A stretch of 64,000 bases of DNA from Eutreptiella sp. 'Long Island Sound 2002' (Eukaryota; Euglenozoa; Euglenophyceae; Eutreptiales; Eutreptiaceae). Within the stretch, counting starts at the first letter, position 1. Every line of letters starts with the position of its first letter. Shown one piece after another: positions 1 through 64,000 of this stretch. The translations under genes were made by a program, and so were the position numbers. The notes beneath the pieces are model-generated. The model ran no database searches, was not told the DNA's origin, and was given only the letters and a program-made list of their open reading frames with translations. The DNA is taken from contig OZ038378.1 in assembly GCA_964036045.1 (NCBI GenBank), forward strand, positions 60,995,408 to 61,059,407. The letters are read 5' to 3'.

Positions 1-2143
1 GGTCGCCTTGTGACTCTCTTCCAGTGGCTTCCTTAGCTCGGCGGCGTCCATGGATGGTGAAAGAGTAATACAGTTGGGTCGCAGAGGGCGCTTGGCTGGA
101 GGGTGCTTCGGGAGAGGTGCTTAGAATTGAAGGTGCCGTGCACACTGCGGTGTGTTGGGTATTATAGTGGATTAACGGGAGATGAAAGAGTAGAAACCAC
201 CATTCAGCCATTTCTAAACCAGCTAGGCGACCATTGCTTCTCGTTCCGCTGCACTCTTAACCGCACCACCACCCCTAGAACTATGGCCATTGTACCCCTT
301 CTTTAAACAGTAATTGGTGCTCTCCACAACGTCCCCCGACGCAGCAGCCACTCCCTGCCTACATGCATATGCACTCTCGAGCATTGTATCACAGTCCCCT
401 TCGCGGAACAACAAATAGTGCGACCCCGACTCCCCGCAGCAGAGTTCCTGAAACGCACTAGCAAGGGTCGACACGAAGGGCGTGGAACGACCGGAATGGC
501 GAGCGCAAAGTGCGTAGCAATGTTCGCAGCCCCACAACCGCTTGCCATTTGGGGTCCTCCTCGATGTATGCAAGCATCGATACAATCTGTTCTCAGGCCT
601 AGAACATGTTCTGGGTCTGCTCCCCATCCGGTGCATTGTGCGCCTCCAACCACACGCCACACTGGTTACGGTTCCCATTTTTTTGTACCTCCCCTGCACC
701 CTCTAGGGGATGATTTCCCACCTGGGCCTCCACGAAGGCCACGAAAAGCCCTCCGAAGGCCATGCAACAGTGCAAAATGCACAAAAATACGCGGTTTTTG
801 GCTACGACTAGCAGCAGCTCGCCGGTGCATCCTACCGCATCCAAACTTTTGCCGGTCATCCGATACCAACGATGATTGGTGGCATCCGACTCGGTTGTTC
901 TCCGAGCAGCAGCGCCATTCCACCGCTTGCCCGTATATACCCGCACGGCCTCATTGAAAATATTTGCCACTTGGGGAGCCACGCTAATGCCTAGCAGCCG
1001 CCGGAGCCACGGTTTGCCCCCCCCCCCCAAGGAGGACCGTTGCCGGCACCCAGCCGTCGCACCAGTAATTTCTTATTTTTTGCAGACTATAATGGACAGC
1101 AGGACCTGTGTTCACAAAAGGTGTTTAGATTTGGTGTTCATAAAACGCGTTAATTTTTCAGAAATCGGCAGCATGGCGTGTTATGAATGGTATGTTCGAA
1201 TCATGAACGCCTGGATTATGAACAACATAAGATCACCAAATTGCAGACTACCAACTTGCAGCACCTGAGCCCCAATTGGGCCGCAGGCAACCATATCCTT
1301 GTCCCTCGTGAAGGCCATGCCGATGAACTATAGGAAGGCGGGTGTTCTCGCCTTTACGCCATGGTCCAATAGCCCAATCAATAGCTGTGACCAACTGCCA
1401 CCGGCGCAAGGGTACCCGTCAGCCCGCACCACAAAGGTTTGAGGGGGCGGGTCTAGTCAATGGGCTGGCAGAGGGCTAGGCGGGATTGCACGTATTCTGT
1501 CCTCAACCATCGGGGCCAACCGCGAACCGACGACTGGGGGTCGGCACTTTCAACCGGGCGGAACAACAAGCGGAGCGGCTAATGACTTCCACGTTGCGTC
1601 CAATTGGTCACGTGTGGGGATGGGCCGTGGGAATTGCAGCCCAGTGCGAGCGGTATAGGCATCCCCATGGTGGGTGATCTACTCAGACAACACACGGAAG
1701 CCGGACCAAGGTGCACCCAACTCCAAAAGCAGCCCTATCAGACAGGGTGTGGGAAAGAGGGCCGCCGCAGACGTAGGGATGGCCTGCACATTGGTTTATG
1801 TGGACCGGCAGGGGAGCATGGTCCATTGCCTCCGAGGAACGGGCCCGGATGAGGGCTGGACAATGACATCCATTGGGCCAACAGGTCAAAACATTTGTTG
1901 TCCCGAAGGCTCGTGGCACCATTAAGCCGAAGAACCATCATGGTAAGCTTCGTGAAGACAGAGTAAGGGTAAGACATAAGGAAAACTGTGGACAAAGAAG
2001 CGTTCATAAAAGCTGTTCATCAATCATGGTTCATACATGAATCGTGCATACATGAAAAATGAATTATGAACAATAGTACTTTCCATGCAGCTACCAAGGG
2101 TGGCTGACATGCGCGCATCTGCCCCCTGCTTGCGTCCCGTTAG
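1..2143. other. Flank without a supported gene
   Basis: No reading frame here shows recognisable domains or convincing protein-like composition. A C run lies near 1,019-1,030. Clusters of GTTCAT/ATGAAC words in both orientations occur at about 1,118-1,235 and 1,999-2,070; the two clusters begin and end with similar words, so they may be copies of one dispersed repeat. Confidence 0.4.
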
Positions 2144-2566
2144 CATTGCCGCAGCGTGGTGCAACAGCCACATCACGACGAAGAGGTGGCAGTGCCCCTA
2201 TGGCAAGGTTCTGCCCATGGTGCAGACCCAGAGACCAAGGCATTTGGCATCCACTGCTCGGGTGCGCACTATACGGATCGGGTGCGGTACAACAAAGTTG
2301 TGGCGGAGTTCTTTCATGGTAGCGTCGCCTCAGGTACTTCTCTACCGAGCATGCTCATCCGCGTAGACAAGCATCCGGAGCTCCTAGGGGCTGTCCGGCT
2401 CGCATCTACATTGGCTGTAGCTGGTGCAGCCGTTGTAGTAGAGCTCGTGCCCACTCTCCTAGTGCCAAACCTGGATGAGCGCTCCATAAGTGCTGCATCC
2501 CAGATGGACATTGATGCTCCAATTTCCCTTCGCGAGCGCAAGTGTCCCAGGGTGTTTCCTAGGTAG
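2144..2566 (+). CDS. Possible exon or gene remnant, unrecognised
   Basis: An open frame of about 140 codons runs from just after a stop at 2,141-2,143 to a stop at 2,564-2,566. Its translation has mixed, protein-like composition, with a segment containing FGIHCSGAHYTDRVRYNKVV and a hydrophobic stretch rich in Ala and Val, unlike the low-complexity frames around it. There is no ATG near its 5' end, so if real it is an exon or a decayed fragment. I do not recognise the family. It is followed directly by tandem repeats, which fits degenerate intergenic DNA. Confidence 0.25.
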   Translation, partial: HCRSVVQQPHHDEEVAVPLWQGSAHGADPETKAFGIHCSGAHYTDRVRYNKVVAEFFHGSVASGTSLPSMLIRVDKHPELLGAVRLASTLAVAGAAVVVELVPTLLVPNLDERSISAASQMDIDAPISLRERKCPRVFPR

Positions 2567-2570
2567 GCAC

Positions 2571-3430
2571 CCATGTTGCAGCAGCTGCGGCGGATGTACC
2601 CCGTCATTTGGGGCACCGTAGCCAATCGCGAAGGATTTGGGGCCATCAAGGCCGGGCACTTGGAGAACTGGGAGGCACAAGTTGGACTTTTTCGCGGCTT
2701 GTTGGACTTTTTAGCCCATAATGCGTCAAGTTGGCTAGCGTGAAAACCCCTGCACTGTTGACTTATGGCTTTTGACGTGTTGTGCCCTGCCACTGGGGAA
2801 TGCATGCACATTTGAGGACATTATGTGTACGACGGGGGACGCCACAACCAATGGAGAAGGATTTGGGTGTGTCAGGGCCGGGCACTTGGAGAACTGGGAG
2901 GCAGAAGTTGCATTTTTTTGGCGGGTTATTGGACTTTTTTGCCCATTCTACGCCCCGTTGGCTAGAGTGAAAACTCGTGCACTGCTGACTAATGACTAAT
3001 AGCATTTGATGTATCGTGCCCTGCCATCGTGGAGTTCATACATATTTGAGGGCATTATGTGTGCGCCATGGAGCAGCCAATGGAAAAGGAATGGGGTCCA
3101 TCGGGGGCGGGCACTGGGAGAACCGGAAGGCACAAGTTGGACCCCTTGGCGGGTTATTGGCTTTTTTTCCCCCACATTGTGCCAAGTTATAGAATGAAAA
3201 CCCATGCAATGCAATTTGATGGCATTTGACGTGTGGTGCCCTCCTAACCGGAATTTCACACACAGCTGCGGCCATTATGTGTACGCCAAGGGACGCTGCA
3301 GCCAATGAAAAAGGAATTGGGTCCATCGGGGACGGGCACTTGGAGAACCCGGAGGTATAAGTTGCACCATTTCGGGGGTTATTGGCCGTTTTTGCCTTCT
3401 TCTGTGCAAACACATGTATTACTGACAACC
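2571..3430 (+). repeat. Tandem repeat, about 226-bp unit, roughly four copies
   Basis: Diverged copies follow one another. Each carries the words GTGAAAAC, a TGTGCCCT block, ATTATGTGT, CCAATGGA and GGGCACTTGGAGAAC, ending in a GGGTTATTGG-type block. Equivalent points lie near 2,740, 2,968 and 3,193, and the first copy is partial. Short open frames on both strands here are by-products of the repeat. Confidence 0.8.
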
Positions 3431-3479
3431 GAAGCGTTGAGGGGATGGCCCCCTAGCTGCTACCATTGCAACCAGCCAA

Positions 3480-4085
3480 TGGAGCACTGGAGGAGGCACC
3501 AAAAGAACTAGCAGAAGAACCACGGAAGGAGGCACTAACTCGGCCAGCAAAGGCAGCATGAGATGAGGCAGCAAAACAGCCAGCAGGGGCGGCACCAAAG
3601 GACACAACAAAGCAGCCAGCAGAGACAGCAAAAAAGAAGGCACCAAAGCAGCCTACAGAGGCAGCACCAACAAAGGAATCAAAACTGCAAGCGGCACAGG
3701 AGGCACCAAAGCAGCTACCAATGGCAGCACCAAAGGAGCCATAGCTGTCACAAGAGGCACCAAAGCGGCCAACAAAGGCTGCAGAAGAGGAGGCACCAAA
3801 TCACCCAACAGAAGACACAACAAGGCAACTAGCAAAGATAGCAAAAAAGAAGGCCCCAAAGCAGGAAGTAGAGGCAACACTGACGAAGGAATGAGAGCCG
3901 CAGGAGCCAAAGGAGGCACCAAAGCAGCCACCAGAGGCACCATCAACGGAGCCGCAAGCGCCACAAGAGGCACCATAGCAGCCAACAGAGACAGCAAAAG
4001 AGAAGGCACCAAAGCAGCCAACAGAGGTAGCACCACCGAAAGAAGCAAGCCGCAAGTAGCAAAGGAGGCACTATAGCAGCCAGCA
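3480..4085 (+). repeat. Degenerate minisatellite (GGCACCAAAGCAGCC-like words)
   Basis: Short purine-rich words such as GAGGCACCAAAGCAGCCA and ACAGAGGCAGCA recur at irregular spacing of about 25-45 bp. The minus strand reads as Leu/Ala/Val/Pro repeats and the plus strand as Gln/Arg/His repeats, both explained by the repeat. I do not support a protein here. Confidence 0.75.
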
Positions 4086-7000
4086 GAGGAGGTTCGGGAG
4101 AGGTTACAATCCGGGGTCTTCAAACATCTTAATTACTCCTCTTCTGCCGGACACGGAGATCACTTCTCAGATAATGGGGTCGCTAAAGTCACGGTTGTCG
4201 AACGGGAAGCTTTCAAGAAAGCCGGCCAACCCTCTGAAGGGCGCTAACTGGGACGTCCCTAGTACGTGTGGAATTGCCCCAGTGGGAAGGTCATGGAAGA
4301 TCAAGACGTGGAGAGCCCTGTACAGGGAGGAGTATCGTACTGCCGTAGAGGAAGCGGCAGGGAAGGTAACCAAAGGAGTTGCAATGTTGAGAATGCACAA
4401 ATCACCATCATGACAAGAACCAATGTCCTCAAAATACTCAAAACGAGAAAACCACCAAACTTGTACAACCAAGAGGCGAATAACCTTCCCCAAGCAATGG
4501 ACAACTATGAATAAACAAAAATAAACCCCGATAGACACCGATAAACAATGGCGGTTTCCCAAAGACCGGCATTTTCGGAAAATATACGGATACATGTGTA
4601 TTTTTTGAATTTGGCGTCGGATTACTTTTCAATTTGGCCAAGCATTGATTGAGATCATTAGTCCACAAAAATTGTGCACACCATGAAGCAAAAAAAGGGG
4701 GGGGGGTGTAGCTTAGAATTGAGCCATGTTCCAGCCCATCTCCTTGTTGTGGGGGGGGGGTTTCTAACCCTAACCTGCAGGGGGGGGGGTTCGCCACCTA
4801 CGCTTTTAAGCCATGTCCACATGCTTAACTTGCTTGCTAGTATGGGCTCATCATCATGCTCTGTATTCTAGAGACAGGGTGGCTCCACTTGCCTCCATGT
4901 GTGGTTTTGCGGATCTTTGTGCACCACCAAGCGTAATGTCCTGGTGGTGGCTCACTTTGGCTCCATTGTGCTTCCTCAAGTGGCGGGGGCACATAGCGCT
5001 TGGTTTCTGCAGAATTTGATGTGCACCCACATCTCCACCGGGCTATGACGTTATGACCTCCACTGTGGGAGTTCACTTTGGGAGTTGCCAATTCAACCCC
5101 ATTGAGCAAGGTCAGACACAAGAGTGGGCACTTTCCCTATATACTTGGAGGATAGGACCCCACATATGTTGTGTCTCCCAACTCTCTGGAGTCAAAATGA
5201 TGGCAGCATGGTAGGTGTGCATGTGGTGTAGGGGTAGAAAATGACACGTGGTGCCACATCCTACCACTTGGCCTAAGCATACAATTTTTTTTGCCAATTG
5301 ATTTACACTTCACCGCCGTTGGTTACCCTCCAACTGCCGCTAGGTGTCGGCTACAATGCGAATGCGGTATTGTGCAATAGTCCGATTTGACACCACCCCA
5401 AAGCAAATAACTCTGTGACAGCTCCGCATGATGGCACGGGTCATGGACCAAGACCTAAACAACGCTTGTTGATTGCAATTTGTGGTATTTCTTAGAAGGT
5501 CAAAATATAATCTTTCAGCAAGGCACGTGAAAGAGAAGCTGACAATCACCGAATCAGTCAGGCAGTTAGGCAGTGTGTTCAGCAAGCAGGCAAAACCCAC
5601 GGTCTGGCTTTTTTTCAATGGCGGACTACAACTGAAAACAATGGGGAACCAATAGTCCACAAAAACAATCTGTGGTCCAATGGTGGAACATTCGCCCAAC
5701 AGATGGCCCAACCGACGACCACTGGCACACACCGATTTGTGGTTGAGCCTTTCTTTTTACCTGCAAACCGTTCAAGGCACAAACTTTTGACCCAGCCAGC
5801 CACCCACCCACCCCCACCCCGCTACAATGTGGTATCAATTGGTTGGGGGATAGAGGCCTCAAACGCAAAAAATCCATTGGGGGGCACAAAATAATGACTT
5901 TACAAGGGGTTAGACATCCAATATGGTGTCTTGGGGTATGCGACGCGAACGACCCCAAAAAAGGGGGGGGGGTGTTGTCCGTGCCTAAGCTTGATCTAGT
6001 AACATCTCTTCGCGGTGATTTCATCCTGATTTTGGAACTTTTTCGAATCGATGCTTGGTTTGCTTCAAAATGATAGGGTGTGACATATTGCGCATGGGCA
6101 GTTTCGCAGCGGTGGGTGGAGGGATCCCACTCCCCAAATCCATCCACGAGCAGCCTAGCAAATGGAGTGTGAAGAGTCACAAGGTGAGCCTCCTTGAGTC
6201 TCAGGATGGGTAATCTATTTTTGAAGGTTTTGGGGCCTATTCTAACGCCCTCTTCTCCTAATTTTGATGTTGTGTCATTTTTGCCATCTTTTCACTGAAA
6301 TCCGGAGGACGGTGTTCCCTTAGAACGCCTAGGGGTCAATCACTGCCTCATAGTGCATGGAGGAGTCCTTGACTAGAGCTTGCGTTGCTCTAAAACTGTA
6401 CCCCCCTACGGCAAGACCCCTCATAGAGAGAGGGGACAGAGCACGGCATAGGGAACAACAAACATGGTGCAACGGCGCCCAGGCGCACGGACGGCACACA
6501 TCATAGCGCACGGAGCATAGGACATAACCACACAATGTCTGGCAATGCCAAGCACCAATAGGGACAAAGCACAGCACACATCACACAGCAAGGAACAACA
6601 CACATCGCATAGCAAAGAACATCACACATTGCACATTGCGCAAGGCCCAGGCCGACCAGTGCCCTTTCACCAAGGCCGGCAGGCCACACTCTCTTCTATG
6701 GGGTTGCCGGTGCGGCAGCCCACCCCCCCCCCCCGACAAATCGCCCCCTTGGGGCAACCACGGGGAGGGCGGAAAAAAAATTCGCTCACAGCATTAAAAT
6801 TTTTTTCAACTGCGACGCTTGTCCCCGCCCAACCCCGTATACAAAGATTTCAACCCAAGGGACTTTCTCTACCCTAACCCCCACTATTCCCCCTTGCCCC
6901 ATAGCCCCCAACAAGCCCCCACCCGTTGCCGCCACCCCACTCCACCCCACCCCACCCCCCTTGCTCTGCCGCATGCACCACATTTTTATGTAGGCTGCCC

Positions 7001-7918
7001 CGGCTACCATAGGTAGGCGTGGCCTATCACATGCCCGCGATCTTGGGTCCCACTCACGGAGCGCCAGGTTCCAAGCACACAAGCACCAACTATTTGATCG
7101 GTTGTTCACATATGTACATGAGCACATTGATCTTTTGACACCATCGCTCTCTCAAGGACAAGAGACTACGGCCCCGGCTCAATATGCAAAAGCGGATAAG
7201 GGAATTGCACCCTTCGGCACTAGGTCGCACTTGGTACTAGCATGCACAACAACCTCCATGTTACGCACATTGTGCCGGCGCGCCAACACACCTGTTTTAT
7301 GCCTGTCCTCAGTGCCATCCAAAGATGCACTGCCTGAAGTGGTTTTTAATGTGGCCATGCCCAACTTGAGGGTCCGGGTCTACGTCTTGCTCCACAAAAT
7401 CTTGATACTTGCAAAACAATTCGTTGCAGAAAGCAATGAGCACAACAACACCTATGGATCAGCTTCCGGAGCGCACTTTGCTTTTGGTATACTGCTGTCG
7501 ACTCCTGCACAAACTAACATGGACGACATGCACGACTCCTCTTGTCATCTGCACACCTGTCCTCCCCCTCTTGGTCCCGCTGCCTCAACACTGGAACCAC
7601 CCCATGGCGCACGTTGCTTCACCGACATTGGCCGTGGTCGCACCACCAGACACTGGCGGGCCTACCACCTCCACCATAGTGTGCGTGCAATGGAGGGAGA
7701 TGTCGGTGTGGGGGTCCGCGCAATCTGGTTGCCCCCGAACCGGACAATGGTGGGCTGCACGAACCAACACCAGATCCCCAGCGCATGCCACAAAGCAGTC
7801 ACGAGTGCCGTGGTGTGCTGACCACTGTCCTTGTCCTCAATTTGGATCTTTTTTGTCATGTTCCTCTTTTGTGCTGTCTTCTTTTCTGTGCCGGTTCTTG
7901 TTCCTCCACCTCTTCTTC
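4086..7918. other. Long flank stretch with no supported gene
   Basis: Only short frames without protein-like composition are present. The stretch has several G or C runs (about 4,697, 4,750, 4,783, 5,965 and 6,721), a CCCACCC-rich patch near 5,805, and a small degenerate repeat at 6,540-6,640. A stretch at 7,125-7,175 resembles 54,516-54,570 in the right flank in the same orientation, suggesting a dispersed repeat. Confidence 0.5.
6540..6640 (+). repeat. Short degenerate AGCA/ACACATC repeat
   Basis: About three imperfect copies of a 25-30 bp unit made of AGCA, AAGAAC/AACAAC and ACACATC/CACATTGC words. It is simple low-complexity DNA and no coding function is implied. Confidence 0.55.
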
Positions 7919-9654
7919 CTATGTTGTTTCATCCTTTCTGTTGCTTGCCTTGCTTGCTTGCTTGGTCTCTTGCTTTGCTTCTTGTCCGGGGGCACTTTTC
8001 TTTGGTCTCCCAGGTGGCCTCATGGACAGGGCTGCATCACTCTCCGTCTCAGTGACGAGCAGCACCACCCACCGGGTCAGCAACACTGGCTGCTCCTTGC
8101 GGCTCCTGCTCCACTTGCGACTTGGGTGCACCAATCCAAGGAGCACTTGCACCCGAGAGATACTACAGTATCTCAATTTGATGTTGGCGTCTGCGGGCCT
8201 CACGACGGGTTCAGGGCCAGCCCCCACACTCCTCGTCACGCCAGGGGCCCATCCACTCCGCGTCGCGACAACCGCCATCATCGCCTCCTTGCTCAGCGCA
8301 GTGTACCCGCTCGGCCGGAGTTCCTCTTGCAAGGGGGTCTCAACAGTATTGACGATGTTGGGGCGCTCAGGGACTAACTTCCCACATGCCCTCGACTAGG
8401 GCTTCACCTTGATTTGGCTCGGTTCCTGCGGCAATTCGAGAGGGGAACACTGTTCTTCCCTGTGTTGCTTCGTCATGGACTTGTTGTTGCCGAAGAGGTC
8501 GCCGGTGCGGGGTTCGGGAATCCTCCCATGGTGCCGGGGGCTTTACATGAAGGAGCTGGCGGTTTTGACCGCCAGGTACGCGCAGTTCTGCCCCCGCGCC
8601 ACCTTGTGCGTCCATGCCCTCTCCACGGAACCCACGATAAAGCCTTCGCGCTGAAAGCTGACCGCTAGGTCCTGCAGAGGCTCCAGCAGTAACCGATCGA
8701 CGATCCACGTCTCCTCGCCCTCCCGCTCCACAGCGACCACGAACGAGTGGCGGCCGTGCTGGGAAGGGCGGAGGATCCCTTCATCGCGCCGGCTGTGGTG
8801 CGCCACTAGAACATCCGCCATGCGGCCGATGCGCCCTGCAGATAGCCACCCTGCGCGCTCCATTGCTCCTTGCAGCATGTGCAGCGACTCCCTCTGTTCG
8901 GTGTAGTTTTGCAGGGAATTGTTGGCACTCTGAAGCTGCATGTCCCGTTGGATGCCGGAGGGGGCGAGCACGGCTGACACTCGGTCCACCCACCTTGTCC
9001 CAAGGGTCTCGGTCCGCTGGTGCTCCTAACCCCAGATCCTCGTCATCCAGGCCTGGTGATCCGTGTCGGCATTCGTCCTCTTGTGCCTGCGCATTAAAGA
9101 GCTTCTGGTCCTCTCAATACCTTTCTTGAATGCGTTTCTGCGGCTACTAGTTCTCTCTCTCCCTTTGTGCTCTCCCTTGTCGTGGGGAAACATGCAAATA
9201 GTATGGCCTTCTCGTACTTGGATGGCAATTCCGCCAACCTCCGACCTCGACTCCTCCGTGTCCGACTCCGACACCAGTGGTGCACCCGCGGATGTGCGAC
9301 GCGCCTTCTTCAAGGCGGGCTCGTCCTTGTCCTTGCGCTTGCGTTCTTGGCTTAGGGGCCGATCTTGCTCGAAGGCCCGATATTGTGGGGGGCCCGGTGT
9401 GCTCCAAAGGTTTTGTGTCGATTTTCGGATGCTTGTGTTGCCCTCTCTCCTTCTAGGTGATCCGCGGCATGTCCCTTCTCTAGTTGTTGTTCCTGTGGTT
9501 GGGGTTGGTCCGCAGCATGTCCCTTCTCCGGTCGCCGTGCCTCTACCTCTGCCTCTACCGCCGACCCCTGCTGCCCGAGCCATTGTTTCGCTGGTATAAA
9601 CTTGCTGGGATCCCACGTCATCTGCATGGTTCCAGGAATGTAATAATACGCCAT
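7919..9654 (-). pseudogene. Minus-strand nuclear-type protein gene with in-frame stops
   Basis: The minus strand reads as a coherent protein from an ATG at 9,652-9,654 (MAYYYIPGTM). It shifts frame once near a G run around 9,388-9,394 and then keeps one frame to 7,919. That frame is interrupted by TAG at 9,026-9,028, TAA at 8,543-8,545 and TAG near 8,398-8,400, yet composition stays protein-like on both sides of each stop. Visible elements are Glu/Gly/Arg repeats near the N-terminus, a basic cluster (ERKRKDKDEPALKKARRT) that could be a nuclear localisation signal, and near the C-terminus an AT-hook-like RPPGRPKKS. I do not recognise the family. It lies just outside the left end of the giant element and looks like a decayed gene or older transposon protein. 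Introns carrying the stops are a less likely alternative. Confidence 0.4.
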
Positions 9655-9868
9655 TGGCGCGGTCACTAGTGTCCTTCTGCCCCTTGCTGCCTTGACATAG
9701 TCAGCTTTTCGGCAACCGCCGTGATTTACCAATGGTGATTGGTGTTTTTTCGGGAGAACGTTTTGGGCCGCTTTGTTGTGCAAGTTGTTTGTGTTTTGTA
9801 ATATTCGGTATTTTTGAGCCACTCTTTCTTGTCTTTATTCTCAAGATGGGCTGCGATGTATGGATGTG

Positions 9869-9876
9869 CTGAATGG
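9869..9876 (+). repeat. Left target-site duplication (ctgaatgg)
   Basis: These eight bases directly outside the left 14-bp terminal repeat match the eight bases directly outside the right terminal repeat (ctgagtgg, 54,203-54,210) at seven of eight positions. An 8-bp duplication is the hallmark of hAT-superfamily insertion. The one mismatch could be later mutation. Confidence 0.65.
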
Positions 9877-10237
9877 CAGCTATGTGTATAGCGACCTAGT
9901 CGGCTATCGGACATCAGGCATCAGACTTTTATGGACCATCATTACCAGACCATGAACCCCCCTCCCCCAACCCCTTGATTATGCACTACATCAACCCCCC
10001 CCCACCCCGCCCTTGTCCACACCAAACTCTTCGCAGGAAACCCCCCCCGTGACCCCCCCATCCCCCCCCACTATCGGGTGCTTCCAACCCCCCCCCCCCC
10101 CAAGGAAAAATGGTGCCACGGAAAAAACAAACCCCCCCGTTTGGAAATCAATTGCACACCTGTTGTTGACAATGAATGTGGCAACTTCAATTTGATTCTG
10201 ATTTTGGTTGTTTGAGCCGACAATTTGTTTGTGTACA
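9877..10237 (+). repeat. Left terminal and subterminal inverted repeat
   Basis: It begins with CAGCTATGTGTATA, followed by a diverged C-rich part holding GACATCAGGCATCAGAC-type words (9,909-9,926). From 10,013 it aligns base for base with the reverse complement of the right end, sharing TTGTCCACACCAAA, CACTATCGGGTGCTT, GCAATTGCACACCTGTTG and CAATTTGTTTGTGTAC. Its C runs correspond to the G runs of the right end. Confidence 0.85.
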
Positions 10238-10345
10238 ACACCCTTGAGGTGTTTTTGATTGTTTGTGGTCTAGGCCTTTGCGCCTTAGACCAGAGACCCC
10301 TTCAATGATGAACGCGTTGATCACAACTGAGAAGGGGTTCTGGCA
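10236..10345 (+). repeat. Hairpin module, copy 1
   Basis: It contains CCCTTGAGGTGTTT, then a hairpin (GGTCT-AGGC pairing with GCCT-t-AGACC) and then a 41-nt stem-loop at 10,297-10,337: CCCCTTC, ATGATGA, a 15-nt spacer, CTGA, GAAGGGG. The closing stem is seven perfect pairs. Copies at about 11.2 and 12.4 kb keep the same order and spacing. ATGATGA and CTGA next to a closing stem resemble boxes C and D of snoRNAs, but the spacer is far shorter than usual, so function is unknown. Confidence 0.6.
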
Positions 10346-10383
10346 TGTTTGCTCCTGCAACCAATTAAAATTTGCTGGCTGTG

Positions 10384-10631
10384 AGCCCCTTCAATGACGA
10401 TGCATGACAATTTACATGTGCTGCTCCGTCACGCGTGGGCCTTCTGTGTCGACCCCGCAGGGACCTGTTTCTTAGGACCTGTTTTGTGCGGACGGAGCTT
10501 TGTGGATTTGCGGCCGAGGAATGGGACTGCCCTCAGCAGTCAGTGTACCATGTCCACCAGAATGTGCACCATGTCCTCCAATGGCCAGCAACCATTTTGA
10601 AAACCAAGCAACGTACATCTGAGAAGGGGCT
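10384..10631 (+). repeat. Long module closed by AGCCCCTTC / GAAGGGGCT
   Basis: A perfect 9-bp inverted pair (10,384-10,392 and 10,623-10,631) encloses 230 nt. Just inside are AATGACGATG on the left and CTGA (10,619-10,622) on the right, the same order of words as in the 41-nt stem-loops. It may be an expanded or inserted version of the short module. Confidence 0.45.
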
Positions 10632-11141
10632 TTGCAGTGATTTCGAATGTGACTTTCTTGTTTTAAACCGCCCCTCTGTCCCAGCCCCGAAGGCTCATTG
10701 CAATGTGCTGCACTATGCCCTGCTCACGCTTTGTTGTTCATTGCAGGATCTGGTGACGACCATTAAAACCCCTGTGCTCTGTCTTGTCGTCCTCCGTCTT
10801 GCCGTGGTGTTTCTTGAGGAAGTTTGGAAAACCATACAGAGAAATCCATAGTGTGGGGAAAACACCCCCCACGCAACCCCATGCGCAATGGTGTGGAAAA
10901 GCCTGCCTTGCCTCTTTCAGTGTCAGCATCACATGGTGTGTGTCTTTGATGTTCAATGTTCTGTTGGTTCTGTGTGTAGTGGAAAAACATGGAAAAAATC
11001 ACAGACTACAGATTACCCACAGACTACAATTCTCAGAGGTTTGTTATGGTGTAAGTCGTGAACATTTGCAACTTTGGTGCCACGTGTCGCATTGCATTTC
11101 TTTTGAAGGTGTATTTGAACGTGTGCTGTTTATTCCTGAAA

Positions 11142-11250
11142 AACAACCATCGAGGTGTTTGGTATGTCCATGGTCTAGGCCCTGGCGCCTACGACCACAG
11201 ACCCCTTCGATGAGGAATGTGCTGACGACAACTCAGAAGGGGTTCTGATT
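11142..11250 (+). repeat. Hairpin module, copy 2
   Basis: Same layout as copy 1: GAGGTGTTT word, GGTCTAGGC hairpin, then the 41-nt stem-loop at 11,202-11,242 with the CCCCTTC/GAAGGGG closing stem intact. The internal words have changed (GATGAGGA and CTCA), so the stem is better conserved than the boxes. Confidence 0.55.
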
Positions 11251-11581
11251 TCGTGGTATTTGCTTCCATGTTTGCTATTTGACAAACGAGGTTACGCATC
11301 CCCTTGGATGATTTTTTGTTTCTAAGGGCGCAAACGCAGGGGGATGCTTTGCCGACATCAGGTCTGTGCTTCCCCCACAGCAGAGGCACAGACCCCCGCA
11401 GGGACCTTTTTTCTTAGGCCCTGTTTGGGTCGGCAGAGCTGTTGAGAAAGTGGGGCATGAAACAGCATTTGCCTAAGCATGGGAAAATTAGTACCATCCA
11501 ACTCCACATCCGGGGGGGAAGGGATCCGGCTTCGCACCAGCAGCATCCCTAAAGAGCCCTCGAGGCGCAGCCCCTGTCCCG

Positions 11582-11686
11582 GCCAAGTATGGTGCAAAGC
11601 CAAAGCCAAAGGCAATGGCACCACCACCATCACCACCATGCGCGCGACACGGCGCCCAACCCTCTGCCCTGCAACTGCGTGCCCCA
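11582..11686 (+). pseudogene. Internally deleted fragment of the element's helicase gene
   Basis: Bases 11,582-11,640 match about 13,739-13,797 in the Pro-rich start of the helicase gene, sharing TGGTGCAAAGCC and GGCACCACCACCATCACC with a few substitutions. The next bases (11,638-11,686) match about 14,424-14,469 of the same gene, sharing CCCAACCCTCTGC and TGCGTGC. About 630 bp present in the gene are missing between the two. This is a short decayed copy and not an expressed gene. Confidence 0.6.
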
Positions 11687-11904
11687 AGACATTTTTCAAA
11701 CATCCCCATGGTCGTATGGCGCCCGGAGGATGGCGCTTTTACCGAAAACAATGTTATGAGAAGGGGCTCTGCTTTGGCTGTTCTGGTTACCGTTCTCAGA
11801 GGTGTGCGTTGCTAATACTTTTGTGTCTTGGTTCTGTTTGATTTGATGGAATTGATGGATTTTATTTTATTAGATGGAGCATGCATTGTGCCATGTACGT
11901 ATGC

Positions 11905-12253
11905 ATCCCCTTCGATGATGTGTCAGCCATGTGGGAACAATCTGTCCAGGGCCTACTGTTGTAGGCCCTATTTTGTTGGATGGAGCCAGGCATCTCCCCA
12001 TACTCCAACGGATCTGCATGTTTGCCAAACTTGCCAAAGACCACTGCAATCAGCCCTACTGCACCCTTGTGCTGCACAACATACGCCAGCCCCTACCTTG
12101 ACAGCTTGTCTGGGTCATTGCGCAGATTCCGGCCCCAAGGTTTCTTTTTCATTATGCCTTGCTGGGCGCAGTACTGTCCAATGTGGAGGACTGCATTTGA
12201 GTTGGGTGATGCAGAATTCCCACTGTCAGCCAAAAAAAAAACTGAGAAGGGGC
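11905..12253 (+). repeat. Second long module closed by CCCCTTC / GAAGGGG
   Basis: CATCCCCTTCGATGATG at about 11,905 and ACTGAGAAGGGGCT at about 12,240 repeat the end words of the hairpin modules, here about 330 nt apart. The enclosed DNA shows no protein frame I would support. Confidence 0.35.
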
Positions 12254-12360
12254 TCTGCTATGTGGGTACTGGTGGTCCATTGATTTAATGTGGTTGTGAT
12301 TTCATGGTATGTTTTGGTTTTATCGCACTTGATTTTATGTTATTTGGCGGATCATGCACA

Positions 12361-12465
12361 ACACCCTTGAGGTGTTTAGTACGTCCGTGGCCTAGGCCAT
12401 GGCGCCTATGACCATAGACCCCTTCAATGATGAACATGCTGCCCACTACTGAGAAGGGGTCCCAT
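12361..12465 (+). repeat. Hairpin module, copy 3
   Basis: It keeps ACACCCTTGAGGTGTTT, a GGCCTAGGC hairpin with partial pairing changes, and the 41-nt stem-loop at 12,419-12,459 with CCCCTTC, ATGATGA, a 15-nt spacer, CTGA and GAAGGGG all intact. Confidence 0.6.
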
Positions 12466-12705
12466 GTCACATTATCCGGGTACCTATGTCCCTTCAACGC
12501 TTATCTGTTCCTTGTTGTGCATGTCTCTCTCGACACAAAGGGAAATGCGTGTATTGCCTAGGAGACAAGTGTGCGCTGAGCCTCTTCTACACATAGGGCA
12601 CTCTTTTGTTATCGACCCTTGACCCTTGAGGCGAGGAAGCGCGTCTAGGGTCTAGACCGTTGCGTCTCTGACCCAGACATTTGAGTTGGGCCTGCCCCAG
12701 CACCC

Positions 12706-13701
12706 ATGCGTTCATCCCCCACCCACTGCGGGCTGCACTTTGCCATGTCGTCTAGCCCCCTTAGCGTGGCCTCTTCCGCCCCCTCCAGCCCTTCGTTCCC
12801 GGAATGCGGTTGGGGGGATCTGCTTGAGCTCTTGCGGTTTGGAGACCAACCCCCATCGCCACCGTGGGACTTCGATGCTGAGAAGTGTCTCAGCGAACTG
12901 GCCTCCCCCCAGCCTCCATTGCCAACACCGCCTCCCTCTCCCCCTTCACCCCGCCGTGCACCAACAACCTCGCCGACGCCCGTAAGTCCTCCACGCAGAC
13001 CCCACATTAGCCCAACCCCATACCTGGTAGCCCTGGAAGCCGTGGAGGAGGCCCTGATCTGCACTGCCGTGCCACCGCCATCCCCCCCGCAACCCCCCAA
13101 GTACGTACCCAAGGACCCGCCCACCCCCCCAAAGCCCACTGTACACGGGCCCTACAGTGCCAAAACACTGCAGCTCATCCGGGAGAATCACGGGGGTGGC
13201 GTCCAGTACTTCGTAGACGGGGTGCTAAACCGCCGAGCGATGTACCGGTTTGCTGTGCAGCAGCCCAAGAAAAACCCCCTGCGGGTGTGGCAGGAGGGCA
13301 TGCGAATTAGTCGTTCGCATTTCCTCAGCAGGGACGAGGAGCATGCAGCAGTGGTACTTGAAATCCTGTGTGCCACCCCAAAACCCCCCCGCAACCCCAA
13401 GCCAGCCCCGCCACATGTGCCGCGTCGGCCGCTGCCCCCTCCACCAAGTGATCAGGTGACGCTGACCCAGTATAGCAGGCACCGCCGTACCTCAATCCTC
13501 CCACTGGCTCCCGCCCCAAAGCGGCCATGCCCCACCCCGCAGTACGGTTCATTGCTCCAGCGGCGTGCGTCTCAGTCCGCCCCCCCGCAATTTGGGTCAT
13601 TGCTCCCTGCGCAAGCCCCCCTGCAGCGACCCCAAAGCTCGGCGAGACGTTCGAATTTCCAGCTCTTGGGGCAGTGTGTGCCGAGCGTCTCTTACTCGTA
13701 G
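12706..13701 (+). CDS. Pro-rich protein preceding the helicase
   Basis: An open frame of 331 codons from an ATG at 12,706. The N-terminal two-thirds is Pro/Ser/Ala-rich with an acidic patch (WDFDAEKCLSEL). A more globular segment follows (about residues 145-230, including YFVDGVLNRRAMYRFAVQQ), and then a Pro-rich tail with a short internal repeat (QYGSLLQ / QFGSLLP). I do not recognise a family. It ends 13 bp before the first ATG of the helicase frame and uses a different frame, so it is either a separate upstream gene or the N-terminal part of the helicase protein cut off by an indel. The globular part argues that it is genuinely coding. It would be expressed with the helicase from the left part of the element. 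Confidence 0.6.
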   Translation: MRSSPTHCGLHFAMSSSPLSVASSAPSSPSFPECGWGDLLELLRFGDQPPSPPWDFDAEKCLSELASPQPPLPTPPPSPPSPRRAPTTSPTPVSPPRRPHISPTPYLVALEAVEEALICTAVPPPSPPQPPKYVPKDPPTPPKPTVHGPYSAKTLQLIRENHGGGVQYFVDGVLNRRAMYRFAVQQPKKNPLRVWQEGMRISRSHFLSRDEEHAAVVLEILCATPKPPRNPKPAPPHVPRRPLPPPPSDQVTLTQYSRHRRTSILPLAPAPKRPCPTPQYGSLLQRRASQSAPPQFGSLLPAQAPLQRPQSSARRSNFQLLGQCVPSVSYS

Positions 13702-13714
13702 GGCACTCTTCCAA

Positions 13715-15373
13715 ATGGCTCCAAAATGGCTCGCCAAGACCAAGTGTGGTGCAAAGCCGAAGCCGAAGGCAACGGCACCACCACCATCACCATCACCATC
13801 ACCATCGCACGCCCCAGAGGCGCGTGCCTCCGCCCCTGTCCCGGGCCGCGCGCCGGCTGACAAGGGCGCGCCGCACTGTGCCCCCGAAAAGGCGGCGGCA
13901 ACTCAACCGGGCGCCCCAGAGGCGCCACAGTCTGCCCCTGTCCCGGCCCTGGCGCCGGCTGACAGGGGCGCGCCGCACTCTGCCCCGGAAAGGCACCGGC
14001 AACTCAACCGCGTGCCCCAGAGGCGCCGCAGTACGCCCGTGTCCCGGCCCTGGCGCCGGCTGACAGGGGCGCGCCGCACTCTGCCCCCCCAAAGGCAATG
14101 GCACCTCAACCGCGCGCCCCAGAGGCGCTGCACTCCGCCCCTGTCCCGGCCCTGGCGCCGGCTTACAGGGGCGCGCGACCCTCTGCCCCCCCACAGGCAC
14201 CGCCCCAGCCTACCCGGGGGTGTGGATTTCGTCATGATCCCACCGCAACCCTCGGCACAACCACCATCATTGCGCGCCCCTGAGCCGCAGCAATCCGCCC
14301 CTGTCCCGGCCATGGCGCCGGTGGACTCGGGCTTGCCACAGGGTGCCCAACCCTCTGCACCAGCAATGCGTGCCCCCGAGCCGCAGCAATCCGCCCCTGT
14401 CCCGGCCATGGCCCCGGCTGACTCGGGCGCGCCACACGGTACCCAACCCTCTGCACCAGCAATGCGTGCTCAAGAGCCGCAGCAATCCGCCCCTGTCCCG
14501 GCCATGGCGCCGGTCGACTCGGGTACGCCACAAGGAGCTCAACCCTCTTCACAACCACCATGTGCTGCTCAGCCACAGCAGCCAACACTGTTGCCCACTA
14601 CCGCCACGTTGAACAACATGGACTACGGGCCCGATGACAACCGTGTCGAAGGGTTTACGCAACGGTGGCTTGACCGCGACAAGTTCGTGACCAAAGCATC
14701 AGAGGTGTACACGGTCCATGAGATGTCGGCCGCTGAGGTGTGGGCAGACAAGAACGGCACCAAGCGGAGCCTGGCCTTTGAGCGATGGTGGCCCCACGGT
14801 GATGGCAATGGGGATGGGAATGCTCCCCCACCGCCACAATGGGCCTCCCAAATGGAGGTCTGGGGCAACTATGAGCTGTCCGATGGTGACATGGTGCGTG
14901 GCTGGATCTCCAGCAACCACCAATGGGATAAAAACAAGCCGGACTTCGAGGCGAGGGTGCATGGAGATGGCATCTCAGGACAGCGTGTTTGGATCAGCTG
15001 TGCCAAAAAGCCACGCACCAATCTCACGGACACCTATTGGTGTAAGGTTGTCCCCGACACAGGTGCCTTTCAGACCTTGCGTAGGGAGATCCAAAACGGA
15101 GAAGCGTGGCCCAAACTGCTGGCAAACATGCGGGCCGAACCGAGGGACACGCCTCCCCTGTCGACCGAGGACCAGGACATCCTGAAACACCTTGTCAAAC
15201 AGCACGGGCTGAATCCCGGACAGGCGTTGGCTGTGCGGCAGGTGTTGGATGAGTCATGCATCACAGCATTGACTGGTGGTGCTGGCACAGGGAAGTCGGA
15301 GACTTTGGTGGCATGCATCAAGGCCGTGCTATGGCAGCAACCTCCTGGTCGCCCAGAACCCTCTACCTGCTGA
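13715..15373 (+). CDS. Upf1-like SF1 helicase, N-terminal part (to motif I)
   Basis: The start is the ATG at 13,715 (MAPKWLAKTKC). About 300 residues of Pro/Ala-rich repeats follow, including three copies of a 32-residue unit with QQSAPVPAMAP near 14,277-14,565. From about 14,618 a globular region begins with MDYGPDDNR. Near the end are a Q-motif-like LNPGQALAVRQVL and Walker A GGAGTGKSET (about 15,274-15,303), which bind ATP in superfamily 1 helicases. The frame stops at 15,371-15,373; motif Ia and later motifs continue in another frame. Between about 14,000 and 14,220 the frame reads Arg-rich text, while another frame there keeps the Pro/Ala repeat, suggesting two compensating indels. Known Upf1-type helicases unwind RNA or DNA; a role in transposition is inference. 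Confidence 0.75.
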   Translation: MAPKWLAKTKCGAKPKPKATAPPPSPSPSPSHAPEARASAPVPGRAPADKGAPHCAPEKAAATQPGAPEAPQSAPVPALAPADRGAPHSAPERHRQLNRVPQRRRSTPVSRPWRRLTGARRTLPPQRQWHLNRAPQRRCTPPLSRPWRRLTGARDPLPPHRHRPSLPGGVDFVMIPPQPSAQPPSLRAPEPQQSAPVPAMAPVDSGLPQGAQPSAPAMRAPEPQQSAPVPAMAPADSGAPHGTQPSAPAMRAQEPQQSAPVPAMAPVDSGTPQGAQPSSQPPCAAQPQQPTLLPTTATLNNMDYGPDDNRVEGFTQRWLDRDKFVTKASEVYTVHEMSAAEVWADKNGTKRSLAFERWWPHGDGNGDGNAPPPPQWASQMEVWGNYELSDGDMVRGWISSNHQWDKNKPDFEARVHGDGISGQRVWISCAKKPRTNLTDTYWCKVVPDTGAFQTLRREIQNGEAWPKLLANMRAEPRDTPPLSTEDQDILKHLVKQHGLNPGQALAVRQVLDESCITALTGGAGTGKSETLVACIKAVLWQQPPGRPEPSTC

Positions 15374-15389
15374 CCGGAGTACGTGGAAC

Positions 15390-16193
15390 ATGGGCAGGAA
15401 GGGGGGGGGACCTGAGTCAGATACCCCACCCCGCGCATGCGTGTTGGTGACTGCACCCACGAACGCACAAGTCGACATGTTGTTGGCACGCGTTCACGAG
15501 GAGTGTTACAAGGACAGTGTGTTTCGTGAGAAGGTGCTTGGCGCCCACCCAGCCCCTTGGTTGCGCCTCCGAGCCCAACGGGCTACTGCCCCAACAGGTT
15601 TGGCACCCTTCGACCAGGAGGAGATGCAGAAGACCTTGGGCAAGACCCTAGGTTGCAAGCCTACCCTCAAATGTGCCCTCAACTCCTGCCGTGTGCTGTT
15701 TGCCACGGCTGGGACTGTTGCTAACCGGCACAAGATGCTGCTTGGGAAAGGGCAGGAAAAAACCAGGTTCGCGTTCAGCTTCTTGGATGAGGCGTCGAGG
15801 CACAGCATCCCTGTAGGCCTGGACTTGGCCGCCATGGGCAGCCAATGTCTGCTGTGTGGTGACCCGGAGCAGTTGCGGCCCTACAGCCTCGTCCAGCTTT
15901 TGGCAAGTGAGTGTGAGGCTGAAAAGCTTGAGGTAGTCCCCAATAGAGTGGCATGGCCATCGGATGCCACCTTCAGGTACAACAATGTTGTAAGGGACGG
16001 TCTTGGCCCGGAAGTGCATTGGCATGATTCGCATCGGTTTTGCACCACCAGCACCTTGCAATTCTTTTTGTACCGCACGCGCTGCCGGGCCAGTATCCTG
16101 GTACAACAGTACCGAATGACCCAGCCGCTGGCCACGGTCATGCGTGCCTTGTTTACGGGGGGGGGGGGCAGTTGGCCACTACCACTCATCTGA
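15390..16193 (+). CDS. Upf1-like SF1 helicase, central part (motifs Ia to IV)
   Basis: This continues the helicase in a +1-shifted frame. Motif Ia is VLVTAPTNAQVDMLLARV, Walker B is FLDEAS (about 15,781-15,798), motif III is GDPEQLRP (about 15,860-15,883), and the Upf1-type QYRM signature follows at about 16,106. Upf1-like helicases usually have DEAA/DEAG and GDPxQLPP, so these are close variants. The segment begins as shadow sequence; protein-like text starts around 15,390, near a run of Gs at about 15,401. It loses frame at a long G run near 16,158, after which FT continues as VGHYHSSEHPLPDPILNNPI in yet another frame until about 16,330. Confidence 0.75.
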   Translation: MGRKGGGPESDTPPRACVLVTAPTNAQVDMLLARVHEECYKDSVFREKVLGAHPAPWLRLRAQRATAPTGLAPFDQEEMQKTLGKTLGCKPTLKCALNSCRVLFATAGTVANRHKMLLGKGQEKTRFAFSFLDEASRHSIPVGLDLAAMGSQCLLCGDPEQLRPYSLVQLLASECEAEKLEVVPNRVAWPSDATFRYNNVVRDGLGPEVHWHDSHRFCTTSTLQFFLYRTRCRASILVQQYRMTQPLATVMRALFTGGGGSWPLPLI

Positions 16194-16234
16194 GCACCCC
16201 CTCCCCGACCCCATCCTGAACAACCCCATCCGCA

Positions 16235-17029
16235 TTGTGGACCTCGCTGGGTCCACCTGGTGGGGGGAGTTGGAGCAGACTTTTGGGGGCACAGGACCTA
16301 GGTGGAATGTGGCACGACGTAGGGGAAGCATGGGCCACCCTGCGAATGGATCCGGTGTTGCTGAACAAGGGGGGCCTGAGCATGGAGGAGGGTCTGCTGG
16401 TGTGCCATTTTTTGGAGTATGCTGCAAGGAAAGGGACCTACCCAGCACAGTCGGTAGCGGTAGTGACGACTCACTACGCACAGATGGTGTGGCTGAAACA
16501 CTGCGTGGCGTGTGTAGGCCGCAAGTGGCACACCCATCATGTAAACCTCCTCAGAACGGTTGCGACCCTCGATAGGTTCCAGGGGCTGCAAGCCCCAGTG
16601 ATCCTGGCCTCCCTGGTGTCCACGACACCAGGGATCAGGCACGACATCTGGCGGTCAAACACCCTGACCAGCAGGGCGCAGTCGGAGCTGCACCTCTTCG
16701 GGCAGTTTGCACTGCGGACCACCCACCCCACCCCTGGTGTATGGCTCGAGGCACTGCACGCGATGCAGTGGGAAGCAGCCTCTGGGACTGTGAGCGACAC
16801 TCTTGAGCTGGCAGGGGTTCTGAGGGAGGCCGCAACTGTGGAGAAGATTGTGCATGGCACAATCTACCGGTTGGCCTGGGGGGTGGTGGGGCACTGGCTG
16901 TGGAAGCCATGGAGGAGGCACAAGAGGGCACGGGACCCATGGGGGTATTCACCAGGCAGTGCGGATCAGTTGCTTGACTTTGAGCGCATCATGGCCAACA
17001 ATCGGAGGATGAGGTGTCTGTTTCTCTGA
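16235..17029 (+). CDS. Upf1-like SF1 helicase, C-terminal RecA domain
   Basis: This frame carries the second RecA-like domain: a segment with EEGLLVCHFLEYAARKG, then VVTTHYAQMVWLK, motif V TVATLDRFQGLQAPVILASL, and motif VI SNTLTSRAQSELHLFGQ with the arginine expected to contact ATP. These match the AAA_12-type half of Upf1-family helicases in order and spacing. True coding in this frame probably starts near 16,300; the bases before are better read in the neighbouring frame. It ends at a TGA at 17,027-17,029, while the protein seems to continue in the next frame from about 17,008. Confidence 0.75.
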   Translation: MWTSLGPPGGGSWSRLLGAQDLGGMWHDVGEAWATLRMDPVLLNKGGLSMEEGLLVCHFLEYAARKGTYPAQSVAVVTTHYAQMVWLKHCVACVGRKWHTHHVNLLRTVATLDRFQGLQAPVILASLVSTTPGIRHDIWRSNTLTSRAQSELHLFGQFALRTTHPTPGVWLEALHAMQWEAASGTVSDTLELAGVLREAATVEKIVHGTIYRLAWGVVGHWLWKPWRRHKRARDPWGYSPGSADQLLDFERIMANNRRMRCLFL

Positions 17030-17529
17030 GGGATGCACGGGGGAACATTGTGAAACCCCGCCTTCTGGGGGTCATCCTGCCTGACTTCACCGAATGGGCG
17101 CTCCCGTACGTCTTGGTTGAGGACGATGGACAAGGGGACAGGGGAGAGGGGGACTGGGGGGGGCTGGTGAGGGTAACCCACACATCCAAGCTTGACGTGT
17201 GGGAGCAGCGACTCGTCCAGCACCTGGTGGGAAGGCCCCTCTTCTACAAGCAAAAGTACAGCAACAAGGAGACAGTAGGGGCGTACCGCACGATCCACCT
17301 GCCCTTGTGGCAGGACACGTACGCCTGCTTGGATTCCCTGCCGTTCTTGTGTGCGGAATTCCGCACCCCTATTGGTGTGTACGTGGCGTCCCTGCTCCAT
17401 GGTGTGCACCCTTGCCCTGGGGACCTTGGGGTGTGTGCACCAATTCCGGTGCACGAGGAGGGAGCCCCCCAATGTGGGTGGCGCAAGCTGCCCCACGGGG
17501 TGAAAGATTACATTTTGGGCCGCCACTAA
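17008..17529 (+). CDS. Helicase C-terminal extension
   Basis: An open frame without its own ATG that overlaps the end of the previous helicase segment. The translation is protein-like (DEVSVSLRDARGN; LLGVILPDFTEWALPYVLV; HGVKDYILGRH) and ends with TAA at 17,527-17,529. I recognise no domain. It is best read as the C-terminal extension of the helicase, displaced by an indel between about 16,984 and 17,014, where there is no long homopolymer. A separate small gene is less likely because there is no start codon. Confidence 0.5.
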   Translation, partial: DEVSVSLRDARGNIVKPRLLGVILPDFTEWALPYVLVEDDGQGDRGEGDWGGLVRVTHTSKLDVWEQRLVQHLVGRPLFYKQKYSNKETVGAYRTIHLPLWQDTYACLDSLPFLCAEFRTPIGVYVASLLHGVHPCPGDLGVCAPIPVHEEGAPQCGWRKLPHGVKDYILGRH

Positions 17530-17612
17530 CCCTGTATGTAGAAGAACATGCATTGACCCATGGCCTCTGGCCATCCCTGCGGCATCACAACAGTACCAGC
17601 CACAGCACCAGC

Positions 17613-17899
17613 GGGAAAGAGTACACACATGTGATCACCACCAGGTTTGCTGCACTGTGCGTTCATTATGTTTGTCCGCTGCGGTACGAATGTGCCCATG
17701 CCTGACTGCCCAAGATTGAAGGAGGTCTCCAAGGTCTTCAAGGTGGGGATGCCCAAAAAGGAGGTTGAAGACACGCCAACGATAATTGCCGTTCAACAAT
17801 GATACAGGACAATACATGACAATTTGGGGGGTCTACAGCCCCGAAATATTCCACGGAAGGGGTTCCGTCAAATATTTGGGGGGTCTACACCCCCAAAAT
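17613..17899 (+). repeat. 287-bp direct repeat, copy 1
   Basis: It matches 18,073-18,359 with few substitutions, offset by 460 bp. It includes GGGAAAGAGTAC, GATTGAAGGAGGTCTCCAAGG and GATAATTGCCGTTCAACAATG and ends inside about 1.5 units of the 52-bp satellite, so satellite sequence was already present when the duplication happened. Confidence 0.85.
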
Positions 17900-18073
17900 G
17901 GTGGGGTACATCAGGAACAGGCCTATGCATGCCCAGAGCGTGCCTATGGACGCCTCTGTGCCAGCCATGGCGCTGGCACAAGGCGCACCCCCCCCTTCCC
18001 CAACCGCAACACAGAGTGCTTCAATGGTAGGGGACATGAGTACGCATGCCCAGAGCATGCCTAATGAGATGTG
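17900..18073 (+). pseudogene. 174-bp fragment of the element's transposase gene
   Basis: The fragment aligns without gaps to 50,076-50,249, in the N-terminal low-complexity part of the hAT-like transposase ORF, with about four differences. It sits exactly between the two copies of the 287-bp segment. It is too short to encode a functional domain. Confidence 0.9.
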
Positions 18074-18359
18074 GGAAAGAGTACCCACATGTGATCACCA
18101 CTAGGTTTGCTGCACTGTGCGTTCATTATGTTTGTCCGCAATGGTACGAATGTGCCCATGCCTGACTACCCAAGATTGAAGGAGGTCTCCAAGGTCTTCA
18201 GGGTGGGGATGCCCAAAAAGGAGGTTGAAGACACGCCAACGATAATTGCCGTTCAACAATGATACATGACAATACATGACAATTTGGGGGGTGTACACCC
18301 CCAAAATATTTCACGGAAGGGGTTCCGTCAAATATTTGGTGGGTCTACAGCCCCCAAAT
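18073..18359 (+). repeat. 287-bp direct repeat, copy 2
   Basis: The counterpart of 17,613-17,899. Its right part runs directly into the long satellite, so it marks the left border of the array. Confidence 0.85.
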
Positions 18360-19349
18360 AATTGACGGAAGGGGTTGTGTCAAATATTTGGGGGGTGTAC
18401 ACCCCCAAAATATTTCACGGAAGGGGTTCCGTCAAATATTTGGGGGGTGTACAGCCCCCAAATATTTGACGGATGGCGTTCCGTCAAATATTTGGTGGGT
18501 CTACAGCCCCCAAATATTTGACGGATGGCGTTCCGTCAAATATTTGGCGGGTGTACATCCCCCAAATATTTGACAGAAGGGGTTCCGTCAAATATTTGGT
18601 GGGTCTACAGCCCCCAAATATTTGACGGAAGGGGTTCCGTCAAATATTTGGTGGGTCTACAGCCCCCAAATATTTGACGGAAGGGGTTCCGTCAAATATT
18701 TGGTGGGTCTACAGCCCCCAAATATTTGACGGAAGGGGTTCCGTCAAATATTTGGTGGGTCTACAGCCCCCAAACATTTGACGGAAGGGGTTCCGTCAAA
18801 CATTTGGTGGGTCTACAGCCCCCAAATATTTGACGGAAGGTGTTCCGTCAAATATTTGGTGGGTGTACCGCCCCCAAATATTTGATAGAAGGGGTTCCGT
18901 CAAATATTTGGTGGGTCTACAGCCCCCAAATATTTGACGGAAGGGGTTCCGTCAAAGATTTGGGGGGTGTACAGCCCCCAAACATTTGACGGAAGGGGTT
19001 CCGTCAAATATTTGGTTGGTCTACATCCTTCAAATATTTGACGGATGGCGTTCTGTCAAATATTTGGGGGGTGTACAGCCCCCAAATATTTGACGGAAGG
19101 GGTTCCGTCAAATATTTGGTGGGTGTACAGCCCCCAAATATTTGACGGAAGGGGTTCCGTCAAATATTTGGGGGGTGTACAGCCCCCAAATATTTGACGG
19201 ATGGCGTTCCGTCAAATATTTGGTGGGTGTACAGCCCCCAAATATTTGACAGAAGGGGTTCCGTCAAATATTTGGTGGGTCTACAGCCCCCAAATATTTG
19301 ACGGAAGGGGTTCCATCAAATATTTGGGGGGTCTACAGCCCCCAAATAT

Positions 19350-22300
19350 TTGACGGAAGGGGTTCCGACAAATACTTGGTGGGTCCACAGCCCCCAAATA
19401 TTTGACGGATGGCGTTCCGTCAAATATTTGGGGGGTGTACAGCGGGGTTCCGTCAAATATTTGGTGCGTCTACAGCCCCCAAATATTTCACGGAAGGGGT
19501 TCCGTCAAATATTTGGTGGGTCTACAGCCCCCAAATATTTGACGCAAGGGGTTCCGTCAAATATTTGACGGGTCTACAGCCCCCAAATATTTGACGGATG
19601 GGGTTCCGTCAAATGTTTGGGTGGTGTACAGCCCCCAAATATTTGACGGAAGGGGTTCGGTCACATATTTGCTGGGTCTACAGCCCCCAAATATTTGACG
19701 GATGGCGCTCCGTCAAATATTTGGTGGGTCTACATCCCCCAAATATTTGACGGAAGGGGTTCCGTCAAATATTTGGTGGGTCTACAGCCCCCAAATATAT
19801 GACGGAAGGGGTTCCGTCAAATATTTGGTGGGTCTACAGCCCCCAAATATTTGACAGAAGGGGTTCCGTCAAATATTTGGTGGGTCTACAGCCCCCAAAT
19901 ATTTGACGGATGGGGTTCCGTCAAATGTTTGGGGGGTGTACAGCCGCCAAATATTTGACGGAAGGGGTTCGGTCAAATATTTGCTGGGTCTACAGCCCCC
20001 AAATATTTGACGGATGGCGTTCCGTCAAATATTTGGTGGGTCTACATCCCCCAAATATTTGACGGAAGGGGTTCCATCAAATATTTGGGGGGTCTACAGC
20101 CCCCAAATATTTGACGGAAGGGGTTCCGACAAATACTTGGTGGGTCCACAGCCCCCAAATATTTGACGGATGGCGTTCCGTCAAATATTTGGGGGGTGTA
20201 CAGCGGGGTTCCGTCAAATATTTGGTGCGTCTACAGCCCCCAAATATTTCACGGAAGGGGTTCCGTCAAATATTTGGTGGGTCTACAGCCCCCAAATATT
20301 TGACGCAAGGGGTTCCGTCAAATATTTGGCGGGTCTACAGCCCCCAAATATTTGACGGATGGGGTTCCGTCAAATATTTGGTGGGTCTACAGCCCCCAAA
20401 TATTTGACGGAAGGGGTTCCGTCAAATATTTGGTGGGTCTACAGCCCCCAAATATTTGACGGAAGGGGTTCCGTCAAATATTTGGTGGGTCTACAGCCCC
20501 CAAACATTTGACGGAAGGGGTTCCGTCAAACATTTGGTGGGTCTACAGCCCCCAAATATTTGACGGAAGGTGTTCCGTCAAATATTTGGTGGGTGTACCG
20601 CCCCCAAATATTTGATAGAAGGGGTTCCGTCAAATATTTGGTGGGTCTACATCCTTCAAATATTTGACGGATGGCGTTCTGTCAAATATTTGGGGGGTGT
20701 ACAGCCCCCAAATATTTGACGGAAGGGGTTCCGTCAAATATTTGGTGGGTGTACAGCCCCCAAATATTTGACGGAAGGGGTTCCGTCAAATATTTGGGGG
20801 GTGTACAGCCCCCAAATATTTGACGGATGGCGTTCCGTCAAATATTTGGTGGGTGTACAGCCCCCAAATATTTGACAGAAGGGGTTCCGTCAAATATTTG
20901 GTGGGTCTACAGCCCCCAAATATTTGACGGAAGGGGTTCCGTCAAATATTTGGGGGGTCTACAGCCCCCAAATATTTGACGGAAGGGGTTCCGACAAATG
21001 CTTGGTGGGTCCACAGCCCCCAAATATTTGACGGATGGCGTTCCGTCAAATATTTGGGGGGTGTACAGCGGGGTTCCGTCAAATATTTGGTGCGTCTACA
21101 GCCCCCAAATATTTCACGGAAGGGGTTCCGTCAAATATTTGGTGGGTCTACAGCCCCCAAATATTTGACGCAAGGGGTTCCGTCAAATATTTGGCGGGTC
21201 TACAGCCCCCAAATATTTGACGGATGGGGTTCCGTCAAATGTTTGGGGGGTGTACAGCCCCCAAATATTTGACGGAAGGGGTTCGGTCAAATATTTGCTG
21301 GGTCTACAGCCCCAAAATATTTGACGGATGGCGTTCCGTCAAATATTTGGTGGGTCTACATCCCCCAAATATTTGACGGAAGGGGTTCCGTCAAATATTT
21401 GGTGGGTCTACAGCCCCCAAATATATGACGGAAGGGGTTCCGTCAAATATTTGGCGGGTCTACAGCCCCCAAATATTTGACGGAAGGGGTTCCGTCAAAT
21501 ATTTGGTGGGTCTACAGCCCCCAAATATTTGACGGATGGCGTTCCGTCAAATATTTGGGGGGTGTACAGCCCCCATATATTTGACGGAAGGGGTTCCGTC
21601 AAATATTTGGTGGGTGTACAGCCCCCATATATTTGACGGAAGGGGTTCCGTCAAATATTTGGTGGGTGTACAGCCCCGAAATATTTGACGGAAGGGGTTC
21701 CGTCAAATATTTGGGGGGTGTACAGCCCCCAAATATTTGACGGATGGCGTTCCGTCAAATATTTGGTGGGTGTACAGCCCCCAAATATTTGACAGAAGGG
21801 GTTCCGTCAAATATTTGGTGGGTCTACAGCCCCCAAATATTTGACGGAAGGGGTTCCATCAAATATTTGGGGGGTCTACAGCCCCCAAATATTTGACGGA
21901 AGGGGTTCCGTCAAATATTTGGTGGGTCTACAGCCCCCAAATATTTGACGGATGGCGTTCCGTCAAATATTTGGTGGGTCTACAGCCCCCAAATATTTGA
22001 CGGAAGGGGTTCCGTCAAATATTTGGTGGGTCCGGAGCCCCCAAATATTTGACGGAAGGGGTTCCGTCAAATGTTTGGGGGGTGTACAGCCCCCAAATAT
22101 TTGACGGAAGGGGTTCCGTCAAATATTTGGTGGGTCTACAGCCCCCAAATATTTGACGGAAGGGGTTCCGTCAAATATTTGGCGGGTCTACAGCCCCCAA
22201 ATACTTGACGGAAGGGGTTCCGTCAAATATTTGGGGGGTGTACAGCCCCCAAATATTTGACGGAAGGGGTTCCGTCAAATATTTGGTGGGTGTACAGCCC

Positions 22301-23480
22301 CCAAATATTTGACGGAAGGGGTTCCGTCAAATATTTGGGGGGTGTACAGCCCCCAAATATTTGACGGATGGCGTTCCGTCAAATATTTGGTGGGTGTACA
22401 GCCCCCAAATATTTGACAGAAGGGGTTCCGTCAAATATTTGGTGGGTCTACAGCCCCCAAATATTTGACGGAAGGGGTTCCGTCAAATATTTGGGGGGTC
22501 TACAGCCCCCAAATATTTGACGGAAGGGGTTCCGACAAATGCTTGGTGGGTCCACAGCCCCCAAATATTTGACGGATGGCGTTCCGTCAAATATTTGGGG
22601 GGTGTACAGCGGGGTTCCGTCAAATATTTGGTGCGTCTACAGCCCCCAAATATTTCACGGAAGGGGTTCCGTCAAATATTTGGTGGGTCTACAGCCCCCA
22701 AATATTTGACGCAAGGGGTTCCGTCAAATATTTGGCGGGTCTACAGCCCCCAAATATTTGACGGATGGGGTTCCGTCAAATGTTTGGGGGGTGTACAGCC
22801 CCCAAATATTTGACGGAAGGGGTTCGGTCAAATATTTGCTGGGTCTACAGCCCCAAAATATTTGACGGATGGCGTTCCGTCAAATATTTGGTGGGTCTAC
22901 ATCCCCCAAATATTTGACGGAAGGGGTTCCGTCAAATATTTGGTGGGTCTACAGCCCCCAAATATATGACGGAAGGGGTTCCGTCAAATATTTGGCGGGT
23001 CTACAGCCCCCAAATATTTGACGGAAGGGGTTCCGTCAAATATTTGGTGGGTCTACAGCCCCCAAATATTTGACGGATGGCGTTCCGTCAAATATTTGGG
23101 GGGTGTACAGCCCCCATATATTTGACGGAAGGGGTTCCGTCAAATATTTGGTGGGTGTACAGCCCCCATATATTTGACGGAAGGGGTTCCGTCAAATATT
23201 TGGTGGGTGTACAGCCCCGAAATATTTGACGGAAGGGGTTCCGTCAAATATTTGGGGGGTGTACAGCCCCCAAATATTTGACGGATGGCGTTCCGTCAAA
23301 TATTTGGTGGGTGTACAGCCCCCAAATATTTGACAGAAGGGGTTCCGTCAAATATTTGGTGGGTCTACAGCCCCCAAATATTTGACGGAAGGGGTTCCAT
23401 CAAATATTTGGGGGGTCTACAGCCCCCAAATATTTGACGGAAGGGGTTCCGTCAAATATTTGGTGGGTCTACAGCCCCCA
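19350..23480 (+). repeat. Higher-order repeats marked by a 33-bp truncated unit
   Basis: A unit lacking 19 bp (GTGTACAGCGGGGTTCCGTC junction) occurs at about 19,441, 20,202, 21,067 and 22,608, always in the same run of neighbouring variants. The spacings of 761, 865 and 1,541 bp equal 14, 16 and 29 full units plus 33 bp. Blocks of the array have therefore been duplicated as wholes, as by unequal exchange or replication slippage. Confidence 0.85.
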
Positions 23481-23856
23481 AATATTTGACGGATGGCGTT
23501 CCGTCAAATATTTGGTGGGTCTACAGCCCCCAAATATTTGACGGAAGGGGTTCCGTCAAATATTTGGTGGGTCCGGAGCCCCCAAATATTTGACGGAAGG
23601 GGTTCCGTCAAATGTTTGGGGGGTGTACAGCCCCCAAATATTTGACGGAAGGGGTTCCGTCAAATATTTGGTGGGTCTACAGCCCCCAAATATTTGACGG
23701 AAGGGGTTCCGTCAAATATTTGGCGGGTCTACAGCCCCCAAATACTTGACGGAAGGGGTTCCGTCAAATATTTGGGGGGTGTACAGCCCCCAAATATTTG
23801 ACGGAAGGGGTTCCGTCAAATATTTGCTGGGTCTACAGCCCCCAAATATTTGACGG

Positions 23857-25310
23857 ATGGCGTTCCGTCAAATATTTGGTGGGTCTACAGTCCCCAAATA
23901 TATGACGGAAGGGGTTCCGTCAAATATTTGGTTGGTCTACAGCCCCCAAATATTTGACGGAAGGGGTTCCGTCAAATATTTGGTGGGTCTACAACCCCCA
24001 AATATTTCACGGAAGGGGTTCCGTCAAATATTTGGTGGGTCTACAGCCCCCAAATATTTGACGGATCGCGTTCCGTCAAATATTTGGGGGGTGTACAGCC
24101 CCCATATATTTGACGGAAGGGGTTTCGTCAAATATTTGGTGGGTCTACAGCCCCCAAATATTCGACGGAAGGGGTTCTGTCAAATATTTGGTGGGCCTAC
24201 AGCCCCCAAATATTTGACGGAAGGGGTTCCGTCAAATATTTGGGGGGTCTACAGCCCCCAAATATTTGACGGAAGGGGTTCCGTCAAATATTTGGTGGGT
24301 CTACAGCCCCCAAATATTTGACGGAAGGGGTTCCGTCAAATATTTGGTGGGTCTACAGCCCCCAAATATTTGACGGAAGGGGTTCCATCAAATATTTGGG
24401 GGGTCTACAGCCCCCAAATATTTGACGGAAGGGGTTCCGTCAAATATTTGGTGGGTCTACAGCCCCCAAATATTTGACGGATGGCGTTCCGTCAAATATT
24501 TGGTGGGTCTACAGCCCCCAAATATTTGACGGAAGGGGTTCCGTCAAATATTTGGTGGGTCCGGAGCCCCCAAATATTTGACGGAAGGGGTTCCGTCAAA
24601 TGTTTGGGGGGTGTACAGCCCCCAAATATTTGACGGAAGGGGTTCCGTCAAATATTTGGTGGGTCTACAGCCCCCAAATATTTGACGGAAGGGGTTCCGT
24701 CAAATATTTGGCGGGTCTACAGCCCCCAAATACTTGACGGAAGGGGTTCCGTCAAATATTTGGGGGGTGTACAGCCCCCAAATATTTGACGGAAGGGGTT
24801 CCGTCAAATATTTGCTGGGTCTACAGCCCCCAAATATTTGACGGATGGCGTTCCGTCAAATATTTGGTGGGTCTACAGTCCCCAAATATATGACGGAAGG
24901 GGTTCCGTCAAATATTTGGTTGGTCTACAGCCCCCAAATATTTGACGGAAGGGGTTCCGTCAAATATTTGGTGGGTCTACAACCCCCAAATATGTCACGG
25001 AAGGGGTTCCGTCAAATATTTGGTGGGTCTACAGCCCCCAAATATTTGACGGATCGCGTTCCGTCAAATATTTGGGGGGTGTACAGCCCCCATATATTTG
25101 ACGGAAGGGGTTTCGTCAAATATTTGGTGGGTCTACAGCCCCCAAATATTCGACGGAAGGGGTTCTGTCAAATATTTGGTGGGCCTACAGCCCCCAAATA
25201 TTTGACGGAAGGGGTTCCGTCAAATATTTGGGGGGTCTACAGCCCCCAAATATTTGACGGAAGGGGTTCCGTCAAATATTTGGTGGGTCTACAGCCCCCA
25301 AATATTTGAC
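23857..25310 (+). repeat. 988-bp (19-unit) block duplication in the satellite
   Basis: The variant series starting near 23,857 repeats near 24,845, including rare forms such as GGATCGCG and a TATATTTGACGG unit followed by GGTTTCGTC. The offset is exactly 19 units. Confidence 0.8.
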
Positions 25311-27801
25311 GGAAGGGGTTCCATCAAATATTTGGGGGGTCTACAGCCCCCAAATATTTGACGGAAGGGGTTCCGTCAAATATTTGGTGGGTCTACAGCC
25401 CCCAAATATTTGACGGATGGCGTTCCGTCAAATATTTGGTGGGTCTACAGCCCCCAAATATTTGACGGAAGGGGTTCCGTCAAATGTTTGGGGGGTGTAC
25501 AGCCCCCAAATATTTGACGGAAGGGGTTCCGTCAAATATTTGGTGGGTCTACAGCCCCCAAATATTTGACGGAAGGGGTTCCGTCAAATATTTGGCGGGT
25601 CTACAGCCCCCAAATACTTGACGGAAGGGGTTCCGTCAAATATTTGGGGGGTGTACAGCCCCCAAATATTTGACGGAAGGGGTTCCGTCAAATATTTGCT
25701 GGGTCTACAGCCCCCAAATATTTGACGGATGGCGTTCTGTCAAATATTTGGTGGGTCTACAGCCCCCAAATATATGACGGAAGGGGTTCCGTCAAATATT
25801 TGGTGGGTCTACAACCCCCAAATATTTGACCGAAGGGGTTCCGTCAAATATGTGGTGGGTCTACAGCCCCCAAATATTTGACGGAAGGGGTTCCGTCAAA
25901 TATTTGGGGGGTGTACAGCCCCCATATATTTGACGGAAGGGGTTCCGTCAAATATTTGGTGGGTCTACAGCCCCCAAATATTCGACGGAAGGAGTTCTGT
26001 CAAATATTTGGTGGGCCTACAGCCCCCAAATATTTGACGGAAGGGGTTCCGTCAAATATTTGGTGGGTCTACAGCCCCCAAATATTTGACGGAAGGGGTT
26101 CCGTCAAATATTTGGTGGGTCTACAGCCCCCAAATATTTGACGGATGGCGTTCCGTCAAATATTTGGGGGCTGTACAGCCCCCAAATATTTGACGGAAGG
26201 GGTTCCGTCAAATATTTGGTGGGTCTACAGCCCCCAAATATTTGACGGAAGGGGTTCCGTCAAATATTTGGTGGGTCTACAGCCCCCAAATATTTGACGG
26301 ATGGCGTTCCGTCAAATATTTGGTTGGTCTACAGCCCCCAAATATTTGACGGAAGGGGTTCCGTCATATATTTGGTGGGTCTACAGCCCCCAAATATTTG
26401 ACGGATGGCGTTCCGTCAAATATTTGGGGGGTGTACAGCCCCCAAATATTTGACGGAAGGGGTTCCGTCAAATATTTGGTGGGTGTACAGCCCCCAAATA
26501 TTTGACGGAAGGGGTTCCGTCAAATATTTGGTGGGTCTACAGCCCCCAAATATTTCACTGAAGGGGTTCCGTCAAATATTTGGTGGGTCTACAGCCCCCA
26601 AATATTTCACGGAAGGGGTTCCGTCAAATATTTGGGGGGTCTACAGCCCTCAAATATTTGACGGATGGCGTTCCGTCAAATATTTGGTGGGTGTACAGCC
26701 CCCAAATATTTGACGGAAGGGGTTCCGTCAAATTTTTGGCGGGTCTACAGCCCCCAAATATTTGACGGAAGGGGTTCCGTCAAATATTTGGCGGGTCTAC
26801 AGCCCCCAAATATTTGACGGATGGGGTTCTGTCAAATATTTGGTGGGTCTACAGCCCCCAAATATTTGACGGAAGGGGTTCCGTCAAATATTTGGTGGGT
26901 CTACAGCCCCCAAATATTTCACGGAAGGGGTTCCGTCAAATATTTCAGGGGTCTACAGCCCCCTAATATTTGACGGATGGCGTTCCGTCAAATATTTGGT
27001 GCGTGTACAGCCCCCAAATATTTGACGGAATGGGTTCCGTCAAATATTTGGTGGGTCTACAGCCCCCAAATATTTGACGAGTGGCGTTCCGTCAAATATT
27101 TGGGGGGTGTACAGCCCCCAAATATTTGACGGAAGGGGTTCCATCAAATATTTGGTGGGTCTACAGCCCCCAAATATTTCACGGAAGGGGTTCCGTCAAA
27201 TATTTGGTGGGTCTACAGCCCCCAAATATTTGACGGATGGCGTTCCGTCAAATATTTGGGGGGTCTACAGCCCCCAAATATTTGACGGAAGGGGTTCCGT
27301 CAAATATTTGGTGGGTCTACAGCCCCCAAATATTTGACGGATGGCGTTCCGTCAAATATTTGGGGGGTCTACAGCCCCCAAATATTTGACGGAAGGGGTT
27401 CCGTCAAATATTTGGTGGGTCTACAGCCCCCAAATATTTGACGGAAGGGGTTCCATCAAATATTTGGTGGGTCTACAGCCCCCAAATATTTGACGGAAGG
27501 GGTTCCGTCAAATATTTGGCGGGTCTACAGCCCCCAAATATTTGACGGAAGGGGTTCCGTCAAATATTTGGCGGGTCTACAGCCCCCAAATTTTTGACGG
27601 ATGGGGTTCCGTCAAATATTTGGTGGGTCTACAGCCCCCAAATATTTGACGGAAGGGGTTCCGTCAAATATTTGGTGGGTCTACATCCCCCAAATATTTG
27701 ACGGAAGGGGTTCCGTCAAATATTTGGCGGGTCTACAGCCCCCAAATATTTGACGGAAGGGGTTCCGTCAAATATTTGGTGGGTCTACAGCCCCCAAATA
27801 T

Positions 27802-29530
27802 TTGACGGAAGGGGTTCTGTCAAATATTTGGTGGGTCTACAGTCCCCAAATATTTGATGGAAGGGGTTCCGTCAAATATTTGCTGGGTCTACAGCCCCCA
27901 AATATTTCACGTAAGGGGTTCCGTCAAATGTTTGGTGGGTCTACAGCCCCCAAATATTTGACGGAAGGGGTTCCGTCAAATATTTGGTGGGTCTACAGCC
28001 CCCAAATATTTGACGGATGGCGTTCCGTCAAATATTTTGGGGGGTCTACAGCCCCCAAATATTTGACGGAAGGGGTTCCGTCAAATATTTGGTGGGTCTA
28101 CAGCCCCCAAATATTTGACGGATGGCGTTCCGTCAAATATTTGGGGGGTCTACAGCCCCCAAATATTTGACGGAAGGGGTTCCGTCAAATATTTGGTGGG
28201 TCTACAGCCCCCAAATATTTGACGGAAGGGGTTCCGTCAAATATTTGGTGGGTCTACAGCCCCCAAATATTTGACGGATGGGGTTCCGTCAAATATTTGG
28301 CGGGTCTACAGCCCCCAAATATTTGACGGATGGCGTTCCGTCAAATATTTGGTGGGTGTACAGCCCCCAAATATTTGACGGAATGGGTTCCGTCAAATAT
28401 TTGGTGGGTCTACAGCCCCCAAATATTTGACGAGTGGCGTTCCGTCAAATATTTGGCGGGTCTACAGCCCCCAAATATTTGACGGAAGGGGTTCCGTCAA
28501 ATATTTGGTGGGTCTACAGCCCCCAAATATTTGACGGAAGGGGTTCCGTCAAATATTTGGTGGGTCTACAGCCCCCAAATATTTGACGGAAGGGGTTCTG
28601 TCAAATATTTGGTGGGTCTACAGTCCCCAAATATTTGATGGAAGGGGTTCCGTCAAATATTTGCTGGGTCTACAGCCCCCAAATATTTCACGTAAGGGGT
28701 TCCGTCAAATATTTGGTGGGTCTACAGCCCCCAAATATTTGACGGAAGGGGTTCCGTCAAATATTTGGTGGGTCTACAGCCCCCAAATATTTGACGGAAG
28801 GGGTTCCGTCAAATATTTGGTGGGTCTACAGCCCCCAAATATTTGACGGATGGCGTTCCGTCAAATATTTTGGGGGGTCTACAGCCCCCAAATATTTGAC
28901 GGAAGGGGTTCCGTCAAATATTTGGTGGGTCTACAGCCCCCAAATATTTGACGGATGGCGTTCCGTCAAATATTTGGGGGGTCTACAGCCCCCAAATATT
29001 TGACGGAAGGGGTTCCGTCAAATATTTGGTGGGTCTACAGCCCCCAAATATTTGACGGAAGGGGTTCCGTCAAATATTTGGTGGGTCTACAGCCCCCAAA
29101 TATTTGACGGAAGGGGTTCCGTCAAATATTTGGTGGGTCTACAGCCCCCAAATATTTGACGGAAGGGGTTCCGTCAAATATTTGGTGGGTCTACAGCCCC
29201 CAAATATTTGACGGAAGGGGTTCCGTCAAATATTTGGTGGGTCTACAGCCCCCAAATATTTGACGGAAGGGGTTCTGTCAAATATTTGGTGGGTCTACAG
29301 TCCCCAAATATTTGATGGAAGGGGTTCCGTCAAATATTTGCTGGGTCTACAGCCCCCAAATATTTCACGTAAGGGGTTCCGTCAAATATTCGGGGGGTCT
29401 ACAGCCCCCAAATATTTGACGGAAGGGGTTCCGTCAAATATTTGGTGGGTCTACAGCCCCCAAATATTTGACGGATGGCGTTCCGTCAAATATTTGGGGG
29501 GTCTACAGCCCCCAAATATTTGACGGAAGG
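27802..29530 (+). repeat. Repeated variant block in the satellite, three occurrences
   Basis: A recognisable order of variants (GGTTCTGTC, AGTCCCCAAATATTTGATGG, TTTCACGTAAGG) starts near 27,802, 28,583 and 29,260. The offsets of 781 and 677 bp are 15 and 13 units plus one base. Confidence 0.75.
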
Positions 29531-31294
29531 GGTTCCGTCAAATATTTGGTGGGTCTACAGCCCCCAAATATTTGACGGAAGGGGTTCCGTCAAATATTTG
29601 GCGGGTCTACAGCCCCCAAATATTTGACGGAAGGGGTTCCATCAAATATTCGGCGGGTCTACAGCCCCCAAATATTTGACGGATGGGGTTCCGTCAAATA
29701 TTTGGTGGGTCTACAGCCCCCAAATATTTGACGGAAGGGGTTCCGTCAAATATTTGGTGGGTCTACAGCCCCCAAATATTTCACGGAAGGGGTTCCGTCA
29801 AATATTTGGCGGGTCTACAGCCCCCAAATATTTGACGGATGGCGTTCCGTCAAATATTTGGTGGGTGTACAGCCCCCAAATATTTGACGGAATGGGTTCC
29901 GTCAAATATTTGGGGGGTCTACAGCCCCCAAATATTTGACGAGTGGCGTTCCGTCAAATAGTTGGGGGGTGTACAGCGCCCAAATATTTGACGGAAGGGG
30001 TTCCGTCAAATATTTGGTGGGTCTACAGCCCCCAAATATTTGACGGAAGGGGTTCTGTCAAATATTTGGTGGGTCTACAGCCCCCAAATATTTGATGGAA
30101 GGGGTTCCGTCAAATATTTGGTGGGTCTACAGCCCCCAAATATTTCACGGAAGGGGTTCCGTCAAATATTTGGTGGGTCTACAGCCCCCAAATATTTGAC
30201 GGAAGGGGTTCCGTCAAATATTTGGTGGGTCTACAGCCCCCAAATATTTGACGGATGGCGTTCCGTCAAATATTTGGGGGGTCTACAGCCCCAAAATATT
30301 TGACAGAAGGGGTTCCGTCAAATATTTGGTGGGTCCACAGCCCCCAAATATTTGACGGATGGCGTTCCGTCAAATATTTGGGGGGTCTACAGCCCCCAAA
30401 TATTTGACGGAAGGGGTTCCGTCAAATATTTGGTGGGTCTACAGCCCCCAAATATTTGACGGAAGGGGTTCCGTCAAATATTTGGTGGGTCTACAGCCCC
30501 CAAATATTTGACGGAAGGGGTTCCGTCAAATATTTGATGGGTCTACAGCCCCCAAATATTTGACGGAAGGGGTTCCGTCAAATATATGGTCGGTCTACAG
30601 CCCCCAAATATTTGACGGAAGGGGTTCCGTCAAATATTTGGTCGGTCTACAGCCCCCAAATATTTGACGGATGGCGTTCCGTCAAATATTTGGTGGGTCT
30701 ACAGCCCCCAAATATTTGACGGAAGGGGTTCCGTCAAATATTTGGTCGGTCTACAGCCCCCAAATATTTGACGGATGGCGTTCCGTCAAATATTTGGTGG
30801 GTCTACAGCCCCCAAATATTTGACGGAAGGGGTTCCGTCAAATATTTGGTGGGTCTACAGCCCCCAAATGTTTGACGGAAGGGGTTCCGTCAAATATTTG
30901 GTGGGTCCACAGCCCCCAAATATTTGACGGAAGGGGTTCCGTCAAATATTTCGGGGGTCTACAGCCCCCAAATATTTGACGGAAGGGGTTCCGTCAAATA
31001 TTTGGTGGGTCTACAGCCCCCAAATATCTGACGGAAGGGGTTCCGTCAAATATTTGGTGGGTCTACAGCCCCCAAATATTTGACGGAAGGGGTTCCGTCA
31101 AATACTTGGTGGGTCCACAGCCCCCAAATATTTGACGGATGGCGTTCCGTCAAATATTTCGGGGGTGTACAGCCCCCAAATATTTGACGGAAGGGGTTCC
31201 GTCAAATATTTGGTGGTTCTACAGCCCCCAAATATTTTTCGGAAGGGGTTCCGTCAAATATTTGGTGGGTCTACAGCCCCCAAATATTTGACGG

Positions 31295-34200
31295 ATGGCG
31301 TTCCGTCAAATATTTGGGGGGTGTACAGCCCCCAAATATTTGACCGAAGGGGTTCCGTCAAATATTTGGTGGGTCTACAGCCCCCAAATATTTGCGGAAG
31401 GGGTTCCGTCAAATATTTGGTGGGTCCACAGCCCCCAAATATTTGACGGATGGCGTTCCGTCAAATATTCGGGGGGTCTACAGCCCCCAAATATTTGACG
31501 GAAGGGGTTCCGTCAAATATTTGGTGGGTCTACAGCATCCAACTATTTGACGGAAGGGGTTCCGTCAAATATTTGGTGGGTCTACAGCCCCCAAATATTT
31601 GACGGAAGGGGTTCCGTCAAATATTTGGTGGGTCTACGGCCCCCAAATATTTGACGGAAGGGGTTCCGTCAAATATTTGGTGGGTCTACAGCCCCCAAAT
31701 ATTTGACGGATGGCGTTCCGTCAAATATTTGGTGGGTCTACAGTCCCCAAATATATGACGGAAGGGGTTCCGTCAAATATTTGGTGGGTCTACAGCCCCC
31801 AAATATTTGACGGAAGGGGTTCCGTCAAATATTTGGTGGGTCTACAGCCCCCAAATGTTTGACGGAAGGGGTTCCGTCAAATATTTGGTGGGTCCACAGC
31901 CCCCAAATATTTGACGGATGGCGTTCCGTCAAATATTTCGGGGGTCTACAGCCCCCAAATATTTGACGGAAGGGGTTCCGTCAAATATTTGGTGGGTCTA
32001 CAGCCCCCAAATATCTGACGGAAGGGGTTCCGTCAAATATTTGGTGGGTCTACAGCCCCCAAATATTTGACGGAAGGGGTTCCGTCAAATACTTGGTGGG
32101 TCCACAGCCCCCAAATATTTGACGGAAGGGGTTCCGTCAAATATTTGGGGGGTCTACAGCCCCCAAATATTTGACGGAAGGGGTTCCGTCAAATATTTGG
32201 TGGTTCTACAGCCCCCAAATATTTGACGGAAGGGGTTCCGTCAAATATTTGGTGGGTCTACAGCCCCCAAATATTTGACGGATGGCGTTCCGTCAAATAT
32301 TTGGGGGGTGTACAGCCCCCAAATATTTGACCGAAGGGGCTCCGTCAAATATTTGGTGGGTCTACAGCCCCCAAATATTTGCGGAAGGGGTTCCGTCAAA
32401 TATTTGGTGGGTCCACAGCCCCCAAATATTTGACGGATGGCGTTCTGTCAAATATTCGGGGGGTCTACAGCCCCCAAATATTTGACGGAAGGGGTTCCGT
32501 CAAATATTTGGTGGGTCTACAGCCTCCAAATATTTGACGGAAGGGGTTCCGTCAAATATTTGGTGGGTCTACGGCCCCCAAATATTTGACGGAAGGGGTT
32601 CCGTCAAATATTTGGTGGGTCTACGGCCCCCAAATATTTGACGGAAGGGGTTCCGTCAAATATTTGGTGGGTCTACAGCCCCCAAATATTTCACGGAAGG
32701 GGTTCCGTCAAATATTTGGTGGGTCTACAGCCCCCAAATATTTGACGAAAGGGGTTCCGTCAAATATTTGGGGGGTCTACATCCCCCAAATATTTGACGG
32801 AAGGGGTTCCGTCAAATATTTGGGGGGTGTACAGCCCCCAAATATTTGACGGAAGGTGTTCCGTCAAATATCTGGTGGGTCTACAGCCCCCAAATATTTG
32901 ACGGAAGGGGTTCCGTCAAATATTTGGTGGGTGTACAGCCCCCGAATATTTGACGGATGGTGTCCGGTCAAATATTCCGGGGGTGTACAGCCCCCAAATA
33001 TTTGACGGAAGGGGTTCCGTCAAATATTTGGTGGGTCTACAGCCCCCAAATATTTGACTCAAGGGGTTCCGTCAAATATTTGGTGGGTCCACAGCCCCCA
33101 AATGTTTGACGGATCGCGTTCCGTCAAATATTTGGGGGTCTACAGCCCCCAAATATTTGACGGAAGGGGTTCCGTCAAATATTTGGTGGGTCTACAGCCC
33201 CCAAATATTTCACGGAAGGGGTTCCGTCAAATATTTGGTGGGTGTACAGCCCCCAAATATTTGACGGAAGGGGTTCCGTCAAATATTTGGGGGGTGTACA
33301 GCCCCCAAATATTTGACCGAAGGGGTTCCGTCAAATATTTGGTGGGTCCACAGCCCCCAAATATTTCACGGATGGCGTTCCGTCAAATATTCGGGGGGTC
33401 TACAGCCCCCGAATATTTGACGGAAGGGGTTCCGTCAAATATTTGGTGGGTCTACAGCCCCCAAATATTTGACGGAAGGGGTTCCGTCAAATATTTGGTG
33501 GGTCTACGGCCCCCAAATATTTGACGGAAGGGGTTCCGTCAAATATTTGGTGGGTCTACAACCCCCAAATATTTCACGGAAGGGGTTCCGTCAAATATTT
33601 GGTGGGTCTACAGCCCCCAAATATTTGACGGAAGGGGTTCCGTCAAATATTGGGGGGGTCTACATCCCCCAAATATTTGACGGAAGGGGTTCCGTCAAAT
33701 ATTTGGTGGGTCTACAGCCCCCAAATATTTGACGGATGGCGTTCCGTCAAATATTTGGGGGGTGTACAGCCCCCAAATATTTGACCGAAGGGGTTCCGTC
33801 AAATATTTGGTGGGTCTACAGCCCCCAAATATTTGACGGAAGGTGTTCCGTCAAATATCTGGTGGGTCTACAGCCCCCAAATATTTGACGGAAGGGGTTC
33901 CGTCAAATATTTGGTGGGTGTACAGCCCCCAAATATTTGACGGATGGTGTCCGGTCAAATATTCCGGGGGTGTATAGCCCCCAAATATTTGATGGAAGGG
34001 GTTCCGTCAAATATTTGGTGGGTCTACAGCCCCCAAATATTTGACCGAAGGGGTTCCGTCAAATATTTGGTGGGTCTACAGCCCCCAAATATTTGCGGAA
34101 GGGGTTCCGTCAAATATTTGGTGGGTCCACAGCCCCCAAATATTTGACGGATGGCGTTCTGTCAAATATTCGGGGGGTCTACAGCCCCCAAATATTTGAC

Positions 34201-35650
34201 GGAAGGGGTTCCGTCAAATATTTGGTGGGTCTACAGCCTCCAAATATTTGACGGAAGGGGTTCCGTCAAATATTTGGTGGGTCTACGGCCCCCAAATATT
34301 TGACGGAAGGGGTTCCGTCAAATATTTGGTGGGTCTACGGCCCCCAAATATTTGACGGAAGGGGTTCCGTCAAATATTTGGTGGGTCTACAGCCCCCAAA
34401 TATTTCACGGAAGGGGTTCCGTCAAATATTTGGTGGGTCTACAGCCCCCAAATATTTGACGAAAGGGGTTCCGTCAAATATTTGGGGGGTCTACATCCCC
34501 CAAATATTTGACGGAAGGGGTTCCGTCAAATATTTGGGGGGTGTACAGCCCCCAAATATTTGACGGAAGGTGTTCCGTCAAATATCTGGTGGGTCTACAG
34601 CCCCCAAATATTTGACGGAAGGGGTTCCGTCAAATATTTGGTGGGTGTACAGCCCCCGAATATTTGACGGATGGTGTCCGGTCAAATATTCCGGGGGTGT
34701 ACAGCCCCCAAATATTTGACGGAAGGGGTTCCGTCAAATATTTGGTGGGTCTACAGCCCCCAAATATTTGACTCAAGGGGTTCCGTCAAATATTTGGTGG
34801 GTCCACAGCCCCCAAATGTTTGACGGATCGCGTTCCGTCAAATATTTGGGGGTCTACAGCCCCCAAATATTTGACGGAAGGGGTTCCGTCAAATATTTGG
34901 TGGGTCTACAGCCCCCAAATATTTCACGGAAGGGGTTCCGTCAAATATTTGGTGGGTGTACAGCCCCCAAATATTTGACGGAAGGGGTTCCGTCAAATAT
35001 TTGGGGGGTGTACAGCCCCCAAATATTTGACCGAAGGGGTTCCGTCAAATATTTGGTGGGTCTACAGCCCCCAAATATTTCACGGATGGCGTTCCGTCAA
35101 ATATTCGGGGGGTCTACAGCCCCCGAATATTTGACGGAAGGGGTTCCGTCAAATATTTGGTGGGTCTACAGCCCCCAAATATTTGACGGAAGGGGTTCCG
35201 TCAAATATTTGGTGGGTCTACGGCCCCCAAATATTTGACGGAAGGGGTTCCGTCAAATATTTGGTGGGTCTACAGCCCCCAAATATTTGACGGAAGGGGT
35301 TCCGTCAAATATTGGGGGGGTCTACATCCCCCAAATATTTGACGGAAGGGGTTCCGTCAAATATTTGGTGGGTCTACAGCCCCCAAATATTTGACGGATG
35401 GCGTTCCGTCAAATATTTGGGGGGTGTACAGCCCCCAAATATTTGACCGAAGGGGTTCCGTCAAATATTTGGTGGGTCTACAGCCCCCAAATATTTGACG
35501 GAAGGTGTTCCGTCAAATATCTGGTGGGTCTACAGCCCCCAAATATTTGACGGAAGGGGTTCCGTCAAATATTTGGTGGGTGTACAGCCCCCAAATATTT
35601 GACGGATGGTGTCCGGTCAAATATTCCGGGGGTGTACAGCCCCCAAATAT
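31295..35650 (+). repeat. 987-bp and 1,714-bp block duplications in the satellite
   Basis: The variant run near 31,295 recurs near 32,282. A longer run starting about 32,586 recurs at 34,300, carrying the rare ATTTGACTCAAGG, GGTGTCCGGTC and TTTGCGGAAGG units along. The 1,714-bp offset is 33 units minus 2 bases. Confidence 0.8.
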
Positions 35651-38600
35651 TTGATGGAAGGGGTTCCGTCAAATATTTGGTGGGTCTACAGCCCCCAAAT
35701 ATTTGACTCAAGGGGTTCCGTCAAATATTTGGGGGGTGTACAGCCCCCAAATATTTGACGGAAGGGGTTCCGTCAAATATTTGGTGGGTCTACAGCCCCC
35801 AAATATTTGACGGATGGCGTTCCGTCAAATATTTGGTGGGTCTACAGGCCCAAAATATTTGACGGAAGGGGTTCCGTCAAATATTTGGTGGGTCCACAGC
35901 CCCCAAATGTTTGACGGATGGCGTTCCGTCAAATATTTGGGGGGTGTACAGCCCCCAAATATTTGACGGAAGGGGTTCCGTCAAATATTTGGTGGGTCTA
36001 CAGCCCCCAAATATTTGACGGAAGGTGTTCCGTCAAATATCCGGTGGGTCTACAGCCCCAAAATATTTGATGGAAGGGGTTCCGTCAAATATTTTGTGGG
36101 TGTACAGCCCCCAAATATTTGACGGAAGGGGTTCCGTCAAATATTTGGGGGGTGTACAGCCCCCAAATATTTGACCGAAGGGGTTCCGTCAAATATTTGG
36201 TGGGTCTACAGCCCCCAAATGTTTGACGAAAGGGGTTCCGTCAAATATTTGGTGGGTCCACAGCCCCCAAATATTTCACGGATGGCGTTCCGTCAAATAT
36301 TCGGGGGGTCTACAGCCCCCAAATATTTGACGGAAGGGGTTCCGTCAAATATTTGGTGGGTCTACAGCCCCCAAATATTTGACGGAAGGGGTTCCGTCAA
36401 ATATTTGGTGGGTCTACAGCCCCCAAATATTTGACTCAAGAGGTTCCGTCAAATATTTGGGGGGTGTACAGCCCCCAAATATTTGACGGAAGGGGTTCCG
36501 TCAAATATTTGGTGGGTCTACAGCCCCCAAATATTTGACGGATGGCGTTCCGTCAAATATTTGGTGGGTCTACAGCCCCCAAATATTTGAAGGAAGGGGT
36601 TCCGTCAAATATTTGGTGGGTCTACAGCCCCCAAATGTTTGACGGAAGGGGTTCCGTCAAATAGTTGGTGGGTCTACAGCCTCCAAATATTTGACGGAAG
36701 GGGTTCCGTCAAATAGTTGGTGGGTCTACACCCCCCAAATATTTGACGGAAGGGGTTCCGTCAAATATTTGGTGGGTGTACAGCCCCCAAATATTTGACG
36801 GAAGGGGTTCCGTCAAATATTTGGGGGGTGTACAGCCCCCAAACATTTGACGGAAGGGGTTCCGTCAAATATTTGCTGGGTCTACAGCCCCCAAAATATT
36901 TGACGGAAGGGGTTCCGTCAAATATTTGGTGGGTCTACAGCCCCCAAATATTTGACGGATGGGGTTCCGTCAAATATTTGGGGGGTCTACAGCCCCCAAA
37001 TATTTGACGTATGCCGTTCCGTCAAACATTTGGGGGGTGTACAGCCCCCAAATATTTGACGGAAGGGGTTCCGTCAAATATTTGGTGGGTCTACAGCCCC
37101 CAAAAATTTGACGGAAGGGGTTACGTCAAATATTTGGTGGGTGTACAGCCCCCAAATATTTGACGGAAGGGGTTCCGTCAAATATTTGGTGGGTCCACAG
37201 CCCCCAAATATTTGACGGATGGCGTTCCGTCAAATATTTGGGGGGTGTACAGCCCCCAAATATTTGACGGAAGGGGTTCCGTCAAATATTTGGTGGGTCT
37301 ACAGCCCCCAAATATTTCACGGAAGGGGTTCCGTCAAATATTTGGTGGGTCTACAGCCCCCAAACATTTGACGGATGGCGTTCCGTCAAATATTTCGGGG
37401 GTGTACAGCCCCCAAATATTTGACGGAAGGGGTTCCGTCAAATATTTGGTGGGTCTACAGCCCCCAAATATTTCACGGAAGGGGTTCCGTCAAATATTTG
37501 GTGGGTCTACAGCCCCCAAATATTTGACGGATGGCGTTCCGTCAAATATTTGGGGGGTGTACAGCCCCCAAATATTTGACGGAAGGGGTTCCGTCAAATA
37601 TTTGGTGGGTCTACAGCCCCCAAATATTTGACGGAAGGGGTTCCGTCAAATATTTGGTGGGTCTACAGCTGCCAAATATTTGACGGAAGGGGTTCCGTCA
37701 AATATTTGGTGGGTCTACAGCCCCCAAATATTTAATGGAAGGGGTTCCGTCAAATATTTGGGGGGTGTACAGCCCCCAAATATTTGACGGAAGGGGTTCC
37801 GTCAAATATTTGGTGGGTCTACAGCCCCCAAATATTTGACGGAAGGGGTTCCGTCAAATATTTGGGGGGTCTACAGCCCCCAAATATTTGACGGAAGGGG
37901 TTCCGTCAAATATTTGGTGGGTCTACAGCCCCCAAATATTTGACGGAAGGGGTTCTGTCAAATATTTGGTGGGTTTACAGCCCCCAAATATTTGACGGAT
38001 GGGGTTCCGTCAAATATTTGGGGGGTCTACAGCCCCCAAATATTTGACGGAAGGGTTTCCGTCAAATATTTGGTGGGTCTACAGCCCCCAAATATTTGAC
38101 GGATGGCGTTCCGTCAAATATTTGGGGGGTGTACAGCCCCCAAAAAATTGACGGAAGGGGTTCCGTCAAATATTTGGGGGGTGTACAGCCCCCAAATATT
38201 TGACGGAAGGGGTTCCGTCAAATATTTGGTGGGTCTACAGCCCCCAAATATTTGACGGATGGCGTTCCGTCAAATATTTGGGGGGTGTACAGCCCCCAAA
38301 TATTTGACGGAAGGGGTTCCGTCAAATATTTGGTGGGTCTACAGCCCCCAAATATTTGACGGAATTCGTTCCGTCAAATATTTGGTGGGTCTACAGCCCC
38401 CAAATATTTGACGGAAGGGGTTCCGTCAAATATTTGGTGGGTCTACAGCCCCCAAATATTTGACCGAAGGGGTTCCGTCAAATATTTGGTGGGTCTACAG
38501 CCCCCAAATATTTCACGGAAGGGGTTCTGTCAAATATTTGGTGGGTCTACAGCCCCCAAATATTTGACGGATGGGGTTCCGTCAAACATTTGGTGGGTCT

Positions 38601-39059
38601 ACAGCCCCCAAATATTTGACGGAAGGGGTTCCGTCAAATATTTGGTGGGTCTACAGCCCCCAAAAATTTTACGGATGGCGTTCCGTCAAATATTTGGGCG
38701 CTGTACAGCCCCCAAAAATCTGACGGAAGGGGTTCCGTCAAATATTTGGTGGGTCTACAGCCCCCAAATATTTGACGGATGGCGTTCCGTCAAATATTTT
38801 GGGGGGTGTACAGCCCCCAAATATTTGACGGAAGGGGTTCCGTCAAATATTTGGTGGGTGTACAGCCCCCAAATATTTGACGGAAGGGGTTCCGTCAAAT
38901 ATTTGGTGGGTCTACAGTTCCCAAATATTTGACCAAAGGAGTTCCGTCAAATATTTGGGGGGTGTACAGCCCCCAAATATTTGACGGAAGGGGTTCCGTC
39001 AAATATTTGGTGGGTCTACAGCCCCCAAATATTTGACGGAAGGGATTCCGTCAAATATT

Positions 39060-42000
39060 TGGTGGGTTTACAGCCCCCAAATATTTGACGGATGGGGTTC
39101 CGTCAAATATTTGGGGGGTCTACAGCCCCCAAATATTTGACGGAAGGGGTTCCGTCAAATATTTGGTGGGTCTACAGCCCCCAAATATTTGACGGATGGC
39201 GTTCCGTCAAATATTTGGGGGGTGTACAGCCCCCAAAAATTTGACGGAAGGGGTTCCGTCAAATATTTGGGGGGTGTACAGCCCCCAAATATTTGACGGA
39301 AGGGGTTGCGTCAAATATTTGGTGGGTCTACAGCCCCCAAATATTTGACGGATGGCGTTCCGTCAAATATTTGGGGGGTGTACAGCCCCCAAATATTTGA
39401 CGGAAGGGGTTCCGTCAAATATTTGGTGGGTCTACAGCCCCCAAATATTTGACGGAAGGGGTTCCGTCAAATATTTGGTGGGTCTACAGCCCCCAAATAT
39501 TTGACGGAAGGGGTTCCGTCAAATATTTGGTGGGTCTACAGCCCCCAAATATTTCACGGAAGGGGTTCTGTCAAATATTTGGTGGGTCTACAGCCCCCAA
39601 ATATTTGACGGAAGGGGTTCCGTCAAATATTTGGTGGGTCTACAGCCCCCAAATATTTGACGGATGGGGTTCCGTCAAACATTTGGTGGGTCTACAGCCC
39701 CCAAATATTTGACGGAAGGGGTTCCGTCAAATATTTGGTGGGTCTACACCCCTAAAAAATTTTACGGATGGCGTTCCGTCAAATATTTGGGGGGTGTACA
39801 GCCCCCAAAAATCTAACGGAAGGGGTTCCGTCAAATATTTGGTGGGTCTACAGCCCCCAAATATTTGACGGATGGCGTTCCGTCAAATATTTGGTGGGTC
39901 TACAGCCCCCAAATATTTGACGGAAGGGGTTCCGTCAAATATGTGGTGGGTCTACAGCCCCCAAATATTTGACGGAAGGGGTTACGTCAAATATTTGGTG
40001 GGTCTACAGCCCCCAAATATTTGACGGAAGGGGTTCCGTCAAATATTTGGTGGGTCTACAGGCCCAAAATATTTGACGGAAGGGGTTCCGTCAAATATTT
40101 GGTGGGTCTACAGCCCCCAAATATTTCACTGAAGGGGTTCCGTCAAATATTTGGGGGGTGTACAGCCCCCAAATATTTGACGGAAGGGGTTCCGTCAAAC
40201 ATTTGGTGGGTCTACAGCCCTCAAATATTTGACGGAAGGGGTTCCGTCAAATATTTGGCGGGTCTACAGCCCCCAAATATTTGACGGAAGGGGTTCCGTC
40301 AAATATTTGGTGGGTCTACAACCCCCAAATATTTGACGGACGGGGTTCCGTCAAATATTTGGTGGGTCTACAGCCCCAAAATATTTGACGGATGGCGTTC
40401 CGTCAAATATTTGGGGGGTGTACAGCCCCCAAATATTTGACGGAAGGGGTTCCGTCAAATATTTGGTGGGTGTACAGCCCCCAAATATTTGACGGATGGC
40501 GTTCCGTCAAATATTTGGGGGGTCTACAGCCCCCAAATATTTGACGGAAGGGGTTCCGTCAAATATTTGGTGGGTCCACAGCCCCCAAATGTTTGACGGA
40601 AGGGGTTCCGTCAAATATTTGGTGGGTTTACAGCCCCCAAATATTTGACGGATGGGGTTCCGTCAAATATTTGGGGGGTCTACAGCCCCCAAATATTTGA
40701 CGGAAGGGGTTCCGTCAAATATTTGGTGGGTCTACAGCCCCCAAATATTTGACGGATGGCGTTCCGTCAAATATTTGGGGGGTGTACAGCCCCCAAAAAT
40801 TTGACGGAAGGGGTTCCGTCAAATATTTGGGGGGTGTACAGCCCCCAAATATTTGACGGAAGGGGTTCCGTCAAATATTTGGTGGGTCTACAGCCCCCAA
40901 ATATTTGACGGATGGCGTTCCGTCAAATATTGGGGGGGTGTACAGCCCCCGAATATTTGACGGATGGGGTTCCGTCAAATATTTGGTGGGTCTACAGCCC
41001 CCAAATATTTGACGGAAGGGGTTCCGTCAAATATTTGGTGGGTGTACAGCCCCCAAATATTTGACGGAATGGGTTCCGTCAAATATTTGGTGGGTCTACA
41101 GCCCCCAAATATTTCACGGAAGGGGTTCTGTCAAATATTTGGTGGGTCTACAGCCCCCAAATATTTGACGGAAGGGGTTCCGTCAAATATTTGGTGGGTC
41201 TACAGCCCCCAAATATTTGACGGATGGGGTTCCGTCAAACATTTGGTGGGTCTACAGCCCCCAAATATTTGACGGAAGGGGTTCCGTCAAATATTTGGTG
41301 GGTCTACACCCCTAAAAAATTTTACGGATGGCGTTCCGTCAAATATTTGGGGGGTGTACAGCCCCCAAAAATCTGACGGAAGGGGTTCCGTCAAATATTT
41401 GGTGGGTCCACAGCCCCCAAATATTTGACGGATGGCGTTCCGTCAAATATTTGGTGGGTCTACAGCCCCCAAATATTTGACGGAAGGGGTTCCGTCAAAT
41501 ATGTGGTGGGTCTACAGCCCCCAAATATTTGACGGAAGGGGTTACGTCAAATATTTGGTGGGTCTACAGCCCCCAAATATTTGACGGAAGGGGTTCCGTC
41601 AAATATTTGGTGGGTCTACAGGCCCAAAATATTTGACGGAAGGGGTTCCGTCAAATATTTGGTGGGTCTACAGCCCCCAAATATTTCACTGAAGGGGTTC
41701 CGTCAAATATTTGGGGGGTGTACAGCCCCCAAATATTTGACGGAAGGGGTTCCGTCAAACATTTGGTGGGTCTACAGCCCTCAAATATTTGACGGAAGGG
41801 GTTCCGTCAAATATTTGGCGGGTCTACAGCCCCCAAATATTTGACGGAAGGGGTTCCGTCAAATATTTGGTGGGTCTACAACCCCCAAATATTTGACGGA
41901 AGGGGTTCCGTCAAATATTTGGTGGGTCTACAGCCCCAAAATATTTGACGGATGGCGTTCCGTCAAATATTTGGGGGGTGTACAGCCCCCAAATATTTGA
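39060..42000 (+). repeat. 1,560-bp (30-unit) block duplication in the satellite
   Basis: Rare variants such as CTACACCCCTAAAAAATTTTACGG and CTACAGGCCCAAAATATTTG near 39,750-40,070 recur 1,560 bp later near 41,310-41,630. The offset is exactly 30 units. Confidence 0.8.
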
Positions 42001-44836
42001 CGGAAGGGGTTCCGTCAAATATTTGGTGGGTGTACAGCCCCCAAATATTTGACGGATGGCGTTCCGTCAAATATTTGGGGGGTCTACAGCCCCCAAATAT
42101 TTGACGGAAGGGGTTCCGTCAAATATTTGGTGGGTCCACAGCCCCCAAATATTTGACGGAAGGGGTTCCGTCAAATATTTGGGGGGTCTACAACCCCCAA
42201 ATATTTCACGGAAGGGGTTCCGTCAAATATTTGGTGGGTCTACAGCCCCCAAATATTTGACGGAAGGGGTTCCGTCAAATATTTGGTGGGTCTACAGCCC
42301 CCAAATATTTCACGGAAGGGGTTCTGTCAAATATTTGGTGGGTCTACAGCCCCCAAATATTTGACGGAAGGGGTTCCGTCAAATATTTGGTGGGTCTACA
42401 GCCCCCAAATATTTGACGGATGGGGTTCCGTCAAACATTTGGTGGGTCTATAGCCCTCAAATATTTGACGGAAGGGGTTCCGTCAAATATTTGGTGGGTC
42501 TACAGCCCCAAAATATTTGACGGATGGCGTTCCGTCAAATATTTGGGGGGTGTACAGCCCCCAAATATTTGACGGAAGGGGTTCCGTCAAATATTTGGTG
42601 GGTGTACAGCCCCCAAATATTTGACGGATGGCGTTCCGTCAAATATTTGGGGGGTCTACAGCCCCCAAATATTTGACGGAAGGGGTTCCGTCAAATATTT
42701 GGTGGGTCTACAGCCCCCAAATATTTGACGGAAGGGGTTCCGTCAAATATTTGGGGGGTCTACAACCCCCAAAATATTTCACGGAAGGGGTTCCGTCAAA
42801 TATTTGGTGGGTCTACAACCCCCAAATATTTGACGGAAGGGGTTCTGTCAAATATTTGGTGGGTCTACAGCCCCCAAATATTTGACGGAAGGGGTTCCGT
42901 CAAATATTTGGTGGGTCTACAGCCCCCAAATATTTGACGGATGGGGTTCCGTCAAACATTTGGTGGGTCTACAGCCCCCAAATATTTGACGGAAGGGGTT
43001 CCGTCAAATATTTGGTGGGTCTACAGCCCCCAAATATTTGACGGATGGGGTTCCGTCAAACATTTGGTGGGTCTACAGCCCCCAAATATTTGACCGAAGG
43101 GGTTCCGTCAAATATTTGGTGGGTCCACAGCCCCCAAATATTTGACGGATGGGGTTCCGTCAAACATTTGGTGGGTCTACAGCCCCCAAATATTTGACGG
43201 AAGGGGTTCCGTCAAATATTTGGTGGGTCCACAGCCCCAAAATATTTGACGGATGGCGTTCCGTCAAATATTTGGGGGGTGTACAGCCCCCAAATATTTG
43301 ACGGAAGGGGTTCCGTCAAATATTTGGTGGGTGTACAGCCCCCAAATATTTGACGGAAGGGGTTCCGTCAAATATTTGGGGGGTCTACAGCCCCCAAATA
43401 TTTGACGGAAGGGGTTCCGTCAAATATTTGGTTGGTCCACAGCCCCCAAATATTTGACGGAAGGGGTTCCGTCAAATATTTGGGGGGTCTACAACCCCCA
43501 AATATTTCACGGAAGGGGTTCCGTCAAATATTTGGTGGGTCTACAGCCCCCAAATATTTGACGGAAGGGGTTCTGTCAAATATTTGGTGGGTCTACAGCC
43601 CCCAAATATTTGACGGAAGGGGTTCCGTCAAATATTTGGTGGGTCTACAGCCCCCAAATATTTGACGGAAGGGGTTCCGTCAAACATTTGGTGGGTCTAC
43701 AGCCCCCAAATATTTGACGGAAGGGGTTCCGTCAAATATTTGGTGGGTCTACAGCCCCCAAAAATTTTACGGATGGCGTTCCGTCAAATATTTGGGGGAT
43801 GTACAGCCCCCAAATATTTGACGCAAGGGGTTCCGTCAAATATTTGGTGGGTGTACAACCCCCAAATATTTGACGGAAGGGGTTCCGTCAAATATTTGGT
43901 TGGTCTACAGCCCCCAAATATTTGACGGAAGGGGTTCCGTCAAATATTTGGTGGGTCTACAGCCCCCAAATATTTGACGGAAGGGGTTCCGTCAAATATT
44001 TGGTGGGTGTACAGCCCCCAAATATTTCAGGGAAGGGGTTCCGTCAAATATTTGGTGGGTCTACAGCCCCCAAATATTTGACGGAAGGGGTTCCGTCAAA
44101 TATTTGGGGGGTGTACAGCCCCCAAATATTTGACGGAAGGGGTTCCGTCAAATATTTGGTGGGTCTACAGCCCCCAAATATTTGACGGATGGCGTTCCGT
44201 CAAATATTCGGGGGTTTACAGCCTCAAAATGTTTCACGGAAGGGGTTCCGTCAAATATTTGGTGGGTCTACAGCCCCCAAATATTTGACGGATGGGGTTC
44301 CGTCAAATTTTTGGGGGAATACGGCCCCCAAATATTTGACGGAAGGGGTTCCGTCAAATATTTGGTGGGTCTACAGCCCCCAAATATTTGACGGAAGGGG
44401 TTCCGTCAAATTTTTGGTGGGTCTACAGCCCCCAAATATTTGACGGAAGGGGTTCCGTCAAATATTTGGTGGCTCTACAGCCCCCAAATATTTGACGGAT
44501 GGCGTTCCGTCAAATATTTGGGGGGTGTACAGCCCCAAAATATTTCACGGAAGGGGTTCCGTCAAATATTTGGGGGGTGTACAGCCCCAAAATATTTCAC
44601 GGAAGGGGTTCTGTCAAATATTAGGGGGCTCTACACCCACAAAATATTTCCGTCAAATATTTGGGGGCTCTACACCCCCAAAATATTTCACGGAAGGGGT
44701 CCAATATCTCACCTCCAAAACATTTTGGGGGTATGCCGCGTCCAGGTTCTGTGGTCTCATCTGTACTTTTTCTCCTTGTAGTTTGTTTTTGCCTCATTAC
44801 ACCCTTCCCTGTGCGAGTTCGCGTTGTGCCAGTTCG

Positions 44837-45120
44837 CCTACTGTGCGCCTTTGAGCCACAGCTACCTGGCTTGGTCCGAGCCATTGCGCTTCGCGACTGA
44901 ACCTTGATCGCCTACTGTGCGTCTTTGAGCCACAGCTTTCGGTTTCAGTCTGAGCCACTGCGCTTCGCGACTGAACTCTGGTTGTCTATTGTGCGCCTTT
45001 GAGCCTCGGCTTTCGGTTTCAGTCCAAGCCATTGCGCTTCGCGACTAAGCCTTGACGTAGCCACTGTGTGCCTCTGAGCAGCAGCACTTCGTTTGTTGTC
45101 GTAGCCCTAGCGCTCTTGAC
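44837..45120 (+). repeat. 74-bp tandem repeat, four diverged copies
   Basis: Units start near 44,837, 44,911, 44,985 and 45,059. Each contains CTGTGCGCCTTTGAGCC or a close variant and the first three contain GCGCTTCGCGACT. The last copy is the most diverged. It lies between the satellite end and the right gene block. Confidence 0.8.
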
Positions 45121-45133
45121 AACAAACCCACCA

Positions 45134-45611
45134 TGTACCCTTCGTGAACCGGCCGTTTGAATTTGAGATTCACGGTACCATGAATTTCACCTATTTTTGC
45201 TATGTTTTGCTTGTAATTTGGTGCCATCGTGTGCTTTTGTCGTGCTATCTTCGCCCAAAGTGAGATCTAACAAATGTGTGCAAATTAGAGGCTTGAAGTA
45301 GCCACACGGTTCAACACATTTGGTGAGATTCGCGTAAATGTGAAATTCACGCACCCAAATTCACGCATAAATTCACGGGTTTTGGCACCTCTCGTTTTGG
45401 GCGCGGTTTGGGCATGGTGGATGCTTTTGGGGCGGGACCTTCATTGGATGATGCGTAATGAAGCTGGGGGAAGAATTTTACCCCCTCAAATCCCTGAAAA
45501 GGATCCAATAATATGGCGTTTTCCCCCGAAAACCTCAAAATTTGGGTAAATTCACGTGAAATTCACGCATTTATTCCAACGGCCATTTATCCCCGGTTCA
45601 CGAAGGGTACA
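45134..45611. mobile_element. MITE-like insert with 19-bp terminal inverted repeats
   Basis: CCGGTTCACGAAGGGTACA at 45,593-45,611 is the exact reverse complement of 45,134-45,152. The 478-bp interval has no coding potential and is rich in TTCACG words in both orientations, including the palindrome TTCACGTGAA near 45,551. No clear target-site duplication is visible. Its position 190 bp before the right gene block means it could act as promoter sequence; that is inference. Confidence 0.55.
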
Positions 45612-45797
45612 CAGCAACGGCGTCTCCTGGACCAGCCGGTGAGCCTGAGGACCAGCCCAGCTGGCACTTTGAGTACCAAGGACCTGCCCTTGATTGCCCC
45701 CTCGAGTTGTGGGACCCCCATAGTGGTCACAGTGGTGGACCCTGCAAGCCTCGAAGGTCACCCAAACCACTAAAAGTCGTGGTGCGCGAGCCAAGCA

Positions 45798-47390
45798 ATG
45801 GACCAGCCTGCTGAATGGCCACCGGAGCACTTGCTGGGGCCAGCAAGAATGAAGTATGGCCTAATGCTGGCCACAGGACAATTGGGGTGGGAGGCCGCAC
45901 TGGAGGTGGCCGGGCGCCTATGGCGACGGTTGAGGGACCGCATGGCCTCGTGTGACCTTGACGTGGTGAATCTGCATGGTTGCAGGGCATTGTGCCGGTT
46001 CATGTACACCGAGCATGGGTTTGCCCAGCCCACCATGCATGATGGGGGGAGCCGCGTGCACTACCGGGATGTTGCCATAGACCTGTGGGAACGCCTTGCA
46101 AACCGGAACCGTGGCCGGCCAAGCAGTCGTCAGGCCGGTGCTATTTCCGGGTGGCCGTCAACTGTGAAGACAGCAGAGCAAAGGGACGTTTGGTGTGAAC
46201 TGGTGCGTGCCCTACCTCTGGTCGACGAGTGGCCGTTCTGGACTGGGGACGTGGCGTATCCCACCCCTACCATGGGTTACTTCTATGACAAGGCTATTCG
46301 CCATGTGACGCCTGGCCCATATTTGTGGCCCCAAGCGACAAGTGGGCCCAAACCACTGGTGAGCGACCTGTTGCCAAGCCCCAAGGCGCGCGCTAGCGGT
46401 CGGCGCAACTCGTTGCTGCCTCAGGCTGCGGTCCCACGTGCGTGTGTTGCTGTCACCCAGACACGCCAAGAGCGCTTCGACCAAGCGTTGCTGCAAGCCG
46501 CCCATGGGGCAGCCTGCTGCCTCACGATTGCATGCCAAGGGCTGCAAGAGCAGCGCCGAGAACCATTGACCGAGGACAGCCTGGTGGCAGCATACACGCT
46601 GGGCCGCCACTTCGCGAACAGCATGCGGGTGCCTATGCAAGACTGCAACGAGCTCTTGCTGCGTTGCAGCCCCTTTAGCCCAGAGGTGCCAGACAGTCAT
46701 CCCGGTCGTCTGCATGCGGCCGTACGGGTTATGGACAACGCATGGAGGGATGATGGAGGGCTTGAGATGCTGCAGGTACTAGTGGAGGAGATGGAGGCGG
46801 CCGGTGTACAGCCAGCATACACCGAACGATTAAGTCCAGGAGGGCACCCCCGAGGTGACCCAAGTGACTCCACGTCCTCTGCCGTAGCGCAGGGGGTTGG
46901 AGCGGCGGTGCGCATGGAGGAGATGGAGGCGGCCGGTGTACAGCGACCATGCGCCCAACCTTTAAGTCAAGAAGGGCACCCCCGAGGTGACCCAAGTGAA
47001 TCCACGTCCTCTGCCGTAGCGCACGAGGTTGGAGCGGCGGTGCTCATGGAGGAGATGGAGGCGGCCGGTGTACAGCGACCATACACCCAACGATTAAGTC
47101 CAGAAGGGCACCCCCGAGTTGACCCAAGTGACTCCACGTCCTCTGCTGTAGCGCAGAAGGGTGGAGCGGCGGTGCTCATGGCAAGAGACCCCTCAGGCGA
47201 TGAGTCTGTGACTCCCACTTCGTCCCCCCTGGCACAAGGGCGTGGTCCCCCGGCAAGTGCACATAGGGTGGATAGCCCTGGTGAGGTGTTACGTCCACCT
47301 GCCCCCCCCCCAAGGTGGTGCGAACGACTCCGCGGCATGTGTTGGACGTGGAACACCGGACCCCTGGTCCCAGGTCTGCCCCGCCGATGA
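45798..47390 (+). CDS. Unrecognised element protein with 44-residue repeats
   Basis: An ATG at 45,798 opens 530 codons. Residues 1 to about 325 are globular-looking (MKYGLMLATGQLGWEAALEV; VDEWPFWTGDVAYPTPTMGY) and match no family I recognise. From 46,782 to 47,177 there are three in-frame copies of a 44-residue unit beginning [VM]EEMEAAGVQ and containing DSTSSAVA. After a C run at about 47,303-47,312 the frame ends quickly in Arg/Trp-rich text, while the neighbouring frame gives more natural protein until a TAG at 47,518-47,520, so one indel is likely at that C run. It is the first member of a tightly packed plus-strand block and could be the N-terminal part of a larger polyprotein. Confidence 0.6.
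   Translation: MDQPAEWPPEHLLGPARMKYGLMLATGQLGWEAALEVAGRLWRRLRDRMASCDLDVVNLHGCRALCRFMYTEHGFAQPTMHDGGSRVHYRDVAIDLWERLANRNRGRPSSRQAGAISGWPSTVKTAEQRDVWCELVRALPLVDEWPFWTGDVAYPTPTMGYFYDKAIRHVTPGPYLWPQATSGPKPLVSDLLPSPKARASGRRNSLLPQAAVPRACVAVTQTRQERFDQALLQAAHGAACCLTIACQGLQEQRREPLTEDSLVAAYTLGRHFANSMRVPMQDCNELLLRCSPFSPEVPDSHPGRLHAAVRVMDNAWRDDGGLEMLQVLVEEMEAAGVQPAYTERLSPGGHPRGDPSDSTSSAVAQGVGAAVRMEEMEAAGVQRPCAQPLSQEGHPRGDPSESTSSAVAHEVGAAVLMEEMEAAGVQRPYTQRLSPEGHPRVDPSDSTSSAVAQKGGAAVLMARDPSGDESVTPTSSPLAQGRGPPASAHRVDSPGEVLRPPAPPPRWCERLRGMCWTWNTGPLVPGLPRR
46782..47177 (+). repeat. 132-bp in-frame tandem repeat, three copies
   Basis: Three copies of a 132-bp unit (44 codons) encode EEMEAAGVQ, GHPRGDPS and TSSAVA blocks. 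The length is a multiple of three and the reading frame is kept in all copies, which supports this frame being translated. Confidence 0.85.
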
Positions 47391-47440
47391 GTCACACTCC
47401 CCGGCCCCCCACCCTGTGTGTCTGACACCGGCGGCTAGTG

Positions 47441-49003
47441 ATGGAGGGGTGGCGAGTTCCTTGGAGGAGTCTCCTGTACCACTTGCACAGAAACCCAAGG
47501 AGCCAGCTGCTGTGGAGTAGTCCTTCTAGCACAGGCACTGTGGCGACAGTGAAGGCCTGCAGTCAGTCTAGTGCGGATTCAGGGTACACCCCGGTTGAAC
47601 ACCCTAGTTCATTGGCGACAGTGAGGGCTTGCAGTCAATCCAGTGCAGAGTCAGCGACCACCCCGGTTGCACACCCCAGTTCTGTGGGACAGAGCCCACG
47701 GAGCAAGAAGCGCCCAGGGGTTCCCCCACCAAGTAATGGGGCTGCCGTGAAACGTGGCAAGAAAGAGCAAGGCACAAAGACAGCGCCGATAGATCCAGAT
47801 GCTATGGCATTGGACGACGTGGACAGAAAGCCCAGCAAGGCCGAGGTTGGCAGAGTCCTACCAACGGCAAGGTCCTTGAAGCTTCGCATTCTTCCCGACC
47901 AATACGTTGCCGGGGCATGTTTCTACTATGCCGTGGCCCAAAGCCTGCATGCTATCACCAGCAACACCCCGTTGGACGGCGCATCGCTGCGGGCAAGGGC
48001 CATCGCCGTGTTTCGCGACATGTGTGGGCTTTCAATTCAAGAGCCTACACTATCTGTGAACCGGGATCTTGAGAAGGACACATGGCGTGGCCGGCCCCAA
48101 GGGGGAATGGCTGACCACTTTGCTGCCTTGGCGAAGCATGTGGACGGTAGTGTGGTGTTGCTGCGATCAGACAGGTACAACATTGTGACGTCAGGTTTTG
48201 GGATCGACAGCGCGTTGACATCCGCTACTGCTTGGGTGCCTGGACGGGAGCATCCGCTGCACTACCGTGACTGTGGGGATATGGAGGAGCAGTGCCACCG
48301 GGCGACGGTGGTGGTTATTGCCGAGGCGGAACGAGATGGTGTCAAAGGAGGTGGTCATTTCCGGGGTGCAGTCTTTGACCATTCGCTGCAGGTAGCCCCC
48401 TTTTGCACGTTGCACGGGATGATGGGCATCTTGGCACACAAGCGTGGGCCGGTTGGGGGGGTTAGGGCGTGGCATTTGCAATTAGGAGTTGGTGGTATGA
48501 AGGGCCACACCAATGCAACAGACTGCCGCCGCACTCGTCTAGTGCAACGGACACGCAACTACAAGCCACTGGTGAGCCTGGTGAACAAGATGGCAAGGGA
48601 GATGTTGCCTAATTGGTTCACATGGACCACCATGCAATTATCTTGCAATGTGCTCACAAAACCGCATCAGCATGTGCATGACGCGTCCCATTGGTCGGCA
48701 GTGTTTTCCACCGGCCAGCACACACGGGGACACATATGGGTGGAGGTAAGTGGTGTATGTAATGGTCCGGGTGGACGGAGATGTAGTATGGAATGCTTGG
48801 ATGGTGTTACACGGGTTGGCGCCACGTACGATGTATGCCAGCAACCGGTTCTCGTACCTACGGGTGCATGGCATGGCACTTGTTCTTGGCACGGGGAGAG
48901 GAGGTTGGTGGTGTTGTACTCCCGTTGTGACTGGTGGACACTCCCGCCGCGGGACCGTGCATTCCTCAATGAGACCGCTTTCCGCTTACATGCAGGTGCA
49001 TAG
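47441..49003 (+). CDS. OTU-like cysteine protease with 2OG-Fe(II) oxygenase-like domain
   Basis: From the ATG at 47,441 this frame first reads Ser/Thr-rich sequence with two copies of a TV[KR]ACSQSSA unit and a basic stretch (SPRSKKRPG). About residue 153 an OTU-like core begins: AGACFYYAVAQSLHAI resembles the OTU block DGNCxFxAxA with Asp replaced by Ala, and a later GGGHFRGAV (about residue 305) fits the catalytic His region. OTU enzymes remove ubiquitin. From about residue 390 the text resembles a double-stranded beta-helix oxygenase: KPHQHVHD, then GHIWVEV, YDV, and WHGTCSWHGERRLVVLYSR near the end, where His and Arg would bind iron and 2-oxoglutarate. The usual HxD is HxH here. The stop at 49,001-49,003 overlaps the start of the next frame by 14 bp. 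The OTU assignment is moderate and the oxygenase assignment tentative. Confidence 0.55.
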   Translation: MEGWRVPWRSLLYHLHRNPRSQLLWSSPSSTGTVATVKACSQSSADSGYTPVEHPSSLATVRACSQSSAESATTPVAHPSSVGQSPRSKKRPGVPPPSNGAAVKRGKKEQGTKTAPIDPDAMALDDVDRKPSKAEVGRVLPTARSLKLRILPDQYVAGACFYYAVAQSLHAITSNTPLDGASLRARAIAVFRDMCGLSIQEPTLSVNRDLEKDTWRGRPQGGMADHFAALAKHVDGSVVLLRSDRYNIVTSGFGIDSALTSATAWVPGREHPLHYRDCGDMEEQCHRATVVVIAEAERDGVKGGGHFRGAVFDHSLQVAPFCTLHGMMGILAHKRGPVGGVRAWHLQLGVGGMKGHTNATDCRRTRLVQRTRNYKPLVSLVNKMAREMLPNWFTWTTMQLSCNVLTKPHQHVHDASHWSAVFSTGQHTRGHIWVEVSGVCNGPGGRRCSMECLDGVTRVGATYDVCQQPVLVPTGAWHGTCSWHGERRLVVLYSRCDWWTLPPRDRAFLNETAFRLHAGA

Positions 49004-49862
49004 TGGGCCACTTGGTGGAGCACCGCGGCGACCATGGGGAATGGAGAATCCACATGGGTACAACTGGTGTTGGTTGGGTACCACGCTGCAGTGTCTGTTG
49101 GTGGCGTCGGGTGGACATGAAGGACAGCACGCACGATGCCTGGACGAGGAGGGTGTCTGGGGACCATTGCGGCAGGGTGTTGTGGCACATGGAGGAGGTG
49201 GTGCATACGATCCACAGGACATTGCTGAGAGGCTGGCAATGGAGGATGCCATGTGTGAGACGGTGTGCCGATGCAGCGGGCGATGCAAGTGCAAAGCCCC
49301 TGCACCAAAATTCCAATGGATGCGGCAGGCGGAGATGCCCGAGTGTTGGAAGTACATGGTGCCCAAGCTCACGGCCGCTGGGGTGGTTGCTCTGTCATGT
49401 TGTTTGTCGTACGAGCAGTTCTGGCAATACTGTGGTGCCTGTGGGGTGAAGGTTCTGCGGGAGGGGGGGGAGACACCCATGCCAGCGCAGATATTGCATG
49501 TGACGAACCAGGGACAGAGTGTGCGACAGCGTGTGAAGGAGGGAATGAAGGGGAGAACGGTTGGGTTACCTGACAACCGCCCCCCGTGTCCGTGTGGGGG
49601 TGACCTGAGGGAGGCACCAATGTATACATCGGTGGTGTACAACGAGGTCCTGGGGTTACATGTCCACAACCAGCAGGAGTACAAGTTGGTTGTGGACCAT
49701 GAGTTTCTCGATTGCCTGGGGTGGCAATGGTCCTTGCATGCCATGGTGTTGCACATTGGAGCGACGAGGGAGGAGGGTCACTTTGTGGTGCATGTCGTTT
49801 TCAACGACAGGTGGTGGTTGTGTAACGACACCACGGTGAAGGCCATGAATCCCCCCCCCTGA
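48990..49862 (+). CDS. USP-like (peptidase C19) deubiquitinase domain
   Basis: The start is the ATG at 48,990, overlapping the previous frame. GYNWCWLGTTLQCLL near the N-terminus (candidate catalytic Cys27) corresponds to the USP Cys box NTCYxNSxLQ. Near the C-terminus EEGHFVVHVVFNDRWWLCND (His264, Asp280) corresponds to the USP His box GHYxAYV...W...D. Between them CGACG and CPCGG could form a zinc site, as in many USPs. USPs cleave ubiquitin from proteins. The frame ends in PPP-stop at a run of nine Cs (49,851-49,859), but the neighbouring frame continues DPRKATFLLYKRK, which matches the usual end of a USP domain (aYxLFYxR). So the domain very likely continues across the C run into the transposase frame. 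Confidence 0.65.
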   Translation: MQVHSGPLGGAPRRPWGMENPHGYNWCWLGTTLQCLLVASGGHEGQHARCLDEEGVWGPLRQGVVAHGGGGAYDPQDIAERLAMEDAMCETVCRCSGRCKCKAPAPKFQWMRQAEMPECWKYMVPKLTAAGVVALSCCLSYEQFWQYCGACGVKVLREGGETPMPAQILHVTNQGQSVRQRVKEGMKGRTVGLPDNRPPCPCGGDLREAPMYTSVVYNEVLGLHVHNQQEYKLVVDHEFLDCLGWQWSLHAMVLHIGATREEGHFVVHVVFNDRWWLCNDTTVKAMNPPP

Positions 49863-49923
49863 CCCGCGAAAGGCGACGTTTCTGCTATACAAGCGGAAAC
49901 AGACACATTTGGTTGTACCAGAC

Positions 49924-51831
49924 ATGTCGCAGCGTGCCTCCCAACGGACAGGACCGCCGGCCCCTGGTCAGACACGGGATGCCCGGAGCGTACCTACTGA
50001 CACCTCGGTGCCAGCCATGGCGCTGGCACCAGGTGCGTCCCCCCCCACCCCTCCTTCAACACAGGGTGCATCGAGGGTGGGGTACATCAGGAACAGGCCT
50101 ATGCATGCCCAAAGCGTGCCTATGGACGCCTCTGTGCTAGCCATGGCGCTGGCACAAGGCGCACCCCCCCCTTCCCCAACTGCAACACAGAGTGCTTCAA
50201 GGGTAGGGGACATGAGTACGCATGCCCAGAGCATGCCTAATGAGATGTGTTTGGCTGCCTCGGCGCCGCTACACACGTCCTCAGAATTCGTTGAGGCAGT
50301 GGCACAGTTGCTGCAGAAGCGCAAGGTGCGAGTGGCAAGGCATCTGAGAGTGCGTGTTGAAGCACACCAGATGCAACTGAGAGCACGCCATGCAAAAGAG
50401 TGGGATGCGCGGCATGCAGAGCATGGCATGTCACAATCCTCAGTGGCACAATCAGTCGAGCAAGACAGGTTGAGGTCTGTTGCATCGGCCGCATCGGGGA
50501 AGGACGCATTGTGCGTGTTGATGCAGGCCACTCCCATGCTACCGGACAGTGGTCCAAAGACACTACAAATGTTTGTAGCCGCTCATTGGCAGTATCAGTT
50601 CACGACAAGTGGGGGTGTTGAGTGTGTGTGTTGTGCGTGGGCAAACGTGTGTGGCATTCCTGGGGTGGCGCGTTCCCATAAGAAAAGTGAAGCCCTGGTA
50701 TTGGGAACATATGCTGTAGGGATGCGCATGAAGACCTCCGCCCCAAAAACGTGGCGGAAGGAGGTGTTGGAAAGCCACTTGGGGTTATCACGTGGCACAA
50801 CATCAAACCGAAAGAATCTGCATAGGCCAAGGCACCACCACCGATTGGCTGAGGACAGTTTCAAGCTGCATTGTGCAGAGCGGTATCGCGCATTGTGCCC
50901 CACTGCTGGTGCCACAGCTGTGGTGGTGGGAGCAACCGTTGTGTTCGTCAGGGGGGAAGCCATGGACATTGGTGTGGCAGTGTCGGATGCTGAGGCAGCC
51001 ATTCTGTCACGGTTGGTTGAGGTGTATATAGGGTTACGCATGTGCACTTCCATCCGTGCTATAAGTGAGCGCATCCTTCTGCACTGTTCTCTGACATCCG
51101 CCCCTGGGCACCATGCATCACGGCGGTGGATAGTTGAGAAGGCTATTGCCGCAATGCATGATGCCATGCAGGATGAGGTAACGCATGCCCTATTCCTGGC
51201 AACGTTCATTGCAGTGTTGCTTGACGGCTCGGATAGGCAGAGGCATCACATCAATGAGTACGCCATTCTGCTTATTTTCCCGGGGACTGGGCCTGGGGGC
51301 ATGTGTGAGGTGTTCCTTGGTGTGGTGGATGTGGCCTGTGGTGATGCGCATGAGGTTGCAACGCAGCTAGAATGCGTCCTGATGTCCTGGATTCCTGACC
51401 GTGATTGGTGGGCAAAGAGGGTAGTGACCTTTGCAGTGGACGGGGCTTCTAACCTTGGTGTGCGGGGTGCCAGTGCGCGGCAGGTTGTTGATGTCTCACA
51501 CATTGAGAGCATTGTGTTCGCCTTGATTAGGAAGTGGTTAGTGTTGATGACACCCTTGGGTGAGCCGTGCCATGTGTTGCAGCGCAAGTTGGGTCTTGCA
51601 TTGGAGGCTCCTGGCCCAACCCATGTTGATTACTTGGCGGCCGTCAATCGGCAACGAGGCTTGTACAATGGGGCACGGCAGTGGAAGGAGTTGCAAAAGT
51701 GTGTGCAAAGGCATGTGCAGGATAAACGTAGTGGCTTGCAGCTCATCCCCACAAGTCATCGCATCAGGTGGTCACAGGCGCATGCACGGCGCAACACTGC
51801 TTTTTTCGCCAATGTCCCTTGGGTGGCATGA
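49924..51831 (+). CDS. hAT-like transposase, N-terminal and RNase H-like part
   Basis: The first ATG is at 49,924, but the frame is open upstream to the C run at 49,851, where it carries the end of the USP domain. The N-terminus is low complexity, with SVPAMALAPG-type repeats like those in the helicase. A BED-like zinc finger may lie near HWQYQFTTSGGVECVCCAW. The RNase H-like core shows LDGSDRQRHHINEYAILLI (Asp434), TFAVDGASNLGV (Asp506) and PCHVLQRKLG (Cys549-His550), the order seen in hAT transposases of the DUF4371/ZMYM-like type (DxS, DGASNM, CxxH). IRWSQAHARRN fits the conserved TRW block. It is cut by an in-frame TGA at 51,829-51,831, after which the same frame stays open for 554 codons. 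The position near the right end and the 8-bp flanking repeat agree with a hAT element. Confidence 0.65.
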   Translation: MSQRASQRTGPPAPGQTRDARSVPTDTSVPAMALAPGASPPTPPSTQGASRVGYIRNRPMHAQSVPMDASVLAMALAQGAPPPSPTATQSASRVGDMSTHAQSMPNEMCLAASAPLHTSSEFVEAVAQLLQKRKVRVARHLRVRVEAHQMQLRARHAKEWDARHAEHGMSQSSVAQSVEQDRLRSVASAASGKDALCVLMQATPMLPDSGPKTLQMFVAAHWQYQFTTSGGVECVCCAWANVCGIPGVARSHKKSEALVLGTYAVGMRMKTSAPKTWRKEVLESHLGLSRGTTSNRKNLHRPRHHHRLAEDSFKLHCAERYRALCPTAGATAVVVGATVVFVRGEAMDIGVAVSDAEAAILSRLVEVYIGLRMCTSIRAISERILLHCSLTSAPGHHASRRWIVEKAIAAMHDAMQDEVTHALFLATFIAVLLDGSDRQRHHINEYAILLIFPGTGPGGMCEVFLGVVDVACGDAHEVATQLECVLMSWIPDRDWWAKRVVTFAVDGASNLGVRGASARQVVDVSHIESIVFALIRKWLVLMTPLGEPCHVLQRKLGLALEAPGPTHVDYLAAVNRQRGLYNGARQWKELQKCVQRHVQDKRSGLQLIPTSHRIRWSQAHARRNTAFFANVPWVA

Positions 51832-53493
51832 CACTTGGATTCCAATGTGCAGCATTCTACCAAGGAGGAGGATGTGTGGGAGGACTGCCATGATGCCGGT
51901 TTGCTTGCATGGGGGGTGGTCTACGGGGACATCCTGCATGGCATGCGGTGTTTTAACAGTGTGGCACAACTACGTGCGCCCACTGGTGCACACTTAGCCA
52001 CTGCAACAGGTATGCTAGAAGCCCGGTTGCAGAGGGTGGCTCGCGAGGAGGGTCCAGGGTGGTTGCAATTCAAGGAGCAGACTGTAACTGGTGCGTGGCG
52101 TGGTGTGCAGTTGGTCCAGTTTGATTCGGGTGGGCAGAAGTGTGCAACAACCCCTCCTTTTTCAGGCGTTCAAGCGCGTGCAGTGACCGATGTGTTGCTT
52201 GCAGGCATCAGGGAGGGGCAGGCAACCATTGACCCCAGGGGGGTGTTGGAGTGCACAGTCTTGTTGGACCATGGCCGTTTCGTTGCCCTCCCGGTCAATG
52301 AGCGTGCTGCATATGGGGTGGAGCAGTTGCGTCAGTTCATGACTTCACACCAAGAAGAGTTGGGTGCAGCCAATGTGAACTGTGACCGTGCCTTGGTAGA
52401 GTGGGAAGGCCTTAAGGAGCACATGGTGCAGCACTTTGCAACTGTGCAAATGTCCAAGATGTGGGAGGCACTGGCACCTGAAAGGGCACATGCACAGTGG
52501 GGGAATGTGTGGCGCGCTCTCGCATTATTGCGAACATATTGCCCCGCTGAAGCTGCAGTAGAGCGTGCCCTCTCTTTGCGTGGGAGGTTCTGCAGTATTT
52601 TGCGTGACACTGTGGAGACACATGTCCTGAGCATGTGCATGGCATTGCATTCCAACTTGCCCCCTTTACAGCAATGGGCAAAGGGACAAGGCGTTGCAGT
52701 GGCACGCCACCTGGCTGCCCATGCACGCTTCGATCTGCGCCCAAGACAGAGGGTTTCAAAGAAGGTAGGGGACAGAGAATCTGTGGAGGCTGCAATGCTT
52801 CAATGTCTGCAAGGTAATGAAGCAGTGGCTGATGATGGTGACAGCCTGCCCTTCTTTGGAGGGCCGGGTACACCACTGAGCTCAACGGCACCCTCAGGAA
52901 AGGGTACAGAACGGCACCAGGCAGATGTGGTCAGCATTGTTGCACCTGATGGGACCCCTGACTCGCATGCTGGCAACCATGACTTCATCACTTTTCGCAG
53001 AGGTATGGAGTGTGCCACATGCAAGAAGGAGGTTCGCATGTGGTGCAATACATGTCCGGTGTGCCATGCATGCTTTTGCGCAAGTCCACGTTTTTGTGGG
53101 AACGTGGTGGTGAATGTTGTAGATGATGTCTGTGATGAGGGGGAGAACAATAGTGCAGACGAATTGGCCACACCACGGAAGCCAAATAAGAGGCGTGGTG
53201 TGGCCAGGATGCAGGCGAAATTGGTGATGGCCACGCAGAATGGCAGGCTGCGTGATTGGTCAAAGGGGGCGCTGTTGAACTGTCTGGATGTGCTTGGTGT
53301 GAAGGTGGCAGGTAACAGCGATCGGCAGGAACTGCGGGACCTTGCTACGCAGCATGCGTTGCCATTATTGGAAGAATGGGATGCCTTTGTGCCGGACACG
53401 GACCGTGTCACCCGTTCTGCGGCACCACCAAGCAGCTCCCAGCCCAGTTGCTCGCAGCCAATAGATGACATGGATGGACTCATCGATGAATGA
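51832..53493 (+). CDS. hAT-like transposase, C-terminal part with zinc and SAP-like segments
   Basis: This is the same frame as the preceding ORF, directly after the in-frame TGA, with no ATG at its beginning, so it is the C-terminal half of the transposase and not a separate gene. It starts with helical-looking text (DVWEDCHDAGLLAWGVVYGD). Near the C-terminus is a Cys-rich segment, ECATCKKEVRMWCNTCPVCH, followed by CFCASPRFC, probably zinc-binding. The last 100 residues contain DWSKGALLNCLDVLGVKVAG, resembling a SAP DNA-binding motif. A typical hATC dimerisation motif is not evident. A 39-bp GT...AG interval (51,814-51,852) would remove the stop and keep the frame, but its splice sites are weak; a nonsense mutation is simpler. 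Confidence 0.6.
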   Translation, partial: HLDSNVQHSTKEEDVWEDCHDAGLLAWGVVYGDILHGMRCFNSVAQLRAPTGAHLATATGMLEARLQRVAREEGPGWLQFKEQTVTGAWRGVQLVQFDSGGQKCATTPPFSGVQARAVTDVLLAGIREGQATIDPRGVLECTVLLDHGRFVALPVNERAAYGVEQLRQFMTSHQEELGAANVNCDRALVEWEGLKEHMVQHFATVQMSKMWEALAPERAHAQWGNVWRALALLRTYCPAEAAVERALSLRGRFCSILRDTVETHVLSMCMALHSNLPPLQQWAKGQGVAVARHLAAHARFDLRPRQRVSKKVGDRESVEAAMLQCLQGNEAVADDGDSLPFFGGPGTPLSSTAPSGKGTERHQADVVSIVAPDGTPDSHAGNHDFITFRRGMECATCKKEVRMWCNTCPVCHACFCASPRFCGNVVVNVVDDVCDEGENNSADELATPRKPNKRRGVARMQAKLVMATQNGRLRDWSKGALLNCLDVLGVKVAGNSDRQELRDLATQHALPLLEEWDAFVPDTDRVTRSAAPPSSSQPSCSQPIDDMDGLIDE

Positions 53494-53823
53494 GAGGATG
53501 CCCACGTATTTGCATGTGCCCTTTTGTTGTTGTGTGCTGTCTTCGAAGATTTTTCCCATTTTCCCTGTTTGCACATTTGATTTGATGTTCTGTGGCATTA
53601 CCACGACCATTTTATTTGTGGATCTGAATTTAACTGATGCTGATTGCAATGGTCATGATGCAATCCCTTGAGATGTTTCCCATTTGGCTTTTTTGTGTGG
53701 TGGTTGTTCAATTTTCCCACTTTTCCTGGTCCCACATTTTCTCCTTTCCCCTTTCCCCTTTCCCCTTTCCCCTTTCCCCTTTCCCCTTTCCCCTTTCCCC
53801 TTTCCCCTTTCCCCTTTCCCAAA
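53494..53823. other. 3' region of the transposase gene
   Basis: No gene. It follows the TGA of the transposase frame and contains a polypyrimidine heptamer repeat that borders the right subterminal repeat. Confidence 0.6.
53743..53820 (+). repeat. Heptamer repeat (CCTTTCC)n, about 11 copies
   Basis: 78 bp of uninterrupted 7-bp units, purely pyrimidine on this strand and GGGGAAA-type on the other. Such mirror-symmetric tracts can form triplex DNA, and the G4 tracts can form quadruplexes. It lies directly inside the right subterminal inverted repeat and has no counterpart at the left end. Confidence 0.9.
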
Positions 53824-54202
53824 GTACACAAACAAATTGTCTGCTCAAACAACCAAAATCAGAATCAAATTGAAGTTGTCACATACACTACTGTCAACAA
53901 CAGGTGTGCAATTGCTTTCCAAACAGGGGGGTCTGTGTTTTCTGTGGCGCCTTTTCTCCTTGGGGGGGGGGGAGGGAGGCTGGAAAGCACCCGATAGTGG
54001 GGGGGGGGGGTGGGTGGGGGGGGGATGGGTGGGGGGGGTTTCCTGTGAAGAATTTGGTGTGGACAATGGCGGGGGGGGGGGGGGGGCATTGGACCCCTAG
54101 ACCCACCTCCAGTACATAAGAATATCAGACATCTTCGTGGACAGACCGCACACACAACATCCCTTATCAGACATCAGACATCAGACCTTATACACATAGC
54201 TG
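53824..54202 (-). repeat. Right terminal and subterminal inverted repeat
   Basis: The reverse complement of this stretch aligns with the left end, ending in a perfect 14-bp terminus at 54,189-54,202. It contains long G runs separated by GTGGGTGG and GATGGG (about 53,961-54,086), a strong candidate for G-quadruplex formation, and ATCAGAC words at 54,124-54,132 and 54,166-54,187. Confidence 0.85.
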
Positions 54203-54210
54203 CTGAGTGG
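54203..54210 (+). repeat. Right target-site duplication (ctgagtgg)
   Basis: Eight bases directly outside the right terminal repeat; see the left copy (ctgaatgg) for the comparison. They differ at one position. Confidence 0.65.
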
Positions 54211-54814
54211 TGCCCGGGGGTGCATCAACAAGGGCTTGTGTGCACTTCTATAGTGTCACCACCGCCCTCCACCTTTTGCATTCACCAAAACTTGACTCAT
54301 AGACAAAACTCTAGCACAACTAGGTATCTTGGGACGCCAAGTCCAATGCCACACGTAACAGCTAGGTGTTCACTTTTCAGAAGGACCACAACCGCGGTGG
54401 CTGCACTAGTGTAAGCACCATTTGGAGAACACTTTTTGCGCGCCGCACGATTACAAAAACAAGTTTATGACACGGTGTTGAGGAAACAACCAACCTTGAC
54501 AATTCAGAAATAGTGCATGTTGATCTTTGACACCATCGGTGCATCAAGGTAAAGACTACAGCTCCGGTTCAACAAGCAACAACAACTTCAATACACATGC
54601 ACACGAGCTTTCGTCTTTACGTCAACAATGTATAAACTGCAACAATACACAATTAGGCAGGTTTCCCAAACTGCACGCTGTAGGGTGCGCTGCAAGAAAA
54701 GTGTTCTCACAACCTGTGCAAATCCATTCTTCTTGGCCGTTGTGAGATATTCTTGCTTTAGCACAAACACTTCTGGCACCAAATACTCATGCAATAGTTG
54801 CCACAAAGTTGTTA
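54211..54814. other. Right flank adjoining the element, no supported gene
   Basis: Short frames only. 54,516-54,570 resembles 7,125-7,175 in the left flank in the same orientation (GATCTTTGACACCATCG versus GATCTTTTGACACCATCG). Confidence 0.45.
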
Positions 54815-55440
54815 ATGAGGCGCGCGTGTAGCTTGGGCTCCACGGTATCATGCTTCACATGTACTTCTTGTGCATGTGGAAATGAGGTCCCATCCCACAC
54901 TTCAGAGTGTCAAAAGTGCCACTTTTGTGTGCATGCCAACTGCATCACAGATGATGCTTGCACCTATTGTGCTATGGGTTGGCCTTCATCTATTGTTGAG
55001 CTTGTGCCCAAGCCTCGCAAGTTCAATCCTACGCGGTTCGTCACACACTAGTGGCTCTGTGTGCGGCTTGTTGTGCATATCCACACTTCGGGAGCTCCGT
55101 ACCTTTTGTGCAAGAAAATTTCAACTTCAAGCTGCTCCACATCAAGGAACCAAAGTTGGGCATGCGGGGTGTGTTTGTTGCCTTGTGGCAGTCGGGTGGC
55201 CACACCACATCAGTGATTCATATGTTGCCGATCAAGATGCAGCAGGGAATCATGGAGCTGTTCTGTAAGGTGTGCATAATCATGCACGACTATCAATGCC
55301 TCACAGAGGAGAGGGGATGCTTAGCTGATTGCACTCAACGGAGGCACCATTATCTCCATCTATCAGTCTCCCCCGGCTGGCAACCATATCCTTCCCCTCA
55401 TTATTTAAGCCATTCCGTGCCTCACAAGGTGACATTGTGA
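54815..55440 (+). pseudogene. Cys-rich (zinc-binding type) protein remnant
   Basis: From an ATG at 54,815 the first 78 codons are rich in paired cysteines (CFTCTSCACG, ECQKCHFCVHANC, CTYC), spaced as in zinc-binding modules. The frame stops at 55,049-55,051. A neighbouring frame carries on at once with VALCAACCAYPHFGSSV and LGMRGVFVALWQSGGH, up to 55,440. The two parts probably belong to one protein broken by an indel, or are joined by a small intron. The exact family is not recognised. Confidence 0.35.
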
Positions 55441-57102
55441 AGAATTGTCAATTTTTTCCATTACATCGGATTTGACATCTTGAAAAATAACCAGTGGAGT
55501 CCAAATAACATCCACGAATAAGCACCATCCATGCAGACTTGTCTCCAAGGGGGGGCGGGGTGGCCTGTCTGCATCCACCACCCCCCCTTCACAACCCCCA
55601 TATTTTTCGACCACATCTTTCTCCAAATTGAGATTTTTGGGAGACCTAGTGGCGCCGCAGGTGTTGAAGAACTTTTTCTGGGCACATCGTATGGTGTAAA
55701 ATTGTTCATCCCCCCTATGTGTGTTTTCTCAAAAGGCTCAGCTCACATTGGGGATTTTAAGAGTAGTGCATTGTGTGCTTAGTTCAGGCCACTTTGATCT
55801 ACCCTATCCCTTTTAGGGGCGTTGCGTGGGTCAGGCTAAGTGGGCCACATACCCAACTGTTCGGAGGTACCTGACCCCCCCCCCCCCCCTTCGAACCACC
55901 CGGAACCCTCCCCCCTCCAGGGCGCCCTCCCAGACTCCCCCACCAACACACGCCTCCCCCCCCCCCTCTAGACCCCCAAAAGTTTTCGCTGTTGGGTGTC
56001 AATATTCGAATAGGCCGCCCCCCTTCCTTGTCTCAAAAACAAGCACTGACCTCCAAATCCCGACCAAGAATAAAGAGCATCCATCCAGACATCTCCCAAA
56101 ACAAATTGTGGCGTCTACAGAACATGCAGTAATAAGCAGCCTACAAAACAGCCCCCATGACCTCGCAAAACTGTTCCGCACTCGCTAGGGATGGGGGCAG
56201 CGTGCATGAAGTTGTAGCAACCGTTGCTGGAACATTTTAGGTTTACGATAGCAAGTGAGGATGGCATGGCATAGCATAGCATATGCGAATTGCGTCATGG
56301 ATGGACTGTCCTTTGAAGCAGTGTAGACCAAAAAATAGAAATTTGGCAATTTGTCCACGCTGCTAGCACCAAAATATGGAAATACAAAAAATGCATAACA
56401 TTACAGCAGCCCAAACAGCACAAACAAATGCTGTGGCACCAACTGAATTCTCGTGATCGCATTCATGCCATGTTTCCACAGTGGTCAAGGATTTTCTGCG
56501 ATGTTTCATAATTTCTGTGATTTTGGCATTCCTTCTTTTACAATCCCTGCAGTGCTATACATGCACACCATGTGTGAAGATATCATGTGAAGCTGTGTTA
56601 TTTCGTGCACTGTCTGGCTTTGAAGCCATTGAACAGAACAGCTGTATGTTAGCACTTTGAACTCTTTTGAAACACACATGTGTTTTGCTTTCCCCACACT
56701 CTCCAAGATGAGCCGGCGTAGCCTGCTTACTGTATGGTACTCAAGATGATTTCTCGGGATCAAAGTTCAGATCCGTGCAGTTCGACAATGCTTCCACAAA
56801 TGGCGGTGATAATGATTCAGAATCTGTCAACTCATAGCCACCAGGGCACAGATGCGGAGTAGTGCAGTCCCTGCAGGGGCTGGTTAAGGAAAGCGAGTCA
56901 ATGGCAAGCCCACTTGGCCACGCTGGATCACTTGTCTTGTTAGAGTCGGTGTGGAGCCCATTGCAACATGACCCATCATCAGTACCCTTCATTCGGCGAG
57001 GCTCCTAGGGACAGCACCATGATCCGCCCCAGACTTTGTGATGTTTCACCAACCATCTTCTCAGGCGTCCCACCCCACTCAATCTCCCACATCCATGTTC
57101 AG
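55441..57102. other. Flank stretch, mostly non-coding
   Basis: It contains C runs (about 55,866-55,880) and two similar 60-bp segments (near 55,488 and 56,046) sharing TCCAAAT, CAAGAATAA/CGAATAAG and CATCCATCCAGAC/CATCCATGCAGAC. A possible exon of the downstream gene lies at about 56,878-57,009, after a CTGCAG acceptor-like site, but it is not certain. Confidence 0.4.
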
Positions 57103-58469
57103 GAAGCCCGATATGACGTCATGGATGCCTATCATCTGAACACGTCGTTCTGCGCCGCTGTCATCGACACACTGAATAGTGTCAGTAGCAGGTCGGCCGC
57201 CTGAAATCGCTTGTAGTCTTTCAAGTTTTTGTCCTGCTTCACACCTTCCTGCCCCACTCACTCTCTTGTGCCCCTGCGTCACTGCCTCATATCTTCCTGC
57301 CTTGTTCTCATTGCTCTTACTTGACACCTTCAGGGAAGAGCAAGAACTGCCAGAGCTCGCAGACCAGTACAAATACGTTCATCCATACCTGGCAAAGGTA
57401 TGCATACCTGTGATTCTGCTGGACACCGTGTTGAAAAACCAGAGGACTACCTGAGGCACGATACACGGCTGTTGCAGTGGCAGTTTGACATAGAACACAG
57501 GTTTGGTCACAAAGCCCTCATTTCATATGGGAAACTGGGTTGTAGGACACAAAGGTGCATGAAATTGCAACAGCCCTGTATTGTTCCTCAGTCCGCCCCT
57601 GCCACAGCCCCTGTATTGAGCATCACCGAGCTGTCCCGCAATGCATGCAAAGGTGCGCTTTGCACTCGCAGCACAGTGAGTGGAAGTATTGTGCATGGGG
57701 TGCACGTTCAAGCTGCACTCATTCTGTCCCCGGCCTGTCAAAGTGTAGTGCCAAATGGGATGCCAGCCACCCCTGGCCCTTCAAGGCCCACTGCGCACCA
57801 CGTACCTCACCGAAATCTATGACGAGGCGTGGCGTAGAGAACATATCCCGTCACAAAGGTGACCCAGGGCTCAGGTTGCCAATGTTTGTCACAGGTTTGC
57901 CCTCGAACATCTGCGGTCAACTGCTGTAGTTGACTGCGTGTGTATTTTGCGCTGCCCCCCCTACAGCCCTGTATCATGCCCATCTGCCTGGGAAGCGTGT
58001 CTATGTGCTCTCAGCACATGGCGAGGTCCGTCCGCGACCACCAAGACTTTTCTGCACCGTGTCTCCCTAGGGTGACTCACCTGATGGTGGCGAGCAATGT
58101 TCTGCGTGTGGCCCGTTTGCTGCTAGTGGCTGATGTAGGATATGGCCTTCTGCATGCATCGCGCGTCCTACCGGTGGGGGTAGTCCGAAGACGGTGTTCA
58201 ATGCCTCCGCAACAGCCGTGTGCCATGCCTGTCTGCCCCTGCACCTGCACTGTACCATGTTTCAGGTTGCTGCCATCGAGGCCCACTACGCTCTGGGGGA
58301 GAAGTGCCCCTATTATTCGCCCGAGAAGCACTGTCCCTTCGGCCATGGCAGCGAAATCCAGATCCATGAGGGAGCCGTGGTCGCGCCCGATGGCAAGCGT
58401 CTAGGTCCCTTGGAGACCCCATTTTGGGCCTTTGAGCGTCCGGAGGTCTACTGCTGCGACCGGGACTGA
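57103..58469 (+). CDS. Multi-exon protein-coding gene, unrecognised (partial model)
   Basis: Several short protein-like segments are bounded by GT-AG sites. Exon 57,103-57,191 (ARYDVMDAYHLNTSFCAAV) follows a TTCAG acceptor. Exon 57,334-57,397 (EEQELPELADQYKYVHPYLA) follows CTTCAG and ends at AAG|GTATGC. Exon 57,445-57,500 (DYLRHDTRLLQWQFDIEH) follows and ends at CAG|GTTTGG. The phases of these three agree. A likely exon at about 57,964-58,026 encodes ALYHAHLPGKRVYVLSAHGE. The last exon, 58,266-58,469, follows TTTCAG and encodes AHYALGEKCPYYSPEKHCPF and PLETPFWAFERPEVYCCDRD before TGA. Middle exons and the 5' end are unresolved. I do not recognise the protein. It appears to be a host gene outside the element. 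Confidence 0.45.
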
Positions 58470-61400
58470 AGAAGCGCGCCACAAGTGGGTGCCTATGCCC
58501 GTTACCTCCGTTTGTGCCAGTGCTGGTGTCTCGGGGCCTGTGATTCAATGACCGGGGCGGAGGACACGGGGTGGGCCCCGCGATCCATTGCACAAGCCCA
58601 AATCCACTGCTGCTGTCGCCCACACCGCACAGACCCATCTACACCACTGGCCCCGGCCATTTGCACTAGAACAACGGCTTCGGACAGACGCATTTCCACT
58701 GGCCGTGGGCCTGCGTTCGTGCCTGCAATGCACCACCCCACAAATCACCCTGACCTGATCCCCTGACTTGGGCGTAGCATTACCTCCTCCGTGCGGCGCA
58801 GGCCCTCACCCCTTCGGACAACGCGCCAGACCTCTGATGTGCTCGGAAGTCCTCTCTGCATCCGCAATGCCTCTGCGGCATTCCCGAAGTTTTTTCTGTG
58901 CAATTACCCGCTGGGAACCGCCTGAGCAGCATGTTGTGGTCCAACTGCTTGCGGTGGGCGATGCGAGGGGGTCCATGCGTTTGCTGTGCGCCCCCCCCCC
59001 CCCCCGCATCTGATCCCTTTTGTGTACCCCGCTTCAGATCCGGGCGTACCCTCCAAACAGCGGGACTGATGGCCGTTGATCCCCCCCCCCCCTGACCGTT
59101 GGGCCATCCATCAGCAGCGCTTCGCTGATGCATTGTGACCCCGGGGCTGTCCTTGAGGAACCATTCTCCCTCCCCCGCAAAGGACTGCCCTCAAGCATCC
59201 AGGGCAGTCGGTTGTTTCCTGACTGGGTTACGGCCAACGTGGTCGATTGACCATCCTCGTCGGAGACCCCCCCTCCGCCGGATTGCCCCTGGGACGTAGT
59301 GCATTCCAGCACCTTTTTCTTTCCGAAGGACTGCTCTGGTCTGGACCTTTTGCCTAGGGGTAATGTTTTGCCGCTGTTTCGTTTCTGCCCTCTCCCCGCT
59401 GTAGTCTGGTCCTGTCAGGGGGTGCGTTGATTGCTTAGCCACCCCCCACACATATCTCTGAGTCATCGGGCCCTCCCTCAAGTGAGAAGTAGATTCGCTG
59501 GCTTGTGGCCTTTGGCATGCACAAGCCTCGCGGTGCGTGTGTTAATGTTTGTCCACATGGCCCCTTCCCGCACTCCATGGCATGATACGTTCAACCCAAT
59601 CCTCCTGCTCTGCTCTGCTGCTGGTCAGGACAATATCTCAGGATTTCAGTCATTCTCTCCTCGCCCCACCAATGCAAATGCAGAGCTCCGTATGTGGGCA
59701 ATCCCAAGATATTGGAGGTCCTTTACCTCTGCGAAGAATTCTTGCACTGGACACCAGAAGTTTGGGCCGGTTCTTCATACCTGCCTTTACCCCCCCCCCC
59801 CAAAAAAAAACAAATGGCTAATATCGCCTCTAGTTTCGGGCTCCGGAGAGACTTGTGGCAGTGGCAGTTGCTGGACGTTGGTGGGACGACCAATTGCAGT
59901 TTGCTACAGTGGACACCAGCGCGTTTAATACCGCCTTCTTATGCCCTGGCGAATGCAGTTGTTGCAGTCTCGCGCGTGGGACATCGGTGGGCAGCTTTGG
60001 AAACACTCACAGCAGCACCTGCTAAGTTGCTGAGGGTGGGCATAACGGCCACCGCCTCAGCGATGGCAAGAGCAGGCCCATGCCTTGCAATGGGGGCACC
60101 TGGATTGTGTGCAGGGGAATGAGCATTGTGCCATTCGCGAAGACCCAGCCCTCAGCTGTGTAAGTGGACACATGGCCTTGGGCAGTCCACATGGTGCGAG
60201 GGTTTGATGCCCTTGGGGGTGCCGATCCACCCCCCCCCCCCTGCTCCCCACTCCTTTTTGAAGGTCAGCCAGCCGCCCAGTGGTCTTGAACAAAGGCCAT
60301 GCGAACAGGACGCCAAAGGTCGCGGAAAAAATTTGGAGGGGCTGAAATTGCCTGTCAAACTTTTTGCCCCAACATAAATATCTCAAAATGATTTTTGGCG
60401 TGATGACCGTTTGTAGTATGTGTGCCCCTCTCCCCCCCACCCATCCAATTCGTGGTCCCTATCCCCTCCATTTCCACTGATAGTTTCGTGGCTGGGTCGC
60501 AGTGCTATGCCCCCCCCCCCCCCGGTTCGGCTGCCAAAATGGCCACAGGCAAGTGAAAAGCAATCGCTTTTGCTTCCGCTTTTGAGATGGGAAACCCCAC
60601 CAGCTGGATTCGTTGTTAATGCTGAAATTGCACTGTACAGTGTGTGCTCACCATGAGCGCACTGTGCACCCTTGGGGTTGTGGCATACCGTGGTGCATGG
60701 GCTGTGCCCTTATCGCCTGCGGACAGTCTGGTTTGGGGAGAGAAGCACAAGGCATGCCACAGAACCCACCTGCCTGCTTTGCCATCATGCCATGTGCCAC
60801 CCTTCTGTGTGTTGAGGTGCCAGGACTCTGCAGGGCCACTGCCCCTGCCATCTCATGATCCTCCTAACCGACGCAACTGACTGACGCCTTCCTCATCAAC
60901 CCAACGCCCCCTACTTCCAGATTGAACCATAACTTCTGCGCTCCCCCCATCCTGATGATGCTGATGACTGGGCATCATTTTCAGGCCCTGGTCCTCTGAA
61001 TTGTCCTGGGGCCCAGGCAAGTGCCTCCTGGAGGACCCAGGTTCATGGCAGTGTCTGGGACCCAATCTGATGTGCATGTTTTTGATTCGCTTACTCCCCT
61101 CCCTTGGTCTTTGCGAGCCCCATGGTACAGGCGCTCATGCTGCATGTGGAAACCCCCTTCCCGCCAACAATGGGATGCTATGCCATGGCCCCTCTATGTG
61201 TGTATGCGAAGCTCCCAGGGGTTGAAGTTGAGTAGATCCCCCCCTGGGTCCCTTCCCTTCGGGTCTTTCCGCAGTCTACGGCCGTTGGGTCGCTGTAATA
61301 TGTGATCCGAGAAAGGGCTTCAGAAAGAATAGCAGCAGACACCCTGAGTGCCTGGAGGGCTGCATTAGAAGAACCCTCCCTCTGGGAAGGGAATCAGGTA

Positions 61401-61624
61401 TGCGCTTGAACTGGTGGGGGTTAATCCCCTCATTTAGGGTGACAGTTTTTTCCAGCCCAACCGCTTCTGTCTGCCCCCTAACGGCCCACCAACCGTCGCG
61501 GACCTGCAGGATCTTACTCTCCAACCGCTTCTTGAGTATCAGTAACTCTATTTGGCTGCCCTCTTTAGCTCGACGCCCTCTTGTCCCTGCGGTTGGGGCT
61601 GCATCTTTTGGGACGGGGGACATA
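58470..61624. other. Flank stretch without a supported gene
   Basis: No convincing protein segment was found. Several C runs occur (about 58,989, 59,082, 59,791, 60,231 and 60,511). Small open frames here are rich in Cys/Pro/Ala and look random. Short exons cannot be excluded. Confidence 0.35.
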
Positions 61625-61865
61625 CTGGGAAAATATTTTTTTTAGATCCGCTAAAAAATAATAGAACTGCTTAAAAAAATACAAAACATCTAAAATTTAA
61701 TACAAAACACCAAAAAAATGTCGAAAGTCACTAAAAATTGAGATGGCTCTCCAAACAATAATCCGCTGCAAATCTACAAAAGATAAAACAACATTTCAGG
61801 AACAGACTTCGGGATCTTAAAAAAAAATACAACCTAAAAAAATCCGCATCTAGAAAAAAATAAAA
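61625..61865. other. A-rich segment
   Basis: About 240 bp unusually rich in A runs and poor in G compared with its surroundings. No frame is open. It may be the tail of a retroelement or simply a composition island; no target-site duplication was identified. Confidence 0.5.
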
Positions 61866-61970
61866 TACCGGATAACGCTACCCCCACCTCCCTGCTTTGC
61901 CCGGACAGGCAACATGCAATAGAAACCATTGATTCACACTGTTCGTTGCATCCAGGGACCCAGCATGGTC

Positions 61971-62094
61971 TTACTGCCAACAAGATTGCCTGATGCCAGA
62001 TGCATCTTCCGAACGTGCTGTTGCAGTACACTTTACTGCTAACAAGATAGCCTGAGGGCAGATGCACCTTCCGAACGTGCTGTCGCAGTACATT
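61971..62094 (+). repeat. 62-bp tandem duplication
   Basis: Two adjacent 62-bp copies share CAACAAGAT/CTAACAAGAT, CAGATGCA and TTCCGAACGTGCTGT with a handful of substitutions. No coding role is visible. Confidence 0.85.
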
Positions 62095-63365
62095 TTACAT
62101 TACGTGAGGATGATGGATAATGCAACTTACTTGATGGCGTAGGAACGTGCCACTGTGCAACTTATGCACAAGACGCCTTCGTTGTGGAAAAGGGCTGGAG
62201 TGCCATGGATTTTGGGACATGACGCAAACAAATACAGACTCAGCATCCCTCCCTGTGTGCACCTTGGTAAGCCTATGTTGACCCACCATCTGAAGACATT
62301 TCGAAAGAGCAACAAATGAGCATAAAATTATGGGCAAAAATGTGCACCGACTGAGTAGTGCTTGAAAACCATTTCTTAGCGGCAAAACCAAATGCCTTTT
62401 TGCACCGAATAATGCGTGTAAACAAAGTCTGAGCAAGGAACCTAGATCTTGGGACTGACTGGGCAGACTGTGAAAGCCGCACAAAGTGAGCATTTGATGC
62501 CCGAATTGTTGTGCTGGGATGCAGGGTTGTAAGGAGTTAATCACTATGCCTGTCTGACACTGCAGCACAGCCACGTGGGTGGAACGTTGTACTGCACAAC
62601 AAATGAGCAAAAAAACACTGGCTGGATCACTCTGCACCCGGGTATTCTGCTGAGGGGCTGAGTGTAGGGAATTTTTCGGGTCAGTAGTTTTGAATCATTT
62701 GCTTTGTGAAGTTTTGTACTGTTAAGGTAAAGGAGCCAGTTGTTCTACCAAGGACTAGTTGTTGTACCACCCTAGATTTCCCCCATTTTCCACATTAAAA
62801 CGATTTGTTTTGGGTCAGATTTAGGGCGCATAAGGGGTGGCTTACCATTGGGATATGCTTGGATGCACCTAAGTCTGATTGCGTAAAACAAGTTTGGGTC
62901 AATAGAGGTGCTATGGGGCCCCAAGAAGAATTTGTTGGTTGTTCGCAAGGAAAGGAGGTCCGGTGGCCCCGTGGGATTCTTTTCCGTAATGCCAAAAGTT
63001 TTGAATCACCTATTTGTATCCCATGGGCAATGAAAAACCATGCTTCTTTGCCTAGCAACATGATTTTACACGCAGAAAAACATTTTTTCATGATCCAGAT
63101 TTTTGTCACGAAATTTTTGTGTCAAAAAAATCTACAAAAGTACATTTCAACCACATCGTTCTTTTGCACATTCCTTTGCACACTGTTTGTATTTGCTTTT
63201 GCCAACAGCCAGACAGCCCACAGCCCAGCGCTATCAGCCAGAAATTGGGATTCTTCGTGTTTTTGACAAGGTGGAGGGTTGCGTTGATGCACTACTTTCA
63301 TGGCTAATGAACAAATCAAGGTCGCCACCAATCTGCTCATTGCTCGACACCGATCCACGCTCTGA
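62095..63365. other. Flank stretch without a supported gene
   Basis: Open frames on both strands are short and show no recognisable features. Confidence 0.4.
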
Positions 63366-63655
63366 CTAAGGCTCAGGCTGCAAAGCTGGCGAAACATCAT
63401 TATCAAGCCTTCGGCGATTTGGAGCAAGAGGTTTTGGGGCAGAGCGGTGTCCAGGTTTTGCTGCAGGTTTGGTTACACGCCAGTCACCGCGCAAGAGAAC
63501 GTCATGAAGTCTTCTTGCCCGTCCTTTTGGTGGAGGTTTCGTTGCAGGACAGTTTTGACTCATGATCACCTTGTTAGTGAATTCCAGGGCCGTCACAAAG
63601 CTCCCAAGCCGCAGTGACCAAGGGTCATCTTTGACAGCCAAATTTATGGCTCAGC
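63366..63655 (-). CDS. Possible minus-strand exon, unrecognised
   Basis: The minus strand is open for about 95 codons from just after a stop near 63,658 to a stop at 63,366-63,368. It reads AVKDDPWSLRLGSFVTALEF near its start and has a basic C-terminal half (KGRARRLHDVLLRGDWRVTK). The composition is more protein-like than neighbouring frames, but there is no recognisable domain and the ends are undefined. Confidence 0.3.
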
Positions 63656-64000
63656 CTACGCACTGTGTGCTGTCATCGTGTTTTGTGGAACCGGTTTACA
63701 TGTCTATTAAGTTAGTTTATTGCCTTGTTTGCCCTTTCTTCTTTTCACAGGACATGTGTGATGGGGCGACCAAAGCTCCCATAACAATTTGTCAAAGCGT
63801 GGTATTACGGCTTCTCTTGTGCACGCTTGCTCTCTCCATGACTCCAAAAAGAGTACAAAAATGGGTTTGAAAGACAAATTTTGATGACAAAATTGAAGTC
63901 CAAAAACAAGCTCTTGACCCACATAGAGAGGCGAGTTGGACATTCAAGATCCAAGGGCGTACCAATACGCAGCAGTTCTTAGCAGTAGGCAACCTACAGA

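Follow-up and report, generated by a model that had tools for sequence, protein, structure and literature searches.

The genome of Eutreptiella sp. contains a locus that raises the question of whether a transposase-like gene, a helicase gene, protease-like genes and a long satellite array can belong to one DNA transposon and, if so, of what kind. The locus was analysed within a window of 64,000 nucleotides, and positions are counted from the first letter of this whole stretch. It is likely that positions 9877-54202 were inserted as a single DNA transposon, which probably belongs to the hAT superfamily and is now old and probably inactive. The case for a single transposon is drawn from its matched tips, the 8-bp repeat flanking them, mirrored subterminal blocks, a tip motif shared by both ends and a copy, in the opposite half, of part of the transposase gene.

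The ends are defined by a perfect 14-bp terminal inverted repeat (TIR), CAGCTATGTGTATA, at 9877-9890 on the plus strand and 54189-54202 on the minus strand, which occurs once per strand in the 64-kb window. By chance, the longest perfect inverted match in 150 random pairs of 250 × 250 bp was 6-10 bp. The tips are flanked by CTGAATGG on the left (9869-9876) and CTGAGTGG on the right (54203-54210), the two copies of a target-site duplication identical at seven of eight bases, a match reached by 232 of 400,000 random position pairs; at flank lengths of 2-7 and 9-11, at most four bases match. Farther in, a left subterminal block (9995-10236, plus strand, 242 bp) mirrors a right one (53824-54084, minus strand, 261 bp) at 83.9% over 261 columns, each starting 118 bp from its tip. 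The original prediction had named the perfect inverted terminus, about 220 bp of inverted subterminal similarity and the imperfect 8-bp direct repeat, and all three hold up.

Short motifs also cluster at the tips. CATCAGAC is found three times in the 64 kb, both strands together, at 9919, 54172 and 54179, in each case less than 50 bp from a tip. The two terminal 120-bp stretches hold five of the eight window occurrences of ATCAGAC, a descriptive count for a motif that was chosen from the ends themselves. On the left, GACATCAG and CATCAGAC (9910-9926, plus strand) are candidate transposase-binding sites, and on the right the ATCAGAC repeats span 54165-54186 (plus strand). The orientation of CATCAGAC does not differ between the ends, a pattern that scattered sites for transposase binding could produce.

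Ends that clearly come from one family could also belong to two small elements in inverse orientation that by chance flank unrelated host sequence. A forward tip with three mismatches does lie inside the element, a poor match at 12255, and three others lie outside; however, no reverse tip occurs inside at up to three mismatches, the only other match of that orientation in the window being at 3255, outside the element. Inner ends of two small elements were thus sought in the window and none was convincing, in keeping with the earlier claim of one element. The agreement of the flanking 8-mers at seven of eight bases, as rare among random pairs as stated above, also argues against two elements, as does a 174-bp copy of transposase positions 50076-50249 that lies at 17900-18073 (plus strand, 97.7% identity), beside the helicase gene. 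Because this piece of the transposase open reading frame (ORF) was copied next to the helicase, it ties the two halves together. It sits between two 210-bp copies (17613-17822, plus strand, and 18073-18282; 96%) at the left edge of the satellite. A composite origin is accordingly considered very unlikely, and a single element bounded by these ends appears well supported from the window alone.

Codon usage is less informative on this point. In a codon model trained on the right-half ORFs, the annotated frame was positive and the other two negative in five of five left-half segments, and the same preference was seen in all five right-half ORFs when each was left out in turn. The model scores highest of all outside the element, in repetitive sequence of the left flank (minus strand, 0.377 at 3521); it is thus not element-specific and is weak as a link between the halves; the codon bias common to both may be that of the host. 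The flanks gave no Pfam match at E 0.05 in any of 12 frames, all Pfam matches of the window falling between the ends, and when the flanks were joined no host gene appeared, the longest open frame across the junction being 92 codons. The left flank contains tandem repeats of 225 bp and 213 bp (2620-3396 and 3601-4025), and its minus-strand windows at 3461-4060 have the highest codon-model scores in the window.

Canonical hAT elements, such as Ac, hobo, Hermes and Tol2, have a short TIR whose consensus begins with CAG, an 8-bp target-site duplication, subterminal repeats and one transposase, and are usually a few kb long with a single gene. The element shares with them a short TIR starting with CAG (14 bp, perfect), an 8-bp duplication (at seven of eight bases) and subterminal repeats, and adds several ORFs and a 26-kb array. 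Its putative transposase is encoded at 49924-53493 (plus strand), interrupted by one in-frame TGA (51829-51831). Motifs lie at 51223 (DGSD), 51439 (DGAS), 51766 (RW) and 52561 (ERALS), and their hAT-like order runs from DGS.. and DGAS through CH.. and RW to an ER.LS..R....R block at the C-terminal end. Pfam, the C-terminal dimerisation domain PF05699 included, found no match in the whole ORF or in segments that had the expected core or dimerisation domain at their centre, and the Protein Data Bank (PDB) returned unrelated chains only, at E 0.11 or worse. An AlphaFold model of the core, which in a hAT transposase is RNase-H-like and of DDE type, was unusable (mean pLDDT 35.7).

Profiles of the hAT core and C-terminal regions were written by hand after the transposase protein had been seen, and against the protein's own shuffles its scores were reached by 4 of 2000 (core; 2 of 4000 in a first run) and 2 of 2000 (C-terminal; 3 of 4000 in a first run). 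Among eight protein pieces both profiles scored best in the expected ORF and in the expected order, the other seven scoring lower with either. Against all 1199 ORFs of the window neither result was significant (core, E 1.4, ranked fourth; C-terminal, E 1.3, ranked first); equally high scores arose in 6 and 8 of 20 shuffled ORF sets, respectively, and one reversed ORF scored 7.3 with the core profile. Support for a hAT-like transposase thus comes from motif order and from hand-written profiles measured against the protein's own shuffles, but it is matched by none of the curated profiles.

The KDZ/Zisupton and P superfamilies also make 8-bp duplications, and membership of one of these instead of hAT would fit a transposase that escapes Pfam. 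The same Pfam result bears against this alternative, however, as no family is listed for the protein and hence no KDZ or P model either, and the motif order and the profile support against own shuffles are hAT-like. Another superfamily is therefore improbable, while assignment to hAT is regarded as probable, chiefly because of the motif order, the tips starting with CAG and the length of the duplication, 8 bp. By eye, the C-terminal extension of the transposase (53014-53490) has a cysteine-rich stretch and a SAP-like sequence; Pfam gave no match at 53050-53490.

The left half of the element has a gene for a UPF1/Aquarius-like SF1 helicase at 13715-17026 (plus strand), split over frames at 13715-15370, 15372-16190, 16192-16320 and 16340-17026. 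Pfam places AAA_11 (32.6 bits) and AAA_12 (32.5) above the cut-off of 27 and AAA_30 (22.8) below it. Five solved helicases, four of them named Aquarius, match the C-terminal piece in the PDB (best E 1.8e-4), and a single helicase matches the middle piece (E 0.77). The helicase motifs TGGAGTGKS, DEAS, GDPEQL, TLDRFQG and TSRAQ follow in this order. The Upf1-like helicase that had been proposed is confirmed by these Pfam and solved-structure matches. Upstream lies a proline-rich ORF (12685-13701, plus strand) that is positive in the codon model. Pieces from the repetitive N-terminal part of the helicase gene also occur upstream, with 11583-11682 resembling 13740-13795 (91%) and 14427-14469 (86%), which is a second sign of internal copying. 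A sequence of about 105 bp is also present three times left of the helicase, at 10240-10342, 11146-11247 and 12355-12460, with 79-81% identity to the first copy.

The right half encodes, besides the transposase, two ORFs for which protease functions had been suggested. The USP-like deubiquitinase (48990-49899, plus strand) is recognised by PF00443 at E 5.2e-7, limited to profile positions 197-239 of 254 (43 positions, the C-terminal box), and this match bears out the label; in the PDB, USP5 matched at E 0.077. The USP-like protein contains NWCWLGTTLQCL, by consensus a plausible cysteine box. The strand that ends it, KATFLLYKRK, is encoded in the following frame, downstream of a run of nine C (49851-49859) after which the first frame reaches a TGA. 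The OTU-like label is weaker. The ORF concerned (47426-49003, plus strand) has a weak OTU-like region at about 47882-48379 with GACFYYAVAQSL and a late HFRGAV, without the Asp usual before the Gly; the region has no Pfam or PDB match, and 18 of 2000 shuffles reached its score with a hand-written profile. A second, unclassified region of this ORF follows at about 48590-49000. It includes HVHDASHW and WHGERRLVVLYS and, in our estimation, resembles a dioxygenase-like domain of algal retroelements; it had no Pfam match, and its structure model was unusable (mean pLDDT 31.8). Farther upstream, a 538-codon ORF (45774-47390, plus strand), likewise unclassified, contains three 132-bp repeats.

Reading frames are broken in several places. 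The coding signal of the helicase changes frame several times, and the OTU-like ORF overlaps the USP ORF, which is read in another frame. Counted by frame numbers, +1 is the direction of six of the seven frame changes that were examined. This does not support a rule by which frames shift by +1 at stop codons, as chance gives six of seven fairly often and three of the seven best switch points (15339, 16283 and 17002) are favoured over the stop by more than 5 bits. Homopolymer runs of at least nine bases coincide with two of the seven changes, G12 at 16157 and C9 at 49851, and sequencing error as a general cause is not established with two of seven at such runs. A 30-base GT-AG stretch spans the transposase TGA, but is one of 12 such candidates and proves nothing. 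Introns, slippage in long C or G runs and real decay are all possible causes of the frame breaks, and decay is the simplest reading of this copy. Because its frames are broken in several places and its duplication is imperfect, the copy has probably decayed, and it is probably old and inactive.

A further arrangement is offered by the junction of the USP and transposase genes. The USP frame ends in CCC CCC CCC TGA (49851-49862), and as the open frame of the transposase already starts within the tail of the USP, a +1 shift would fuse the two proteins. A giant hAT family that moves as a multi-gene unit with a UPF1-like helicase and deubiquitinases, and makes its transposase as the tail of the USP protein via such a shift, is nevertheless a doubtful proposition.

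Several known systems invite comparison. Helitrons and Helentrons carry a Rep domain and lack both TIRs and a target duplication. Pfam listed no Rep domain in the plus frames of 9901-18302 and 44601-54202, and with TIRs and a duplication present and no Rep in plus frames outside the satellite, this identity was rejected. Helentrons with an OTU-like protease, which are rolling-circle elements, do resemble the element in joining a helicase and an OTU-like protease in one mobile element, whereas the present element differs in its TIRs, its 8-bp duplication and the UPF1-like type of its helicase (PMC6431247). Starships are likewise large and multi-gene, and use a DUF3435 tyrosine recombinase (PMC9594970); Pfam found no DUF3435 in the plus frames of 9901-18302 and 44601-54202, which speaks against this identity.

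The nearest comparison is ToxhAT, a 14-kb hAT transposon carrying ToxA in fungi and the cargo-bearing hAT found among the literature matches listed. Like the present element, it is a larger-than-usual hAT with a non-transposase gene, and its scale is near that of the element without its satellite (about 18 kb). In contrast, ToxhAT is smaller and carries an effector gene as cargo instead of a helicase and deubiquitinases, and the sections of its description consulted mention no internal satellite, which the present element has (PMC9594970). Among the matches listed from open-licence literature, judged by title and abstract beginning, there was no hAT that has an internal satellite or carries OTU, USP or UPF1-like genes. 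Protein scans of viral and prokaryotic collections with six short peptide patterns each, suited to close relatives only, detected no relatives, nor did DNA-pattern searches and a plasmid search, and Rfam had no match at gathering scores.

In the single-transposon reading, both the TIRs and the subterminal ATCAGAC sites would have been bound by the transposase, which would have inserted the element in a cut-and-paste reaction with a stagger of 8 bp. The UPF1-like helicase and the deubiquitinase-like proteins may be element genes that aid its persistence, for example by assisting repair or replication after excision or by shielding element proteins from ubiquitin-dependent turnover. The satellite would not be functional cargo; slippage when gap repair was interrupted may have expanded it within the element, and a process of this kind could also account for the 174-bp copy of the transposase and the duplicated 210 bp found at the left edge of the array.

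How the element reached its size depends on this satellite, for which 26 kb had been claimed and which is a 52-bp unit repeated 506.6 times at 18282-44649 (plus strand). The original description of a giant element stands insofar as the matched ends span 44,326 bp, but 26,368 bp of these, the main part, are satellite and the rest amounts to about 18 kb. The size would therefore reflect an array that expanded inside a large hAT-type element with several genes, and past movement as a 44-kb unit is unproven. Indeed, there is about an even chance that a hAT-type element of some 18 kb or less inserted first, that the satellite grew later in place and that the 44-kb unit never moved, a sequence of events that departs from the preferred single-transposon reading in how large the mobile unit was and is otherwise compatible with it. 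The share of the array in the total length and the transposase copy and 210-bp duplication at its left edge favour growth in place. So does the mean distance from the consensus. When the tracked monomers are grouped by 25, it is 1.4-2.9 of 52 in 16 of the 21 blocks, as it would be if the array had been homogenised where it lies; the remaining five comprise the right edge together with blocks on the left side, most of which the tracker read out of phase. Against this, the window offers no feature from which the relative age of array and insertion could be read.

If other copies confirm it, this would be an unusually large element of its kind and would widen the hAT size range. Such copies would also mean that a cut-and-paste transposase family can carry a helicase and ubiquitin-removing enzymes and house a growing satellite, linking DNA transposons to the origin of satellites and to the control of protein stability by mobile elements.

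The consensus satellite unit folds as two hairpins (z -6.6). Selection on these hairpins is not supported, as arm changes are uncompensated: the most variable pair is A-T in 346 monomers and T-T in 107, counted at 458 of 510 tracked positions after 52 with at least 14 differences, mostly phase-shifted stretches misread by the tracker, were dropped. Four similar 33-bp junctions with a change of phase, at 19414, 20175, 21040 and 22581, suggest block duplications inside the array.
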